DNA from: Nereocystis luetkeana
Lineage: Eukaryota; Sar; Phaeophyceae; Laminariales; Laminariaceae
DNA length: 64,000 nucleotides
Assembly (NCBI GenBank): GCA_031213475.1
Contig: JARUPZ010000013.1
Location: forward strand, 6,366,739 to 6,430,738
Direction: 5' to 3'
Below, one piece after another: positions 1 to 64,000 of the stretch (the first letter of the stretch is position 1; each line of letters starts with the position of its first letter). The notes under the pieces are model-generated. The model was given only the letters and a program-made list of their open reading frames with translations, searched no databases and had not been told where the DNA came from. Made by a program: the position numbers and the translations under genes.

Positions 1-1390
1 GCAGACGACACGCCTCGCCAAGAAATACATACCTGATCAGGTATATACGTACCATGCACCTGGAATGTACCAGTAGATGATATGAGTACCAGGGTGGAGA
101 TAAGGCACGTGCGTTTTGTCAAAATCTTGAAGATATCTCATCAGCCGTGATATCGAGAAGTTCGTCGAATCGTCTGTGCAAGCTGCGTGTGATATTCCGA
201 TCGCGCATACTACGGCGTGATAACCTCGTGAAGGGTATGCCAGGTCCAAAATGCAGGCAGGTCGTCTTGGCGCACGATGCTGTGTCCAAATGTTGTGTTT
301 TTGCCCGTGTCCAAAAGTTTCCTGCCAGGTGCTTGGTATCATTCTCCCGCAGCGTTGGTCCGAGCAGACTGCAACTGATAGACGTGTTTGTAGTATGAAA
401 GTTTGAATATACCTGGTATGATATATGTAATATTAGGGCCAGGGGTGGGCGATTAATTTGTTTTGGACACCTCACGTCAAAATATTCAACTTCGACCTAC
501 CCGACAGGGGGGGGGCATCTGACACCGTCCCCTCCCTCTACGCCTGGACAATAACTATTACCAGGTATACACAAAGCAGAACACAGGGAACGGTAGAGAT
601 CCGCCCCCCCCTGCTTGATACAAAACCTTCAATAGTACTATAAAACACTACTGGGTGGCAACCTAGCCACACCTGCGTAGCGGCGGCGACTGCAGCAGTA
701 GTGAGAGGTACTAAGGAGCTACGAGTATGAGCTCGCTCGAAGGTAGATCAGAAGGCCCCGGAGAGCCGTGGGATCGGCAGCGTTGGCTAGATGAGCACTA
801 GGGCACATACTACAGATCGAAGGACCCCAGGAATCCTCCACTGCGTATATCCTTGCAACGACATCCCATCAGAGAAACCAACCGCTGACCGCACCTGGTG
901 CCATTGATACCTCGCCTGCCTACCTGCAACGTGTCCTGTACGCTACGGTCGGAAAAATCGTGAACAGTCTTCGACACTCAAATATTACATCATGAAATTT
1001 CTGTCTAAGCCGTGGGACGGTATGACTGTGCTGAACTACGAGCACATGCCAGTATTGTATGCCCGTTAAACACATGATCATGTAGTGTACGGCCACGTAG
1101 CAAAGCAGAGCAATGCTAAATATAATATGTCGCACGAGGGATGTGATGTGATGCTACCTTATTTTTACTCGATGTAAGGGTTGTGTATGCCTCTCGTTTA
1201 CTGTCACACAAATTGCACACACCCCACACACCAGACACAAAAACAAAAAAACGGGGGTTATGTTTTTCCGGCCCCTCCGAGTTGGGAGGAGGAGGGCGGG
1301 GCAGCAAGGTGTATGATACCCCGATCCACGGCTATCCTCGTTAGGGCCCATATTAACGGGTTTATTTTCATTTTTGTTGATTTTTATTTG
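1..1390. other. Left flank, no gene recognised
   Basis: Only short open frames (up to about 118 residues) on both strands, none with a recognisable family. The text is non-repetitive apart from scattered partial TACCAGGTA/TACCTGGTA words (for example near 410 and 568) and short homopolymer G or C runs. Confidence 0.5.
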
Positions 1391-1399
1391 ATTTCATGA

Positions 1400-2215
1400 A
1401 GAATACCAGGCCCTTCTTTGGGATTTCTCCCGTGTTTTTGTGGGGGATTCGGGGTTATCCCGTGGCCCCGTGATAAACGTGGAACCCCGCTCCCGCACAA
1501 ACATGTCCCGTACAAATTCTTATATCCCGTTCCCCCGCCACGGCAACGTGTATATCTCATTTCCGCACAAACGAGTCCCGCGCAAAAACACATATCCCGT
1601 TCACGTCCCGTAAATTTCAGGGTATTCCGAATCTCGCGAATAGAATATAGTATATTAATAGTATAGTAACGTGAAATACCGCCGCCGTTAAGCTTCTTCA
1701 ATTATTGAATACCTGGTAGTGAATATTGATCACCCCCCCGCAGAAGGATGGACTATGACTGTGCACGTACAAGCGTCAGGTTCGGAGTTCAACTAGCATT
1801 TGACTCTTTGTGTTTTCCCTAATTCGTTTTCGTGAACGAACAATGTGCTACTAATCGTAGTACGTACTGTAAACCTGGTGTAATACATTGAAATTCCCTG
1901 TACTGAACACAGCAGTCCCGTCAAATATCAAATAACTTTGTAGCCGCGTCCAGTACATAATCCCGTGTTGTACCGCGGTAGCGGGATCCCGCCCGTTTTA
2001 TCTCGTCGTGGCTGGATCCCGTTCCGGGAAGTACAGCGGTGGTCGGGTCCCGCCCAATAAATTCCGTCGAATCCCGTCGTGGCTAGATTCCATACAAAAT
2101 ATCCCGTTGAGTCCTGTGGAGACTGAAGCCCGTCCCGGGGCGTCCCGTGGTGGCCAGACCCCACACAAGCAGTACCGTGAAGTCCCGGGGTAACTGATTC
2201 CCGCGGGATGTTTGC
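1400..2215. repeat. Word island: TCCCG / ATCCCGT
   Basis: The pentamer TCCCG, usually as ATCCCGT or GTCCCG, recurs dozens of times at irregular 10-40-bp spacing, densest at 1425-1625 and 1915-2205. Spacers are not alignable to each other, so this is not a plain tandem satellite. Inverted forms such as CGGGA and complete CCCGGG or GGATCCCG contexts also occur. No protein is evident on either strand. Confidence 0.7.
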
Positions 2216-4370
2216 CCCGGAATCGATCTGGCGTACAGAGAAATACCCTGAAAAATACGTGTTTGCGTCCTATCGGGAAAGGTGAATCATTTGCGCAAAT
2301 CTTTCTGATTTCGAAATAACGCAGCACGCCTCACAACGCCCAGCTCACAACCTCCGAAGAGAGTAGACGAGAGCGAAGGCATGCGTCGGTGCGTGTGCAG
2401 CGCCGCCAGCCTCCTTGCGTTTTTGGCGGCGCAGGTTAAGAATCTATCGCTCTCAGGGTATCCTGGGGGGGGCGGAGGGATCCCTAAAACGCCACACGCA
2501 GGACAGCGACGGCGATGCAGCTACCGGAGTCTTGAGCGTACCCTCCCGTTTGTGTTTGACCACTTGGTTCTCGTGCTGTTTGACGCATCGAGCTGGATGA
2601 AAAGTTGGGATAGCGACTGCTATGATTGATTTTGAGGCGCCACCGCCGGCGTACGCTGTGTTATTATAGTCTGTAGACGTGGGCGCGGCTGTTGTTCCGG
2701 TGGCCTCGCGTTGTGGTTCACGTTTTATCGCTTTGGCCGCGGTCATCGATGCGATCAAGAAGTGCACCGGGAAATCCTGGGGGCGTTGACCCACCGTGAA
2801 TATGCCAGCCCCAGTCTGGTCAACTCTCCAATTGGAATTTGATCTATAACGAAAGAAAGTCTAAGGAACTTCTCGTGTTTTTCATTTAAAAAAAAATGAT
2901 ACACGGTGCACCAAAATCCTATTAATAGTGTTTGGTGGTGGTGCACGCTTCGACAAATGAAAGGCAAACTACTACCAGGTACCAAATAGGGTTTCATATT
3001 TCCTCGTTAATACGGGCCCTTTTTCGTTGGCCCCCCCGGTGTGCGTGGCATTGGAAGCAGAGAGCACTGCAGCGGCAATATATCATACCAATACGTAGGT
3101 TGCGGCTATTGACAGTCCCTTGTTGTGGTGTATCCGGTATTTTACAATGTACTTATACAGGTACTCTGATATTCATGACCCGTACCTGGTATAGGAAACG
3201 AGCAATTAAATAGTGCGAGAACATCATCATCGTATATAGGCGATATGCGAGATGTGGCTAGTAGGGTTGGTTGACAAGCCGGGGTTTGGGTATAGCGTGA
3301 AGAAAGGTGCTATAAGATATGGGCGTACGTACATGTATACTTATAAAATTACCAAACAAGAGCTGTGAGATCGAGGATTTCGTCGAAACTCGTCTTTGCA
3401 AGCCGTGTGTGATACTTCGATCGAGCGTACAACGTATCAAGTACCTGGTACGGGTTTATTTATATGGCCTCATGCAGGAAATACTGCCAGTACATAAGGA
3501 AGACAAAATCTGAAGCTGCAGAAGTCAAGGAGTGGGTGTGTCTGTATTTGGGAAATAATAACAAGAATTTTCCTAGGTTGTGCGTCGCCTGCCACGAGTC
3601 GGGATTTTTTCCGGTGTGTATTTCACAGCTGGTATTACTGTTTTATAAAATATTTTGATACCATCTTAATCACTGCTGCCGAGCAGCATTAAATAATAGC
3701 TTAGCATTTAAGGATTGAACGTAATGAGAAGGAAGGAGCAAATACAGCAAATAGAGTAGACAAGCCGAAGGTTGGCACGGAAGGGAGGTAGACTTGGTGC
3801 ATGGGTTTCCTTTTGTTTCCGAGGTTTTCTTCTTTCGGGAAAGTTATGAGGGATCCATGTTGAAGATCATGCTGCACATTGTCGGATGGCAAGAGAAATG
3901 ATAATAAGGATATGTGCCTATACTTGAGAGGGGAGATTTTTCGAAGGGTACATATGTGTCATGGTATTCATGGTATCCCGTCTCCCCTCTATTGTCGAGG
4001 AGGCGTGCTCCTGATGAAATGCGCCAAACAAAAAAAATAAACGTACAACCCCCCTGCAATAGCCAGGAAAATGGGAATCATCAAGATAAGACATCAACCT
4101 CAGCGAGGAACTGCACGCGTCTAGCTCGACCTGCATTACAGTTGTCGAGCCAGCCCCTTACTGCCCCTTTAGTTATCCAGCAACCGACCTATACCCTGGC
4201 ATACTGTACTATCGATTTAAAAACCAGGGAAAACACTTGATAGGGCCCACAGGCATATAGCCCAAGGGGTAGGATTGTTCCAGGGATTGATTTACATTGA
4301 TTGGTGGGTGGTTCAAGCGTCCGTTCTGTGTGGATGGTTTCAGGGCGCAGCCGGCGGGGGACTGGGCGCG
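2216..4370. other. Non-coding or unrecognised stretch
   Basis: Several open frames of 60-113 residues overlap here on both strands (the longest is reverse, 2453-2794), but none shows a known domain, codon bias or neighbouring exon. Isolated TACCAGGTA/TACCTGGTA words are present (near 2975 and 3183). Nothing else could be supported. Confidence 0.4.
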
Positions 4371-4374
4371 AGAG

Positions 4375-4870
4375 CTCGTTATAGGCCGCCGGCGCGTTTT
4401 GCGCATAAGTCGTTTTGCGCTGTACTACAGCAGTAGTACCAGGTACTGTACACGTTAAAAAAACGCCGCAAAAAAGCCTTCAAATATGCATTGGCTGGGT
4501 TTTTATATCCGTTGTAAAGAGCCCGAAACGTAACCCATACCAGTATGTGGGTGTACGTACTATTATTTCCAAGTGGTTTGCCCCAAAATGACTGGTATAG
4601 TTGAAAAAGTAGTTGTAAAACTCCACACTACTGCGGCGAAAACAGCCTTGACAGTTTCAAGCCTACGGCATTTCCCCCCGCCCATAAAACTTTTTCGCAT
4701 GAGGCGCAAAAGGCTCTCCACAACATTTTTTTCGCCTGCGGCGAAACGTGTTGCGCAGGTCTAATTGCGTGTTGCGCAAAGCGTGTTGTGCATACATATA
4801 TATGCTTTTGATTTCGCGACAAATATTGCGCTGGCGCAACAGCTCGACGCCTATATTCATAGGGGGCCCT
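4375..4870. repeat. Word island: TTGCGCAA / TTTGCGC
   Basis: Copies of TTGCGC, TTTTGCGC and their complement GCGCAA cluster here (for example 4396-4420, 4698-4711, 4750-4785 and 4825-4845), some as the full palindrome TTGCGCAA. Architecture is like the other islands in the window: one short self-complementary word with diverged spacers. Open frames across it (reverse 4628-4987) are explained by the repeated word and are not called as genes. Confidence 0.5.
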
Positions 4871-6123
4871 AATATGCACCCCCGTCCCCCCCGTTTTCCC
4901 CGCTCCAGGTTGGAGGCGAATACCCGATACAAGCAAATATTCTGTGAAGCGGGGGGACCAACGCACTGTAGCATAAGTAGCATGCATTACCTCGTATGCT
5001 TCTCATATTATAATAAATGCGCGTGTGGGCGATATGCGCGAACATCCCTAAGCTTGTTGGCTTGCTGGCTATCTATTCCCTACGACATCTATGCCTTGCT
5101 GGTAACTATGGACCCTCCTTACAGTGAAAGTGCTTCGATGACAAGCCTACAGATTAGCGAGTAGTGCTATTAATAGAGGATGCAGCTGATCGTGTCGTCA
5201 ATCGTTTGACAAAACTCTACCCCCCCTTCTTCCACTTTATTTTATTTTGTTATCTTCCCTGCTTGGGGTTTGCAAGCCCAGCAGACAACTGACAAACAAA
5301 GGACAAAACAGGTACCTTGTGGTCCAGGGATGTTACGTGTTCTCACCTGGTTCAAATCGTACTCCGTATCCCATCCAGTCTGAACTGACGTCTCACATGT
5401 CATTCGTCATGCTCCACATAAAGGAGAAGACGGCGACAGCCCAGCAAAGCCCTCTGCTCCAGTCGTCTCCGCCGTGAACAGCAGCGAAGGAGAGGCATAT
5501 CCCACCGCATAGAATCAACCGATTCATCGCCGCCGCCAAACTTATTAAAACAGTATAAAATACCAGGTATTTATATACCAGGTATGATACAAGGCTACAC
5601 AGATGGATATCTTTCGCAGAGATACAATACGTACTACTGTATGTACAGTACTGGTGTACAACACTGCATGCAAGTGTCTACGCTGTATCTTCCACTGGTG
5701 CTGTAACGTCTTCCGATGGCCTACATTCTGCGTGTGACGTCAACGTCAACTATTACCGTATGCTTCGTATCGAGATAAAACAAACAACAGCACATAAATA
5801 CAACATGGGAAGACAGGAGGACACATAAAAACGATCACCGATTCGCTCCCAGATTCGCCAACATCCCCACATTCCAGCAGACCAGAGATGATACGACACA
5901 TGATCGTATGCAATGATATCATACGACGCGACGATACGACGATCGGAGTCGGAAGGGAATGTTATTTGTTGTAACTTGAAACCGTTTTCGCGAATAGAAG
6001 CCTCCGCATGCCACACCATGCACTGGAAACCCCTACACCGCCATCGAAAAAACGCGAGGCAGGCAGTGCAGTAGCTGCTGGGTGCTGGTACTGGACTAAC
6101 TTAGCGTAACTACGTCGCCGACG
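4871..6123. other. Region upstream of cyclin L, no gene recognised
   Basis: This is presumably the 5' flank and 5' UTR of the cyclin L gene. I see no convincing TATA box or other core promoter. An in-frame TAA at 6097-6099 closes the frame upstream of the cyclin L ATG. Two TACCAGGTA words sit at 5561-5585. Confidence 0.4.
5561..5585. repeat. TACCAGGTA word pair
   Basis: Two copies of TACCAGGTA 15 bp apart, in the 5' flank of cyclin L. This is a local example of the most widespread word in the window. Confidence 0.7.
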
Positions 6124-6305
6124 ATGGCTGTGGCGACCACATTGGGCCAGATACCTGACGATGAAGCTTGGCATAGAACCATCATTCTTCCCTTCGATAT
6201 TTTGGACAACCCTCCCTCGGGCGAGCACGAAGTGGACTGGGAAGCAGAGTGCGCCCACCGGATTTGGGGTTGTGAGCTACTCCAAGAAGCCGGAATCCTA
6301 CTCAG
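6124..6305 (+). CDS. Cyclin L, exon 1 (N-terminal 61 codons)
   Basis: First coding exon of the cyclin L gene completed at 17173-18643. The ATG at 6124 is the first after an in-frame TAA (6097-6099). The exon encodes an acidic leader, a segment with I-L-P-F-D-I-L-D, then residues G49-C-E-L-L-Q-E-A-G-I-L-L60, which is the hallmark lead-in to the cyclin L cyclin box. The exon ends after the second base of codon 61 at CTCAG|GTGTGT, a good U1-type donor; joining to 17173 restores AGG (Arg) and the family motif G-I-L-L-R-L-P-Q without gap or frameshift. Reading on past the donor departs from the family (R-C-V-T-H-N) and stops at 6376-6378. The role is that of cyclin L: regulatory partner of CDK11-type kinases in pre-mRNA splicing. 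Confidence 0.88.
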
Positions 6306-6552
6306 GTGTGTCACGCACAATATACCCAGGCTGAGGTACTCTCAGGAACATAAAGGGGGTGCAGTAGTGACGAACTGAAGAAGCGTGGGATAGCCGAACG
6401 AAACGCGTTATCAATACATCAGTACTATGAATAGAGGCTCCCCTCTTGTACTCTTGCGGCTCGTCCTTTTTCGTTTGTACATCAAATACCCCGAGGTTCG
6501 AGGCAGATTAAGATTGGTTCACCGTTTGGCTTTACCAGTACAGCAGTACAGA

Positions 6553-6672
6553 CGGCGTCCCCGTTGGCTTAGTAGGTGGTCCGCCTTCTTACTACGATCA
6601 ATTTCGTGGGTTCAAGTCTCACTGAGTGCGTACTCGTCGTGGCTTTGTCTTGCATAAAAAATGATTACATTA
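6553..6672 (+). mobile_element. SINE1 copy a (tRNA-like head only)
   Basis: Copy of the tRNA-derived SINE1 head: GGCGTCC start, box-A-like TGGCTTAGTAGG and box-B-like GGGTTCAAGTCTC, then TGCATAAAAAA. It is truncated after the head and faces an inverted longer copy across two TACCAGGTA words. Confidence 0.75.
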
Positions 6673-6677
6673 TATAT

Positions 6678-6696
6678 ACCAGGTATATACCAGGTA
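6678..6696. repeat. TACCAGGTA word pair between two SINE1 copies
   Basis: Two TACCAGGTA words 10 bp apart, exactly between the forward SINE1 head and the inverted SINE1 copy that begins at 6699. Confidence 0.7.
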
Positions 6697-6698
6697 TA

Positions 6699-7018
6699 TT
6701 TTTTAATCACTTTTACTTTCCAGCCTGACTCGTAGGAGGTTTTACCCTCAACGAGCTTCTGGACATTCCATGGTCACAGGTGTCTACCCTTCTCCCCCCC
6801 GGTACGTGCCTTTAATTTTTGTCGCGCATATCACAGGGTTCAGCATTCCCACTGCTCGCCGATTTCATCGAAAGTAGCTAACTCACGCTCTCGCGCTTTC
6901 CTCTTATCATTTTTTTATGCAAGAAAAAGCCCCTACGAGCATCCACTCGGTGAGACTTGAACCCACGAAATTGATATTGATAGGCACGCGGACCACCTAC
7001 CAAGCCACCGGGGACGCC
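6699..7018 (-). mobile_element. SINE1 copy b, near full length, inverted
   Basis: Read on the reverse strand it runs from the tRNA-like head (GGCGTCCCCGGTGGCTTGG) through the box-B region, the ATTCGATGAAA body and the CCGGGGGGGAG segment to a CTGGAAAGTAAAAGTGATTA tail. It aligns along its length to the copies at 23596-23960, 34332-34656 and 53376-53716. Confidence 0.82.
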
Positions 7019-7247
7019 GGTAGTATATAGGCCCGCCAATAAGAAGTGCCCAATAATAACATACCAGGTAATGCCTTTTGGGTTGAACCTAAGAAAATTG
7101 GGTTGAGAGAAACGTCTCAGTGGTGAACTCTACACTAAATCCTATATAGTAGCCTATACGTGCTCAAGGTTGTTTGAAGATGGCGCCCCAATAAGAATCT
7201 CAGGCTTGCCCATATTAGGTGTTTCTTGTTGGTGGGCCCATACTGTA

Positions 7248-7416
7248 GCGGGAAGCGCGAAAGCGTGAGTTGTGAGTTAGCTACATTCGATGAAAGTCGA
7301 CGAGCAGTGGGAATGCGGAACCCTATGCGCGACAAAAAATGACGGCACGTACCGGGGGGAGAAGGGACGACACCTACCTCTGACCACGGCTTGTCCAGAA
7401 GAAGACCGTTGAGGGT
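7248..7416 (+). mobile_element. SINE1 copy c, body fragment
   Basis: Contains the SINE1 body only (GCGGGAAGCGCGAAAGCGTG through CTTGTCCAGAAG and GTTGAGGGT). Both the tRNA-like head and the 3' tail are missing. Confidence 0.75.
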
Positions 7417-7417
7417 G

Positions 7418-7495
7418 TGTGTGTTCTTGACACTAAACCGTTATTACTACTCGTCGACATCCAGCACAACCAGTGTCCGTGCCGATTCTTCAATC
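7418..7495 (+). repeat. Repeat family G, copy 1
   Basis: About 75 bp containing CACTAAACCGTT, CGTCGACATCCAGCACAA and GTGCCGATTCT. The same block occurs at about 19065-19130 (forward) and 58172-58250 (reverse). Confidence 0.6.
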
Positions 7496-7699
7496 CTAGA
7501 AGAGATACAAGTTCAGTGGTCACAAAACCACGCCTCAGAGATACTACGTTGCCACGTACTGTTATGCAGTAAGCACAGTGGGCAATGCAATGCCATGCCA
7601 TAATCTGGATACGACAGGCGCGACGTACACATTCTATAAAAAAGAGAAACGAAACGAAACAATACATTGACTGGAGAAGGGCGAATTGGAAGTATCATG

Positions 7700-7990
7700 G
7701 GACAGTGTTTTGGTGGCTCGCTTTGGCGAGAAGATGGTTCCCGGGAGACGTGTGTTGGTGGAAGCGAAGTCACAGCGTTTAGGTGGGTCGCTTTTGCGAG
7801 AAGGTGGTTCTCGGGAGTCGGGTGTAAGTGGGAGCGGCTTCACATGGTGCCTCGCTTTGGCGAGAAGATGATTTTCGGGACTCGTGTGTTGGTGGGAGAG
7901 GAGTCATAGCGTTTAGGTGGCTCGCTTCGGCGCGAAATTGGTTTTCGGGAGTCGTGTGTTGGTGGGATCAAAGTCACAGTGCCTTGGCGA
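7700..7990 (+). repeat. ~69-bp tandem repeat, four copies
   Basis: Four units, each beginning near TGGCTCGCTTTGGCGAGAAG (about 7710, 7782, 7849 and 7917) with period about 69 bp. Because 69 is divisible by 3, several frames stay open on both strands, giving short repetitive ORFs that I do not call as genes. Confidence 0.75.
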
Positions 7991-9750
7991 ACGCACAGCG
8001 AGCACGCTGTTTTTGTTGATAATGACGTAAACGCCGGAAATCTCGACATTATTAGTCCGTTCTCGGATGTTTTGACGCCCCAATTTCTTCATGAGTTAAG
8101 CGCGTACGTGCCCGGTGGTTGTGCAATAATAGTTGTCCATACTCCAGTTCAGAGTGCAGGACTCAAGTAGGGCCTGCTGGAATTCCACAACGTGACTTAC
8201 TTTACAATTCTCCCGCCCTTGTCTACTTCGACGGTCGCCGGGGCTCTGGCCCGCATGTGATCCAGAGCCTTGATGGCATCTAGCGTTGGCTGAAACGCGT
8301 CCTTGAGGAATGTTTTAGTTTCTTCTCTATTCTGCACGACAGTATCTGGGAGTACTAGGAACAGCCCCTTTAATGCTCTGCGCTCTCGACACAGCGGTGT
8401 ACCCTTGTCCCTGCACGGAGAACCCTCTAAGCGGTATCCACAGGGCTACTCGTATGAACCCTACGCCCTGCCCTCGTAGTAAAAATTAAATGGAAATGCG
8501 AGGGGTACTGTATAATCAAGTCCCGGGGTACAAAAAAAGGGACGAAAAGGAGAGGGGATTGTGTCGTATACGTATCCTGGGAGAGAATTTCTGTGTGAAA
8601 CGAAGGAAGAGCAGGTGCGGGACTGCGTGACACTGTGATGCACAGCAAGACCCACATACACCACACAGTGCACAGCAAACTCTACACACAGCACGCACCA
8701 AATACCCAGAGCGTATGGTACACACAGCAAGCACACAGAACACGCAGCACACAGGGGATACACACTGGACAAACAGCAGGCACACAGAACACGGACAATA
8801 GCACGCAGCACATCCAACGCTGGTACACTGGTGGGTCGCTACCGCTCCAAATCAGTCTAGGGAATCATTGGTAGGTGGGCCCACTAGCGCTGGTATACAC
8901 TGGTGGGTGCAAACCCGAAAGTATTAGGTAAGATTTTTAATAAAGCAAATGCGAAAACAAAAAAGACGAATCGAAAGAGAAGAAGAAAAAGAAAAAATAG
9001 AAGAAACAAACTGTCGTGCCCCCCCCGCAGGGGATGTGGCAGACACTTGAAAATATTGAGCTGGAAAAAATGAAAAAAGAAGAAAAACACCACTCCTTGT
9101 AAACAGAGTAATACTAAGAACCAAGAGAAAAGTAACAGGCAGACCAAAGTACAAAGCACCGTCCAGGTAGCGGCAGCAGTTTATGGTACGAGTAGCATAG
9201 CCAGGTTCTCCCTGCTAGTCCCCCTGGTACTTTGCCCTGTCTGCCGTCTCCGTCCTGCGTACGTCAACCATGCCCGGCCCCTCGTCGTCAGACAATACGT
9301 GCAATACGAGCAGAGCAGGCTCGTCATCCACGCACGCCACACGACTCCTTTAATAAGGTTTATCAATCGAAGAAAGGAAGAGAAATAAATCAAAATGAAA
9401 ATCACAGAGGATCAGCGCAAAAACGAAAAAAACAAAAGGAAGACAAAGGAAGACCGCGTTCGAACCAGCTGCACCAGTTGGTGGCCCAAGTAGTATAGGC
9501 ATGTTCTACTTCCTAGTCGGCCTGGGGGCCTTGCTACCCTGTCTGCCATATCCTTCCTACTCGCCCACCGCAGGTTCCCTTCTACTCCTCCTGTCCCCCC
9601 CCCTCTCCGAATCCCTTGGTCGGTTTTATCCCACTCCTCCTGTTGCCCCCCCTCCCCCCATTCCCTTGGATACCACCCACGGCGGATGCGCGGCGCTGCC
9701 TACTCAGCTCAGCCTCATCCTCGTGTCACTTCACCATGAACCGTTCGGCT
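7991..9750. other. Intron interior, no gene recognised
   Basis: Contains an ACACAGCA-rich low-complexity tract (8640-8830), a purine-rich A/G tract (8935-9130), another A-rich stretch (9360-9460) and a C/T-rich tract (9545-9670). Open frames here follow these compositional biases. Nothing gene-like is supported. Confidence 0.5.
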
Positions 9751-9753
9751 GCT

Positions 9754-10660
9754 TCAAGGATCCCCGGTACCACTTCCCCGCCTTTTTTGCTGCGGTGGAC
9801 CACAGCGCGGTCTCAGCTCCAAACACCCAGGGGGCAAGTTCCGTTGACCCTTCGCGGTGGCTCGGAACTCCCTAAGGTCTTCGACTATGCATCTATGCCA
9901 AGTCTTAAACTGCCCGCCTGGTCTCGGGTTCTCCCCACCAGCCATCATCCCGAACATTACCCGACTGGGTAATCGTTCCTTGCTTTGCCGTGCCACGGCC
10001 CCCGCAAAGAAGAGCCGCCGTTTACGAATGGTCGTTTCGATGCTCTCGCAACGTGCCATCTTGAGGGCCTTCGCGTACGAGAGGGTGGCGTGGTCAGCGC
10101 AAAGTCGGCGCTGGAAGCCAATGACTCGCAACAGGACTTGGTGGTGAGACGTTCGAAGCTTAGCAAAGTGTTGCGCTCTGAGGGTCCACGTCACACACCC
10201 TTACAGCAGGGTCTCAATCACCTCGGCCTTCAACATTTGGACTTCCAGGCTAAGGGGGGCGGTCGCCCTATAATACAACTCCGGGTCGAACCGTTTGAGG
10301 CATGCTCGCATAAGACGGATCCGTCGGTCGATTTCGAGCGAGAGGTCAGCGTTTTCGTGGATAATGCCGCCTAGGTATAATAACTGGGCCGTCTGCTCAT
10401 ACGTCTGGCCTGCTGCTTCGATGACGAGCGGTGGCGCGAGGGTTGTCTGGTCTGGTGTTTGTAAAAACATTGTCTCTTTATTCTTTTCCGACACCGTGAG
10501 GCCTGCTGCTTCGAAGAGAGTCACGATGACTGTCATCATTTTCGCGAGCCCTTCAGCCGACTTCGAGACAATTCCTGCATCATCGGCGTACAACATGCCC
10601 CATACAGCCCTTCCTGCTCCTCCGTTCCAACTACTCCAGCATCACTTGAGTATGATCAAA
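9754..10660 (-). pseudogene. LINE-type reverse transcriptase fragment, dead
   Basis: Reverse-strand fragment of a non-LTR (LINE) reverse transcriptase. The catalytic YADD box is at 10579-10590 (context M-L-Y-A-D-D-A-G-I-V-S), followed by the post-catalytic L-T-V-S-E-K-K-like segment, Y-L-G-G and the thumb region containing H-H-Q-V-L-L-R-V-I-G. A single TAA at 10201-10203 splits two open frames (131 and 146 residues) that lie in the same frame, where the family usually has Tyr in L-L-Y-G. The endonuclease domain and the 5' part of RT are absent, as in a 5'-truncated copy. It lies antisense inside the cyclin L intron. Family assignment is good; the exact clade cannot be told from this piece. 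Confidence 0.88.
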
Positions 10661-10707
10661 TCCCTTACGATGGCTTCGTCTTGGCTGAATCGTACTGGTA
10701 CGAGCTA

Positions 10708-10750
10708 AACTGGAAAGTGAAAGTGATGATTAAAACGAAAAAAAAAATGT
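10708..10750 (+). mobile_element. SINE1 3' tail fragment
   Basis: CTGGAAAGTGAAAGTGATGA followed by an A-rich run is the 3' end of SINE1. Nothing else of the SINE is present. It abuts the 5' edge of the antisense LINE fragment. Confidence 0.5.
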
Positions 10751-10859
10751 TCGTCCATACGAGTATTCGCAGTACATACCTGGTACGATACGTACTATTG
10801 ATAAGACTGGTTCAGAGTACTTGGTAGCCAGGTAACCAGTAGCCAGTACTCGTACCGAA

Positions 10860-10882
10860 TACCAGGTACCTGGTACCAGGTA
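10860..10882. repeat. Three overlapping TACCAGGTA/TACCTGGTA words
   Basis: TACCAGGTA, TACCTGGTA and TACCAGGTA overlap by two bases each to form a 23-bp palindromic string, the densest example of this word in the window. Confidence 0.75.
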
Positions 10883-11095
10883 TATTCGTACCAGTGCAGA
10901 GTGGTGACACCTTGGTATGTTTTTGGTTCCAGCAGTGATGAGGCATGTACGACTCCTTTGTCTCACGTGACATGTGTATTTTGTACAAGTGCTTCGCGTA
11001 GCGGGGGGTTCCGCCCGCTACACTCGCTCACAAGTAAGAATGGAACAGAACAGCAGATGGTAAAAAAAAATAGGTGCTAAGACCTATGCCAATGG

Positions 11096-11592
11096 GAAGG
11101 CGGAGTATCGATGAAGAGTTTGAATTTCAAAGATACCCTCCAATTTTTTATAGGACACGCTTTCTATGGGCACGTTTAGAGAAGAAAATAAGTTCCAAAC
11201 TTTTGGAGAAGCCCGAAAAAAGCTAATCTGGGGCCGATGTTGGGCCAACATCGGCTTGAGAAAAACTCAGGCCGATGTTTTGTTCGAAGTGGCGAGATTC
11301 CGAATCCTTGACAGACATCGATCGACAAAACCAACGACTCCGTCATGAATTCTGAACAGAGTGCGCTCGTTAGGGGCTCCGACCCACCCTAGGGTCACCG
11401 TCTTCACACCATGGCCGGTGTCATGTGGCGGGGGCTGACCAGGCGTATGATGAAAAAAAATTGGCCGCTGGTGTGCGCAAAACAGAAGACAAAAAGTTCT
11501 CCACCCGTCTCGAATGGCAAAAAAAAAGTTTTTTTCCAGGTTTGGGAGGATACCGTAGGACGCCGCCGGCAAGCTCTCGCCCCCTAGACCAT
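11096..11592 (+). repeat. Repeat family F, copy 1
   Basis: About 500 bp aligning along its length to 27197-27695: a GAATTTCAA-GATACC start, GGCCAACATCGGCTTGAGAA, CTTGACAGACATCGATCGAC, CACCATGGCCGGTGTCATGT and GGATACCGTAGGACGCCGCC. No reverse transcriptase, transposase or conserved frame is recognisable; the copies differ by scattered substitutions and small indels. Function unknown. Confidence 0.75.
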
Positions 11593-12082
11593 GGATCTAC
11601 TTGATATCTTCGAGTCTGTCATCTACATTCGTCGGCCTTGCCGGACACCGAGCGGGTTGGCCGTGGGCCCAGTCTATGTCGAGATCGAGCGTCGATCTTC
11701 GCATGAGCTGGTTTCTATCACCGTGTTGACAATTTGCAACCAGAAAAAACAAACTGCGCCGCCTGCAGCCGTTTGAGGAAAAAAAGAAGACAACAAATAG
11801 TCTTTCTCTTTTTTCCCACAGCGGCGGTACGAGGAAATTTCGGATGTTCTTTGAAAGCAATATGTTTGAAAAAACGCTTCTGGACTTGGTGTTTCCATGG
11901 GCATAGGTCTATAGGCGACTTGCAAATGTCAAGAGCTCCATGTTCCAGAAACACAACCCGGCCGCCGCATGCATGTACAGTACGTCTGTGCGTATGATAC
12001 TGTTAATACCAGGGTACTTACTTTGATTTGTGGCATATACGAAAGAGAAAACACAGCTTGGCGTTGTACTGTGCTTCTGCGT

Positions 12083-12140
12083 GGGATGAGATGAGATGAG
12101 ATGAGATGGGATGGGATGAGATGAGATGAGATGAGATGAG
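12083..12140. repeat. GAGAT pentanucleotide microsatellite
   Basis: About eleven tandem GAGAT/GGGAT pentamers. Confidence 0.9.
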
Positions 12141-12162
12141 GTGAGGGGCCTTTTTTTAATTC

Positions 12163-12250
12163 GATGTTGTACACCTGATGTTGTACACCTGATGTTGTAC
12201 ACCTGATGTTGTACACCTGATGTTGTATACCTGATGTTGTACACCTGATA
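12163..12250. repeat. 14-bp minisatellite
   Basis: Six tandem copies of GATGTTGTACACCT, one with a C-to-T change (TATACC). Each unit contains the palindrome GTAC. Confidence 0.9.
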
Positions 12251-12441
12251 CGGTACTTCGTGTAATACCTGGTATGTCCCTGGTATGTACGAAAGCAGCA
12301 TGACAGCACGGCAAAGTACCGCACCACATAGCACGGCACCCCAAGGCGCTGGGCTCCGCTGCTGCGCTGACCTGAGCTGGGTGTGATTTATTCCTTTTTT
12401 GTGATTATTACTATGCGGCACTTGGCACCTGGCACCTCGTA

Positions 12442-12467
12442 TACCAGGTGTATGATGTACCAGGTAC
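12442..12467. repeat. TACCAGGTG/TACCAGGTA words
   Basis: Two words 17 bp apart. Similar isolated words also lie at 12671-12679 and 12890-12900. Confidence 0.6.
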
Positions 12468-12649
12468 CTACCTGTGGCATTTCTTCATGTACGAAAGAGA
12501 AAACACAACACGGCAGCACATGACGGCTAAGCAACGCACCACACGGCAGGGCACGGCACCGCACGCTACTACACGGCGCTGCGCTGCTGGGCTAGCGCTG
12601 CTGCGCTGCTGGGTGTGATTTTCGAAAAAACGAAAAAAAGGGGAAAAAA

Positions 12650-13240
12650 GAAAGAGGATCTATCCCCAATACCAGGTAAATAATATTCTCGTGGGTAATC
12701 ACGAGCTGAGGACTGCGAGGTGGGATGTTTTACCGAGCGAGACAGCTGAAGGTGAGGCTTCTACGCTATTTTTGTCTACTTAGTTTGTACAAATATGCGT
12801 AAATGATGGTATACAGGTATACACCTGGTTGGTCCCCTTTGATCCTTTTTAACCCTTTTAATATTTAATACAGCAGTGGTGCACTGCACATACCAGGTAC
12901 AATATTGAATACTGAACTGAGGTACAACACTTGAATGTAATTTTCAACCAATTTGCCCCCAAAACGGGAGTGTGCGGTTGCACAGGGGTTAGTTAAGGCA
13001 CGCCACTTTAAGGCATTACTATTAATAGGGCTGGGCACTGGCTGGCCCAATCAGTAACGATTATGCCCTCGTCAAAAATTAATTTCAATATTTACTGGAA
13101 TGCAGTCGTACTGGTCGAGAGAAACGAAAGCGAGGCGGCCGAGCGTAACTCGCCCCCCCCCCCCGACTGGTAAGGGGACGTTGCCAGAGGCGGCGCCGGA
13201 GGCCAAAACAGTACTGGTAGTTTTTTTCGCTTAATTTCAC
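12650..13240. other. Intron interior, no gene recognised
   Basis: No ORF above about 61 residues, one CCCCCCCCCC run at 13155-13165 and scattered TACCAGGTA-like words. Nothing else is supported. Confidence 0.4.
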
Positions 13241-13242
13241 AT

Positions 13243-13300
13243 CCATCGTCATCGGTGCTCATCATTGGTGCTCATCATTGGTGCTCATCATTGTGATTGG
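13243..13300. repeat. 15-bp minisatellite GGTGCTCATCATT
   Basis: Three to four imperfect copies of TTGGTGCTCATCA. Confidence 0.85.
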
Positions 13301-13574
13301 CCGGGGTGATTGCGGTCATCGACACAGATTTAATCAAGGAAAAAATGAACACCATTACATGCAACGTGTGGCGATGATGTGACGATCTTGAGCTCTCGTC
13401 CCGAAACGAATTTTATTGGTTCTCGTATTGTGTGACGTGCTTTTTGGACATGCGTAATTTAAAACTTCTGTCGAATATACTGGCCGGGTCAATCAGTAGA
13501 CTACTACGGCCAGTTGCTTACTACTGCCAGTATATACACACAGTGCCAGTGCCCAGTTGTAGGCATTACATGCA

Positions 13575-13575
<1 letters not shown>

Positions 13576-13606
<31 letters not shown>
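13576..13606. repeat. AT dinucleotide microsatellite
   Basis: A run of about 13 AT repeats. Confidence 0.9.
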
Positions 13607-13608
<2 letters not shown>

Positions 13609-14525
13609 GTATATTAAATGGCCCGTCTAATGGCGGCGCGCGCCTTCTGCGCACTTAAGATACCTGGCTTGTTAGTGTTATAAAAGGCCGAGCATTTTAA
13701 GGCACCAACCAAGGTGTTTTGTATCTTGTTGTGCCTGGTGCCACCCCTCCACGAGGAGACATCTTACACGAAACCTGTGGTCACATTCTGCGTTCAAATC
13801 GGACGCCGAAAATGATGAAAAGATGCCTTGCGATGGGGGTTCAGAATGTCAAATACCCGATAAGACCCCCGCGCCTGGAGGATCCACGGGCCATAGCTGT
13901 CGGGGCGGACAACTTGCCGCTGGCTGGCTGTATATACTTCATTAAGAAGCCGCTGCACGGTGCGTATGGCGTACAAGACCCCTGAAGTGACTACGACTCA
14001 CACACCTCGGGTGCTTTGCTTGCTACTCAATTATCAACAAACGCAGCGAGGTTGGCAAGCGCAAGGCTGGCCATGTTGGAGGAGCCACCGAGCACAACAA
14101 AAAACCTGCAGTAGGTCCCATAAAATATCAGACATCTATCTAATAGGCACAAGGGACCTTCTTTGGGACTATATATAGTAAATTAAGTATGACTGGTCCC
14201 CTTTGAATAAAGCCCGTAGTGCCTTAAAATGGGCCACCTGCTGTTTACCAGGTACAGGCAAGGAGTTTTATTTCGTCCTCTTCCCCAAAACGGGCGCCAT
14301 CGGCTCCTCTCTGACCTCTTAGAGTTCCCACTTCAACAACGCCTTCTTCTATTATTTAGCCTTCCCTCTTCGCGCCTTCTTTTTCCACCTTTCCGTTTTT
14401 TGTTGGCCTCTTTATTTTGCGCTAGAGCAGATTATCCTCGAGCACCTGTCCACCGCAAGCACAGCAGAATAGCCCTGCACAAAGCAGCAAAGCACGTACG
14501 TATTTTTGCCTTTCCGATCTCGACA
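13607..14525. other. Intron interior, no gene recognised
   Basis: Short unconvincing frames only. The word TTAAGGCA and its complement TGCCTTAA recur at about 12993, 13010, 13698 and 14219. Confidence 0.4.
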
Positions 14526-14526
14526 A

Positions 14527-14591
14527 CGCAATGAAACACGCAATGAAACACGCAATGAAACAGAGTTCGCGTGTCGTTGAGGATTAATGCT

Positions 14592-14646
<55 letters not shown>
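14527..14646. repeat. GCAATGAAACAC x3 and (CTAA)n microsatellites
   Basis: Three 12-bp GCAATGAAACAC units (about 14527-14562), followed by about fourteen CTAA tetramers (14592-14646). Confidence 0.9.
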
Positions 14647-15480
14647 GTGTTCTCACAACGAAGAAATCGAGATCTACCTGGCGTACATTTTTTTTTGGCA
14701 TGGAGCTCTTGGCATTTGCAAGTCGTCAGTTTGCACCTAAAACCGTGAACCTATCTGTCCGCTTCTTTTGCATTTTGCTACCTATCTCCTTGCTTGCTTG
14801 CGAGCGAAAGCTTTCGTTGGCCGGACTTGACGACTACCTGGTAAGTACGAGTATAAGCCAGCTGTTAACAACTTGACTTGAGTCTTTCTATGAGTAGAAC
14901 ACACACGGAGCCACAAACATCTTAATAGTAATAGTCAAGTACAAGAACACAGAACTCCACAACATACTTCACGCAAGTTGTGGATCACTACTAATACCTA
15001 ACTGGTACCAGGTACCACTGGTAGCTAACAAATATAGCTAGTCGGTAACTTAGAGCAGCCAACTCGCAGGCCTAGTCTTTAGACAACTTCTGAACACTGA
15101 ATGCTGCTGCTCGTGCTGGTGGCGCTTGAAGAAAGTAGCAAAATAGCACCTTGCTCAATTAGATGGGTCTGTGACCTGTGTGTTCTGCTGCTGTGCCGAG
15201 TTCAACATGTTTTCAAATACCAGGCATGCAGCAGAGCGCGCCGTATCGATTTATCGATTTTTGTTTGTATGACATGATACCGTAAATAGTGAAAAAGCGA
15301 AAGAGTGAAGCGCCTTGAGTTCGTACAAAAATACGATCGTTCCTCAGCGCCATCGATCGACAACGGTGGGGGTGCTAAAATCTTTTTGATAACGTCGAAC
15401 GTTTTATTTTCGGAAGACTCTCTCGATCACATCCCTTTCCGAAAACTCCACATGATGATGATGTTCGTCGTTGTAAAGCT
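14647..15480. other. Intron interior, no gene recognised
   Basis: No recognisable gene. It contains a TACCAGGTA word (15006-15014) within a GGTACC-rich string. Confidence 0.4.
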
Positions 15481-15527
15481 TCCTTCCCTTGCCTTCCCTT
15501 CCCTTCCCTTCCCTTCCCTTCCCTTAG
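15480..15527. repeat. CCTTC pentanucleotide microsatellite
   Basis: Eight or nine tandem CCTTC pentamers, slightly interrupted. Confidence 0.9.
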
Positions 15528-15601
15528 TTGTCGAATAATCGAGCGCTGAAAAACGATCGTACCCTTCACCTAGTGCTACTGCTTCGCCTACAAGATATAC
15601 T

Positions 15602-16063
15602 CTATCTTTGGACCCTGCGTAGGTGAAGAAGCCAACTTGATAATGCTGTTTGTAGTGCTGAGCGTTTGTTCCAGAGGTGAAGGATGCCTGGGCTCAGACT
15701 TTTCACCATGTGTTGTACTCGGTGGATCAGTGTTTTGTGTGCTTTCGTTTTGGATCGATCCAGATGGCCGCTGCGTTTTAAACCCGCCTGGAGCACGCGG
15801 CAGAGATTGTCTACCATATATCGTTGTATTGAGAGTAGTGTACTTGAGTCATGCACTATGTAGGTTTGATCAATTAAGCGCACTTGAAGGTGTGCTAAAC
15901 ATTGACCCCCGCACGTAAAATATGTCTCACGCATGCTGCTAATTTTGTTCGTGAGCTTCAGCATCGCTTTACCTTTTATGCCGATTTCCCATATTCTCCT
16001 TCGTAAAATCCGACCTTGTTGGCTTTTGCCCGCCTGTGTGCTATGATCTGCTTTGGAGAACAT
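15602..16063 (-). CDS. Unrecognised 153-codon ORF, antisense in the intron
   Basis: Open reverse-strand frame, the longest non-repetitive one inside the cyclin L intron. It is basic, with an I-W-E-I-G-I-K-G-K segment near residue 30 and no signal peptide or membrane segment. That segment is vaguely like the region before the catalytic core in LINE reverse transcriptases, but no catalytic motif follows, so I do not assign it. It may be a relic of a mobile element or a chance frame. Confidence 0.2.
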   Translation of the reverse strand: MFSKADHSTQAGKSQQGRILRRRIWEIGIKGKAMLKLTNKISSMRETYFTCGGQCLAHLQVRLIDQTYIVHDSSTLLSIQRYMVDNLCRVLQAGLKRSGHLDRSKTKAHKTLIHRVQHMVKSLSPGILHLWNKRSALQTALSSWLLHLRRVQR

Positions 16064-16424
16064 GGAAACTACATGCTCAACACAGGTTCACAGGACTGTA
16101 TGATATAGAGCTTATATACCGCACAAGATACTATATATGTGTTCCGTCAGTCCTGTTCGCATGCCGTTGCTAGGGCGCACTGCGTATGCAGCGAGTGGCT
16201 CTGTTTGCTGTCCGGAAGAGCGTTCAGCACTACGTGCGTACAGACGATGGAGTCGCGGGAGGGCGTACAATAGAAATGGGTCTGAAGTTTTGTCAGGCCA
16301 CTACGGAGTCCAGTGGGACCAACAGCAGTGTCGTCGGTGTCGACAGGGCACCATCCAAAGAGTACCGCCCTTCCGCAGCAAGAATGCACAGATGCTCCCA
16401 TTACCTGGGAGTAATTTTTTTACC

Positions 16425-16965
16425 TACAGTAGTAGTACTCGGGTTTATGTACTGCGGATGCCGCGAATACGCAGAAGTATTTCGAGGTTCTCAGTATTGC
16501 GGATACTTTGCGGACCCCAAGCAGTATTTTGGGGTTAAGTACTCGCAGTACCGCAATTCTTTCTATATGCGCGGGGTTCGAAGTATACTCCGACCATCTG
16601 TACACCGTTGCGATAAATGTATATCCCATTTTTTTGCTGAAAACTTCCACAGATAGCCCCACTAAGGGCAGTTGGAGCGTATTGCTTTCGGGAAGGGCAG
16701 CTGAAGTGTAATTCACGTCAAGAGTACTTAAGAGTACTGGCAGTATTTCGGGAGTATACTCTGAGTACTTGCTTGCTGTGATTCCAGGTTCAATGTATAT
16801 ATATAGGTCCTCGCAATACTGCGAGTATTTCGGAGGTTTGTATCAATAGTGCGGGTACAGCTTGTACTCGCGGTTCTGTATTGCTCGTACTCCTACGGTA
16901 GTACTCGCAGTATTCAGGCCGCCAGTACTGCAATACTCTCAGTACTAGTACGATATGTATTGGAT
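16425..16965. repeat. Word island: TACTCGCAGTA / TACTGCGAGTA
   Basis: The word TACTCGCAGTA and one-base variants recur on both strands (full copies at about 16542-16552 and 16902-16912, inverted TACTGCGAGTA at about 16819-16829), embedded in AGTACT- and GCGAGTATT-rich text. It resembles the TACTCCGAGTA islands but with CGCA in the core instead of CCGA. It lies just upstream of the cyclin L intron acceptor. Confidence 0.7.
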
Positions 16966-17172
16966 ACTCGTTTTACTGGGAGCATCTGTGCAAGGATGCC
17001 GCCCGATCGTTTTCGCGAGCGTCCACAGAAGTCCCAGATACTCATGTTGGTTTGCTGGGTATGATATTTGATTATCACCTGGACATCATACTTTAACTAC
17101 TGTATCATCAATAGTGTACTTATACTCCACGCATTTGTTTTGCCTTTCGTATGTTTTTGTTCGCTGCTGAAG

Positions 17173-18433
17173 GTTGCCGCAGGTGGTGATGTGCACCGCG
17201 CAGAACTTGCTCCAGAGATTCTTTTACCGCAAGTCGCTCACCAAGTTTGACGCGTACAGCGTGGCGATGGCCTGCATGGTTCTGGCGATGAAGATCGAAG
17301 AGGACCCGCGCCACCTTCGTGCCGTGGTGCTGGTGTTTCACCGCATGTTCGAACGGCGGATGGGTGTGGAGCCTTCAGGCGTGATTACATCTGAGTCGCA
17401 CAGAGTGTTGCGAGATGAAATGTTGAGAGTGGAACTTCATGTCCTGAAGGAGCTGGGTTTTGGTTTCTACAACATTATGGACCATCCCCACAAGTTCATT
17501 CTCTATTACCTGAGGGTGCTGGAGTTGGACATAGAAGGAGACGTGTCACAACGAGCTTGGAATTACGTAAACGACTCTCTACGGACAGATTTGTCGCTGC
17601 GGTTCCGCTCTGAAGTCATTGCTTGTGCGGCAATCTACATGGCATCGCGCTCGCTTGGCATCAAGCTGCCTGATAACCCGCCATGGTGGGTTCTCTTCAA
17701 TGCAGACATGACGGAAATGGGCGAAATCTGCAACACTATCTTGGCTCTTTACCACCGACCGAAAGTGGCCTTCTTGGAGCCGCTGTGTGAAAACAGCATC
17801 TTCAGGAGAGGAGGTCCTCTTCGCAAGGATGCGGGTGTGGAGGACACTCGTGAGGTATACACCCCAGCGGATGGGGGGGAGGAACCAGTGATGGCTGTTT
17901 CTTTGCCGGAATCGCAACCAGCGCCGAAGGAAGCACCGAAGGAAGCAGAAAAGGAAGACGGTCCTAGCACACAGGAGCCTGAAGTGTGTCTAGCCCCTGC
18001 GGGGCCTCTAGCGGCGCTTGCCCCCGCGGATGACAAAGCTCGTGCTACCACAAGCCCGGAGATACTGGATTCTTTTGCAGCAGGCGGCAGTGCCGTCCAT
18101 GTGTCTGACAGCAACGAGACCGATGTTGCGTTTACCAACAAGGGGCCTGAACGAGGGAGCGAGAGCAGGAGCGAAAGCCAAGGTCGGAGTCGGAGCCGCA
18201 GCAAGAGCTACAGGAGTCAAAGCACAAATCGCAGTGCACCCGCAGTGGAACGCGATGATGGTGCTGATCAAGAATCGAACGGGAACGGGCGCCCACCAGA
18301 GAGGGCGCAGGATCGGGACAGGGATCGCAAGCGCCCTAGAGAATCCAGACGCAGCCGGAGTCGGAGCCGGGAGAGGGATAGTCGGCGGAGAGACAGCAGC
18401 AAAGAACGAGATTCGGATCGGGACCGGGGGAGA

Positions 18434-18477
<44 letters not shown>

Positions 18478-18643
18478 TAGGGACAGGGACAGGGACAGGG
18501 ACAGAGACAGGGACAGGGACAGGGACAGGGACAGAGACCGGGACAGGGACAGAGAGAGGGGGAGGGACTGGGGAAGGGGTAGAGATCGCAAAAAGGAAAG
18601 ACGGCAGGATCGCGGGGACAGCAGTAGGAGGAGTCGTCGGTAG
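17173..18643 (+). CDS. Cyclin L, exon 2 (cyclin folds and RS/RD tail)
   Basis: Second exon; its first base completes Arg61. It continues L62-P-Q-V-V-M, then the first cyclin fold with L-A-M-K-I-E-E-D-P (about residues 98-106), an E-L-G-F helix and H-P-H-K, and the second fold with W190-N-Y-V-N-D-S-L-R-T and [11 protein letters not shown] (about 210-220). The cyclin region ends near residue 255. After an acidic/proline-rich linker come RS dipeptides (about 389-411 and 452-461) and an uninterrupted Arg-Asp run (about 474-521). Total length is about 550, close to known cyclin L proteins. In that family the protein binds CDK11, localises to nuclear speckles through the RS region and acts in transcription-coupled splicing. 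The stop is TAG at 18641-18643. A DNA (GGGACA)n expansion underlies the RD run. Confidence 0.93.
18431..18555 (+). repeat. In-frame (GGGACA)n hexanucleotide repeat in cyclin L
   Basis: About twenty GGGACA units with a few GGGATA or AGAGAC variants encode Arg-Asp dipeptides. The unit length is a multiple of three, so length changes keep the reading frame. Frames opened on the other strand (Ser-Leu repeats) are shadows. Confidence 0.9.
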
Positions 18644-19480
18644 GGCTGCTTCACGATTGGTTCGCTTTCTAAGGCGCTGTGGGGTCCTGCCATCCTTCGC
18701 TTTCTTTTTTATATGTGTGCCATTTTTTTCGAATCCTCGGGATGAACGTAGACTACGAGTGGGATATGTAGTAATTTCGCGTAAATGAGCTGAAGTTGAA
18801 GGTGCCAGGTTAAAACATTATGTTCGACATTTTTTTCGTGGGCGACGTTGTAGCGAGTATCTCTAATGGTGTTGCAGCTACCGCGTATTCCTAGGCGCAG
18901 TATCCTACCGTTAGTTTTATTTTCGATGTTTCGGAAGCAGCCTAAACTTTTTGGTTTACACGCATTATAGTCGCCCCTCAACGCCTGGCGAGTTCCCAAG
19001 TCCGAAGCTGACAAGACTGCAATAATTATGGTATAATTGGATGAAGCCTATGTATGTGTTCTTCGCATTAAACCGTTCTTTCTACCCGTCGACACCCAGC
19101 ACAATCAGTGTTCGTGCCGATTCTGGACTACAGTAGCTGCAGTGCACAGCGGCATTGCCGATTCATCATCTGCAAGACGTTAGTTAGCCTTCAGGGTGGG
19201 ATGAGTGCACCACTCGCTCTGAAGATGTTTAGAGTCGGTCGCTGGATTGCAGAGGCTATATTGCGCCCTGGTCGTTAGTATTGTGCGTGGCAGTGGTAGT
19301 ACTCTGCGAGATTGGCCTCAATTAGCGTAGGAACGGCGACCCAGCAACGTTTCGGCGGCAGAGTTGACAGCGGTGCCACCACTGCCAGCCCACGACTGCA
19401 AGCAGCAGCACAGCAAGCGGCAGCTAGCAAGCGCTAGCCGCAGCTAGAGGCAGCTTGAGCAGCAAAAATAAACAGCGTCA
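18644..19480. other. Downstream flank of cyclin L
   Basis: No clear AATAAA was seen shortly after the stop. Repeat family G copy 2 lies at 19065-19130. A reverse 101-residue frame (18709-19014) has no recognisable features. No other gene is supported. Confidence 0.4.
19065..19130 (+). repeat. Repeat family G, copy 2
   Basis: ATTAAACCGTTCTTTCTACC, CGTCGACACCCAGCACAA and GTGCCGATTCT match the copy at 7418-7495. Confidence 0.6.
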
Positions 19481-19484
19481 GCAC

Positions 19485-19665
19485 CAGCACCAGCAAGCAC
19501 CAGCACCAGCCAGCTTCCTTTTTGGATAGCCTGCTGCTGCTGCTGCTGCTGCTGCTGCGCTCAGCCTACGCACGCCACAGCGCCGGCGGGCTCCGCTCCG
19601 CCGCCACTGTCGCGGCAACTGCTGCCGCCCCCGCTACTACTGCTGCTGCTGCTGCTGCAGTGTGG
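19485..19665. repeat. CAGCAC and CTG trinucleotide repeats
   Basis: CAGCACCAGCACC-rich text (19485-19512), then (CTG)10 at about 19532-19560 and a shorter CTG run at about 19637-19660. The Leu- and Ala-rich frames across it (for example 19522-19953) are products of the repeat. Confidence 0.85.
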
Positions 19666-20149
19666 TGGAATCGAAATGATACACGAGCTGTCGCGCTCTG
19701 TGCGAGCACGAGTACGAGTACGAGTGTGATGCGAGTCCTTTTTTGGAACGAATCATCCTCCACGTCGTCACCAAGTAGGCGAAAGCGTGTACCCTACGTA
19801 GCAGCGGCGGCGGCCCGCTGGCACAATCCAACGCCGCTCGTGCGCGCTACCAGGTATACTCAAGCTACACCTTTCGAGCCTCTGTGCTCCCAGCGGTTGT
19901 CGAGATGCGTACAGCAAGCAGCATGGTGGCATGGAAGATGCTCGGTGTTTTGATCCTTCGAGATTTGAGATGATGCGTTCTGCGTCGGGATAATGCTCGA
20001 TGCGTGTAGGCCAATGAGACAAGAGAGCCAAAAGTTACCGCAACTTTTGATGAAATCCTGACTTCGCTGAAGTACTTTTTCGCGTTTTTGTCAGAAATTT
20101 ACCTCAAAAAGTTACCTCGGGGGAATTTTGGAGAAGTAAAAGTAAAAAA

Positions 20150-21965
20150 AAATAATCGCAAACACTCTGGTAGTGCTGTATCTCATCCACACCACCCACT
20201 ACTGGTAGCATAGATGAACACATCCGATGTAGACCGCCACTTTTTAACGTCAAGAAACCTTCACCTGAACCAACCGCACTCTCATGGGCGTGATAACCCT
20301 CTCTCCACCCTCTTTTCAATCCGGCCCACGATTTAGTATCTCTCCATAAACCTCCTTCGTTCAATTCCACAAATAATTTTATTTACTGTAGGCCAAGTTC
20401 ACCATGAGCGATTATATTTTTGTTCAAAGCAAGAAAATGAAAAAAGCGATCTGGACGAGGCGATGATGGAAAGCATACCCTGGTACCCAGTATGCAAACA
20501 TTCGAAACTACAGCACCATACATAAAGACAAACAAGGCTTTGTGGTCACCAAGTATGCTTGAATTAAACAAATGCACGATGGCCCAAACTGGAGTGAGTC
20601 TGCAGGATCGAACGATTATTGGCAAAAAGTAAAGCCACGTAGCATACCAGGTACCTGGTGATATTTACGGTAAGGTTACATACAGGGCCTTCGTGGTTAG
20701 TAGTATTTAGCATCGACAGTGATACGGGTGTATGGCAAGTATGTGTCGAGGCAACTGGTATCGAACCATGAAAGAACGAGCGAATTTTTCGCAAAACGTG
20801 TGTTATGCGAAAGGTGGTGCGCATCGCATCTTTGGAGATCTATGCCTTCGGGTATTCAGGACGTTATGACAAGGCGTTGAGAAACCGAGTCAGTTTTGTT
20901 GTTGTTTTTCTTGGGACCATTATCCACGTGCCGAGCCAATATGAGCCGTAAAGCGTGTTTTGTTTTGCTAATTAATCAGAATTGACCCTTAATGAGAGCT
21001 GGATATCACCCACACTCCACCTGGGACATACAAACAAACTCCATGTAGACTGCCATTTTCTAACGTCAAGAAACCCTACTTCAACAGTTGCACTCTCGTG
21101 GGCTTCATAACCGTTGTCCCCCTCCCCTCTTCAATCCCACCCATCGTTCAATACTTCTTCACAAACCTCAGATTTTCTTCGTTAAATCTACCACATTCAA
21201 TTGTTTGCACGGTAGGCACAAAGTTCGACCTGGAATGAGAAGACGATTAAAGACAAAACACATATGAAACGACAGCACCTTAAAGACAGACAAGGCATTG
21301 ATTGTGGCCACAAACTATGGCTGGATCCCATCCACACTCCACCTAGCATATATAAACACACCCCACGTAGACTGCCACTTGATAACGTCAAGACTCTCGT
21401 GGACTTGACAACCCTCTTCCCCATCTCCTCTACAAGCCGACCAACGATTCAGTATACCTCTCCACAAACCCCAGGTTTCCTTCGTTCAACCTTCGACCTT
21501 TAAATCGTTTACTGTAGGCAAAGTTCGACCTTAGCCCTTTTAATTTTAATTCGAATCAGGAAAATGGAAAATGCGAGCAGGATGAGGCGACGATACAAAC
21601 ATACCCCGTGATACCCAGTATTAGAATGCTCGAAACGACTGCACCCTAACTAATTACATACAGACAAGGCGGTGTGGTCACGGAGTAGGATTTAATCAGA
21701 TGTAGGATGGGCCAAACTGGAGAAACGTCTCGAGGTAATATTGTGAAGCAGGAGCGACGACTTGATGGAAAAGAGTAAGCCACCACAGGTACCTCGTAGT
21801 GTCTTGTCGTGGGGGTTAGTAATGACAAAGGTACAGGAGAATGGAGCGGGCCAACGCAACTGGTATCAGACCTCGCAAGAACGAGCGTATCTTTTGCGAA
21901 ACGTGTGTTTACCAAACGTGTACACCACATCTTCGGAGGGGTATCCCTTCGGGTAATGAGGACAT
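20150..21965. repeat. Repeat family H, duplicated unit
   Basis: Two diverged copies of a composite unit. Part one (CATCCACAC, ACGTCAAGA, CTCTCGTGGGC and CTTCGTTCAA landmarks) occurs near 20165-20380, again at 21000-21215 and again at 21325-21500. Part two (CAGGAAAATG, GAGGCGACGA, GGCCAAACTGGAG, GAACGAGCG and CGAAACGTGTG landmarks) occurs at 20400-20880 and 21530-21960. A shorter match to part one lies at 48510-48600. No coding capacity is recognised. Confidence 0.65.
20645..20660. repeat. Overlapping TACCAGGTA/TACCTGGTG words
   Basis: Two overlapping words inside family H part two. They are absent from the second H copy at the equivalent place (near 21788, GTACCTCG), so word content differs between paralogues. 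Confidence 0.6.
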
Positions 21966-22406
21966 CATGACAGAAAGTCGAGACGGGAGATGCAGGCAGT
22001 GAAGGTTCAGCGGGGCGGTATAATCGCAGCAAAATTCGAAGCGATGCGATATAACTACACACCAGGTATCAGGTATGGTATGTATTCGTCTGTTGACGAA
22101 GTATGGTATGTGTTGGTCTGTTGACGGGTCTGTTGATGCAGCCACGACGTCATCCGATATGTCCTCATTTATCGTCGTATCAGGTATTACTTTTGTGACA
22201 GACCGGTCAGAAAGATACCAGTTACCACACGCACATATACACATCCATACATTGAAGAAACAGTACACAGAAAGGAAGCAATCTACCAGCTTCTTCCTGT
22301 GGCGCCCTAGAGCCATCAGTCAGGAGCAGCTAGTAAAGGGTCCACGTTCAGAGGTAAATGTTTCGACTCCGGGCAAGCAAACTCGTCCGGACACTCTGCA
22401 GTTGAT

Positions 22407-23058
22407 TCACCCATAACCTTTTATCCCAGCACTAGAACCGATTTGATCGTCGACAAACACTTCCTCGCTTACCAGGTATGTTATGCGCTTCGCCCTCGCG
22501 TTCTTGCCCTCAAAACATCCTGCGTTAGTACATTTCTCTGGCCCGACACGAATTTGAACAACATAGTCCACGAGCTCGACCTTGGGTGATACCACAACAA
22601 CTTCCGCTTTGGCATCCATCAGCAAAATAATGGGTTTAGAGGACGCAGCCTCCTTTTCAGGAGCGCCCCTTAACGAATCAGAGTCTTCAACAACAAACAT
22701 ATCAATTTCCGAATTTCACAGACACCCACATCCTGACAGCTCCTTAGAACCGGACACTGGTTCAGCAGAAGGAACGACGACAGGTTCATTCACATCAATC
22801 TCGGAGTCCTCACAAACACCCACACACCCCGTTGGTACCTGACTTGAAACCTTACGCTTTTCCACACCCTCTTTATCTCCCTCTGGCTGCCCTTCTGCGT
22901 GCTCGACTAGGAGACCATTCACCAAAAACCCTCGAATGAGCCAACCACCGCGGGGGTTTCAACACGTACTTCCCCCGCCCCCATTCGTTCTGCCGATTGG
23001 ATGGAGGTACGTCGCAGCGCACCCGATAGGCAGCCTCAGAGTTTCGATATGAATTCAC
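22407..23058 (-). pseudogene. Broken reverse-strand ORF, unknown protein
   Basis: Three reverse open stretches follow one another. The first (23058 to 22873) contains K-Y-V-L-K-P-P-R-W. A frame change follows near 22935. The second runs from about 22945 to 22716 and is Glu-rich with V-C-E-D-S-E-I-D-V. After a TGA at 22716-22718 a third in the same frame (22700-22407) has V-E-L-V-D-Y-V-V-Q-I-R-V-G-P-E-K-C-T-N. The S-E-I-D segment appears on both sides of the TGA, suggesting an internal duplication. I do not recognise the family. It could be a relic of a host gene or of a transposon, or exons of one gene with unseen introns. Confidence 0.3.
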
Positions 23059-23595
23059 ATGTTATTATTTATGCGCTTATCTAGATATCTACACGTGGGC
23101 GGAGCTCCTGCTGATAGTTGTCACTTCCTGTGGTCTTCTGTACGATAACGGTCATACTAAACACTCATCATTCTACGGACGTTAGTGGGCGTATTTTCAT
23201 CCCCACGTCGTCGGTGCGTATCTTATACTGTGCGATACGCATAATATAAACTGAAATATTCGTCTTGGTAGGTAAACCGTCTGACGCTGCACAGTGAATC
23301 TAAAGATTTATATCCATACACCTCGTAAATTTATGAAGAAATGAAATGCAAGTCAAAGCAATTACAATTTGTTCATTGGGCACATGTGTTACTCAATATT
23401 ATATATATTACTACGAACTACGTATTGTATATATACACAACGTGATCTATTAACTATTAATACCAGGTATACGGCTCTTCACTACTTCAAACATAAAATT
23501 CCAACAATAGATTTAAATGCACGAAGTTGCATGCCCCATTCAATGAATACCAGGTACTCGTACCACGTAAACACCTCAAGGAATACCTGGTGCAT

Positions 23596-23960
23596 GGTGT
23601 CCCCGATGGCTTGGTAGGTGGTCCGCGTGCCTATAAAAATTTCGTGGGTTCAAGTCTCACCGAGTGCATGCTCGTAAGGGCTTTTTCTTGCATAAAAAGA
23701 TTGATTAGCGGAAAGCGCGACAGCGTGAATAAGCTACATTCGATGAAATCGACGAGCAGTGGTACATTCGATGAAATCGACGAGCGAGTGGGAATGCTGA
23801 ATGCCTATGCGCGACAAAAAATCAAGGCACGTGCCGGAGGGGAGAAGGGTTGTATGTAGAAACCTGTGACCACGGCTTGTCCAGAAGCTCGTTGAGGGTA
23901 AAACCTAAAACTTCCTACACGTGCTTAAGGCTGGAAAGTAAAAGTGATAATAAACAACAA
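23596..23960 (+). mobile_element. SINE1 copy d, full length
   Basis: Contains the tRNA-like head (GGTGTCCCCGATGGCTTGG, box B GGGTTCAAGTCTC), the body and the CTGGAAAGTAAAAGTGATAA tail. An internal direct duplication of ACATTCGATGAAATCGACGA (near 23742 and 23763) distinguishes it from other copies. TACCAGGTA/TACCTGGTG words lie immediately upstream. Confidence 0.85.
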
Positions 23961-23994
23961 AAATGTTAATGTGGAAAATCTCTACTTACTCCAT

Positions 23995-24056
23995 GCCGCC
24001 CTACCGCCGTGGGGGCGGGAGGGCCACTCATTGGGCGGGAGGGCCACTCATTCCTT
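23995..24056 (+). repeat. Isolated 3'-end hairpin of family X
   Basis: ACCGCCGTGGGGGCGGGAGG followed by GCCACTCATT, with the GGGCGGGAGGGCCACTCATT part tandemly repeated. This is the terminal hairpin of family X without the rest of the element, about 130 bp before X copy A. Confidence 0.6.
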
Positions 24057-25559
24057 AATATATTTATATAACATTGAAAACAAAAGCTCGAGTATTTCGT
24101 CGGAATTTTGATCACGATCTTGGGTAAATATAAACTGTTAGACATTGAAGAGTAGTTCCAACGCATATATCCACTAGTTATAGATAGACAACAGGATGCC
24201 CAATTTATAGCTTCATCATAGTATTGCCTCTAACAACTTGTTTAAAAACTATATACCTCACGTACTCACAACTTTTGTAGGCTTGCTTCGTGCAACCTGA
24301 AAAAAAAGGTATCTCTCACATATTTGGTACTCCGAAATCACCTTTTGTAAGCTGCCTTCGTGCAACGTTCCAAGATCTTGTCCTTTGCGACGTCATCTTC
24401 GAAACACGCATGTGTTCCTGCCCTCCTGCGCTTCGAACATCCGGTCCTCGTCATCTACCACCGCTTCACCCGAATTCCATCGGAATAAGAGTCTTTCGAG
24501 CTACCGAGGGTTCACGCAATCCTCTCTGTCGTCTTTTGTCCACTACATACGCCGCGGTGTGGATTGCAGACAACAAAGCAGTACCTCCCTTTATAGCTCT
24601 GCAACAACACCCAATTTCCAATCCATCCTCCCTATCTCCTTCTACCACAGCACACCGCTGTACACACAATCATGCGCGCTTGACACGAGAAGGTAACAAA
24701 GCTTGTTTGTCCCACTGCGTTGTTTGTGGTGTGAAGTATGAACTTCAGTTCCGCCGCACTTTGCACTTTGCCGTTACATATCGAAAATCCGCCGCATTAA
24801 TCACATCCGACTTCACCTCCCCCATGGACAGGATGAGGAGCGACGCTCGCTATATGGCTACATGGGGACCCGTGGCGATGATGATGAGTTTTGGCGCAAA
24901 GACGTTTCCCCGAGCAAAGAAAACTCAACTGCATATAGCAGAGGAAGGAAGAAGCCTGCCTGCAGCACCTGTGGTGAGACAACAAAAACACCTATCGCCG
25001 CAACGCACAGACTGACTATACCCCCAACAGGGCGCGAAGTCGGCCAAAGGGTTGGCCACATCTGTCTGCCTGCCTCGCAACTATCAATCCGGCTGCGAAA
25101 GACGAGTTAACCCATGTTCTTTACACAGTTCTGTACCCATTTATCTCTATTTCACAGCCGTGCTTCTCGCACGATTATCACTTGTTTCCGGTCCACTTTA
25201 TTTGCTGCTGCGAGACGCCTGTTCACGGTACGAAAGGCGTTGGCTCTCCTAGCAGGAGCGGATGTATGACGCGTGTGCGCGGTTCGTTTATTATCTTCCG
25301 TCGGTTCTTGTGCTTTCGCTGTCGTATGATGCTGTTGTTGGCACCCTGCTCGAGCTCCACTACTACTTTAATATCAGGAAGAATCACGATGATCCACTTT
25401 TCACGACGTCAAAACTCGCCCTGTATCATGTGTGCAGCAGCTGGTTTGACGGTTTTTGGGGGTTGTACCGACAATGCTCGCGGCTCGAAAGCTTTCGATT
25501 TCTCGGTATCATAAAATGCACCGTAGCAATCATCATCCGTGCGTACACTTCGTCGAACC

Positions 25560-26150
25560 AATATTCCACAGATGCTCCGAGTATACTCGATACTCCGAGT
25601 TTGTACTCCGAGTACTCGAGTATTAGGGGTACTGGTGGCCTAAATGCTCGGGGTACTTGGAGTATGAGCAGTACTTACAGTCGACTACAATCAGTACCCG
25701 GAGTACAAACATCTAAATTACTCGGAGTACTACGAGTATCGCGAGTATTGAACCCAGGAATACTACATCATTCGAGTAAAATACTCCGAGAAATACTCTA
25801 ACCCGGAGTACCTTGGAGTATAAAACCCAGAAGTACTCCGAGTATTACTCGTATCTCGGAATATGAAAACCCTGAAATACTCCGAGTATTGAAGTATTCG
25901 CCGTACGGAATGCTTAATACGCCGAGTACTCAAAGTACGAGCAGTACAGGATCCCTGAATACCACTTCAAGTACGGAAAGTATTCCAGAGTAATGAACCC
26001 CAAAATACCCCTAGTACAAGCAGTATTGAGAGTGATCATACCCAAAATACGACGAGTACGAGCAGTATCACGGAGTATCGAACCCTGAAATACTCCGAGT
26101 ACACGAAGCACCTGAAATATTTTATCTCAGATACTCGTTACAGTACTCCA
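25560..26150. repeat. Word island: TACTCCGAGTA, in X copy A
   Basis: ACTCCGAGTA, ACTCGGAGTA and degenerate forms recur about every 15-30 bp on both strands. Spacers often contain AAACCC, GAACCC or GAGCAGTA. It aligns with the island in X copy B. Confidence 0.85.
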
Positions 26151-26991
26151 GGGTACTCGGAGCATATATCTGCACCTTCACATATTGATATCTTACGAGC
26201 ATCGTCTGACCTTTGCTCAGGACGACCCAATCCGGCACACTCTTCTGTCGATGAAACCATAATTACAGCCGTTCTTCGTGCAGATAAGTCTCGTACGGCA
26301 TTTACATTTTGCGTTACCACTGCTGCTGACGTCTCCATCATCCTCGTGTTTGTGATTAAGCAAGTTGAACATCGTTTTCATTTCATTATCCTACAAGCAC
26401 GGTCGTCTGATCTCTGCTCTGACACCTCGATTTAACACACCTCGTCCTCTCGATTAAAGTGATAATATTGACGGCCGTTCATTCGGATATTTCGGCGTCC
26501 GATCCTGCGGGCACTCCTTGCACCCGTGGCATTTGGATATATGGTACTACTCACACTCGCACCTACTCTCAACATTCAGGCAATATTTCGAGGTTTGAAG
26601 TTGAGTACCGCTCATACTCCCAGCCACTCGCAATGTTGAGGCCGCAAGCACCCTATTAGTCTCAGCATTCAGAGTACGAAATTAGCTCGATACGGAAACA
26701 ATCGATACTCCGAGTGTGGCCCCTCTGCTGTGCATCGCCTTACCCGCAGATAGTATTGCATCGTGCTGCTGCTACCAACGACCAATAAAGTTGCAGTGTG
26801 AGATTTCAGAGAGGGAGCAAGCGCATCAAATAAATATTGCCCAATTCATATTTTTGACGCTTATTGAGGTCCTACATAAAGTGACTCACAAAGTGGTTTT
26901 CATTAATTCAAAACACGGGGCCGCAATTAATGTTCCTCCTATGTACGTGTTGGCTCACCTAGTATAGCTCCTATATTACCTACAGGAATCT

Positions 26992-27020
26992 GGCCCGACC
27001 GCCGCGGGGGCCGGAGGGCC
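26992..27020 (+). repeat. Terminal hairpin of X copy A
   Basis: Inverted repeat GGCCC...GGGCC enclosing a second C+G stem, 10 bp from the terminal CCCTAG. It is conserved at 48182-48210 and 57638-57666. Confidence 0.6.
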
Positions 27021-27196
27021 TTTTATTCCCTAGTACTTCGTACAGAACCCCCCCGCTGTTAGGAAATTCACGCGTACGAGTTTAGGTAAGGCTTGTTTTG
27101 TGTCACGAATAAGAAAGTAGTGCTCAGAAACTCTTGTTATTAGGCTTATATTGAGTAGGCGTTCGGTTGACCATTTACTATTCCACGGACTAAGAC

Positions 27197-27695
27197 CTAA
27201 GTAAATGGGAAAGTGAAGTATCAATAAAAAGTTTGAATTTCAAGATACCTTCTAAATGTTTTGAGAACACGCTTCCTACGGGCACGTTTAGAAAAAAAAG
27301 AAGTTCTAAACGTTTGGAAAAGTCCGGACAACAAATCTGGAGTCGATTTTGGGCCAACATCGGCTTGAGAAAAACTCAGGCCGATTTATGATTCGAAGCG
27401 GCGAGATTCCGAGTCCTTGACAGACATCGATCGACAAAACCAACGACTGCGTCATGAATTCTGAACGGAGTGCGCTCGTTAGGGGTTCCGACCCACCCAT
27501 TCACACCATGGCCGGTGTCATGTGGCAGGAGCTGACCAGGCGTATGATAAAAAAACAAATGGCCGCTGGTGTGTGCACAAAACAGACGACACAACTTCTA
27601 CATCCGTCTTGAGTGGCAAAAATTAGACTTTTTTCAGGTTTGGGAGGATACCGTAGGACGCCGCCGGCAAGCTCTCGCTTCCTAGACCATCGATT
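27197..27695 (+). repeat. Repeat family F, copy 2
   Basis: Aligns along its length to 11096-11592. It abuts, and seems to truncate, the protein-coding end of family E copy 1: the E frame is lost exactly where the F sequence begins (about 27690). Confidence 0.75.
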
Positions 27696-27926
27696 CACGG
27701 CTGTCCTAATCCCGTCGTACTCGTAGTCGAAATCAGCTGTTTCGCCGTTACATCTTGAAACGGTATTACTTACGCCGAAAACACGACGACCCTCTGAATC
27801 TATACGAGGAATCGATGAAGCTGCAGACGAGTACTCGTACATGTGAGCTCCTCGTGACGCAAGACCAGCCCCTCGACCTTGGTCTGGACCAAACGACCGA
27901 CCGACCGAACCTTGCCAGCATTCCAT
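27690..27926 (-). pseudogene. Family E ORF, N-terminal part, truncated
   Basis: Starts at ATG with M-E-C-W-Q-G-S-V-G-R, a Gly/Ala/Ser-rich leader of about 60 residues, then C-N-G-E-T and D-Y-E-Y-D-G-I-R-T-A-V, where family-F sequence begins and the frame becomes unrelated. It is the only copy whose leader runs in frame into the Y-D-x-I domain seen at 63489-64000. The protein family is not recognised. Confidence 0.5.
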
Positions 27927-28487
27927 ATTCTAGTCCGCCAAGCTAGGAATCCGAATTAAAGAGTATCAGGGCCAAGGTACTTATAGTTGGCCTCGCCTCT
28001 CACGTCTCACCGAAAATATCCTGTCGTCAATTTTCACCCACCAACCAGTATCTTTCAAGATATATTTTGCATATAAATTTTGTTGTATTCATACCTCGTA
28101 GTTGTTGACAAAATTTGTTGATTGGTGTACTCGATTCGTATGCAAAAATAAGCTCCAGCCAAGCTGTTGCTCCAATCAGCTGCTGTTCCACTCGAACAGT
28201 CGATCGCCCAGTCCACCACTCGTCCCGATGACAGACACCTCGCACCCGAATGAATGTAGCCAAAAGATCCCGAAGAAGACGATACTAGCTCAACCGACCT
28301 TTATTGTAGATATACGTATATTTTGTAATTTGTAACAGCAAGCAAAGCTAGCTCCACCTGAAGTGTAGAGCTACACCCGAATTCCACCCAAAACGTTGAA
28401 CACCACCTGACTGAAGTAGAAGATTCCCAACCCGATGATAGACCCAAAATCGAAGAAGACCCGAAGAATATATCCGAATACCAATAC

Positions 28488-29703
28488 GAGCTGGATTGGC
28501 CCAGAGGCTGAAAACAAGGTTGGACGGTCCACGCGGTTTTTACGAGTTTTGAGCTGAAATTTCGACACGTGACTTCGAGTAGTATTACAAATGTAACTGC
28601 CACTGCACCTCTTCATTTTTCTTTTTTTTTCACAAGTTAGGCCGATATTTGTAAATATGATATTATTTGTTTTGCGACTAAGGGATGTAAAAAAAACAAA
28701 AACAAGAAGGTGCAGGCGCATTTACGTTTATCAGACTACTAAAAATCACGTGTCGAATTTCAGATCAAATTTCGTAAAAACCGCGTGGATGTTCCCGTAT
28801 TTCTTTTGGTCATCAACATTGTAGGTGCCGTAGAGTACCATCTCCACATTGTAGGATACTACCTCACTCTGTGGTTGAAGCCTTGACGTCTCCCCTTTAA
28901 GAGCAACGACAGCACCGACAAGGGTGGCACTAGAAAGGTGTAGTTCATGTAGAGCTCTCTCATAACGAGCTGTTTGGCGATACAGCAGCAGTAGTAGTAC
29001 ATCAATAGTAGGGCCATATTCTGTCATGTACGGTATGGGTAGAGTTGGGCCTCACAGACGTTACTTATTGTTCACATAATCATCTCTTGCGTTGTGCACA
29101 GCTGCGTCACACGTTCTACTGTCAAGCAATACAAACACCTACTCAACGACATACTCTCTGCATGCACTATATACTCGAACAGTAAGAGACACTAAAACTT
29201 TACTCCTGCCCCCCCAAGCTGGCCGCTAGGCCCAGGATATTGCTTGTTAAGGGATCCAGGTTCCATGCCCAGAATGTTGCGGTGAGCCGGAGATTGTGGT
29301 CTTCTGCCACTGGTGTGTGGCTGTGGGAAAGCGGTTGGCAGCCATACTGCCGCGCTATCGTGTGCGAGCTGGGATCACGTGTGTCTCTGTGTGCCTGCTG
29401 CTGATTGATGTGTTCCTGTTGCTGTGTTTTCGAAAAACTTACCTGTGATTCCGCCGCAAAAAAAACGGCTTCATTTTTTTTTGCAGTCTAAAGCCTATAC
29501 CTGGTACATGATATGCGGCGGGTTCAGTTGGTTTTATATATGTCAGCTACGAGTGGAGAAAAGGGTCAAAGGCGACGTCCGAGAGCACGTGCATACGCGC
29601 TGTGATTGGCTGATTACACCGATATGCCGTTTTCCCCCAACTCCTCGGCATTGCATAGTTATGACTAGAAGAATGAATGTGAGTCTCAGGGCCTATCCAT
29701 CTC
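28488..29703. mobile_element. 1.2-kb TIR DNA transposon inside family E copy 1
   Basis: The ends are imperfect terminal inverted repeats: GAGCTGGATTGGCCCAGAGG on the left and, reverse-complemented, GAGATGGATAGGCCCTGAGA on the right. TAC flanks both sides (28485-28487 and 29705-29707), compatible with a 3-bp duplication, though it may be part of the TIR. Family E copy 2 (near 36800) is uninterrupted at the same place. The interior has a 93-residue reverse ORF (28746-29027) with no transposase motif, so it is probably non-autonomous. Confidence 0.65.
28527..28790. repeat. Foldback with ~46-bp arms
   Basis: Arms at 28527-28573 and 28746-28790 are inverted copies (beginning TCCACGCGGTTTTTACGA on the left) around a ~170-bp A/T-rich loop, near one end of the larger TIR transposon. 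Confidence 0.7.
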
Positions 29704-30085
29704 GTACCCAAGGCGTCAATGTGCCCACACGATTGATACCTGACCGAAAGATATCCACACCTCACCCTCAAATCGAAATTTCCCGTGCGACAACCAGCCT
29801 ACCCTCAAATACTGCAGTATTATGGTACGCCTCGGATGACCAAGCTCGGTTTGAGGCCAGCATATATACCAGGTATAGCTGTACCACTCGAGCGAGTCAG
29901 CCACCCTAGTCGACGCGAAGTAAGAGATGGATGAGTTTATTTAGAAGACCAAAACACAGAGCCAAGAGAGAGACGCTGCGGGCAAAGTTTCCCAGCAACA
30001 AGGACTCAACATCCGTTACACCCCAAGATCCATATCTCTATAGGAAACCCGGGGATGCCCCCCGGATGTCCCCTGACGACCACAA

Positions 30086-31103
30086 ACCCCTATACTCGCT
30101 CTAAAGAAGAGCACTGATTGGAACACAATCGTCGATGCGCTGGGTTTTACAATCAACACCCACACCATGCGGATCTCCGTGACTAAGGAACTGATAGAAG
30201 CAATTAGGCTCATTCTCAAGCAGGAGTGGTCGGGTGGCAAAACCCATGCAAGCGCGTAAGATGTGATAAGCATGGCAGGCAAACTCTGGGCTACATAATT
30301 AGAGCTGGCAGATATGTTGTTTGGCAGCTTTTACGTCTGACCGATCTTCCCAAGTCCGTTAAAGCCAAAACACAGACGAAGAGGGTAGTGAGACTGGGCT
30401 GGGAGTTCCACAATGATATTTCCTTTGGGAAATAGGCAATCGAACAGAAATGGGTCTGCGCCGGGGAGTCTCTTGGCGCACCATCTTATGCACACGTCGA
30501 ACGATCACCTTCGCGACAATTACTTGGACGCAAGCTTTACTGCAGTTGGGGACTTTGCTCACAACTAAAAGTATAATGGGGATACGACTTGAACCCCGTG
30601 CTGTCGCGACGTTTGAAGAACGCAAGGAGACCAAAGGAGAGGACGCAATCACAATCAACCAGCTTGAATTGGGTGGTACGGTCATGACAGCGTACGTGAC
30701 TAAAGTCATCCTGCACGACAGGCCAGACACGCAGGGAGACCCCGTACTATTGAGAGGGGACAACGTCGCAGCCGTATCATGGATTAATCAGTGTGGTGGG
30801 TCACATAACCGACGAGGTTCACTGGCTATGAGACTTCTAAGTAGACTAAAAATTACGAGCGGTTGGAGTCATGACGCAAAGTATATTCCCGGCGTGCAGA
30901 ACGTAGTAGCGGACGGCATCTTGAGATGGCCAAATACAGAAATCGCGCAAAAGTTGCAGACACGCGTACAGGGACAATGGAGGGAGCGGAAGATAGGTGA
31001 CGGTGGTCGTGCATTCTGCGAGACTATTCTGCAGCCAAAATTCCCCACAGAGTATTTAGATGACATAACATGGGAAACGATGACACGAAATGCAGAACCA
31101 TGA
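30086..31103 (+). pseudogene. DIRS copy 1 RT/RNase H remnant
   Basis: Encodes the post-catalytic RT part (L-G-F-T-I-N-T-H-T-M-R-I-S-V-T) and RNase H, with I-T-I-N-Q-L-E-L-G-G, W-I-N-Q-C-G-G-S-H-N and H-D-A-K-Y-I-P-G-V-Q-N-V-V-A-D-G-I. Frameshifts and stops break the first half. From about 30640 the frame is open to the stop before the recombinase region. Confidence 0.8.
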
Positions 31104-32895
31104 ACACTCCCCATAACCCCATCGAGCAGGAACACACACTAGAGAGGGTGGGAAGGACGATGACGTGGACAGACTGGTGGAGACACTCACGCTCGCCTCA
31201 GTGGGCGGAAGCACACAGACGGCGTACTGGAACAAGTGGCAAACCTGGTGCCGCCTCAGAGCGATAGACGGGAAGAGTCCGTGGCTAGCAGAGGGTGATG
31301 GAGTCGACGCAGCAGTGAAAGAGTTGACGAAATGCACGGCCCTGCGATGATTTGCATTCAAAAACCAAAGTCAGACCATACGAAGTTATCTATATCCGCG
31401 ATTACGCATTTCCACAGAATTTTCGGAGGTTGGGAGCTGCCCACTTCACACTGCATGGTGGTAGCAGTAGGGAAAGGGACCGATAGAGCTCACGGAAAAT
31501 CGGAGATACACCCCAAGGTTAGGAAGTCTTACTTAGGACCTCCTGACCACGAGGATGAAGAGCGTGTGTGAGTTGGGAACCGAAGGATGGATAGTCTGAA
31601 CCGGACTTGCGTTGTCGTTTCATCTTCTTTGTAGATAGAGGCCCTGAAGTTTGGGCCTACGGCAACGGGCTGGTACACGCAGATTTTTGTCTGACGAGGA
31701 GAGGCTAGGCCTTTTTTTCGGGAGCGTTCCAACTCGCGTGGGAAAAAAGACGTGCTGCAGAGAGAGTAGAAGTGAGGCTGTTTCCTATGCGGTTCGATTT
31801 CGAGCTTCAGATTTGTATTTTTCGATCTCAAAAACGAATGACCCTGCTTATGCAGTCGAAATAGGCAAAATCCGACCGGAAAGTTTTCGATTTGAGAATC
31901 GGATGATCCAAGTCGTCGGATTTTGGGCCAAATTCGACGATCTGGGTCATCAGATTTTCAAATCGAAAAATGGCATGCTCCCTAAATTCAAGATGTTATC
32001 TATGACAGCAAACAGCAGCAGAACGATCGATGAGTTGGAAGGTTACACAGCTGTATAGCGGCGTCGCTTCGCGCCCGACGCTTGGGCGGCGGGCGGCGCG
32101 ACCCTCCGAGGCCAGACGTCAGTCGCCTGGCGCGGTCTCGGACCTAGAGACCAAGAGAAGCGCACTCAGCACGCACCTCTTCGTGGTTACGTACGAGTAC
32201 TAGTACGTACACTGCTGTACAGCAGCAGCAGCAGTCAGTCACAACATGGAACACAAAATACCAAGACAGGTGGCTCTAGCGCACTCGCCACGTCTCTCCG
32301 CCGCCAGACCAGAGATGGTCAGCCTTCGCTCGGACGCTTGGGTCCTACGCACAGTGCAGGGCACCCAGCGCCTCTCTTCGCGGCGCCAAACCACGAAAAC
32401 AGCAGTTGGTCTCGCCGTTTGCTCAAATCTCTACACACACAATAAATCTGTTTTTTCCGCATAGGAAGGCTGTTTCGATTTGCCAACTTCACATCTGAAA
32501 AGGCTATCGAGCCAAAATCTGAAGCTCAAAAATCGAACTGCATAGGAAACGGCCGGACGTTCCGCGATTCCAATTCAGCCTCCTAGAGGTTGGGATCAAT
32601 CGCCACAAGGACGAGAGCAACGAAAGGGAAGGGAAAGTTTTGGGACGTCAAGAGTCATAGGGCATTGGAGATCCTTCTGGATTTACTAGACCTTCATCCC
32701 GAACGGAGAAGGTCAGCACCGTAGCAACAAAGACCTTGAGGCGGATGTTAGGGAGTTTGGGTAGAGACCCGACTCAGTACGCTCTCCACTCAGGCAGGAT
32801 TGGGGGGGCAACCCAGCTTGCTGCGCAAGGCGCATCGGACATTCAGATTCAAAGGGCAGGTACATGGAATTCACTAGCTTTCATGGTCTATTAAA
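31104..32895 (+). pseudogene. DIRS copy 1 tyrosine recombinase remnant
   Basis: The N-terminal core-binding part is recognisable (T-Q-T-A-Y-W-N-K-W-Q-T-W-C near 31220-31250). TGA follows A-L-R at about 31348, in the same place as in copy 2. The catalytic part is split by the insertion at 31776-32554 and has several stops. The C-terminus keeps the family end ...M-V-Y followed at once by TAA (about 32893), which shows the original stop. Confidence 0.8.
31776..32554. mobile_element. 779-bp TIR DNA transposon in the DIRS recombinase
   Basis: Terminal inverted repeats of about 39 bp: GGCTGTTTCCTATGCGGTTC at the left and, reverse-complemented, GGCCGTTTCCTATGCAGTTC at the right. The uninterrupted paralogue (about 44138-44150, GAAGTGACGTTCC) fixes the site. 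The duplication is short and imperfect (TGA versus GGA). No transposase ORF, so it is non-autonomous; superfamily not assigned. Confidence 0.75.
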
Positions 32896-33186
32896 GAGCA
32901 GGAGGGGAGGGAGCAGATTTTGTGTCCGAAGCGCTAACTAGGTAATAGGGACAGAAAGAGGGTGATTCAATTCAAGGGATAATCGGGCTTGCCTAGTGGG
33001 AAAAAGTCGACCAGTAGTCCGTTTTCCCTTCGGGGTACTGGTCAAAAAGTAAACGTAGAGAACGGGTTAGCCCGAAGTGTGTTCTGGGAGCACGGTGTCC
33101 CATTATACCATGTGTTTTTCCTCGTTTGCATTGATTTACTGCGTAACTCAATACCACAATTCTTGAGCCAAATGAAATTCGAAATA

Positions 33187-33380
33187 AATATTCGAAGCGA
33201 ACATGGAGTTTGTTAAAAAGGCGTTGATAAGAATTGATGGCGCACATATGAAAAGTGGATTTTTGATGGGGGTACCTGGTTACAATTCATACCCCAAGCA
33301 GAGGGGGAGAATCGGCGAGAGAAGAAGCCGGCAGATCGCAAGATAATAGTAGCCTAATACGGGCAGTGATATACATACAG
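33187..33380 (+). repeat. DIRS terminal direct repeat, copy 1 3' end
   Basis: AATATTCGAAGCGAACATGG through GGGCAGTGAT, matching 38318-38519 and 45186-45381 in the same orientation. Confidence 0.8.
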
Positions 33381-34331
33381 GCTTGGAGCGTTTGCCGGGT
33401 TTACCGACCAGGCAGACATAGCTTGCACTAAGCGCGAAGCGCTGTGAGGTGTTCGGAGAGTCGCACGAAGGGTGAGCTGTGTCTTACTAAGTACCGCTTG
33501 CGCGGCAGACTTGCATGTTGATGACATCTGGGGGAAGGGGTTATGTCCTAGTACTGAATATATAGTTGTAACACTCACTCCGACCGCCTAGGCGTGTTTT
33601 TGGAACGAAGATGGCTGATGTAAATAGGGGTTTAACACTGGGTGTCCGGGTATGCAGGATGTCAATGGGTAGTTGTAGTCGACTCTTAACGTTAGAAATC
33701 AATATACTGTAGACGCCACGGGCAAGTCGATGGGATACAGATCGTCAACCTTGCGTGCATCGTAGTGCACCGTAGTCGCATAGAGCCGATACACCTTTTT
33801 TTGCCTGCCGCTTCATCGGCTTAACGGTGCGAAGAAAATCAGTTCTTGGTCTAGAGTTACTTCCAAAAGGTTCAATCAATTGCACTCCACACACCGCTGA
33901 GACCCAAAGGGGTGTTGCGAATACCGTATGAATACGATTCGCAGCAGCCCCACTCACAGCGTCTCAACTTACCTACCTTGAATATCTCAATTGTACCGTA
34001 CATGTTCCAGTCCGACTCAAATCGCTAGGGCTACTTCCAAAACGATTTATACGGCCATGCTCCGCGACAATGAGATCCAAAAGGGATGCTATATATATAG
34101 TTACGGTATAAATTCCTGGCGCAACAATCGCATTCACATCGTCTAACATACGTATCAGAACTAGGAATGTTGATAGTTCGACTTCAGGCCCTCCAGGAAG
34201 ACAGAAGACACCAGCAACCACCGCAGGTGGACCTCGGTTTGCGTAGTCCGAAGCAGCGGGAGCGGCATGATTTACCTTTGTCGACGGGATTCCAAGCACT
34301 GGGTTCGGGAAAGGGTCCCGGTCTGCCTTTC
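33381..34331. other. Unrecognised stretch
   Basis: Two reverse frames (33973-34299, 108 residues; 33745-33957, 70 residues) each contain an F-G-S-x-x-R-like element (G-S-S-P-S-D-L-S-R and G-S-N-S-R-P-R-T), hinting at a duplicated segment, but no family is recognised. Otherwise nothing was identified. Confidence 0.3.
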
Positions 34332-34656
34332 TTTTTTAATCATTACTTTTCTTTTCCAGCCTAACTCGTGGGAGGTTTTGCCTTCAACGAGCTCCTGGAC
34401 AAGCTGTGGTTACAGGCGCCTACCCTTCTCCCCCCCCGGTACGTGCCTTTATTTTTTTCGCGAATAGGGTTCATGTTCAGCATTCCCACTGCTAGTCGAT
34501 TTTCATCGAACGTAGCTAACTCACGCTCTCGCGCTTTCCGCTATTTTGTTTTTGTTGCTAGAAAAAGCCCCTACGAGCATGCACTCGGTGAGACTTGAAC
34601 CCACGAAATTGATCTTGATAGGCACGCGGACCAACTACCAAGCCACCGGGAACGCC
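34332..34656 (-). mobile_element. SINE1 copy e, full length, inverted
   Basis: Reverse strand: tRNA-like head (GGCGTTCCCGGTGGCTTGG, box B GGGTTCAAGTCTC), body and a CTGGAAAAGAAAAGTAATGA tail. Confidence 0.85.
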
Positions 34657-35290
34657 GGCTTGTGTTCCTAAAATCAGTATCACTTGATTGAACAACGATT
34701 TATTGTCACTGTTTCCAATTCAAACGTACATTTCAGCCGAACAAAAAGGCAAAGCCAAAATAATATATGTAAAAGGATTTTGAACATGGGGTTCGTGGAG
34801 ATGGTGAAACAAGAACTTGTGAGGAAGAGAGGTTGTAATATATAGTTGGAAGGCTTCGGGGATGTGTTTGGGGGCTGGCACTTTCCGGTTCGAATCGACG
34901 CAGTATGAAGAGCAGCAGGGGAAACACAGAAAACACATGCCGTGGTACTAAGGCCTTGGCCAATCTAGGCAGGATAACAGGGCAAAGTGAGCAGTCACCG
35001 CAGTGTTTGAGTAATGTGGCCATGTATAGCCACACGAAGAAGGACTATTAATAGAAGGACTCTCGGAAGTCTCAGTTAAAGGTGGTATGGTGTGTTAGGA
35101 CGATGGTAGCATACAGTGAAATCTGTCTAGCCGAAAGAGTAAATGCGTATGTTATTGTCAAAATGCAGATGTAGGCCTTCGAGAGGGACCCCCACCTCAG
35201 ATGCAGGTGAGGCAGGAATAAATACATATTTTCCACAGGTGAGTACATGCTCCGAGCGTGTTATACAGATGCGGCGATGGCAGTTGCAAG
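34657..35290. other. No gene recognised
   Basis: Only short frames. No repeat matches elsewhere in the window were noticed. Confidence 0.35.
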
Positions 35291-35292
35291 TC

Positions 35293-35640
35293 GTGAAGAA
35301 TGTGCGAGGGTCAGGTCCGCCGCTCTTGTCAACACCGTCCAACGCCAGCACAGCGGGAAGAAGAGGCGCAGCAACATCGGGCCGACGGCGGTGGACAGAG
35401 GAGGTATGCTGAAGAACGACTGGACGAAGGTCAGGTCCGTCGCTCTTCTCACCACCGTTCAAGGGCAACACCACGGAAAGGAGGAGCGCTGCAACATCGG
35501 GCCGACGGCGATGGACGGAGGAGAAATGCTGAAGAACGACTAGACGAGGCAAGGATCGCCGCTCACCCTACCACCGTCTGAGGGCAACACCACGGAAAGG
35601 AGAGGAGCTGCAACATCGAACCGACGGCGGGGAGCCGAGG
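35293..35640. repeat. 120-bp tandem repeat, three units, open on both strands
   Basis: Units start near GAAGAATGTGCGAGGGTCAG (35293), GAAGAACGACTGGACGAAGG (35411) and GAAGAACGACTAGACGAGGC (35531). The period is divisible by three, so 40-residue repeats are read in the forward frame 35247-35543 (N-I-G-P-T-A repeats) and in the reverse frame 35552-35127 (V-H-R-R-R-P-D-V-A-A repeats). A further degraded unit continues toward 35640. The coding strand, if any, is unresolved. Confidence 0.75.
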
Positions 35641-36049
35641 AGGAAGGTGCACGCGCTGCAGCGTCCATGATTGTAATTCCCGCTGGGCACCGTCTCGCAT
35701 ATGCGCCGGGCTGGGGAGGTCTTACAAATGTCGGGATGAAAGAAGAGGAAAGCGCACACGCTGTCGCCGGGCTAGTATCACGGGGTGCCTGCTTTGTGCC
35801 GACGATGGTCATGTGTCGGGCAGGGGGGGTGTTACAGCGAGTGGCACCAGGGTAAGAGAGAGGTTCATAGCGTTGCGACTGTCGTGACCAGCGCGATGAG
35901 GATAATAATACGGCGCGAGACAACTGTTCCCACCAGAGTCACGCGTCGGGTCTATTCGATAGGCAGAGGGCAAGTTTTGGTTTGTATCCTCCGGGCGGAT
36001 CTTAAAGGGGCAGGGAGGACCCCCGGTGTGGGAACGCCTTCGGTCCATG
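35641..36049. other. Mixed repeat remnants
   Basis: The segment near 35796-35845 (GTGCCGACGATGGTCATG, GGGTGTTACAGCG) matches 62112-62160 beside the foldback insertion. No gene recognised. Confidence 0.4.
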
Positions 36050-37168
36050 TGTTTCGCGGTTACATTTTGAAACGGAACTATTTCCACCGAAAAGACGACG
36101 ACTCTCTGAATCTGTACGAGGAATCGATGAAGCTTCAGACTCGTACTCGTACATATGAGCACCTCGTGACGCACCACCAGCCCCTCGACCTTGGTCAGGA
36201 CCAAACAACCGACCGACCGAACCTTGCCAGCGTTCCATATCCTAGTCCGCAAGCTAGGAGTCCGAATGCGAAAGATACGGAAAAAGAGCCTCACCGTTTC
36301 GTGCACCAACCCACGCCGAAGATATTTTTCCTCTCACCTAAAATATTCTGTCGATAATTTTTCACCCACCAGTATTTTTCAAGATATTTTTTGTTGATAA
36401 ATATTGTTGTATTCGTACCTCGTACTCGTAGACTAAATTTGGTGATTGGTGTTCTCGATTCGTATCAAAAATATGCTCCAGCCAAGCTGTTGCTCCAATG
36501 GGCTGCTGCTCCACTCGAACAGTCGATCGCCCTGACCGTCCACCACTCGTCCCGATGACAGACACCTCGCACCCGAGTGTAGCCAAAGATCCCGAAGAAG
36601 GTGATATGGTATTGGCTTTACCGACCTTTAATGTATACCAGGTATATAATATATTGTAATTTGTAGCAGCAAGCAAAACTAGCTCCCCCTGAAGCGTAGA
36701 GTGATACGCGAATTCCATCCGGAAACCTTGAACACCACCTGACCGAAGTAGAAGATTCCCAACCCGATGATAGACCTAAAACCCGAAGAATATATCCTAA
36801 GACCAAATACCCAAGACGTCAATATGCCCACACGATCGATACCTGACCGAAATATACCGACAGCCAACCCTCAAACTCGAAATTTCCCGTGCGACAACCG
36901 GCCTACCCTCGACTACTGCAGTATTATGGTACGCCTCGGATGACCAAGCTCTGCTCGAGGCCAACATATAGCTGTACCACTCGAGCGAGTCAGCCATCCT
37001 AGTCGACGCGAAGTAGGAGATGCATGAGTTTATTATATGAAGAAAGACAAAACAAAAGAAAAGAGTGACTGCTGTGGGCAAAGTTTCCCAGCAACAAGGA
37101 CGCAACATCCGTTATAACCCAATATCCACATCTCTACAGGGAACCCGGGAATGCCCCCTGACGACCAC
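36050..37168 (-). mobile_element. Family E element, copy 2
   Basis: Uninterrupted copy of the ~820-bp terminal unit (reverse strand, about 37168 to 36360) plus leader and the first part of the ORF (ATG at 36238, M-E-R-W-Q-G-S-V-G-R). The frame follows the family to the C-N-R-E-T-H point (about 36055) and then enters unrelated sequence. It serves as the empty-site reference for the 1.2-kb transposon in copy 1 and the foldback in copy 4. It has one TACCAGGTA word (36638-36646) absent from the other copies. Confidence 0.7.
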
Positions 37169-37504
37169 AGGCCTCGGAGACATACCTGGTGGCCAGCAAC
37201 GAGGTCACTCGGTGTTCACTAAACACCAAGTGAAGCAAAGAAAGTGGAAGGCAAGCGGTATTTGATACCTGTCCTAATGACCCCCAGCCCGTTGGGCCCT
37301 GCCTTGCCCGTCGTGCCCGTCATCGTGCCTGTGGTGTCTGGCAGCTTGCAATTACCGCATTTCATCTAATCACTTTCTGTGTGACCCGATCATTACTGCA
37401 CGAAGATACCTTCTCGAACTCTCACGCAACAGGTGAGCCGGCCTCAGAGATGTAACGAGCGCAGGTCTTTTTTTAGCATCTGAGAGCTGTACCCTGCAGT
37501 ATCA
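37169..37504. other. No gene recognised
   Basis: Unique-looking sequence between a family-E copy and a DIRS fragment, with one TACCTGGTGG word. Confidence 0.35.
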
Positions 37505-37810
37505 GTTTTGCATAGGGAAACGCCAACGGAAGAAGTACCAACATGCTTCTATGATGACGAACTCTCCGCCCTCCTAAAAGCCCCAGCAGATGTCCGAAGA
37601 AGGTTCCACCACGTTCGTATACTAATGATTAAAGCATACCTGGTACGCAACAGACGCCTCAAGAATGTTTGGGTGATACCTCACTACGCCCAGAACTTTC
37701 GTGGTGGACGACTTCTTGGTAAAATATTTTAGACTCACTTTTGGATGGGAAGCATCGGGTACTGGGGCCTCATGGCTGCAATATCCGAACACGCCCATTG
37801 GAAGCACAGG
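37505..37810 (+). pseudogene. DIRS RT fragment (copy 3)
   Basis: About 300 bp matching 41830-42110 of DIRS copy 2: L-S-A-L-L-K-A-P-A-D-V-R-R-R-F-H-H-V-R-I-L and then F-R-L-T-F-G-W-E-A-S-G-Y-W-G-L-M-A-A in another frame. It carries a single copy of the CTGGGGCCTCATGGC block that is duplicated in copy 2. Confidence 0.75.
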
Positions 37811-38317
37811 TGGCCATTGGAGTACCTTGAAAGCCTGCTCTGGTGTACCTTAAGTAAAAACACCTAGAGCCACAAATCTCAAGGTCGGCCATTGGCCAAC
37901 ATAAACGTTCACAACGTCCCCGGATTGTCGAAGGTACATCTCACAATGTACTCTGGTTGGGAAACGTACAAAGTCAAACTGCTGTGTAGTACCGGGTATT
38001 TGACAGCAAAAATTGAAATCAAACACAGAAGCGAACCAAAGGATGAAAGACGACAACAAAGCGAAAACACGAAATAAGGAAAAAAAAACAAACACGAAAT
38101 AAAAACAAAATTTGAGGTGATCGGGAAACAATTATATGTTGTACACGGGAGAAGTAATACTTAAGTTGGAGAAGACAGCATATGGTGCAATGCATAACCC
38201 ACAACAACAACAACTTACAACTTGTTGCATGGTCAGCACTCTGTAGTTTTCTCCTGTATATATACCTCTTCTGGCCTTTTCGCACGGCACAAAACCGACA
38301 CCATATGCGAACATTAA
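37811..38317. other. No gene recognised; A-rich tract
   Basis: Contains an A-rich segment (38040-38115) that gives Phe-rich reverse frames. The match to DIRS is lost after about 37810 and resumes at 38318. Confidence 0.4.
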
Positions 38318-38519
38318 AATATTCGAAGCGAACATGGAGTTTGTTAAAAAGGCGTTGACAATAATTGGGAGGCATTACAATTTGACATATGGAAGGTGGA
38401 TCATGGATGAGGGTACCTGGTCAGAGTTCGTGCCCGAAGCAAAGGGGGAGAACCAACGAGAGAAAAGGCAGGCAGAACGCAAGATAATAGTAGCTAAATA
38501 CAGGCAGTGATATACATAC
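38318..38519 (+). repeat. DIRS direct terminal repeat A1
   Basis: AATATTCGAAGCGAACATGG through CAGGCAGTGAT, directly repeated at 45186-45381 with scattered differences. Confidence 0.8.
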
Positions 38520-38538
38520 AGGTCGGGAGCGTTGTTGT

Positions 38539-38859
38539 TTGCGCAGGATGACGAACAGAGGAAAACGTCGCTCGACGTATGGGGCAGCAGTGACAACCAG
38601 AAACGACGCAGACGCCGCCAGTGACGAGGGCGGAGAGGGAGTCGCCGGAAGCGGGGCGGGAGCGACCGTAGAGTCAACTCTGCAGGAGTTGCTGCTGGAT
38701 GCTCTGAATCTTCTGAACAAACGCCTTCAGCCGAGCCCGCAAGACCAACCCCAAGCTCAGGAGCAGCAGCAGCAGCAACAACAGCAGCAGCCGCAAGAGC
38801 AGCAGCACCAGCAGCAGTCACTGTCGCAGCAGCAACAACAGCAGGAATCACCGTCGTAG
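38539..38859 (+). CDS. DIRS ORF1 N-terminal piece (Gag-like, poly-Gln)
   Basis: A 106-codon frame starting shortly after repeat A1. It is basic and Gly/Ala-rich at the start, has an amphipathic L-Q-E-L-L-L-D-A-L-N-L-L-N-K-R-L helix around residues 48-63, then Gln runs encoded by CAG/CAA. Stop TAG at 38857-38859. Low-complexity CAG/CAA text continues beyond it. Position between the terminal repeat and RT makes it part of the Gag-like gene; no conserved Gag domain is recognised. Confidence 0.5.
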   Translation: MRRMTNRGKRRSTYGAAVTTRNDADAASDEGGEGVAGSGAGATVESTLQELLLDALNLLNKRLQPSPQDQPQAQEQQQQQQQQQPQEQQHQQQSLSQQQQQQESPS

Positions 38860-39097
38860 CAGCAGCACCAGCAGCAGCAACACCAGCAAGGTCAGCATCA
38901 ATAACAGCAGCAACACTTACAACTACAGCTTACGAGCTTCCAGTCCTGCCGATGGGACATCTGCCGCAAGAACAGCAACAACAGCAGCCGCATCCAGCAC
39001 CGCCGCCACCCCCGCAACAACAACAACAATTGCACCCGGCAGTCCCTCCCCTCGCGTACTGACCGCAGCAACAGCAGCAGCAGCAGCAGCAGTTGCA
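38755..39097 (+). repeat. CAG/CAA-rich low-complexity tract
   Basis: Repeated CAG and CAA codons in three clusters (38755-38900, 38965-39035 and 39063-39097), giving Gln, Ser/Asn or Ala/Thr runs depending on frame. Confidence 0.85.
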
Positions 39098-39482
39098 GGC
39101 GGCATCCGCAGTCGTACATGCATGCCGCACCACACGCGCAATTTTTCCACCCTCCGGGCATATGCCGTACCCGGGACAATGGTGGCCGGGAGGACCAGCA
39201 GTGCAGCCATGGGGCGGAGCGGGGAGCCTGTAGGGTGGAATGGAGCACGCGGTGAGCATCGAAGCGCGCACCATGGCCGCAGTTTCCGCGAAGCGGAGCA
39301 TCAGGATGTGGCAAGAAGCAGGAGCGGCATCGATGTATGTGCTGCGAGGTGGTCTGTTCCCTCAATGTTAACAGGTGGTTTCGCCCATACGATCAGGTAC
39401 ATTGCTGATCCCAGCCAGCGCCTTCTCGACATGATCACCCCACCCGCTATCCAAAATTGATGTTGACGCCTTCTCGACCCCG

Positions 39483-41393
39483 TTGGAGCAGGGAACCTTG
39501 TCGGTGTCCCGTACGCCGGACGTTCATTTCCAGACGTTTGTCAATGTCCTCGTGAAGGTCATCCAACATGGTGACACAGAGTCAACACGTGGCGTGTCGC
39601 GGGGCAGGAGGGTTTATCAGATCGAGGAGTTCCAGACCATGGCCAAGACCCTCACTGTGTACATGACTACGCACTTCAACTCGCTTCTGCCGAAGCAGCA
39701 GGTAGTGCGGGGTCGGGTCATTTTCGCCGCTAACCGTGACATCAATGATTTCTTCGGACTGCTTCTTTTCGCTGCGGCCCCCGTGAAACGGCAGTTTCCC
39801 AACGCCGCCCCTCCCGAAGGAGCGTGTGCAGGGTTGACACCCCCAGCCTTCACCCTGGTGCGCGAGTTAACTTCGCGGGGGAGCTGCAGCTTGCTGGGTC
39901 GGATGGACATCGCACTCGAAGTGCCCAGGCTTGGCGGAGGAACAGCAACGGCGAAACCACTCAAAAGGAAGCCGAACGCAGTTGGAGCGCAGCTTGTTCT
40001 CGCACTGACGGCGGGGCGCCTGGGTGGTCTTCGTATCAGGTTTGGAGCGGGAACGCACCATGGAGGGGGCGTGCCGCTTCGCTTGGCGGAGGCAACCATG
40101 CACCCGCAACAACTGTTCGTACTCGCACGGTCCTTTTGCGATAGATGGGACAGGAGCCCCAGGACTGCCTGTACCACCACCGCCCCGCCGGAACGGTACC
40201 AGCAGCAACAGCCCCAGCAGCAGCAGCAACAGCAGCAGCAACAGCAGCAGCAGCAGCCACAGACTCAGACGGCTCCCCCAGCGGGGGTCGCAAGGTTCAG
40301 TTTCTCGCACGGACAGCAGGGGAGGGGGGGCGGAGGGTATGGTCGGCACGGGGCGGGGGGGGGGAGAGGATCGGTTGGGATTGACAAGGTGCGCCTCGCC
40401 CGGAGGCGAGGTCGAACGGCGGGGGGGTGCGGGGCGGAGGTCGGAATTTCGACGTTCGTGGACAGCCGTAAGTCGGTGGGACTACCGGAAGCACCTCAAC
40501 CTGGGTCGGTGTCGCAAGACGTGTTCGTTGGTGAGGGGTGTGATTTCGAATGTACAGAAGCGATACATGCCGGTAAGATGATGACAAAGTGCGCCGCAGC
40601 AAACCCAGAAGCTGATAGCGAGTGTAGAGAGAAAAGTGCGTTTAGGAAAGTCGTGAAATTAGTACGGACATTACGCGCGCGTGAGAAAGCTGAAAAGGTC
40701 TCAATATGTACTATTAATATGAGTATACAGAACAACAAAAGTATTTTTAAGAATGAGTGTCTGCGGCTCGCGCCCAAACCGGAGGAGCCCGTATGTGTGC
40801 TAGGCAATGTCGGAAAAGGGAAAAACAACTCTAGACAGAATGATAAGCCACAGAACAACAGTACTACTAGACATAATTATGTTGAATCGCCAGCTCGTAG
40901 CCCAGAGGAGACCCCTTGGGAACCTGGGACAACCGAGACGGAAGAAAATAGCAGAAGCTCTAGACAGAGTTACTTGGATCAGAACACCAGCAATTCTCGA
41001 CAGAATGATGATGTCCTGATCGCCCTGATCTCGAGTCAGGGCAAATCCGTAAACGAAAAGAAAACCTCTAGACAGAGTATCGAGTCGCAGAACAACAGTG
41101 GGTCTAGACAACAGTACAGTGATTTGCCAGCCCTTAGTCCAGGGGAGACCCCTTGGGTCCAGGACGGTTTGTCGAAAGGAAAATACTTAAAAGGGTCGGT
41201 ACGACAAGTAGCACCTTCAGATGGAGTTGCACCGTACCAGGTTAAAGGACAGATAAGTAAGCTAACCAGACAGGAAAAATTCGCTGCACTGAACGAAAAA
41301 TGGGGGCAAACAAAAATGTTGATGACCGTCAAAACCCGCGATCTAAACCACAAGAAAAACATCATACGAGGGATGGCAGAGACAGGCACATAA
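39483..41393 (+). CDS. DIRS ORF1 (Gag-like), 636 codons
   Basis: Longest open frame in the window, directly upstream of RT in the DIRS element. The first ~180 residues contain a plausible helical Gag-like region (V-N-V-L-V-K-V-I-Q-H). A Gln run at about 239-258 is encoded by CAG repeats, a Gly/Arg-rich box follows, and the last ~250 residues carry repeated S-R-Q-N/S-R-Q-S-type motifs (about 445-555). A CCCH zinc-finger pattern (C-x8-C-x4-C-x3-H) lies in a different frame at about 40060-40115, suggesting an old frameshift near 39990-40020. The start codon is TTG-like (39483); the true start may lie upstream. Role inferred: nucleic-acid-binding coat protein. Confidence 0.55.
   Translation: MEQGTLSVSRTPDVHFQTFVNVLVKVIQHGDTESTRGVSRGRRVYQIEEFQTMAKTLTVYMTTHFNSLLPKQQVVRGRVIFAANRDINDFFGLLLFAAAPVKRQFPNAAPPEGACAGLTPPAFTLVRELTSRGSCSLLGRMDIALEVPRLGGGTATAKPLKRKPNAVGAQLVLALTAGRLGGLRIRFGAGTHHGGGVPLRLAEATMHPQQLFVLARSFCDRWDRSPRTACTTTAPPERYQQQQPQQQQQQQQQQQQQQPQTQTAPPAGVARFSFSHGQQGRGGGGYGRHGAGGGRGSVGIDKVRLARRRGRTAGGCGAEVGISTFVDSRKSVGLPEAPQPGSVSQDVFVGEGCDFECTEAIHAGKMMTKCAAANPEADSECREKSAFRKVVKLVRTLRAREKAEKVSICTINMSIQNNKSIFKNECLRLAPKPEEPVCVLGNVGKGKNNSRQNDKPQNNSTTRHNYVESPARSPEETPWEPGTTETEENSRSSRQSYLDQNTSNSRQNDDVLIALISSQGKSVNEKKTSRQSIESQNNSGSRQQYSDLPALSPGETPWVQDGLSKGKYLKGSVRQVAPSDGVAPYQVKGQISKLTRQEKFAALNEKWGQTKMLMTVKTRDLNHKKNIIRGMAETGT
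40198..40258 (+). repeat. CAG microsatellite in DIRS ORF1
   Basis: About 18 CAG/CAA codons encoding poly-Gln in the open frame. Confidence 0.9.
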
Positions 41394-41417
41394 CTTTTAC
41401 ATGTATGCGCCGGTAAA

Positions 41418-43480
41418 GTGGGAGATGTGGCCGTTTGGCTCCGAGGCACTCTGGTGTCACCTCCGTTGGCCTTTGATCTCGTCGAACACTACTTTGGGCG
41501 GGTTAAAGGTTTCCCCGCAATGACAGAACTCATAGACATCATGAAAAATTACGTGCCGGTGAAGACAGCAGTCACGAACCTCGATCCTTCAAGAGAAATT
41601 CGGTATGGTAACGACAGCCCAGTGTATGAACATATCGACCTAGTTTGGGAAAAACTGTACGAAGATGTACGACGCAATCGCGTTCTAGTGTTCAACAGAG
41701 TCAGCTGCCGCGCTTTAAGGACTACGTGTGGCGCCCCTCGGTGCCGTTGTTACGCACAAGGTCGGAATATTTAACGACTACTCGTTTGATGTCGACGCGG
41801 CGAGAGGAGAGAAGGGAGGGCTAAATGAAGACACGCAAACGCAAGATGTGCCGAAATGCCTCTGTGCTGACGCACTCCCTTCATTCTTAAACGCGCTTAC
41901 CGATCTCCGAATACGGTTCCCTCACCTTCGTATCCTTTTGGCCAAAGCAGACGTAACTGATCCCTTCAGGGATGAAGGTCAGGGCATCACCGCACCAAGC
42001 GCAGAACTTTGCTACGTGGTAGACGACGTGTTGGCAGCAGATTTTAGACTCACTTTTGGATGGGCAGCCTCGCCCGGGTACTGGGGCCTCATGGCCTCAG
42101 CGGCCGAACACGCCTACCCTCTGGGGCCTCATGGTCTCAGCGGCCGAACACGCCCACCCTCACACCACGGTAGATAGTGCGGTTATTCTACCAGAAGGCG
42201 AAGCTATGATGTCGCATGTCAAAATCGTGAACCCATGGGAGTCGGGCAAGCCAACTAGGATCCCGACCGGAGTCAGAGTAAAAGCACCACGAAGGGGGGG
42301 ACCAAACGAACCGTTTCTGACGGCAGTATACGTAGACGACTTCATTATGGCTAGCGTGCAACTTAATCCCGCAGATCAGACTGTCCTCATAGCTTCCGTT
42401 TCCCTCGCTTCAGATAACGTGAGATTATTCGGCCCAGGTGAGAAAGTTGAAACCCCTATACTCGCTCCAAAAAAGAGCACGGATTGGAACACAATCGTAG
42501 ATGCGCTGGGTTTTACAATCAACTCCCACACCATGCGGATTTCCGTGACGAAAGAACGGGTAGAAGCATTTAGGCTCTTTCTCGAGCAGGAGTGGTCGGG
42601 GGACAAAACGCATGGAACCGCGCAAGATGCGCTAAGTATGGCAGGCAAACTCTGGAACCTCACCTACATAATCAGAGCAGGTAGATATTATGTTTGGCAG
42701 CTTTTACGTCTGATCGATCTTCACAAAGCCGCTAGCGCCAAAAAATCGACGAAGAGGGTAGTGAGACTGGGCTGGGAGTTCCACAACGATATTTCCTTTT
42801 GGAAGTGGGCAATCGAACAGAAGTTGGTCAGCGCCGGGGAGTCCCTCGGCGAGCCATTTTACGCACACGTAAAACGATCACCTTCGCGACGATACTACTC
42901 GGACGCAAGCTTTACCGCAGTCGGGGGCTTTTGTCCAGAACTAACACTATACTGGAGATACGACTTGAACCCCGTACTGTCGCGGCTCTTGAAGAACCAA
43001 ACGATGGCCAAAGGAGAGGACGCAATCACAATCAACCTGCTTGAATTGGGTGGTATGGTCATGACGGCGTAGGTGACTCAAGTCATTCTGCACGACAGGC
43101 CAGACATGCAAGGAGACCCCGTACTATTGAGGGGGAGCAACGTGGCAGCCGTATCATGGATTAATCGGTTTGGTGGGTCGCATAACCAGCGAGCTTCACT
43201 GGCTATGAGACTTCTAGGTAGACTGGAAATTACGAGCGGATGGAGCCATGACGCAAAGCATATTCCCGGCGTGCAGAACGTAGTAGCGGATGGCATCTCG
43301 AGATGGCCAGAAACAGAAATCGCGCAAAAGTTGCAGACACGCGTACAAGGGCCATGGAGAGAGAAACATATAGATGACGGTGGTCGTGCATTCTTCGAGA
43401 CAATGCTGCAGCCAAAATTCCCCCTAGGGTTCATAGATGACATAATATGGGAAGCGATGACACGAAATGCAGAACCATGA
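41418..43480 (+). pseudogene. DIRS reverse transcriptase / RNase H, broken
   Basis: The pol gene of the element. Pieces in order: an N-terminal region (41418-41700), the RT fingers (A-P-L-G-A-V-V-T-H-K then K-A-D-V-T-D-P-F-R, 41728-42060), the F-G-W-A-A-S-P-G-Y-W-G-L motif, the catalytic box Y-V-D-D at 42329-42340, and RNase H (Y-S-D-A-S-F-T-A-V-G-G; W-I-N-R-F-G-G-S-H-N; I-P-G-V-Q-N-V-V-A-D-G-I-S-R-W-P). Lesions: a frame change near 41712, a 40-bp tandem duplication at about 42081-42160 that shifts frame, and a TAG at 43070-43072 where copy 1 has TAC. The protein would copy the element's RNA; it cannot be made intact from this copy. Confidence 0.9.
42081..42160 (+). repeat. 40-bp tandem duplication inside RT
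   Basis: Two copies of a 40-bp block starting CTGGGGCCTCATGG, with two differences. The DIRS fragment at 37750-37800 has only one, so the duplication is specific to this copy and shifts the reading frame by one. Confidence 0.85.
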
Positions 43481-43489
43481 ACACCCCGC

Positions 43490-44662
43490 AAACCCCATCG
43501 AGCAGGAACACACACTGGAGAGGGCGCGGGAAGGACGAGGAGGTGGACAGACTGGTGGAGACACTCGCGCTGGGGGGCAAGCACGCAAACGGCGTACTGG
43601 AACAAGTGGGAATGGTGCCGTCTCAGAGCGATTGAAGGGAAGAAGAGTCCGTGGCTAGCAGAGGGTGATAGAGTCGACGCAGCAGTGAAAGAGTCGACGA
43701 AATTCATGGCCCTGCCATGATTTGCATTCAAAAGCCAAAGCCAGACAATACGAGGTTATCTATCCGTGATTAAGTATTTCCACAGAATGGTCGGATGTTG
43801 GGAGCTGTCCACTTCACGCTGCAAGGTTGTAGCCGTATGGAAAGGGATCGATAGTGCTCACGGGAAATCAGAGATACGCCCCAAGGTCAGGAAGCATCTT
43901 ACGTGGGACCTGTTGACCACGGGGATGAAGAGCGCGTGTGAGGTGAGAACCGAAGGAGGGGTAGTCTGGACCGGACTGGCGTTGTCGTTTCATCTTCTTT
44001 GTAGAGCCTTTGAAATTTTGGGCCTACGGCGACGGGCTGGTACACGCAGATTTTTGTCTGACGAGGAAAGACTTGGCGTTTTTTCGGAAGCGTTCCAACT
44101 AGCATGGGAAGAAAGACGTGCTGCAGACAGAGTAGAAGTGACGTTCCGCGCTTCCAAGTCAGACTCCAAGAGGTTGGAGTCAATCGTCACAAGGACGAAA
44201 GTAACGAAAGGGAAGGGAAGGGTTTGGGACGTGAAGAGTCAGGGGGCGTTGGAGATCCTTCTGGATTTACTAGACCTTCATCCCGAACGGAGCAGGTTAG
44301 CACCATTGATGCAGACACGCAAGGCCACAGGGTGGAAAGTGATCACGCACACCGTTGCAACAAAGGCCTTGAGGTGGATGTTAAGCAGTTTGGGTAGAGA
44401 TTCGACTCAGTACGCTTTCCACTCAGGCAGGATCGGGGGGGCAACCCAGCTTGCTGCGCAAGGCGCATCGGGCATTCAGATTCGAAGGGCGGGGAGATGG
44501 AAATCGCTAGCGTTTTTAGTCTATAGCCGGTCGCCCCGGTGGTTCAAGTGGTTAACCTCGAATTTTACTTGTTTGAGTCCTGGGTTTGAGTCCTGGGTTC
44601 GAGCCCCAGGTGGGTCGGGCTTTGACTTTATTTGCAAAAATAAAAAAGGATTCAATTGTTGA
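43490..44662 (+). pseudogene. DIRS tyrosine recombinase, broken and extended into a SINE
   Basis: Integrase-type tyrosine recombinase of the DIRS element. The core-binding part (43540-43630) carries a small deletion relative to copy 1 that shifts frame, and a TGA follows A-L-P near 43718. The catalytic part is open from 43766: first Arg in F-H-L-L-C-R-A-F-E, then H-S-G-R-I-G-G-A-T (the H-x-x-R box), G-R-W-K-S and the terminal Tyr in L-V-Y at 44522-44524. In copy 1 the stop codon follows this Tyr directly. Here SINE2 begins at that codon, so the frame continues about 46 residues into SINE sequence before stopping at 44660-44662. The enzyme would integrate circular DNA; this copy is inactive. 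Confidence 0.88.
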
Positions 44663-44884
44663 GAGCGCCTTGCAGCGTGGGTAGGCACAATTCGATGCGA
44701 ATCGACGAGGGAAGAAAAGGCTGAAATATTCTCGCGATAAAAATTGAAGGCACGTACCGTAGCGGGAAGGGGGGAGAAGAGCCTGCTATGTGACCCCGGA
44801 TCTGAGTTACGAGTTGGAAAGAGAGAGAGAAGAAGATGTGCGAAGATAATGAATGGGATGAGAAACAAAAAAAAAATAAAAATG
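44525..44884 (+). mobile_element. SINE2 copy a, inserted at the recombinase stop codon
   Basis: tRNA-derived SINE: head AGCCGGTCGCCCCGGTGGTT, box A TGGTTCAAGTGG, box B GGGTTCGAGCCCC and an A-rich end. An internal duplication of TTGAGTCCTGGG lies in the head. DIRS copy 1 lacks the insertion (near 32893). No clear target duplication. Confidence 0.85.
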
Positions 44885-45185
44885 TAAGAGCAAGAGGGTA
44901 GGGAGCAGATTTTGTGTCCGAAGCACTAACAGGGTAATAGTGGCAGGAACGTGGGGGATTTAATTCGAGGGATAATCGGGTACGCCCAATGGGAAAGTGT
45001 TCGACCAGCTGTCCGTTTTCCCTTAACTTGGGGTACTGGTCGAAACGTAAACGTAGAAAGCGGGTTAGCCCGAAGTGTGTTCTGGCAGCACGGTGTCCCA
45101 TTCTACCATGTGTGTTTTCCACTTTGGCATTGCTTTACCGCGTAAATTAATACCACAATTCTTGAGCCAATCATAACAAATTCAA

Positions 45186-45381
45186 AATATTCGAAGCGAA
45201 TATGGAGTTTGTTAAAAAGGCGTTTGATAAGAATTGGAAGGCATTACAATGTGACATATGGCAAGTGGGTCATGGATGAGGGTACCTGGTCAGAGTTTGT
45301 GCCCCAAGCAGAGGGGGAGAACCACTCTAGAGAAAAGGCAGGCAGAACGCAAGATAATTGTAGCCAAATATGGGCAGTGAT
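45186..45381 (+). repeat. DIRS direct terminal repeat A2
   Basis: Matches A1 in the same orientation. Its end at CAGTGAT is where family X copy B begins; other copies continue ATACATACAGG. Confidence 0.8.
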
Positions 45382-46559
45382 TAATTATATATAGACAGCA
45401 TGATGCCCAATTTATAATTTCATCAAAGTATTGCCTCTAATATTAACTTGTTAAAAAAAACATATTCCTCACGTATTCACAACGTTTTTAAGCTCCCTTC
45501 TCTTGCAACAACGTTAAAAAAAATGTATCTCTTACCTACTCCGAAATCACCTGTTGCAAGCTGCCTTCGTGCAACGTTCCAAGCTCTTGTCCTTTGCGAC
45601 GTCATCTTCGAAACACGCATGTGTTCCTGCCCTCCTGCGCTTTTTGAACACCCGCTCCTCGTCATCTACCGCCGCTTCACCCGAAGTCCATCGAATTAAA
45701 TGTTTTTCGAGCTATCGAGGGGTTCACGCAATCTTCTCTGTCGTCTTTTGTACATTACACACGCCGTGCTGTGGACTATTGCAGAGAACAAAGCAGTACC
45801 TTCCTCTATAAGCTCTGCAACAACGCCCAATTTCCAAATCATTTTACTTATCTCCTTCTACCACATAACACTGCTGTAGATACACAATCATGCACGCTTG
45901 ACACGAGAAGGTATCTGTTTGTCCCGCTGCGTTGTTGGTCGAGATCGTACTTGGCCGTTACGTACGAGTATCGAAAACCCGCCGCAAATTTTATTATGTA
46001 ACCAACCGACACCTCCCGTATAGAGAGGATGAGGAGCGACGCTCGCAACACCGCGTTGGTGGTGGCCCGTGGCGATCATGATGAGTTTCGGCACGAAGAC
46101 CTTGCCCCGAGCAACACCAACTCGACTGCATACAGCAGCGGAAGGAAGAAGCCAACCTGAAGTACCTGTGATGAGACAACACAAACCGCCTACACGGTGC
46201 GAAAGACATTAGCTCTCCTATTAATAGCAGGAGCGGATGCATGACGCGTATGCGCGGTTCGTTTACGATCCCCTGTCGGTTCACGTTTGCTCGTGCCGGC
46301 TGCGTTTGATCCCCGGCCATTTTTACCACTCAGCTTGACGCTGCTACTGCTGCTCCTCCTTCTGTTGTTTCGACATCGTATGATGCTGTTGTTGGCACCC
46401 TACTCGAGCTCTACTCCTACGTTAATATCAGTAAGAATCACGATGATCCAAAACAGCTTTTCACGACGTCAAAACTCGCCCTATATCACCTGTGAAGCAG
46501 CCGGTTTGACGGTTTTTGTGGGTTGTACCGACATCGCTCGAGACTCGAAAGCGGTCGAT

Positions 46560-47345
46560 TTCTCGGTATTATACTCGACACTCGTCGGAGTGTCGAGTAA
46601 TTTTCGTACTCCGAGTACTCCGAGTAGTAGAGTACTGGTGGCCTAAATAAATACTCGGAGTACTTGGAGTATGAGCAGTAATGAAGGGCCGAAACCCCCG
46701 AGTACTGGGAGTATTAGCAGTACTTATACTCGAGTACAAGCAGTACCCGGAGTACAAACATCTCACTTACTCGGAGTACTCCGAGTATCGGGAGTATTGA
46801 ACCCAGGAATACTTCATCATCCGAGTTAAATGCTCAGAGTAATACTCTAACCCGGAGTACCTTGGAGTATAAAACCCTGAAATACTCCGAGTATTACTCG
46901 TACCTCGGAATATGAACCCTAAAATACTCCGAGTATTGAAGTTATTGCAGTACGAAATACCCAACTACTCCGAGAACGTAAAGTAGGAGCAGTACAAGAT
47001 TCCCAAATACTTGAAGTACAACGAGTATTCCGGAGTAATGAACACCAAAATACTCGGAATACAACAGTATTTCAGAGTATCGAACCCCTAAATTCCCCTA
47101 TTACGGGGGACCATAGTTAATAGGACCTATGGTATACATAAAAACCTATATATTTAACCATTTTTACTAACAATATTTGGTCCTATTAACTATGGTCCCC
47201 CGTAATAGTACAAGCAGTATTGACAGTGATCATACCCAAAATACTCCGAGTACGAGCAGTATCCCGGAGTATCGAGCCCTGAAATACTCCGAGTACACGA
47301 AGTACCTGAACTGGAGTAATTCATCTTCGATACTCGTTACTTTAC
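46560..47345. repeat. Word island: TACTCCGAGTA, in X copy B
   Basis: Same architecture and largely alignable to 25560-26150, including spacers such as GAACCCAGGAATACT. The word itself is better conserved than the spacers. Interrupted by the MITE at 47101-47205. Confidence 0.85.
47101..47205. mobile_element. 105-bp MITE with perfect TIRs and TA duplication
   Basis: Perfect 27-bp terminal inverted repeats (first 20 bases TTACGGGGGACCATAGTTAA) flanked by TA on both sides (47099-47100 and 47206-47207). X copy A has a single uninterrupted CCCTAGTACAAGC at the equivalent place (about 26012-26024). TA duplication and size suggest a Tc1/mariner-type MITE. Confidence 0.88.
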
Positions 47346-48223
47346 TCCGAGGTACTCGGAGCATCTATCTGCCCCTTCCCATATTGATATCTCACAAGCA
47401 TCGTCTGGCCTTTGCTCAGCACGACCCAATCCGGGACACTCTTCCGTTGATGACCACCATAACTACAGTAGCCGTTCTTCGTGCAAATACTTCTCGTATG
47501 GCATTTACAGTTTGCGTTACCACTGGTGCTGCCGTCTCCATCATCCTCGTATTTGTGTTGGTAAGTTCGACATCATTTTCATTTCATTACCCCATACCAG
47601 CACGGTCGTCTGACTTCTGCTCTGACACCTCGATTCAACACACCTCATCCTCTCGATTAAAGTGGTGATATTGACGACCGTTCATTCGGATATTTCGGCG
47701 TCCGACCCTGCGGGCACTCCTTGCACCCGTGGCATTTGGATATTAGTACTACTCACACTCGCACATACTCGCAACATTCAGGGTAGTATTTCGAGGTTTG
47801 AAGTTGAGTACTGCTCATACTCCCAGTCACTCGCAATGTTGAGGCCGCAAACACCCTAAGAGTCTCAGCATTCAGAGTACGAAATTTGCTCGATACGGAA
47901 ACAGTCGATACTTCGAGTGTGGTCCCTCTGCTGTGCGTTTATCGTATTACCCGCAGATAGTACTGCATTGTACTGCTGCAACCAACGACCAATAAAGTTG
48001 CAGTGTGAGATTTCAGAGAGGGAGCAAGCACATCAAACAAATATTGCCCAATTCATAATTTTAACGTATATTGAGGTCCTACATAAAGTGACTTTCAAAG
48101 TGGTTTGCACGGGGCCACAATTAATGTCCATCCTATGTATTGGCTCATCTATTTTAGCTCCTATTATATCTACAGGAATCTGGCCCGACCGCCGTGGGGG
48201 CGCGAGGGCCTTTTATCCCCTAG

Positions 48224-48879
48224 TACAGGATATGCACACAGGACACTATATGGGAACACATGCTGTTTATGCAGAAACCACGCAAAAACATGCGTTAAAA
48301 TCAGGCAAAAAAAATCAAGCTTGGGCACTGACCACGTTCGTTCGGGGAAGGACGTTTTGTGCTGTTTTTGTTTGTGAATTCTTTAGTCTATCTATTCAGC
48401 ATGAAACGAAATATTGCCTAAATAAAACTACAAATCCTTTGGTAAAAAACGTGCGATCGACACCAACTCACCTCTTCTACGATGCAAACATCGTTGCAGA
48501 TACTACAGTATTCTCCATCCCTTCTTCTCAAACATGCCAACGATTCAGTACCCCTCCACAAGCACCAGATTTCCTTCGTTTAATTTTTCATGTTTTATTT
48601 CGTCCATATACACATAAACTAAAATATGTAACATCATATACGGGATACCTGGTATACAGTAAGAATCGCAAAATGTGTCATGCTTGTTGGAGAAAAAAAC
48701 TTCAAGAATCGTTCCAGGAACACCCGCAAACCTAACGACAATGTCACACGTCAGGCAAACTTCACGACAGGACGCCTCACAACTGATATGTATTTGGTAC
48801 GGTGCGCAAGCGTTGCGGTATAAGTTTTTCCCGTCGCCGCAACGTTCTAAGGTTGTGGTTTCGCCACGATGTCCCGCAA
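48224..48879. other. No gene recognised; family-H fragment
   Basis: A 272-codon plus-strand frame (47917-48735) runs from inside family X across its 3' end into this stretch, which marks it as chance. 48510-48600 matches family H part one (CCAACGATTCAGTA, TTTCCTTCGTTTAA). Confidence 0.45.
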
Positions 48880-49390
48880 CGCACCTAAGTGGCCACCAGT
48901 GACACTGCCGAAGAGAGATATATATGGAAAACCTACTATATCACCGGTAAAAATCGTGAAACCGAGACCGGAAGTACAACACGAATCCCACCCGGAGTAG
49001 GGGTGAATGCTGCACGGGGTGGGGGGGGCAACCATACCATTTTTTTCGTCCATGTACGTCGATGATTTTAGCATGACCACCATGCAGTGAAAAACATATT
49101 CCCGGCGTAGATCGCTTTTTCCTACCATCCCACTCTAACGCTCAAGACAGGGGGCGGGGAGGGGAGGGGGGGGGGCAGGAGGTTTGTATTATTGCAGTAG
49201 TAGAGTAGCAGAAGAATGACCAGTGTTTCTGTTTTCCGGTGGGTCGGTCCCGGAACGTAAATGTATGAAGCAGAGTAGCCCGAAGGATGCTTTCTGTCTG
49301 GGAGCAGGGTAGCACATTATATATACCAAGTGTGTGCCTCTTGAATATTTTTACTGCGTAAATTAATACCACACGATTCTTGAACCTAAT
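48880..49390 (+). pseudogene. DIRS deletion derivative (copy 4)
   Basis: An RT piece with M-Y-V-D-D-F at about 49051-49068 joins directly to an RNase H piece (ACATATTCCCGGCGTAGA, near 49087; equivalent to 43257 in copy 2), then a G-rich tract (49145-49180) and the 3' region (49225-49385, GGGAGCAGGGTAGCACATTA and GCGTAAATTAATACCACA). About 890 bp of pol and all of the recombinase are missing. Confidence 0.75.
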
Positions 49391-50254
49391 ATGACAAACG
49401 AAACTCGTGCCCTACTTATTTGTACTCGTAGTTCTCGGCGAACGAAAACAATGCAAATGCGATTCTATCGATTACGAATGCACTTGAAGGCGTCTGGTAC
49501 CTGTAATATGTATCGTGAGCCTCCGTAGTGCCTGGCACGATATCGGCTGGGAAGGGCTTCGACTAAAGGCCTACCAATACGATAGAGAATATTACAGCGC
49601 TGTATACTTTCTAATGGGGGTGATAATCAGAAGAGATGACGATGGAGGCTAATGCTACAGTCGTTTTGGGTTGATTTCGATAGCATACTTGTGGCTGGTT
49701 CATGTCGATACGAGCGTTGTAGGATCACTAACGTGAATCTACGGAAGTTTAAAAAGAGAGAAGAAAACAACATTTTTCGGAACTAACTTGAAAAAAACAA
49801 AAAACAAAAAAGTGGGTCTCAAAACGCGACTATATTTTCCCATTGTTAGTTAGGTGGGCATCGAAGCAAACTATATTTATATGAGTAATGGATGTAGTAC
49901 AGATTGAAACCGTGCCTTCCATATTTGTCTGGTGAATGTATAGGAAGACCCACGCAGGTTCTGGGTGTGATATTTCTTTGGTTTGCGTGCTATTCCACGC
50001 GTTGAATCTGCCACATCAGCAGCCGTTATGTTTCCCAGGTATGAGTTGGAGTTTTGTTTTTTTGGTAGCTGTAGAAAGATTGATCACACTTCGAAAGCAA
50101 AGAAGGAACGGTTAATATTATTCGACGAGGAGATGTTACGGCATGGCCCCTCTCTTTGGGCCGCTATCCGCTCGGTCTCACTTAGTTCGCCAGCTGTTGT
50201 TGCCGTTCGTTGAGAGAGTCTTGATGAAGGTTTAACCCGCACACGTGGCCATAT
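49391..50254. other. No gene recognised
   Basis: Mostly unique-looking A/T-rich text. The block at about 50134-50222 (CCGCTATCCGCTCGGTCTCA, GTTGAGAGAGTCTTGATGAAGG) matches the start of the foldback arm at 61075-61150. Confidence 0.45.
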
Positions 50255-52226
50255 GTCTCCCCCAAAAACCCTCTACAGCCAAACGGCGCCCTCTGGAGGG
50301 CAAGTGTCCCTCTAGAGTGAAAATGTACCCTCCAGAGGGTTTATCTATTTTCCGCTCGTCAAAAAAGGCACATCCTAGAGGGTTGTACGTAAAAAAAACT
50401 TTAAACGTCTTCAAACGTTGCCCTCTAGAGGTGCATTTCGGAGTCGAGATTCCTTCTAGAGTTTTATTTCTACGAATGCCACCCTCTAGAGTGACTATCG
50501 TCCCTCTGGAGGGTTTCACTGCTTTCTGCCCTGGGACACAAACCCCTGTAGAGGTTTTACACGAAAAAAAACCTTTACATATCCGTTTGATTTCCCTCTA
50601 GAGGGGTAACTGTAATTACATTTCCCTCTAGAGTATTGTTTCACTAGTACACCCTCTAGAGGGTGAAACAAGCGTAACGTACTCCAGAGAAACTATAGCA
50701 ACCACCCTCTAGAGTCTATACAACAAACCCTCTGCCGTATATATCCGACAAACCCTCTGGAGGCGGAGTGTTTGGAAAGTTCGTTGTCCTCGCTTTTTGA
50801 AGGAACACTCCGGAGGATAAAAAATCAATCATCCTCAGGAGTTAGTAACACAAACCCTCTATCAAACGACTAAACACTCTGGAGTATTTCAGGTATTTAT
50901 TTAGTGCTGTCCAGCCGGTCGCCCCGGTGGTTCAAGTGGTTAACCTCGAATTCTACTTGTTTGAGTCCTGGGTTCGAGCCCCAGGTGGGTCGGACTTTGA
51001 CTTTATTTTGGAAAATAAAAAAGGATTCAATTGTTGAGAGCGCCTTGCAGCGTGGGTAGGCCCAATTCGATGCGAGTCGACGAGGGAAGAAAAGGCTGAA
51101 ATCTTCTCGCGATAAAAATTGAAGGCACGTACCGTAGCGGGAAGGGGGGAGAAGAGCCTACTATGCGACCCCGGATCTGAGTTACGAGTTGGAAGGAGAG
51201 AGAGAAGAAGATGCGCGAAGATAATGAATGGGATGAGAAAAAAAAAAGAAAAAAAAAGAAGTGCAGCACCATGTCAAATTCCCTCTATAGTATATTTTAA
51301 CCAATAACCCTCCAGAGTGTACAACAAACGGCATGTACTCCAGAGGAACCTATGCAACCACAACAAACGACATGTACTCCAGAGGAACCTATGCAACCAC
51401 CCTGTAACCACCCTCTAGAGTATACCTCACAAGCCCTCTGGGGTATATATCCGCCGAACACTCTGGAGTTATTGGCGGAGTGATTGCAAAGCTCCTAGCC
51501 CTCGCTTTTTGAAGGAAAACTCCGCAGGAATAAAAAACAGTCATCCTCTAGAGTTTATAACACAAACCCTCTAAAGTGTCAAACGCCAAAACACTCTGGA
51601 GTATTTCAGGTATTTGTTCAGTGGTGTCTAGAAGTGCAACACCATGTCAAATTCCCTCTAGAGTGTATTTTAACCAATAACCCTCTAGAGTGTACAACAA
51701 ATGGGATATACTCCAGAGGAACCCATGCAACCACCCTGTAACCACCCTGTAGAGTGTATGCACTAATCCCTGTGGGGTATTTTTCTGACAAACCCTCTGC
51801 AGTGTTTGGCAGAGCATTGGGAAAGTTCCTAGCCGTCGTTTGATAAAGGAACTACTCTGGAGGATGGAGAAATGATCATTCTCTGGAGTTTATACCCCTA
51901 ACCCTCTGGAGTGTCAAACGGCAAAACACTCTGGAGTATATAAGGTATTTACTCAGTAGTGAAATGAGGTGCAACACCATGTTAAACTCCCTCTAGAGTT
52001 TAAATATACCATTAACCCTCTAGAGTGTACATACAATAAACGTGACGTACTCCAGAGGAACCACAGCAACCACCCTGTAACCACCCTCTAGAGTACACCT
52101 AACAAACCCTCTGGAGTTATTGGCGGAATGTTTGGAAAGGTGGTTGCCCTTGCTTTTTGAAGGAACACTCCAGTGGATGGAAAACCCATCATCCTCTTGA
52201 GTTCATAACTCAAACCCTCTATTTAT
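50255..52226. repeat. Word island: CCTCTAGAGG / CTCTGGAG / CTCCAGAG
   Basis: CTCTAGAG and one-base variants recur roughly every 20-45 bp. The first part (50255-50600) has no longer-range order. From about 50600 the words lie in a higher-order tandem unit of about 335-373 bp: U1 50600-50912, U2 51258-51630, U3 51631-51965, U4 51966-52226 (partial), each starting near GAAGTGCAACACCATGT and ending near GTATTTAGTCAGTG-like text. SINE2 copy b sits between U1 and U2. No coding capacity. Confidence 0.85.
50913..51257 (+). mobile_element. SINE2 copy b, full length
   Basis: Head AGCCGGTCGCCCCGGTGGTT, box A TGGTTCAAGTGG (50928-50939), box B GGGTTCGAGCCCC (50970-50982, perfect T-arm CTGGG/CCCAG), body matching 44525-44884 and an A-rich end. 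The equivalent junction between U2 and U3 (51620-51640, GTGTCTAGAAGTGC) has no SINE. Confidence 0.9.
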
Positions 52227-52233
52227 AGAGTGT

Positions 52234-52852
52234 GAGGGAGGTGTCGGTTGGTAAAATAATAAAAATTGCATCGGGTTTTCGAACCGTAACCTGTAACGGC
52301 AAAGTACGATCTCGACCAACAACGCGGCGGGACAGATACCTTCTCGTGTCAAGCTGCATGATTGATTGAGTATAGCAGTGTGTGCTGCGGTAGAAGGAGA
52401 TAGGGAGGATGATTTGGAAATTGGGTGTTGTTGCAAAGCTTATAGAGGAAGGTACTGCAGTAATCCTCAGTGCGGCGTATGTAGTGTACAAAAGACGACA
52501 GAGAGGATTGCGTGAACCCCTCGGTAGCTCGAAATACTTCTATTTCGATGGTTCGGGTGAAGCGGCGGTAGATGAAAAGGACCGGATGTTCAAAGTGCAG
52601 GAGGGCAGGAACACATGCGTGTTTCGAAGATGACGTCGCAAAGGACAAGATCTTGGAACGTTGCACGAAGGCAGCTTGCAAAAGGTGGTTTCGGAGTATG
52701 TGAGAGATACATTTTGTTTTACGTTGGTGCATGAAGGGAGCTAAGAAACGTTGTGAGTACGTGAGGTATACATTTTTTCAACAAGTTGGTAATAGAGAGG
52801 CAATACTATGATGAAGTTATAAATTGGGTATGACTCTGTCTATAAATAATTA
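52234..52852 (-). mobile_element. Family X element, copy C (5' part, inverted)
   Basis: Reverse-strand match to the first ~620 bp of X (from GCCCAATTTATA-like ACCCAATTTATAACTTCATC to CCGACACCTCCC). Truncated where the CTCTAGAG island begins. Confidence 0.7.
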
Positions 52853-53214
52853 ATTGATAAATTAGCCAATAGTAGTCTTTGCTCATTGGTGACAACTAAA
52901 TAAGAAACCGAGCCTCGATGCCAAACTGGCATTTGATTCTTACTATTAAAAAAGCGGGAGCCTTTTTCTGTGGACGTAAGCATAGACTTACAGCACGCTT
53001 GACCTAATAAGAAACTGGCCAATAAGAAATCCAGGCTGAGATTTAGAGGAACATAAGAAATTCGAGAATAGTTGTCTGAAAATTAATGTAGAAAGTACTC
53101 TCTCTCAAATAAGAAATCCAGCCTGGACCATTTTTCTAGTTTCTTTTTAGGGGTCCTATACTCTATGTCACGAGCTGTTGCTTTTCGTATTTTTGGAACT
53201 TCGAAAGTCGCTAA
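52853..53214. other. No gene; AATAAGAAA words
   Basis: AATAAGAAA or ATAAGAAAT recurs five times (about 52900, 53006, 53022, 53052 and 53108) at irregular spacing. Confidence 0.4.
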
Positions 53215-54190
53215 AACCACAAATACTCCGAGTATACTCTTCGAACTCTGAGTACTGTGAGTATATTAGAGTACTGGTGACCTAAATACTCGGAGTACTT
53301 GGAGTATGAGCAGTACTGAAGGCCCAAAAACCTCCGAGTACTGGGAGTAGGAGCAGTAAATTTACTCAAGTACAACTGGCGTCCCTGGTGGCTTGGTGGG
53401 TGGTCCGCGTGCTTATCGATATCAATTTCGTGGGTTCAAGTCTCACCGAGTGCATGCTCGTAGGGACGTTTTTTTGCATAAAAAGTGGATTAGCGGAAAG
53501 CTCGAGAGCGTAAGTTAGCTACATTCGATGAAAATCGACGAGCTGTGGGAATGCTGGACCCTATGCGAACAAAAAATAAAGGCACGTACCGGGGGGGAGA
53601 AGCGACGACACCTGTGCCCACGACTTGTCCAGAAGCTCGTTGAGGGTAAAACTTCCTACCAGGTACGAGATAGGCTGGAAAGTAAAAGTGATGATTAAAA
53701 AAAAGGAAAAAACAAAACTCGAGTACAAGCATTACCCGGAGTACAAACATCCAAATTACTCGGAGTACTCCGAGTATCACGAGTATTGAACCCAGGAATA
53801 CTTCTCCATCCGAGTTAAATACTTCGAGTAATACTCCAACCCGGAGTACCTTGGAATATAAAACCCTGAAATACTCCGAGTGTTGAAATTTTCGCAGTAC
53901 GAAATGAAGGCCCAAGTACTCCGAGTACTTGAATTGAAGTAGGAGCAGTACAAGATCCCAAATACTTCAAGTACAACGAGTATTCCAGAGTAATGAACCC
54001 CGAAATACTCGGAGTACAACAGTATTTCAGAGTATCGGACCCCAAAATACTCCGAGTACAAACAGTATTGAGAGTGATCATACCCGAAATACGACGAATA
54101 CGAGCAGTTTCCCGAAGTATCGAGCCCCGAAATACTCCGAGTACACGAAGTACCTGAATTGAAGTAATTTATCTCCGATACTCGTTATTT
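53215..54190. repeat. Word island: TACTCCGAGTA, third copy (without the rest of X)
   Basis: ACTCCGAGTA/ACTCGGAGTA words with spacers that still align to the X islands (GGCCTAAATACTCGG, GAACCCAGGAATACTTC), but X flanking sequence is absent. Split by SINE1 copy f. Followed directly by family E copy 3. Confidence 0.8.
53376..53716 (+). mobile_element. SINE1 copy f, full length, with target duplication
   Basis: 341 bp flanked by ACTCAAGTACAA (53364-53375) and ACTCGAGTACAA (53717-53728), a 12-bp target duplication with one mismatch; the X islands show the uninterrupted ACTCGAGTACAAGCAGTACC at 46731. Box A TGGCTTGGTGG (53389-53399), box B GGGTTCAAGTCTC (53432-53444); CGTCCCT (53380-53386) can pair with AGGGACG (53462-53468) as an acceptor stem. 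Confidence 0.9.
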
Positions 54191-54206
54191 TACTTCAAGG
54201 TACTCG

Positions 54207-55027
54207 GGTATAACGGATGTTGCGTCCTTGTTGCTGCGAAACTTTGCCCACAGCCAGTCTGTGTGTCTCTCTCTCGTCTCTGTGTGGTGTTCTAATAGAC
54301 TTACACATCTCCTGCTTCGCGTCGACTCGGGTGGCTGACTCGCTCGAGTGGTACAGCTATGTGCTGGCCTCGAGCTGAGCTTGGTCATCCGAGGCGTACC
54401 ATAATATTGCAGTATTCGAGGGTAGGCCAGTTGTCGCATTGGAAATTTCGAGTTTGAGGGTTGGGTGTGGATATCGTTCAGTCAGGTATCTATCGTGTGG
54501 GCATATTGACGTCTTGAGTATTTGGTCTTCGGATATATTATTCGGGTCTTCTTCGGGTTTTGGGTCTATCACCGGGTTGGGGATCTTCTACTTCGGTCTG
54601 GTGGTGTTCAAGGTTTTGGGTGGAATTTGGGTGGATCTCTACCCTTCAATTGGAGCTAGAATTGCTTGCTGCTACAAATTACAAAATAGACGCATATCTA
54701 CAATAAAGGTCGGTTAAGCCAATATCGCGTACTTTGGGATCTTGGCTACATTCATTCGGGTGCGGGGTGTCATCGGGTCGAGTGGTGGACGATCAGGGCG
54801 ATCGACTGTTCGAGTGGAGCAGCAGCCGATCGGAGCAACAGTTTAGCTGGAGCATACTTTTGGATACGAGTCGAGCACACGAATCACCAAAATTTGTCTA
54901 CGAGTACGAGGTACGAATACAACAATATTTATCAACAAAATATATCTTGAAAGACACTGGTGGGTAAAAACTTGTCGACAGGATCTTTTCGGTGAGAGGT
55001 GAGAACGAGGCCAACTATCAGTACCTT
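54207..55027 (+). mobile_element. Family E element, copy 3 (partial)
   Basis: Forward copy from TATAACGGATGTTGCGTCC through GACTCGCTCGAGTGGTACAG, AATAAAGGTCGGTTAAGC, GATCGACTGTTCGAGTGG and ACTGGTGGGTAAAAACTTG to the leader GAGGCCAACTATCAGTACC. The first ~45 bp of the terminal unit and the ORF are missing. Confidence 0.7.
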
Positions 55028-56297
55028 AGCCACTCTTGAAGCATGGCAGAAAAAGGCATAAGCTCTGGTGCGCGTAGGGTGCATATAGGCAGCGAGAGAA
55101 TAATACCTCCGTTCCCCTCGCTGCCTCGGCAAGGAATGCTGCGAGGCATGCCCTATCAGGCTAATAACGAGTGGGGTAGGTCTTTCTGGCGGGTGTAAGG
55201 CCGGACTCACCCTCAAGGAGTGATACCTTCTTGCTGCTGCCTGTGGCCGCGAGGCTCAGGCGGCAGTAGAGTTGGGTCGTACGTGGTGCGTCAGGCACGG
55301 AGACCTACGATTCGCGCGTCTTTTTAGGCAGCTGCGGCAGAGCAGCAATGCTCAATCGGGGTGTCCATGCGCGGAGGCAGGCGCCACCACAGGCCACACT
55401 ACGGCACAGTCTATTGCGCCGGTAGGAGGCTGGATTCGACGACGAGGGAGGAGGGAGACTGAGCGTCGACGTGCGGGGAAGAGACGGATTGACCTCCCCC
55501 TGCGCGAGAAATTTTATTTCCCAGATCAGAACCGCAAGTGCGAGGAGCATTTTGTTTTTCAGGATGACGGAGAAAGGAAATCAACTGGAAGGGAATGGCA
55601 ACGAGTGCACGCGCAAAGGAGCGGGTGGATTGGGCCAAGGCGATGAGGCGGCCATGAAGAGCGGCAGGAAGACGGTGCATGGAGACCCATGATCTGCGCG
55701 CACACCATCATCACGAGAGGAGCGGTCATAGTTGTTTTTTTCCTGGTATTGTTTTTCACGAGGCAGAATAGTATCTACCGGTACTTGTTATTAACGTCGT
55801 CACTGGTCTTCGTAGTTTAACGAGTTGTATACCCTTCATGGGGAATAACCTACGCAATTATCAGGGACGTGGTATCATAACTGTGCTGCACCTTTTAGTG
55901 TCAGACAATCCAGGAAGAGATAGCGATCGTTGATATTCGTGTGGTAGTGAGGTTCGATTGCTCCTTTTTTCACTGCATATCCGCGAGTCTTCACTCTGAC
56001 AGCACTCCAGATAGCAGGCAGGTGTGTTCTTCTTTCGTTTTCACGACTACCGTGCGTTTCGTACGGTGCAGGCAGCACTTCAGACAGCCTCCGCTGTAGT
56101 CAGCAGCCACGAGTTGGTTAGTGGTGGGAACGGGGGTACTCTATGTTATAGTTGAGAGGATATACCCGTGGCCATGTTAGTTCAGTTTGCACATTGGTTT
56201 TAGCTCGTGTGCGCTTTCTTCGTCTCGTGTATTTTGAGGCAGCCAAATTTTCGGGGGGGTTTTTCGTTTTCGGATCTTCCTAGGGATCCAGCACCTT
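55028..56297. other. No gene recognised
   Basis: Forward frames at 55272-55646 and 55471-55692 overlap and show no domain. They are not called. No repeats matching elsewhere were noticed. It may contain the upstream part of the element encoding 56298-56873. Confidence 0.35.
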
Positions 56298-56873
56298 TTG
56301 TGTGACCACGGACTCCTTCGTCAGAGAGTTAATGTGAGAACAACAACAGCAATAGGCAGAGAGAGTGCTGGTAGCTCTGTTGCAGACATAGAGGATGCAC
56401 GCTTTGGTGTAGAACGTCCCAGCAAAAGAAATTCAAGTGCTCGCGTGGGGATTCACCGTGAAGCTCGTCGAGTACGGACGAGATCTGATAGCCGGTCGAG
56501 GGCCGATAGCCGACAGGGTACTGTTGGTAGTCTAAGCCCTGGTTCTCAAGCTAGAGAATTGCGGGTGTTGATATTGGGAGCTCCAATTAATAGCAGCTTA
56601 CCAAGCCATGATGTTAACGAAGCGTCGGCCAGAGAGTCGACAAGACGTTGTGAGGTTGGTGATGACGTCGAAATCCCTTCCGCACGTAATTATTGCATTC
56701 AAAACGACTATGATCTCATTGCCTCTGGTGTGAGGAGTGGTATGTCTCCCGCAAAAAAGTTCCCCAAGCTGCTGGGTGCACGGGAACGGGATATCCGTGA
56801 GTTTCTCGATTCCCTACATGAGGTAGAAGACCGGCGTGGCTGTAATATCCGAGATCTGATTCCGGGGTTCGTC
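56298..56873 (+). pseudogene. Divergent relative of the family E protein, truncated by X copy D
   Basis: About 192 codons before the match to family X begins. The first ~110 residues are Ser/Arg-rich and probably disordered (R-V-R-T-R-S-D-S-R-S-R-A-D-S-R). Residues about 130-192 contain Q-N-D-Y-D-L-I, F-L-D-S-L-H-E-V-E-D and C-N-I-R-D-L-I-P-G-F, which align by eye at roughly half of positions with the ORF at 63489-64000. The frame then continues into X sequence and ends at 57107, so the real C-terminus is lost. Start codon uncertain (TTG/GTG-type at 56298). Family not recognised. Confidence 0.45.
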
Positions 56874-57679
56874 CGGCACACTCTTCTGTCGATGACCACC
56901 ATAATTACTGTAGCCGTTCTCCGTGCTGATACGTCTCGTACGGCATTTACATTTTTTACGTTACCACTGGTGCTGCCGTCTCCATCATCCTCGTGTTTGT
57001 GTTGGCAAGTTCGACATCGTTTTCGTTTCATTACCCCATACCAGCACGGTCGTCTGACCTTTGCTCTGACACCTCGATTCAACACACCTCATCCTCGATT
57101 AAGGTGATAATATTGACGGCCGTTCATTCGGATATTTCGGCGTCCGACCCTGCGGGCACTCCTTGCACCCGTGGCATTTGGATATTTAGTACTACTCACA
57201 CTCGCACTTACCCGCAACATTTAGGCAGTATTTCGAGGTTTGAAGTTGAATACTGCTCACACTCCCAGTCACTCGCAATGTTGAGGCCACAAACACCCTA
57301 AGAGTCTCAGCATTCAGAGAACGAAATTTGCTCGATACGGAAACAGCCGATACTCTGAGTGTGGTCCCTCTGCTGTGCGTTTATCGTATTACCCACAGAT
57401 TGTATTGCATCGTATTGCTGCAACCAACGACCAATAAAGTTGCAGTGTGTGATTCCAGAGAGGGGGCAAGCACATCGGATAAATATTGCACAATTATTTT
57501 TAACGCTTGTGTATTGAGGTCCTACATAAAGTGACTTTCAGAGTGGTTTTCTTGAATTTAAAGCACGGGGCCACAATTAATGTCCATCCTATGTATTGGC
57601 TCACCTATTTTAGCTCTTATGACATCTACAGGAATCTGGCTCGACCGCCGTGGGGGCGGGAGGGCCTTTTATTCCCTAG
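56874..57679 (+). mobile_element. Family X element, copy D (3' part)
   Basis: Matches X from CCGGCACACTCTTCTGTCGA, just after the word island, to the hairpin (57638-57666) and terminal CCCTAG. Confidence 0.7.
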
Positions 57680-58171
57680 TAACCTATATACGTCCTCTAT
57701 TGATGTTGAAAAAAGAATACAGACTGTCTGCGAGCTACCCCCCCTGTATGCTTCACCGTGCACGCGTATCAATAAATCAACCCTGTCCGGGGAATAACTA
57801 CTATTAATAGTAATTGGTGGTAATGAGGCGCGACCTCGGTAATACCTGCAGTAGTCATATCTGTGATGCATCATGCTGGGCGAATGAATACGGATTAGTT
57901 TCTTATTGTGCTGAACGAACGAACACAGAGGAACATCTATCACGCACGTACTACTACTGTCGCCATCGTGGGTGCATCTAAAAAAAATCGTAAAGGTTCT
58001 TGTCCTTTTTTCTTGATCATATATGAAAAACACAGCAGTAGCAGTACGCACACACTTGTAACAAAGACTGGATTTGGTCGTGTGTATCCTGCTTTCCACC
58101 TCGAAATCCGGCATACCTGGTAATAATTTGGAGACTGAAAAATCTGCACTGCTGTGACCACAGAACTTTAT
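57680..58171. other. No gene recognised
   Basis: Short frames on both strands; no domain or repeat recognised. Confidence 0.35.
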
Positions 58172-58250
58172 CTCTCAGGGATTGAGGAATCGGCACGGAT
58201 ACTGGTGCTGGATGTCGAGGGGTAGAGTCAAGAACGCACAACACTTGACA
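58172..58250 (-). repeat. Repeat family G, copy 3 (inverted)
   Basis: Reverse complement of the 7418-7495 block (GAATCGGCACGGATACTGGT, GCTGGATGTCGAGG). Confidence 0.6.
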
Positions 58251-58284
58251 TGTTTTGTCCAGCAGTGTTTTCTGGTTGAAATTC

Positions 58285-59000
58285 AGCACAACAATAATTT
58301 GAGGACGAAAAATCTGCATCTCACATGTTTTGTCCAACAGAAAGAGCTTCTTTCTCGTAACAGGTGACTTTCCTTGGACTGATGTACGACATCTACTGCA
58401 GCAGTGCGCCTCCCGCAGCATAACAGCAGCATCAGTAGCAGTAGGACACACGAGGCCAGGGTCAGCGTCGCCGTACGCTCGGCTTGTCGGTCTAACCCTT
58501 GCACCCTTTGTACGCGTACATATACACATACTGGTACGTAGTACGTACCCTGCACTCGTTTTTTTTTATTGTTTCCTGCACCTCGAAAGTCGGCATAATA
58601 TTTTCGAGACGACAACACGAACATGGCATGTCCAACAAAAGCTTCTCGAAGCAGGTGCCACAACTACTACTGCTGCTGTGCAACATCTACATCAGACCTT
58701 CTCCGGCAGCAAAATAGCAGCAGCAGTAGCAGTAGGACCCACGAGGCCAGGGTCAGCGTCGCAGTACGCTCGGTTTGTGTCAGTTTAACCCTTGAGCCCT
58801 TTGTACACGGTACTCGATGTTGTTGTGTGTGGTTCCTGATTCCACACACATAATTTGAAGACGAAAAATCTACAACCTGACATGACATACATGTACCCAA
58901 CAGAGGTTCTCGTAACAGGTGCCACCACTTCTACTGACTGCTGTACAACATCTACAGCAGATCTTCTCCTGCTTCCTCGTCCCGTCATCAGTAGGAGGAC
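58285..59000 (+). repeat. ~280-bp tandem repeat, about 2.5 units
   Basis: Landmarks GACGAAAAATCTGCATC, CTCGTAACAGGTG, CATCTACAGCAG, AGTAGCAGTAGGACACACGA and CGTACGCTCGGTTTGT recur with a period of about 285 bp (units near 58285, 58575 and 58853). CAG/TAC-rich. No coding assignment. Confidence 0.65.
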
Positions 59001-59104
59001 CTGCAGCACATGACCCGAACGTTGCTGTGGACAGACAGGCGAAGTCTGCCTATGACTGCTCGTAGGTTGGTTTCGTTAGTTATTACGTAGGTAGAAGAAA
59101 GAGC

Positions 59105-59300
59105 TAAAAGAGCAAAGCCGTCTGCCTGCTGTGGACAGGCCCAGTCTGCCGGCTGTGGAGTGCTGCGGACAGGCTCAATCTGCCTGCTGTGGATAGGCCC
59201 AGTCTGCCTGCTGTGGACAGGCCCAGTCTGCCTGCTGTGGGCAGGCACAGTGTGCATGCTGTGGACAGGAACAGCCTGCCTGCTGTTGGCAGGCCCAAAA
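59105..59300 (+). repeat. 24-bp minisatellite
   Basis: About seven units of CTGCCTGCTGTGGACAGGCC + CAGT with point changes. 24 is divisible by three, so frames on both strands stay open as 8-residue repeats (for example reverse T-A-G-R-L-G-L-S). Confidence 0.85.
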
Positions 59301-60552
59301 AAAACGTTATTATTTTGTATTTTGAACACGGCCCAACACAGACATGTGCCTAGACACGTTGCCGCACCTAGCTCGACCAACTGTAAACATTTTTCCACCC
59401 CACGAGGACAAGGAAGTGTCTGGCGTGTGTGTGCGTGCACAGAGCCCGCGGAGACTGGATTTGGGGGGCGTGTGCGTCGAGCGCGGTGGTGAAGGTGGAC
59501 CAAACAAATGTTGAATCACACAACCCACAGACACATACAGAAAAACTCAAAACAGGGCACCCTATCCTCGTATCCAAGCCGCCATGAAGAGTCTTTTTTT
59601 CCTTGTTTAAAAACCAAGTAAGAAAAGACTCGCTTCGCTCGCGCGCCTCATTACTAATAAATAAAACAACTGCAGGTACAGGGTACAGCAGTACTATTGT
59701 AGTAGTATTGGCCCCTGTCTTTTTTTATAAATTACAACATGCATTATTGGTAATATTCATATAGAATGATCGTATACGGTAATGCAGGTCGCCAGTACTA
59801 TCTTATTATCTTTTTGAGCATCGTACGTAGTGCATGTATTATAGACTACTGATAGTATTGTAGAGACGGAGGTACGGCTGTTTTGTGCAATTTTTGAGTT
59901 GAGGCGCCCTTGCTCCCGACAGCTATTAATAAGTGCTCAAGGCATGGTAGGTTATCGGTGACTACGTACAGCTTCAATTTTTTAGAAACCATCTACGGAA
60001 GGTGCTCATCCCGCCACTATATTCAAAAGTACTCCCTACGGTTTCGATACCAGCAGCGAGGTATACTTTAACAACACAGCAGTTAAGTGTGACATGTGAA
60101 AACGAAAGTACTGCTGTCGATCAGGTTGGGCTGATTATTAGAGTCGTAAACGTCTTGCCATGGTAGCCTAAATGAATACAGCAGAACCATCAAAACTTAG
60201 TACTCAGATTCCATGCCTTTCCGAACACCCCGTTATACTTGCTACCGGTAGCTCGTTGGATCCATGTCCAAGGTCCTACATCGGTAGTCCACCATATTAC
60301 GCCATGCGCTGCGCGAGGTTTCTAGCGTTGGCGTGTGTGACTTGAATTTTATGTCAATCAGGGCGACACAGCCTACCCCCCCCCCATTTTTTTCGCTCGA
60401 GGAATACCTTACAGCGAGAAAAATATACCTGGTACCTGGTACGTATTATCCACCTATCCCTCTACTCACCCCAACCCTTGCAATCCCTCGAACCTCTGAA
60501 TGCCCCCACGAAGGAGATGCGCTTACCTCCGCTTCTCCGTCTTGCTGAGCCT
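59301..60552. other. No gene recognised
   Basis: Short frames only. TACCTGGTA words overlap at 60426-60441, and a GCTTACCT word occurs at 60521. Confidence 0.4.
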
Positions 60553-60838
60553 TGTGGTCGTCAGGGGACATCAGGGAGACATCCCCGGGTTTCCTGCAGA
60601 GATAGGGGTGTTGGAGTATAACGGCGTCCTTGTTGCTGGGAAACTTTGCCCACAGCAGTCACGCTACTTTTCTCTTTTCTTGTCTTTCGTCTTTCTTTCT
60701 TCTAGGAATAAACTTATCCATCTCTTACTTCGCGTCAACTAGGGTGGCTGACTCGCTCGAGTGGTACAGCTATATGCTGGCCTCGAGCTGAGCTTGGTCA
60801 TCTGAGGCGTACCATGATACTGCAGTATTCGAGGGTAG

Positions 60839-62646
60839 TGCTCACCTCCACTATCCATGTGCATCAGCAGAACCTATTCAAAATCTCTACGCGAGATGCT
60901 CACCTTCATCTCTCTGCGCTCGATAAAACTAGCCACCCATCAGATTCCAAAACACGGGCCCAGATACTTGGGTACCGATCTTCCGTGTCCCTGCCAGAGC
61001 TCATGCCCTTGTGCTCCAATCTCCCCCTCTCTCTGTCATCTTCTGGGCTCACCATATTACAGCTTGGCCTCCCTTTTGGGGCCGCTATCCGCTCGGTCTC
61101 ACTTCGATAGCCAGCTGTTGTCGTTCATTGAGAGAGTCCTGACGGAGGTTTCCTCCGTAACTCGTTCCCTAATCCTCTCTGGCCACGAGGTGGCCAGACG
61201 CCAGACGCCACAGAGTCGAGTGTTGGTATTTATCCGCAAAGGTGACGTGGGATTAACAGACAGGCAAGTGATAGGCAATACTCATGCACGGCGTGTGAAC
61301 GGGATGTGGTTGGACTTGTTTCTTTCGTTCTTTAGTGGGATTGACTTCAACCCAGGTAGCGCCATGGAGCACCCGTATCGACCACTACAGCCAATGCACC
61401 CGTATCGACCACTACAGCCAATGCGGGGTTTCCATGACCCAGACAATGGCTTTCCCCGCCGGGGACACGCCATTGTATTCCTACATCGATACGCCAACGA
61501 GACATCCTACGGCCTTATCGCTGTCTCACACGATGCACCCTCCACACGTCACTGGTCAGGGCAGTCGACGTACATTACAGGATACCCTGTCGCTCTCCTG
61601 GGCGACTTCTGGAGCCCGTAGCGCTCACACACACCCCCCGCCCCCCCCTACCCCGACAAAACACTCGACCCACGGGGGCGCTCACCTCGCCAAAAGCTTG
61701 GAACCCAGGAGATTTAACAGCATACAAACCTATCAGACCCCTGGAAACACCACGGCATCCAAACCTCAGGGAGGGGCTCACCTTCACCTCCCCTCTCAGC
61801 GATAGCACAATGGCAAGTGCCTACCTCCACTTGCAAGGTGCTATGCCCTCAGTGCTTACCTTCACTGAACTCAATCCACGTGGGCGCTTACCTCGCCACA
61901 AACCCGGCCTCCAGGACACTCAACAGCAGCAGCGCCCGGCAGAGAGGAGAAGCTGAAGGCGTAGGAGCCGCATCACTAGAATCGGGGATGTCCGTACATG
62001 GGCCGAAGCTAGTTAAGAATCGAACGGATAAGGAAGGGTGCGGCAGCCGGTTCGTCGGTGAAGTTGAGGAGGAGTTGCCCACGCTGTTACCGGGAAGTGG
62101 CCGGGAAACCCGCTGTGCGCCGACGATAGTTATGCGTCGGGCAGGGGGGGTGTTGCAGCGCTACGGGCTCCAGAAGTCGCCCAGGAGGGCGACAGGGTAT
62201 CCTGTGATGTACGTCGACTGACCTGACCAGTGACGTATAATAGAGGTGCATCGTGTAAGACAGCGATAAGGCCGTGGGATGGCTCGCTGTCATATCGATG
62301 TAGGAATACAATGGTGTGTCCCCGGCGGGGGAAGCCATTGTCTTGGTCATGGAAACCCCGCATCGGCTGTAGTGGTCGATACGGGTGCTCCGTGGCGCTA
62401 CCTGGGGTTTAGTCAATCCCACCAAAGAACGAAAGAAACAAGTCCAACCACATCCCGTTCACACGCCGTGCATGAGTATTGCCTATCACTTGCCTGTCTG
62501 TTAATCCCACGTCGCCTTTGCGGATAAATACCAACACTCGACACCGTGGCGTCTGGCCACCTCGTGGCCAGAGAGGATAAGGAACAAGGGACGGAGGAAA
62601 CCTCCATAATCAGGACTCTCTCAACGAACGGCAACAGCTGGCTATC
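60839..62646. mobile_element. 1.8-kb foldback insertion with 17-bp target duplication
   Basis: Flanked by GCAGTATTCGAGGGTAG (60822-60838) and GCAGTGTTCGAGGGTAG (62647-62663). Inside are long inverted arms, 61105-61626 and 62156-62647, about 500 bp each and highly similar, around a ~530-bp centre. The left arm has an extra 27-bp tandem duplication (CACCCGTATCGACCACTACA, near 61370-61420). A forward frame 60857-61621 spans the left arm, but the right arm's indels break the equivalent frame. Confidence 0.75.
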
Positions 62647-63298
62647 GCAGTGTTCGAGGGTAGGCCGGTTGTCACACGGGAAATTTCGAGTTGAGGGTTA
62701 GATGTGGATATCTTTCGGTGACAGGTATCGATCGTGTAGGCATATTGACGTCATTGGTATTCGGATATATTCTCCGGGTCTTGGGTCTATCGTCGGGTTG
62801 AGAATCTTCTACTTCGGAAAGGTGGTGTTCAAGGCTTTAGAATTCGGGTGGAGCTCTAGCTTCAGGTGGGGCTAGGTTTGCTTTTGCTGCTACAAATTAC
62901 AAAATATACGTATATCTACAATAAAGGTCGATTGAGCCATTACCGCCTTCTTCGGGATCTTTGGGTACATTCATTAGGGTGCGAGGTGTCTGTCATCGGG
63001 ACGAGTGGTGGACGGTCGGGGTGATCGACTGTCCGGGTAGAGCAGCAGCCGATTGGAGCAACAGCTTGGCTGGAGCATATGTTTGGATACGAATCGAGCA
63101 CACGAATCACCAAGTTTTGTCTACGAGTACGAGGTACGAATACAACAATATTTATCAACAAAATATATCTTAAAAGATACTGGTGGGTGAAAAATTGTCG
63201 ACAGGATATTTTCGGTGAGAGGTGAGAGGCGAGGCCAACTATAAGTACCTTTGTCCTGATACTCTTTAATTCGGATTCCTAACTTGGCGGACTAGGAT

Positions 63299-63488
63299 AT
63301 GGAATGCTGGGAAGGTTCGGTCGGTCGGTCGTTTGGTCCAGACCAAGGTCGAGGGGCTAGTGGTGCGTCACGAGGTGCTCATATGTACGAGTAAGAGTCT
63401 GGAGCTTCATCGATTCCTCGTACAGATTCAGAGGGTCGTCGTATTTTAGGTGGAAATAATGCCGTTTCAAAATGTAACCTCGAAACAC
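63299..63488 (+). pseudogene. Family E ORF leader, broken
   Basis: ATG at 63299-63301 gives M-E-C-W-E-G-S-V-G-R and the leader seen in copies 1 and 2. A TAA at about 63392-63394 (after H-M-Y-E) and a two-base insertion near 63500 separate it from the downstream frame. In copy 1 the same region is open and in frame. Confidence 0.5.
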
Positions 63489-64000
63489 ATGATTTTGATC
63501 GACTGCGAGTACGACGCGATTAGGACAGCCGTGGTACGTGGCCTTTCTTCCCGAAGCAGAAAACTGGCCAAACTTATTGGTGGTCAGGTGGATGATATCG
63601 GCTTGTTCCTCGATTCCCTTGCGAAGCTGGATGACTTGAGAGATTGTTACATTCGAGATTTGATTCCAGTATTTCTGCTGCAACGGCTATGCATGGCGGC
63701 AGGCTATACAGGTGATACTTCTCGCATTTCCAATGACGACCTGCTGGACTGCCTGCATGCTAAGGCATGCCATAAGCGCAAGCTAGATGCTATCTCTGTG
63801 GAAGAATCGCTTTGCTCAATTGCTCGATCGGTTGATCCTGCGACAAACGCTGCTGATATGGCGCGATTTGTTGAGACGCTATTTGACGATATGTGCAAGT
63901 TCGTTGCCGAAGTTGGAATAAGTGATTTTTTCATGGTTGGGGGAGATTTTCGAGGCGCCTGGAAATCAGCACCAGCACAACTTTGCACGAGGATACTCTT
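63489..64000 (+). CDS. Family E protein, unrecognised, 3' end beyond the window
   Basis: Open from ATG 63489 to the window end (more than 170 codons, no stop). The product is mostly helical-looking and soluble: Y-D-A-I-R-T-A-V-V-R-G-L, F-L-D-S-L-A-K-L-D-D, Y-I-R-D-L-I-P-V-F-L-L-Q-R-L, a Cys/His pair in C-L-H-A-K-A-C-H (about residues 88-95), then D-M-A-R-F-V-E-T-L-F-D-D-M-C-K and D-F-F-M-V-G-G-D-F-R. No signal peptide or membrane span. Half of positions match the ORF at 56298-56873 over ~55 residues, so this is a real protein family. Position after an LTR-like unit and primer-like TGGTGGGT suggests a Gag-like protein, but no known Gag or transposase motif is visible. Confidence 0.55.
   Translation, partial: MILIDCEYDAIRTAVVRGLSSRSRKLAKLIGGQVDDIGLFLDSLAKLDDLRDCYIRDLIPVFLLQRLCMAAGYTGDTSRISNDDLLDCLHAKACHKRKLDAISVEESLCSIARSVDPATNAADMARFVETLFDDMCKFVAEVGISDFFMVGGDFRGAWKSAPAQLCTRIL

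Follow-up and report, generated by a model that had tools for sequence, protein, structure and literature searches.

Results

The window, by which we mean the whole 64,000-nucleotide stretch of Nereocystis luetkeana DNA that was analysed, contains islands of short clustered words, copies of mobile elements and a scattered 9-bp word. Among 16 ORFs, Pfam returned Cyclin_N together with a cyclin C-terminal match below cut-off and nothing else, and Rfam gave no matches at gathering score.

Word counts were compared with those in 200 dinucleotide shuffles per block; matching was exact for TCCCG and tolerated up to 2 mismatches for the long words. TACTCCGAGTA occurs 17, 20 and 20 times in its three blocks (shuffle means 0.4-0.5, maximum 4), CCTCTAGAGG 33 times in its own block (mean 1.2, maximum 5), TACTCGCAGTA 9 times (mean 0.3, maximum 2) and TCCCG 22 times (mean 3.3, maximum 7), the last forming a cluster at 1428..2208 (+), two pieces of which align to locus L032 at 79-80%. 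The clustering proposed in the preliminary description is therefore far above shuffles for these four words and weak for TTGCGCAA (11 in its block; mean 4.5, maximum 10). The window holds two exact copies of TTGCGCAA, one of them in its block; the sole clustering portion of the word is GCGCAA (8 versus 0.9), giving a weak GCGCAA/TTGCGC cluster at 4399..4836 (unstranded). Exact TACTCGCAGTA and exact CCTCTAGAGG are each found three times, in their own blocks.

The three TACTCCGAGTA islands lie inside copies of one dispersed element. Copy A (24170..27033, +; 2,864 bp) is full length, with a 5′ A/TC end at 24170 and a 3′ CTAG/T end at 27033, the slash marking the element boundary. Its 3′ hairpin region (26990..27020, +) stands 9 nt before CTAG, and its TACTCCGAGTA island (25567..26172, +) is bounded by CACAGATGCTCC and GGAGCAT. 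Copy B (45377..48223, +; start approximate) has CTAG/T at 48223 and does not preserve the 5′ TC; a TA-flanked MITE, located around 47101-47205, interrupts its island (46560..47371, +). The third island (53217..54207, +), a fragment of the same Helitron as copies A and B, is broken by a SINE-like insertion located around 53376-53716. The family is further represented by a 5′ fragment with an A/TC end (52236..52857, −), which adjoins the CCTCTAGAGG island, and by a 3′ part with a CTAG/T end and no island (56872..57679, +).

A first look at the genome gave 435 candidates for the 5′ end, 540 for the array and 418 for the 3′ end, of which 40 were scored per class. A/TC is present in 9 of the 11 5′ ends fetched (11 among the 40 scored); within the window it is seen in copy A and the reverse-strand 5′ fragment and not in copy B. 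CTAG/T follows the hairpin region in 15 of 18 distinct copies and is absent from L073, L074 and L085 (L074 being the same copy as L058). The hairpin, GGCCCGACCGCC-GTGGG-GGCGGGAGGGCC, stands 9 nt before CTAG, and the canonical Helitron definition, as given in an excerpt of PMC4067079, places a palindrome about 11 bp ahead of the 3′ end. The hairpin folds, yet its stability does not exceed that of shuffles (z −0.5 to −1.4). No target duplication was seen by eye in the flanks of copies A and B. The TACTCCGAGTA-bearing element is a non-autonomous canonical Helitron, and the insertion between A and T together with the TC and CTAG ends rules out a Helentron/HINE identity. Helitron_like_N has 58 matches in the genome, which include Helitrons with reading frames of 1,634 aa.

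Two other candidates were set aside. The inverted arms of L049 and L033 had suggested a long-TIR foldback element; these arms read as two oppositely oriented Helitron copies. Twelve stretches with two TACTCCGAGTA words on viral contigs were also discounted, the four inspected resembling regular short tandem repeats. Nothing relevant to the TACTCCGAGTA word was found in the literature, judged from titles and abstract openings.

A TIR element at 16387..16990 (unstranded) is occupied throughout by the TACTCGCAGTA array; the element has TIRs CACAGATGCTCCCA / TGGGAGCATCTGTG and flanks CAAGAATG / CAAGGATG. On sequence grounds it belongs to a TIR family, separate from the Helitron, whose ends are CACAGATGCTCC...GGAGCATCTGTG; the window element shows a 14/14 inverted match. 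The right TIR was recognised in all eight copies compared, with 0-4 mismatches of 14, five of these copies having been selected for reaching that end. An 8-bp target duplication is matched at 8/8 positions in L090, 7/8 in the window element, 5/8 in L016 and 4/8 in L091, and so is clear in two of the four copies with a left end found; the outer left end was not found in four others. Even in L090, 4 of the 14 left-end positions are mismatched, and loose CACAGATGCTCC matches are common (43 with ≤2 mismatches in 348 kb). We take the 8-bp duplication to suggest a hAT-like element. The TACTCGCAGTA island aligns to the Helitron-borne TACTCCGAGTA arrays, so that, contrary to what had been supposed, these two words are not unrelated. 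Among the matches listed in the first 5.66 Mb of contig C1, 5 of 39 TACTCCGAGTA clusters have a TACTCGCAGTA cluster no more than 1 kb away (random placement: mean 0.8, maximum 5), and the two words are therefore mostly in different elements.

The CCTCTAGAGG island (50240..52226, +) is a higher-order tandem repeat with a TRF period of 335 bp, interrupted by a tRNA-like SINE at 50913-51257. It is a low-copy array found on three contigs. Because of the adjoining Helitron 5′ fragment, CCTCTAGAGG too had seemed to be Helitron cargo; this was rejected, as that region is absent next to the copies on C5 and C32.

The scattered word TACCAGGTA (TACCWGGTA) occurs 37 times in the window on both strands. 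Over the 465-Mb eukaryotic assembly, from which genome-wide counts were taken, it occurs 182,395 times, or on average once per 2.55 kb, compared with 1,744 for a reversed control. A sample of 214 kb holds 83 (1.9 expected), and nine words differing by an end letter occur 0-9 times each in the same 214 kb (1.6-2.1 expected). In paralogues, a 7-bp gap at TA is seen for 4 of 11 testable words versus 14 of 356 other TA-N5-TA words (Fisher p = 0.001); of the remaining seven, three have full-length partners only and four are ambiguous. The word at 22470..22478 (unstranded) is missing from the paralogue L049, TACCTGGTA at 58114..58122 (unstranded) corresponds to GGCATAATAATTTG, without the 7 bp, in L061, and 7 of 10 paralogue matches spanning the word at 53657..53665 (unstranded), in a SINE-like repeat, fit the empty site cleanly. 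The 5′ end of L085 is another case of insertion at TA with TA duplicated. At these few sites TACCWGGTA is a 7-bp insertion with duplication of TA. The resemblance of the array words to TACCAGGTA through a shared TAC-core-GTA form, on which the preliminary description had linked them, is formal only.

The flanks of TACCAGGTA, outside the word, display a palindromic target preference. A second TA stands at matching distance to the left and right of the target in 25% and 21% of 80 isolated words, versus 6% and 6% of 18,475 TA sites, and the form R-TA-Y surrounds 79/81% of the same words versus 63/63% of the TA sites. Nested chains of words also occur, such as TACCTGGTACCAGGTACCTGGTA in L035. No account of TACCAGGTA was found among the titles and abstract openings of the entries listed, and a narrow search on genome-wide transposon footprints found no account of such scars.

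Discussion

Most of the clustered palindromic words of the window represent old repeat arrays that mobile DNA has carried along. Overall, we consider it probable that the TACTCCGAGTA islands are Helitron cargo and that TACCWGGTA words are scars left by excision of a TA-target transposon. The Helitron would have spread by rolling-circle copying, probably to several hundred copies, and was presumably moved by a Helitron Rep protein encoded in this genome, with the TACTCCGAGTA array travelling as a diverged minisatellite in mid-element. Since the ends of the TACTCCGAGTA array resemble those of the CACAGATGCTCC...GGAGCATCTGTG family, a TIR element of that family probably entered a Helitron and was then amplified with it.

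One alternative for the arrays is that selection maintains the words as functional sites at which a transposase or host protein binds, so that they are conserved apart from their spacers. Their near-palindromic form, their density and their presence throughout TIR elements agree with this, and in an excerpt of PMC3688188 the internally repetitive TIRs of Galileo hold multiple transposase sites, so that transposase binding is possible by analogy. In 13 Helitron-borne copies, however, the major-base frequency is 0.943 in word columns and 0.940 in columns outside words and half-sites, with 316 of 477 shifted masks at least as good as the full-word mask. Half-site columns are slightly better conserved (0.952 versus 0.940), although 63 of 477 shifted masks equal or exceed that for words plus half-sites. 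Six right arms of the TIR family likewise have no significant excess (0.796 in words versus 0.773; 72 of 355 shifts do equally well). Two short Helitron copies were fetched: L084 retains both ends and has no TACTNNNAGTA, and L085 keeps 7. The binding-site explanation is disfavoured for the Helitron-borne copies and we regard it as unlikely overall. The claim that only the word is conserved fails between paralogous TACTCCGAGTA islands, where spacers align like words, the very outcome named beforehand as counting against it. Word-level conversion or copying is unneeded for the TACT..AGTA arrays because whole elements were copied, and the proposal of internal repeats of non-autonomous elements is borne out for these words, as Helitron cargo for TACTCCGAGTA and as the filling of a TIR element for TACTCGCAGTA. 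That the islands are instead ordinary tandem minisatellites unlinked to mobile elements is distinctly improbable. TRF does report a 335-bp period for the CCTCTAGAGG island and 42-44 bp periods for the TACTCCGAGTA islands (69-87% matches in 42-44 bp rows), and within a single TACTCCGAGTA island the units, each about 42 bp, make up a diverged minisatellite with partial recurrence of the spacer as well. In the copies examined, however, the TACTCCGAGTA array is enclosed in a longer unit that is itself dispersed and has fixed ends, which refutes a plain satellite for the TACTCCGAGTA islands; this refutation does not extend to CCTCTAGAGG or TCCCG.

For TACCWGGTA, the target consensus and the analogy with the Sleeping Beauty footprint TACWGTA lead us to infer that the word is the excision footprint of a TA-target cut-and-paste transposon. 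A TA target would have become TA-CCWGG-TA, and scars would serve as new targets, producing nested chains. A selected motif, such as a host binding or modification site, would agree with a discrete 9-mer spread genome-wide; it has little in its favour beside the 7-bp presence or absence at TA among paralogues, the palindromic preference in flanks beyond the word and the nested chains. Somewhat less doubtful, though still rather unlikely, is insertion of the 7-bp unit by an end-joining or nuclease process without any transposon. No transposon with CCWGG ends was found in about 345 kb holding >100 words, but fixed sequence, TA duplication and target consensus together are the pattern of transposase action. 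Also counting against a transposon source, Tc1/mariner-type DDE_3 has no matches in the genome, and DDE_1, which we take to be pogo-like, has 28; TA-flanked inverted repeats are absent from the one DDE_1 locus fetched.

The chances seem to us evenly balanced that the words are a fossil record of about 180,000 excisions of one TA-target transposon, in which identical scars far outnumber surviving copies and the target preference can still be read. If so, with some 180,000 copies of one uniform scar, past transposition could be counted, dated and mapped after loss of the transposon, and these scars would constitute a large and so far uncounted source of frameshifting 7-bp insertions. As for the islands, they illustrate the way in which a Helitron can make a dispersed 'word family' from a small palindrome-rich array, a trap for motif-finding.

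Several of these features have parallels in excerpts of published work. Cg_HINE elements of the Pacific oyster (PMC7492417), likewise non-autonomous and of the rolling-circle type, are dispersed genome-wide with no target duplication and have short satellite-like arrays at their centre. They are, however, Helentrons that target oligo-T and whose monomers average 140-180 bp, whereas the element described here has canonical A/TC...CTAG/T ends and an array, a diverged minisatellite rich in palindromes, whose ends resemble those of a TIR element. The 154-bp repeats of Drosophila virilis Helitron-2 (PMC3833285) are similarly Helitron-derived and dispersed with the Helitron, but their monomers are long and palindromic words are not mentioned in that excerpt. 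Galileo and Foldback (PMC3688188) share internally repetitive inverted repeats with many short candidate binding sites, although Galileo, with its long TIRs, belongs to the P superfamily, and the likely 8-bp duplication of the TACTCGCAGTA element would suggest a hAT-like one. Sleeping Beauty (PMC3432063, PMC4378557) likewise leaves a fixed short sequence between two TA copies, there the 3-nt CWG and here the 5-nt CCWGG, in about 182,000 words of one natural genome. According to an excerpt of PMC3770610, a single transposase may in some cells leave highly variable footprints; the dominance of one word here counts against the footprint reading in this respect.

Results

Contig C13, in which the window lies, belongs to an assembly of 465 Mb in 1987 contigs. 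Against 200 dinucleotide shuffles per block, the clustering reported in the preliminary description is strong for TACTCCGAGTA (three blocks) and CCTCTAGAGG and clear for TACTCGCAGTA and TCCCG; for TTGCGCAA (4399-4836) it is weak, with a single exact occurrence of the word in its own block. Genome-wide, there are 5,060 exact TACTCCGAGTA sites versus 102 for the reversed control (the word's letters in reverse order), and 2,096 TACTCGCAGTA sites versus 108. The TACTCCGAGTA count includes solitary words, because tandem units of ~630 bp at other loci (L022-L025, L013 and L019) in several cases carry one each.

The three TACTCCGAGTA islands are copies of a single repeat. What recurs extends beyond the island: copies A (24170-27033) and B (~45377-48223) have both flanks in common. 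DNA searches with the array, left end and right end gave 540, 435 and 418 first-look candidates, respectively, 40 of each set being scored, and right-end matches terminate at query positions 131-137 of 137. The ends were sampled as short pieces (11 left, 9 right). An A followed directly by TCTATTAATTATATATAGACAG, or a close form, occurs at 9 of the 11 left ends, the exceptions being L064, where the 3' end of another such element is joined on head to tail, and L069, which has TA instead of TC. When the copies in the window and the longer loci are included, there are 18 distinct right ends; past the hairpin region 15 of them have CTAG followed by T, which is lacking in L073, L074 and L085. The inspected flanks of copies A and B show no target duplication. 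An excerpt of PMC4067079 defines canonical Helitrons by 5' TC, 3' CTRR and a palindrome near the 3' end, and has them insert between A and T without duplication. With its TC and CTAG ends, insertion between A and T, hairpin and lack of duplication, the TACTCCGAGTA carrier therefore fits the defining ends of a canonical Helitron, although the 3' hairpin, visible in the sequence, has a stability not above shuffles. Helitron_like_N gave 58 genome matches, with a 1,634-aa open frame in 10. At L064 (G000:C14:1743836-1743956) two Helitrons lie head to tail, the 3' end of one abutting the next 5' region directly, and at L049 and L033 (G000:C7) two copies lie in inverted orientation; their arms are 91% alike, whereas similarity to the window copies is lower (80-87%).

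The preliminary description held that only the word is conserved. When 13 array copies are aligned (3 from the window, 2 from L033 and 8 from the best-scoring genome matches), mean major-base frequency is 0.943 in word columns, 0.952 in half-site columns and 0.940 in columns that are neither. Shifted masks equal or beat the real one in 316 of 477 cases for full words and in 63 of 477 for words plus half-sites, so that TACTCCGAGTA words are not clearly favoured; with conservation near equal and shifted masks as good, the array was therefore copied whole. Two short copies were sampled whole: L085 retains 7 TACTNNNAGTA, and L084 has both ends and none, the array thus being dispensable for the existence of a Helitron copy. 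Its absence may instead reflect loss after insertion.

The TACTCGCAGTA array lies in a terminal inverted repeat (TIR) element at 16387-16990, which starts with CACAGATGCTCCCA and closes with the precise inverse of that sequence; its flanks are CAAGAATG and CAAGGATG. Of 306 candidates from a search, 40 were scored; the window itself aside, scored matches of at least 90 bp have 63-82% identity. The right end is present in all eight copies compared (0-4 mismatches of 14), five of which (L086-L090) were picked for a match reaching that end. The outer left end was found in four, with flanking 8-mers agreeing at 8/8 positions in L090 (left end with 4 mismatches), 7/8 in the window, 5/8 in L016 and 4/8 in L091. 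The putative 8-bp duplication would point to the hAT superfamily as a possible assignment. With L090 and L091 excluded, six right arms of the TIR family give 0.796 for TACTCGCAGTA words and 0.773 for spacers, a difference that is not significant (72 of 355 shifts as good), and conservation of the word alone is not borne out here either. A cyclin L exon at 17171-18643, whose best solved-structure matches are cyclin-L2 and cyclin-L1, identifies the window as eukaryotic; the surrounding sequence is dense with nested repeats.

The words had also been described as unrelated, but the TACTCGCAGTA array aligns to the Helitron-borne TACTCCGAGTA array at 67% over 189 bp (copy A) and 71% over 138 bp (L021). 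The ends of the Helitron-borne array in copy A and L042-L044 are CACAGATGCTCC-like and GGAGCAT-like. Because the arrays align and these ends are TIR-like, we infer that one such TIR element inserted into a Helitron, which then amplified it; a TIR-element origin of the Helitron-borne array is probable.

Beyond the window contig, the CCTCTAGAGG island (50240-52226) has relatives only on C5 and C32, with four first-look candidates in all; these have the end at 50240 in common, but not the Helitron fragment adjoining it in the window. Two pieces of the TCCCG cluster (1428-2208) align to L032 at 79-80%, and the TTGCGCAA cluster has no relative among the loci compared. Different words (TCAGATCCC; GATCTGC/GATCTGTA) form additional islands at L031:8190-8980 and L024:5535-6960, stretches not picked for their islands, and such arrays may thus be common in this genome. 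The stretches 30084-33370 and 42023-44662 are paralogous (87% over 1.7 kb); by motifs, their ORFs presumably resemble a DIRS-type retrotransposon with tyrosine recombinase, and Pfam gave no match for the three ORFs tested. Two tRNA-like SINE copies (44525-44882, called tRNA-Val by ARAGORN, and 50913-51257) are 92% alike. A small TA-flanked MITE with 27-bp inverted ends lies inside island B (47101-47205), and nested TACCWGGTA words occur in a related stretch of L035 (2319-2341). The stretch 61229-62528 has TA on either side and long inverted ends, which match exactly over 60 bp or more in places.

The scattered word TACCAGGTA (TACCWGGTA) has 91,240 and 91,155 sites genome-wide, versus 861 and 883 for the reversed control. 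In 214 kb (the window and L026-L040) it was observed 83 times versus 1.9 expected from trinucleotides, and nine end-letter variants 0-9 times versus 1.6-2.1. The source of this excess is apparent from one Helitron copy, which has TTAATTACCAGGTATATTA at its 5' end in place of the family's TTAATTATATA. Paralogue alignments were usable for 11 words, with a 7-bp gap at the word in four, full-length partners only in three and an ambiguous result in four; such a gap occurs in 14 of 356 other TA-N5-TA words (Fisher p = 0.001). A looser test of 100 words gave spanning matches for 16: clean empty sites at the same four words and filled or nearly filled partners for another four, of which three are in L024 and the fourth in L049; the remaining eight were ambiguous, three of them belonging to one nested chain. 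The target reconstructed from 80 isolated words out of 104 is palindromic, with R before TA in 79% and Y after it in 81%, versus 63% of 18,475 TA sites. A second TA stands at matching distance on each side in 25% and 21%, versus 6% of TA sites and 8-9% of other TA-N5-TA words. The five bases between the TAs do not resemble decayed CCWGG, G being second from TA in only 17%. In the same 214 kb, TACAGTA occurs 74 times versus 29 expected and TACCAGTA 20 times versus 6.5; both are possible minor footprints.

Discussion

The palindromic target preference around TACCAGGTA matches the look of transposase target choice, and TACCWGGTA may be read as the excision footprint of a TA-target transposon. As to a parent transposon, no clear inverted-repeat end followed TACCWGG in the loci examined, DDE_3 had zero genome matches, and DDE_1 had 28, with no TA-flanked inverted repeats at the one locus examined. 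The footprint reading is less certain than that of the islands, and of more interest.

The islands are an instance of a known arrangement, in which rolling-circle elements carry arrays as cargo. The oyster HINEs, as described in PMC7492417, carry arrays in this way, whereas here the carrier is a canonical Helitron. For the scattered word the comparison is with Sleeping Beauty, whose footprint is given in excerpts of PMC3432063 and PMC4378557 as TACAGTA or TACTGTA; TACCWGGTA is built alike, with a core of 5 nt.
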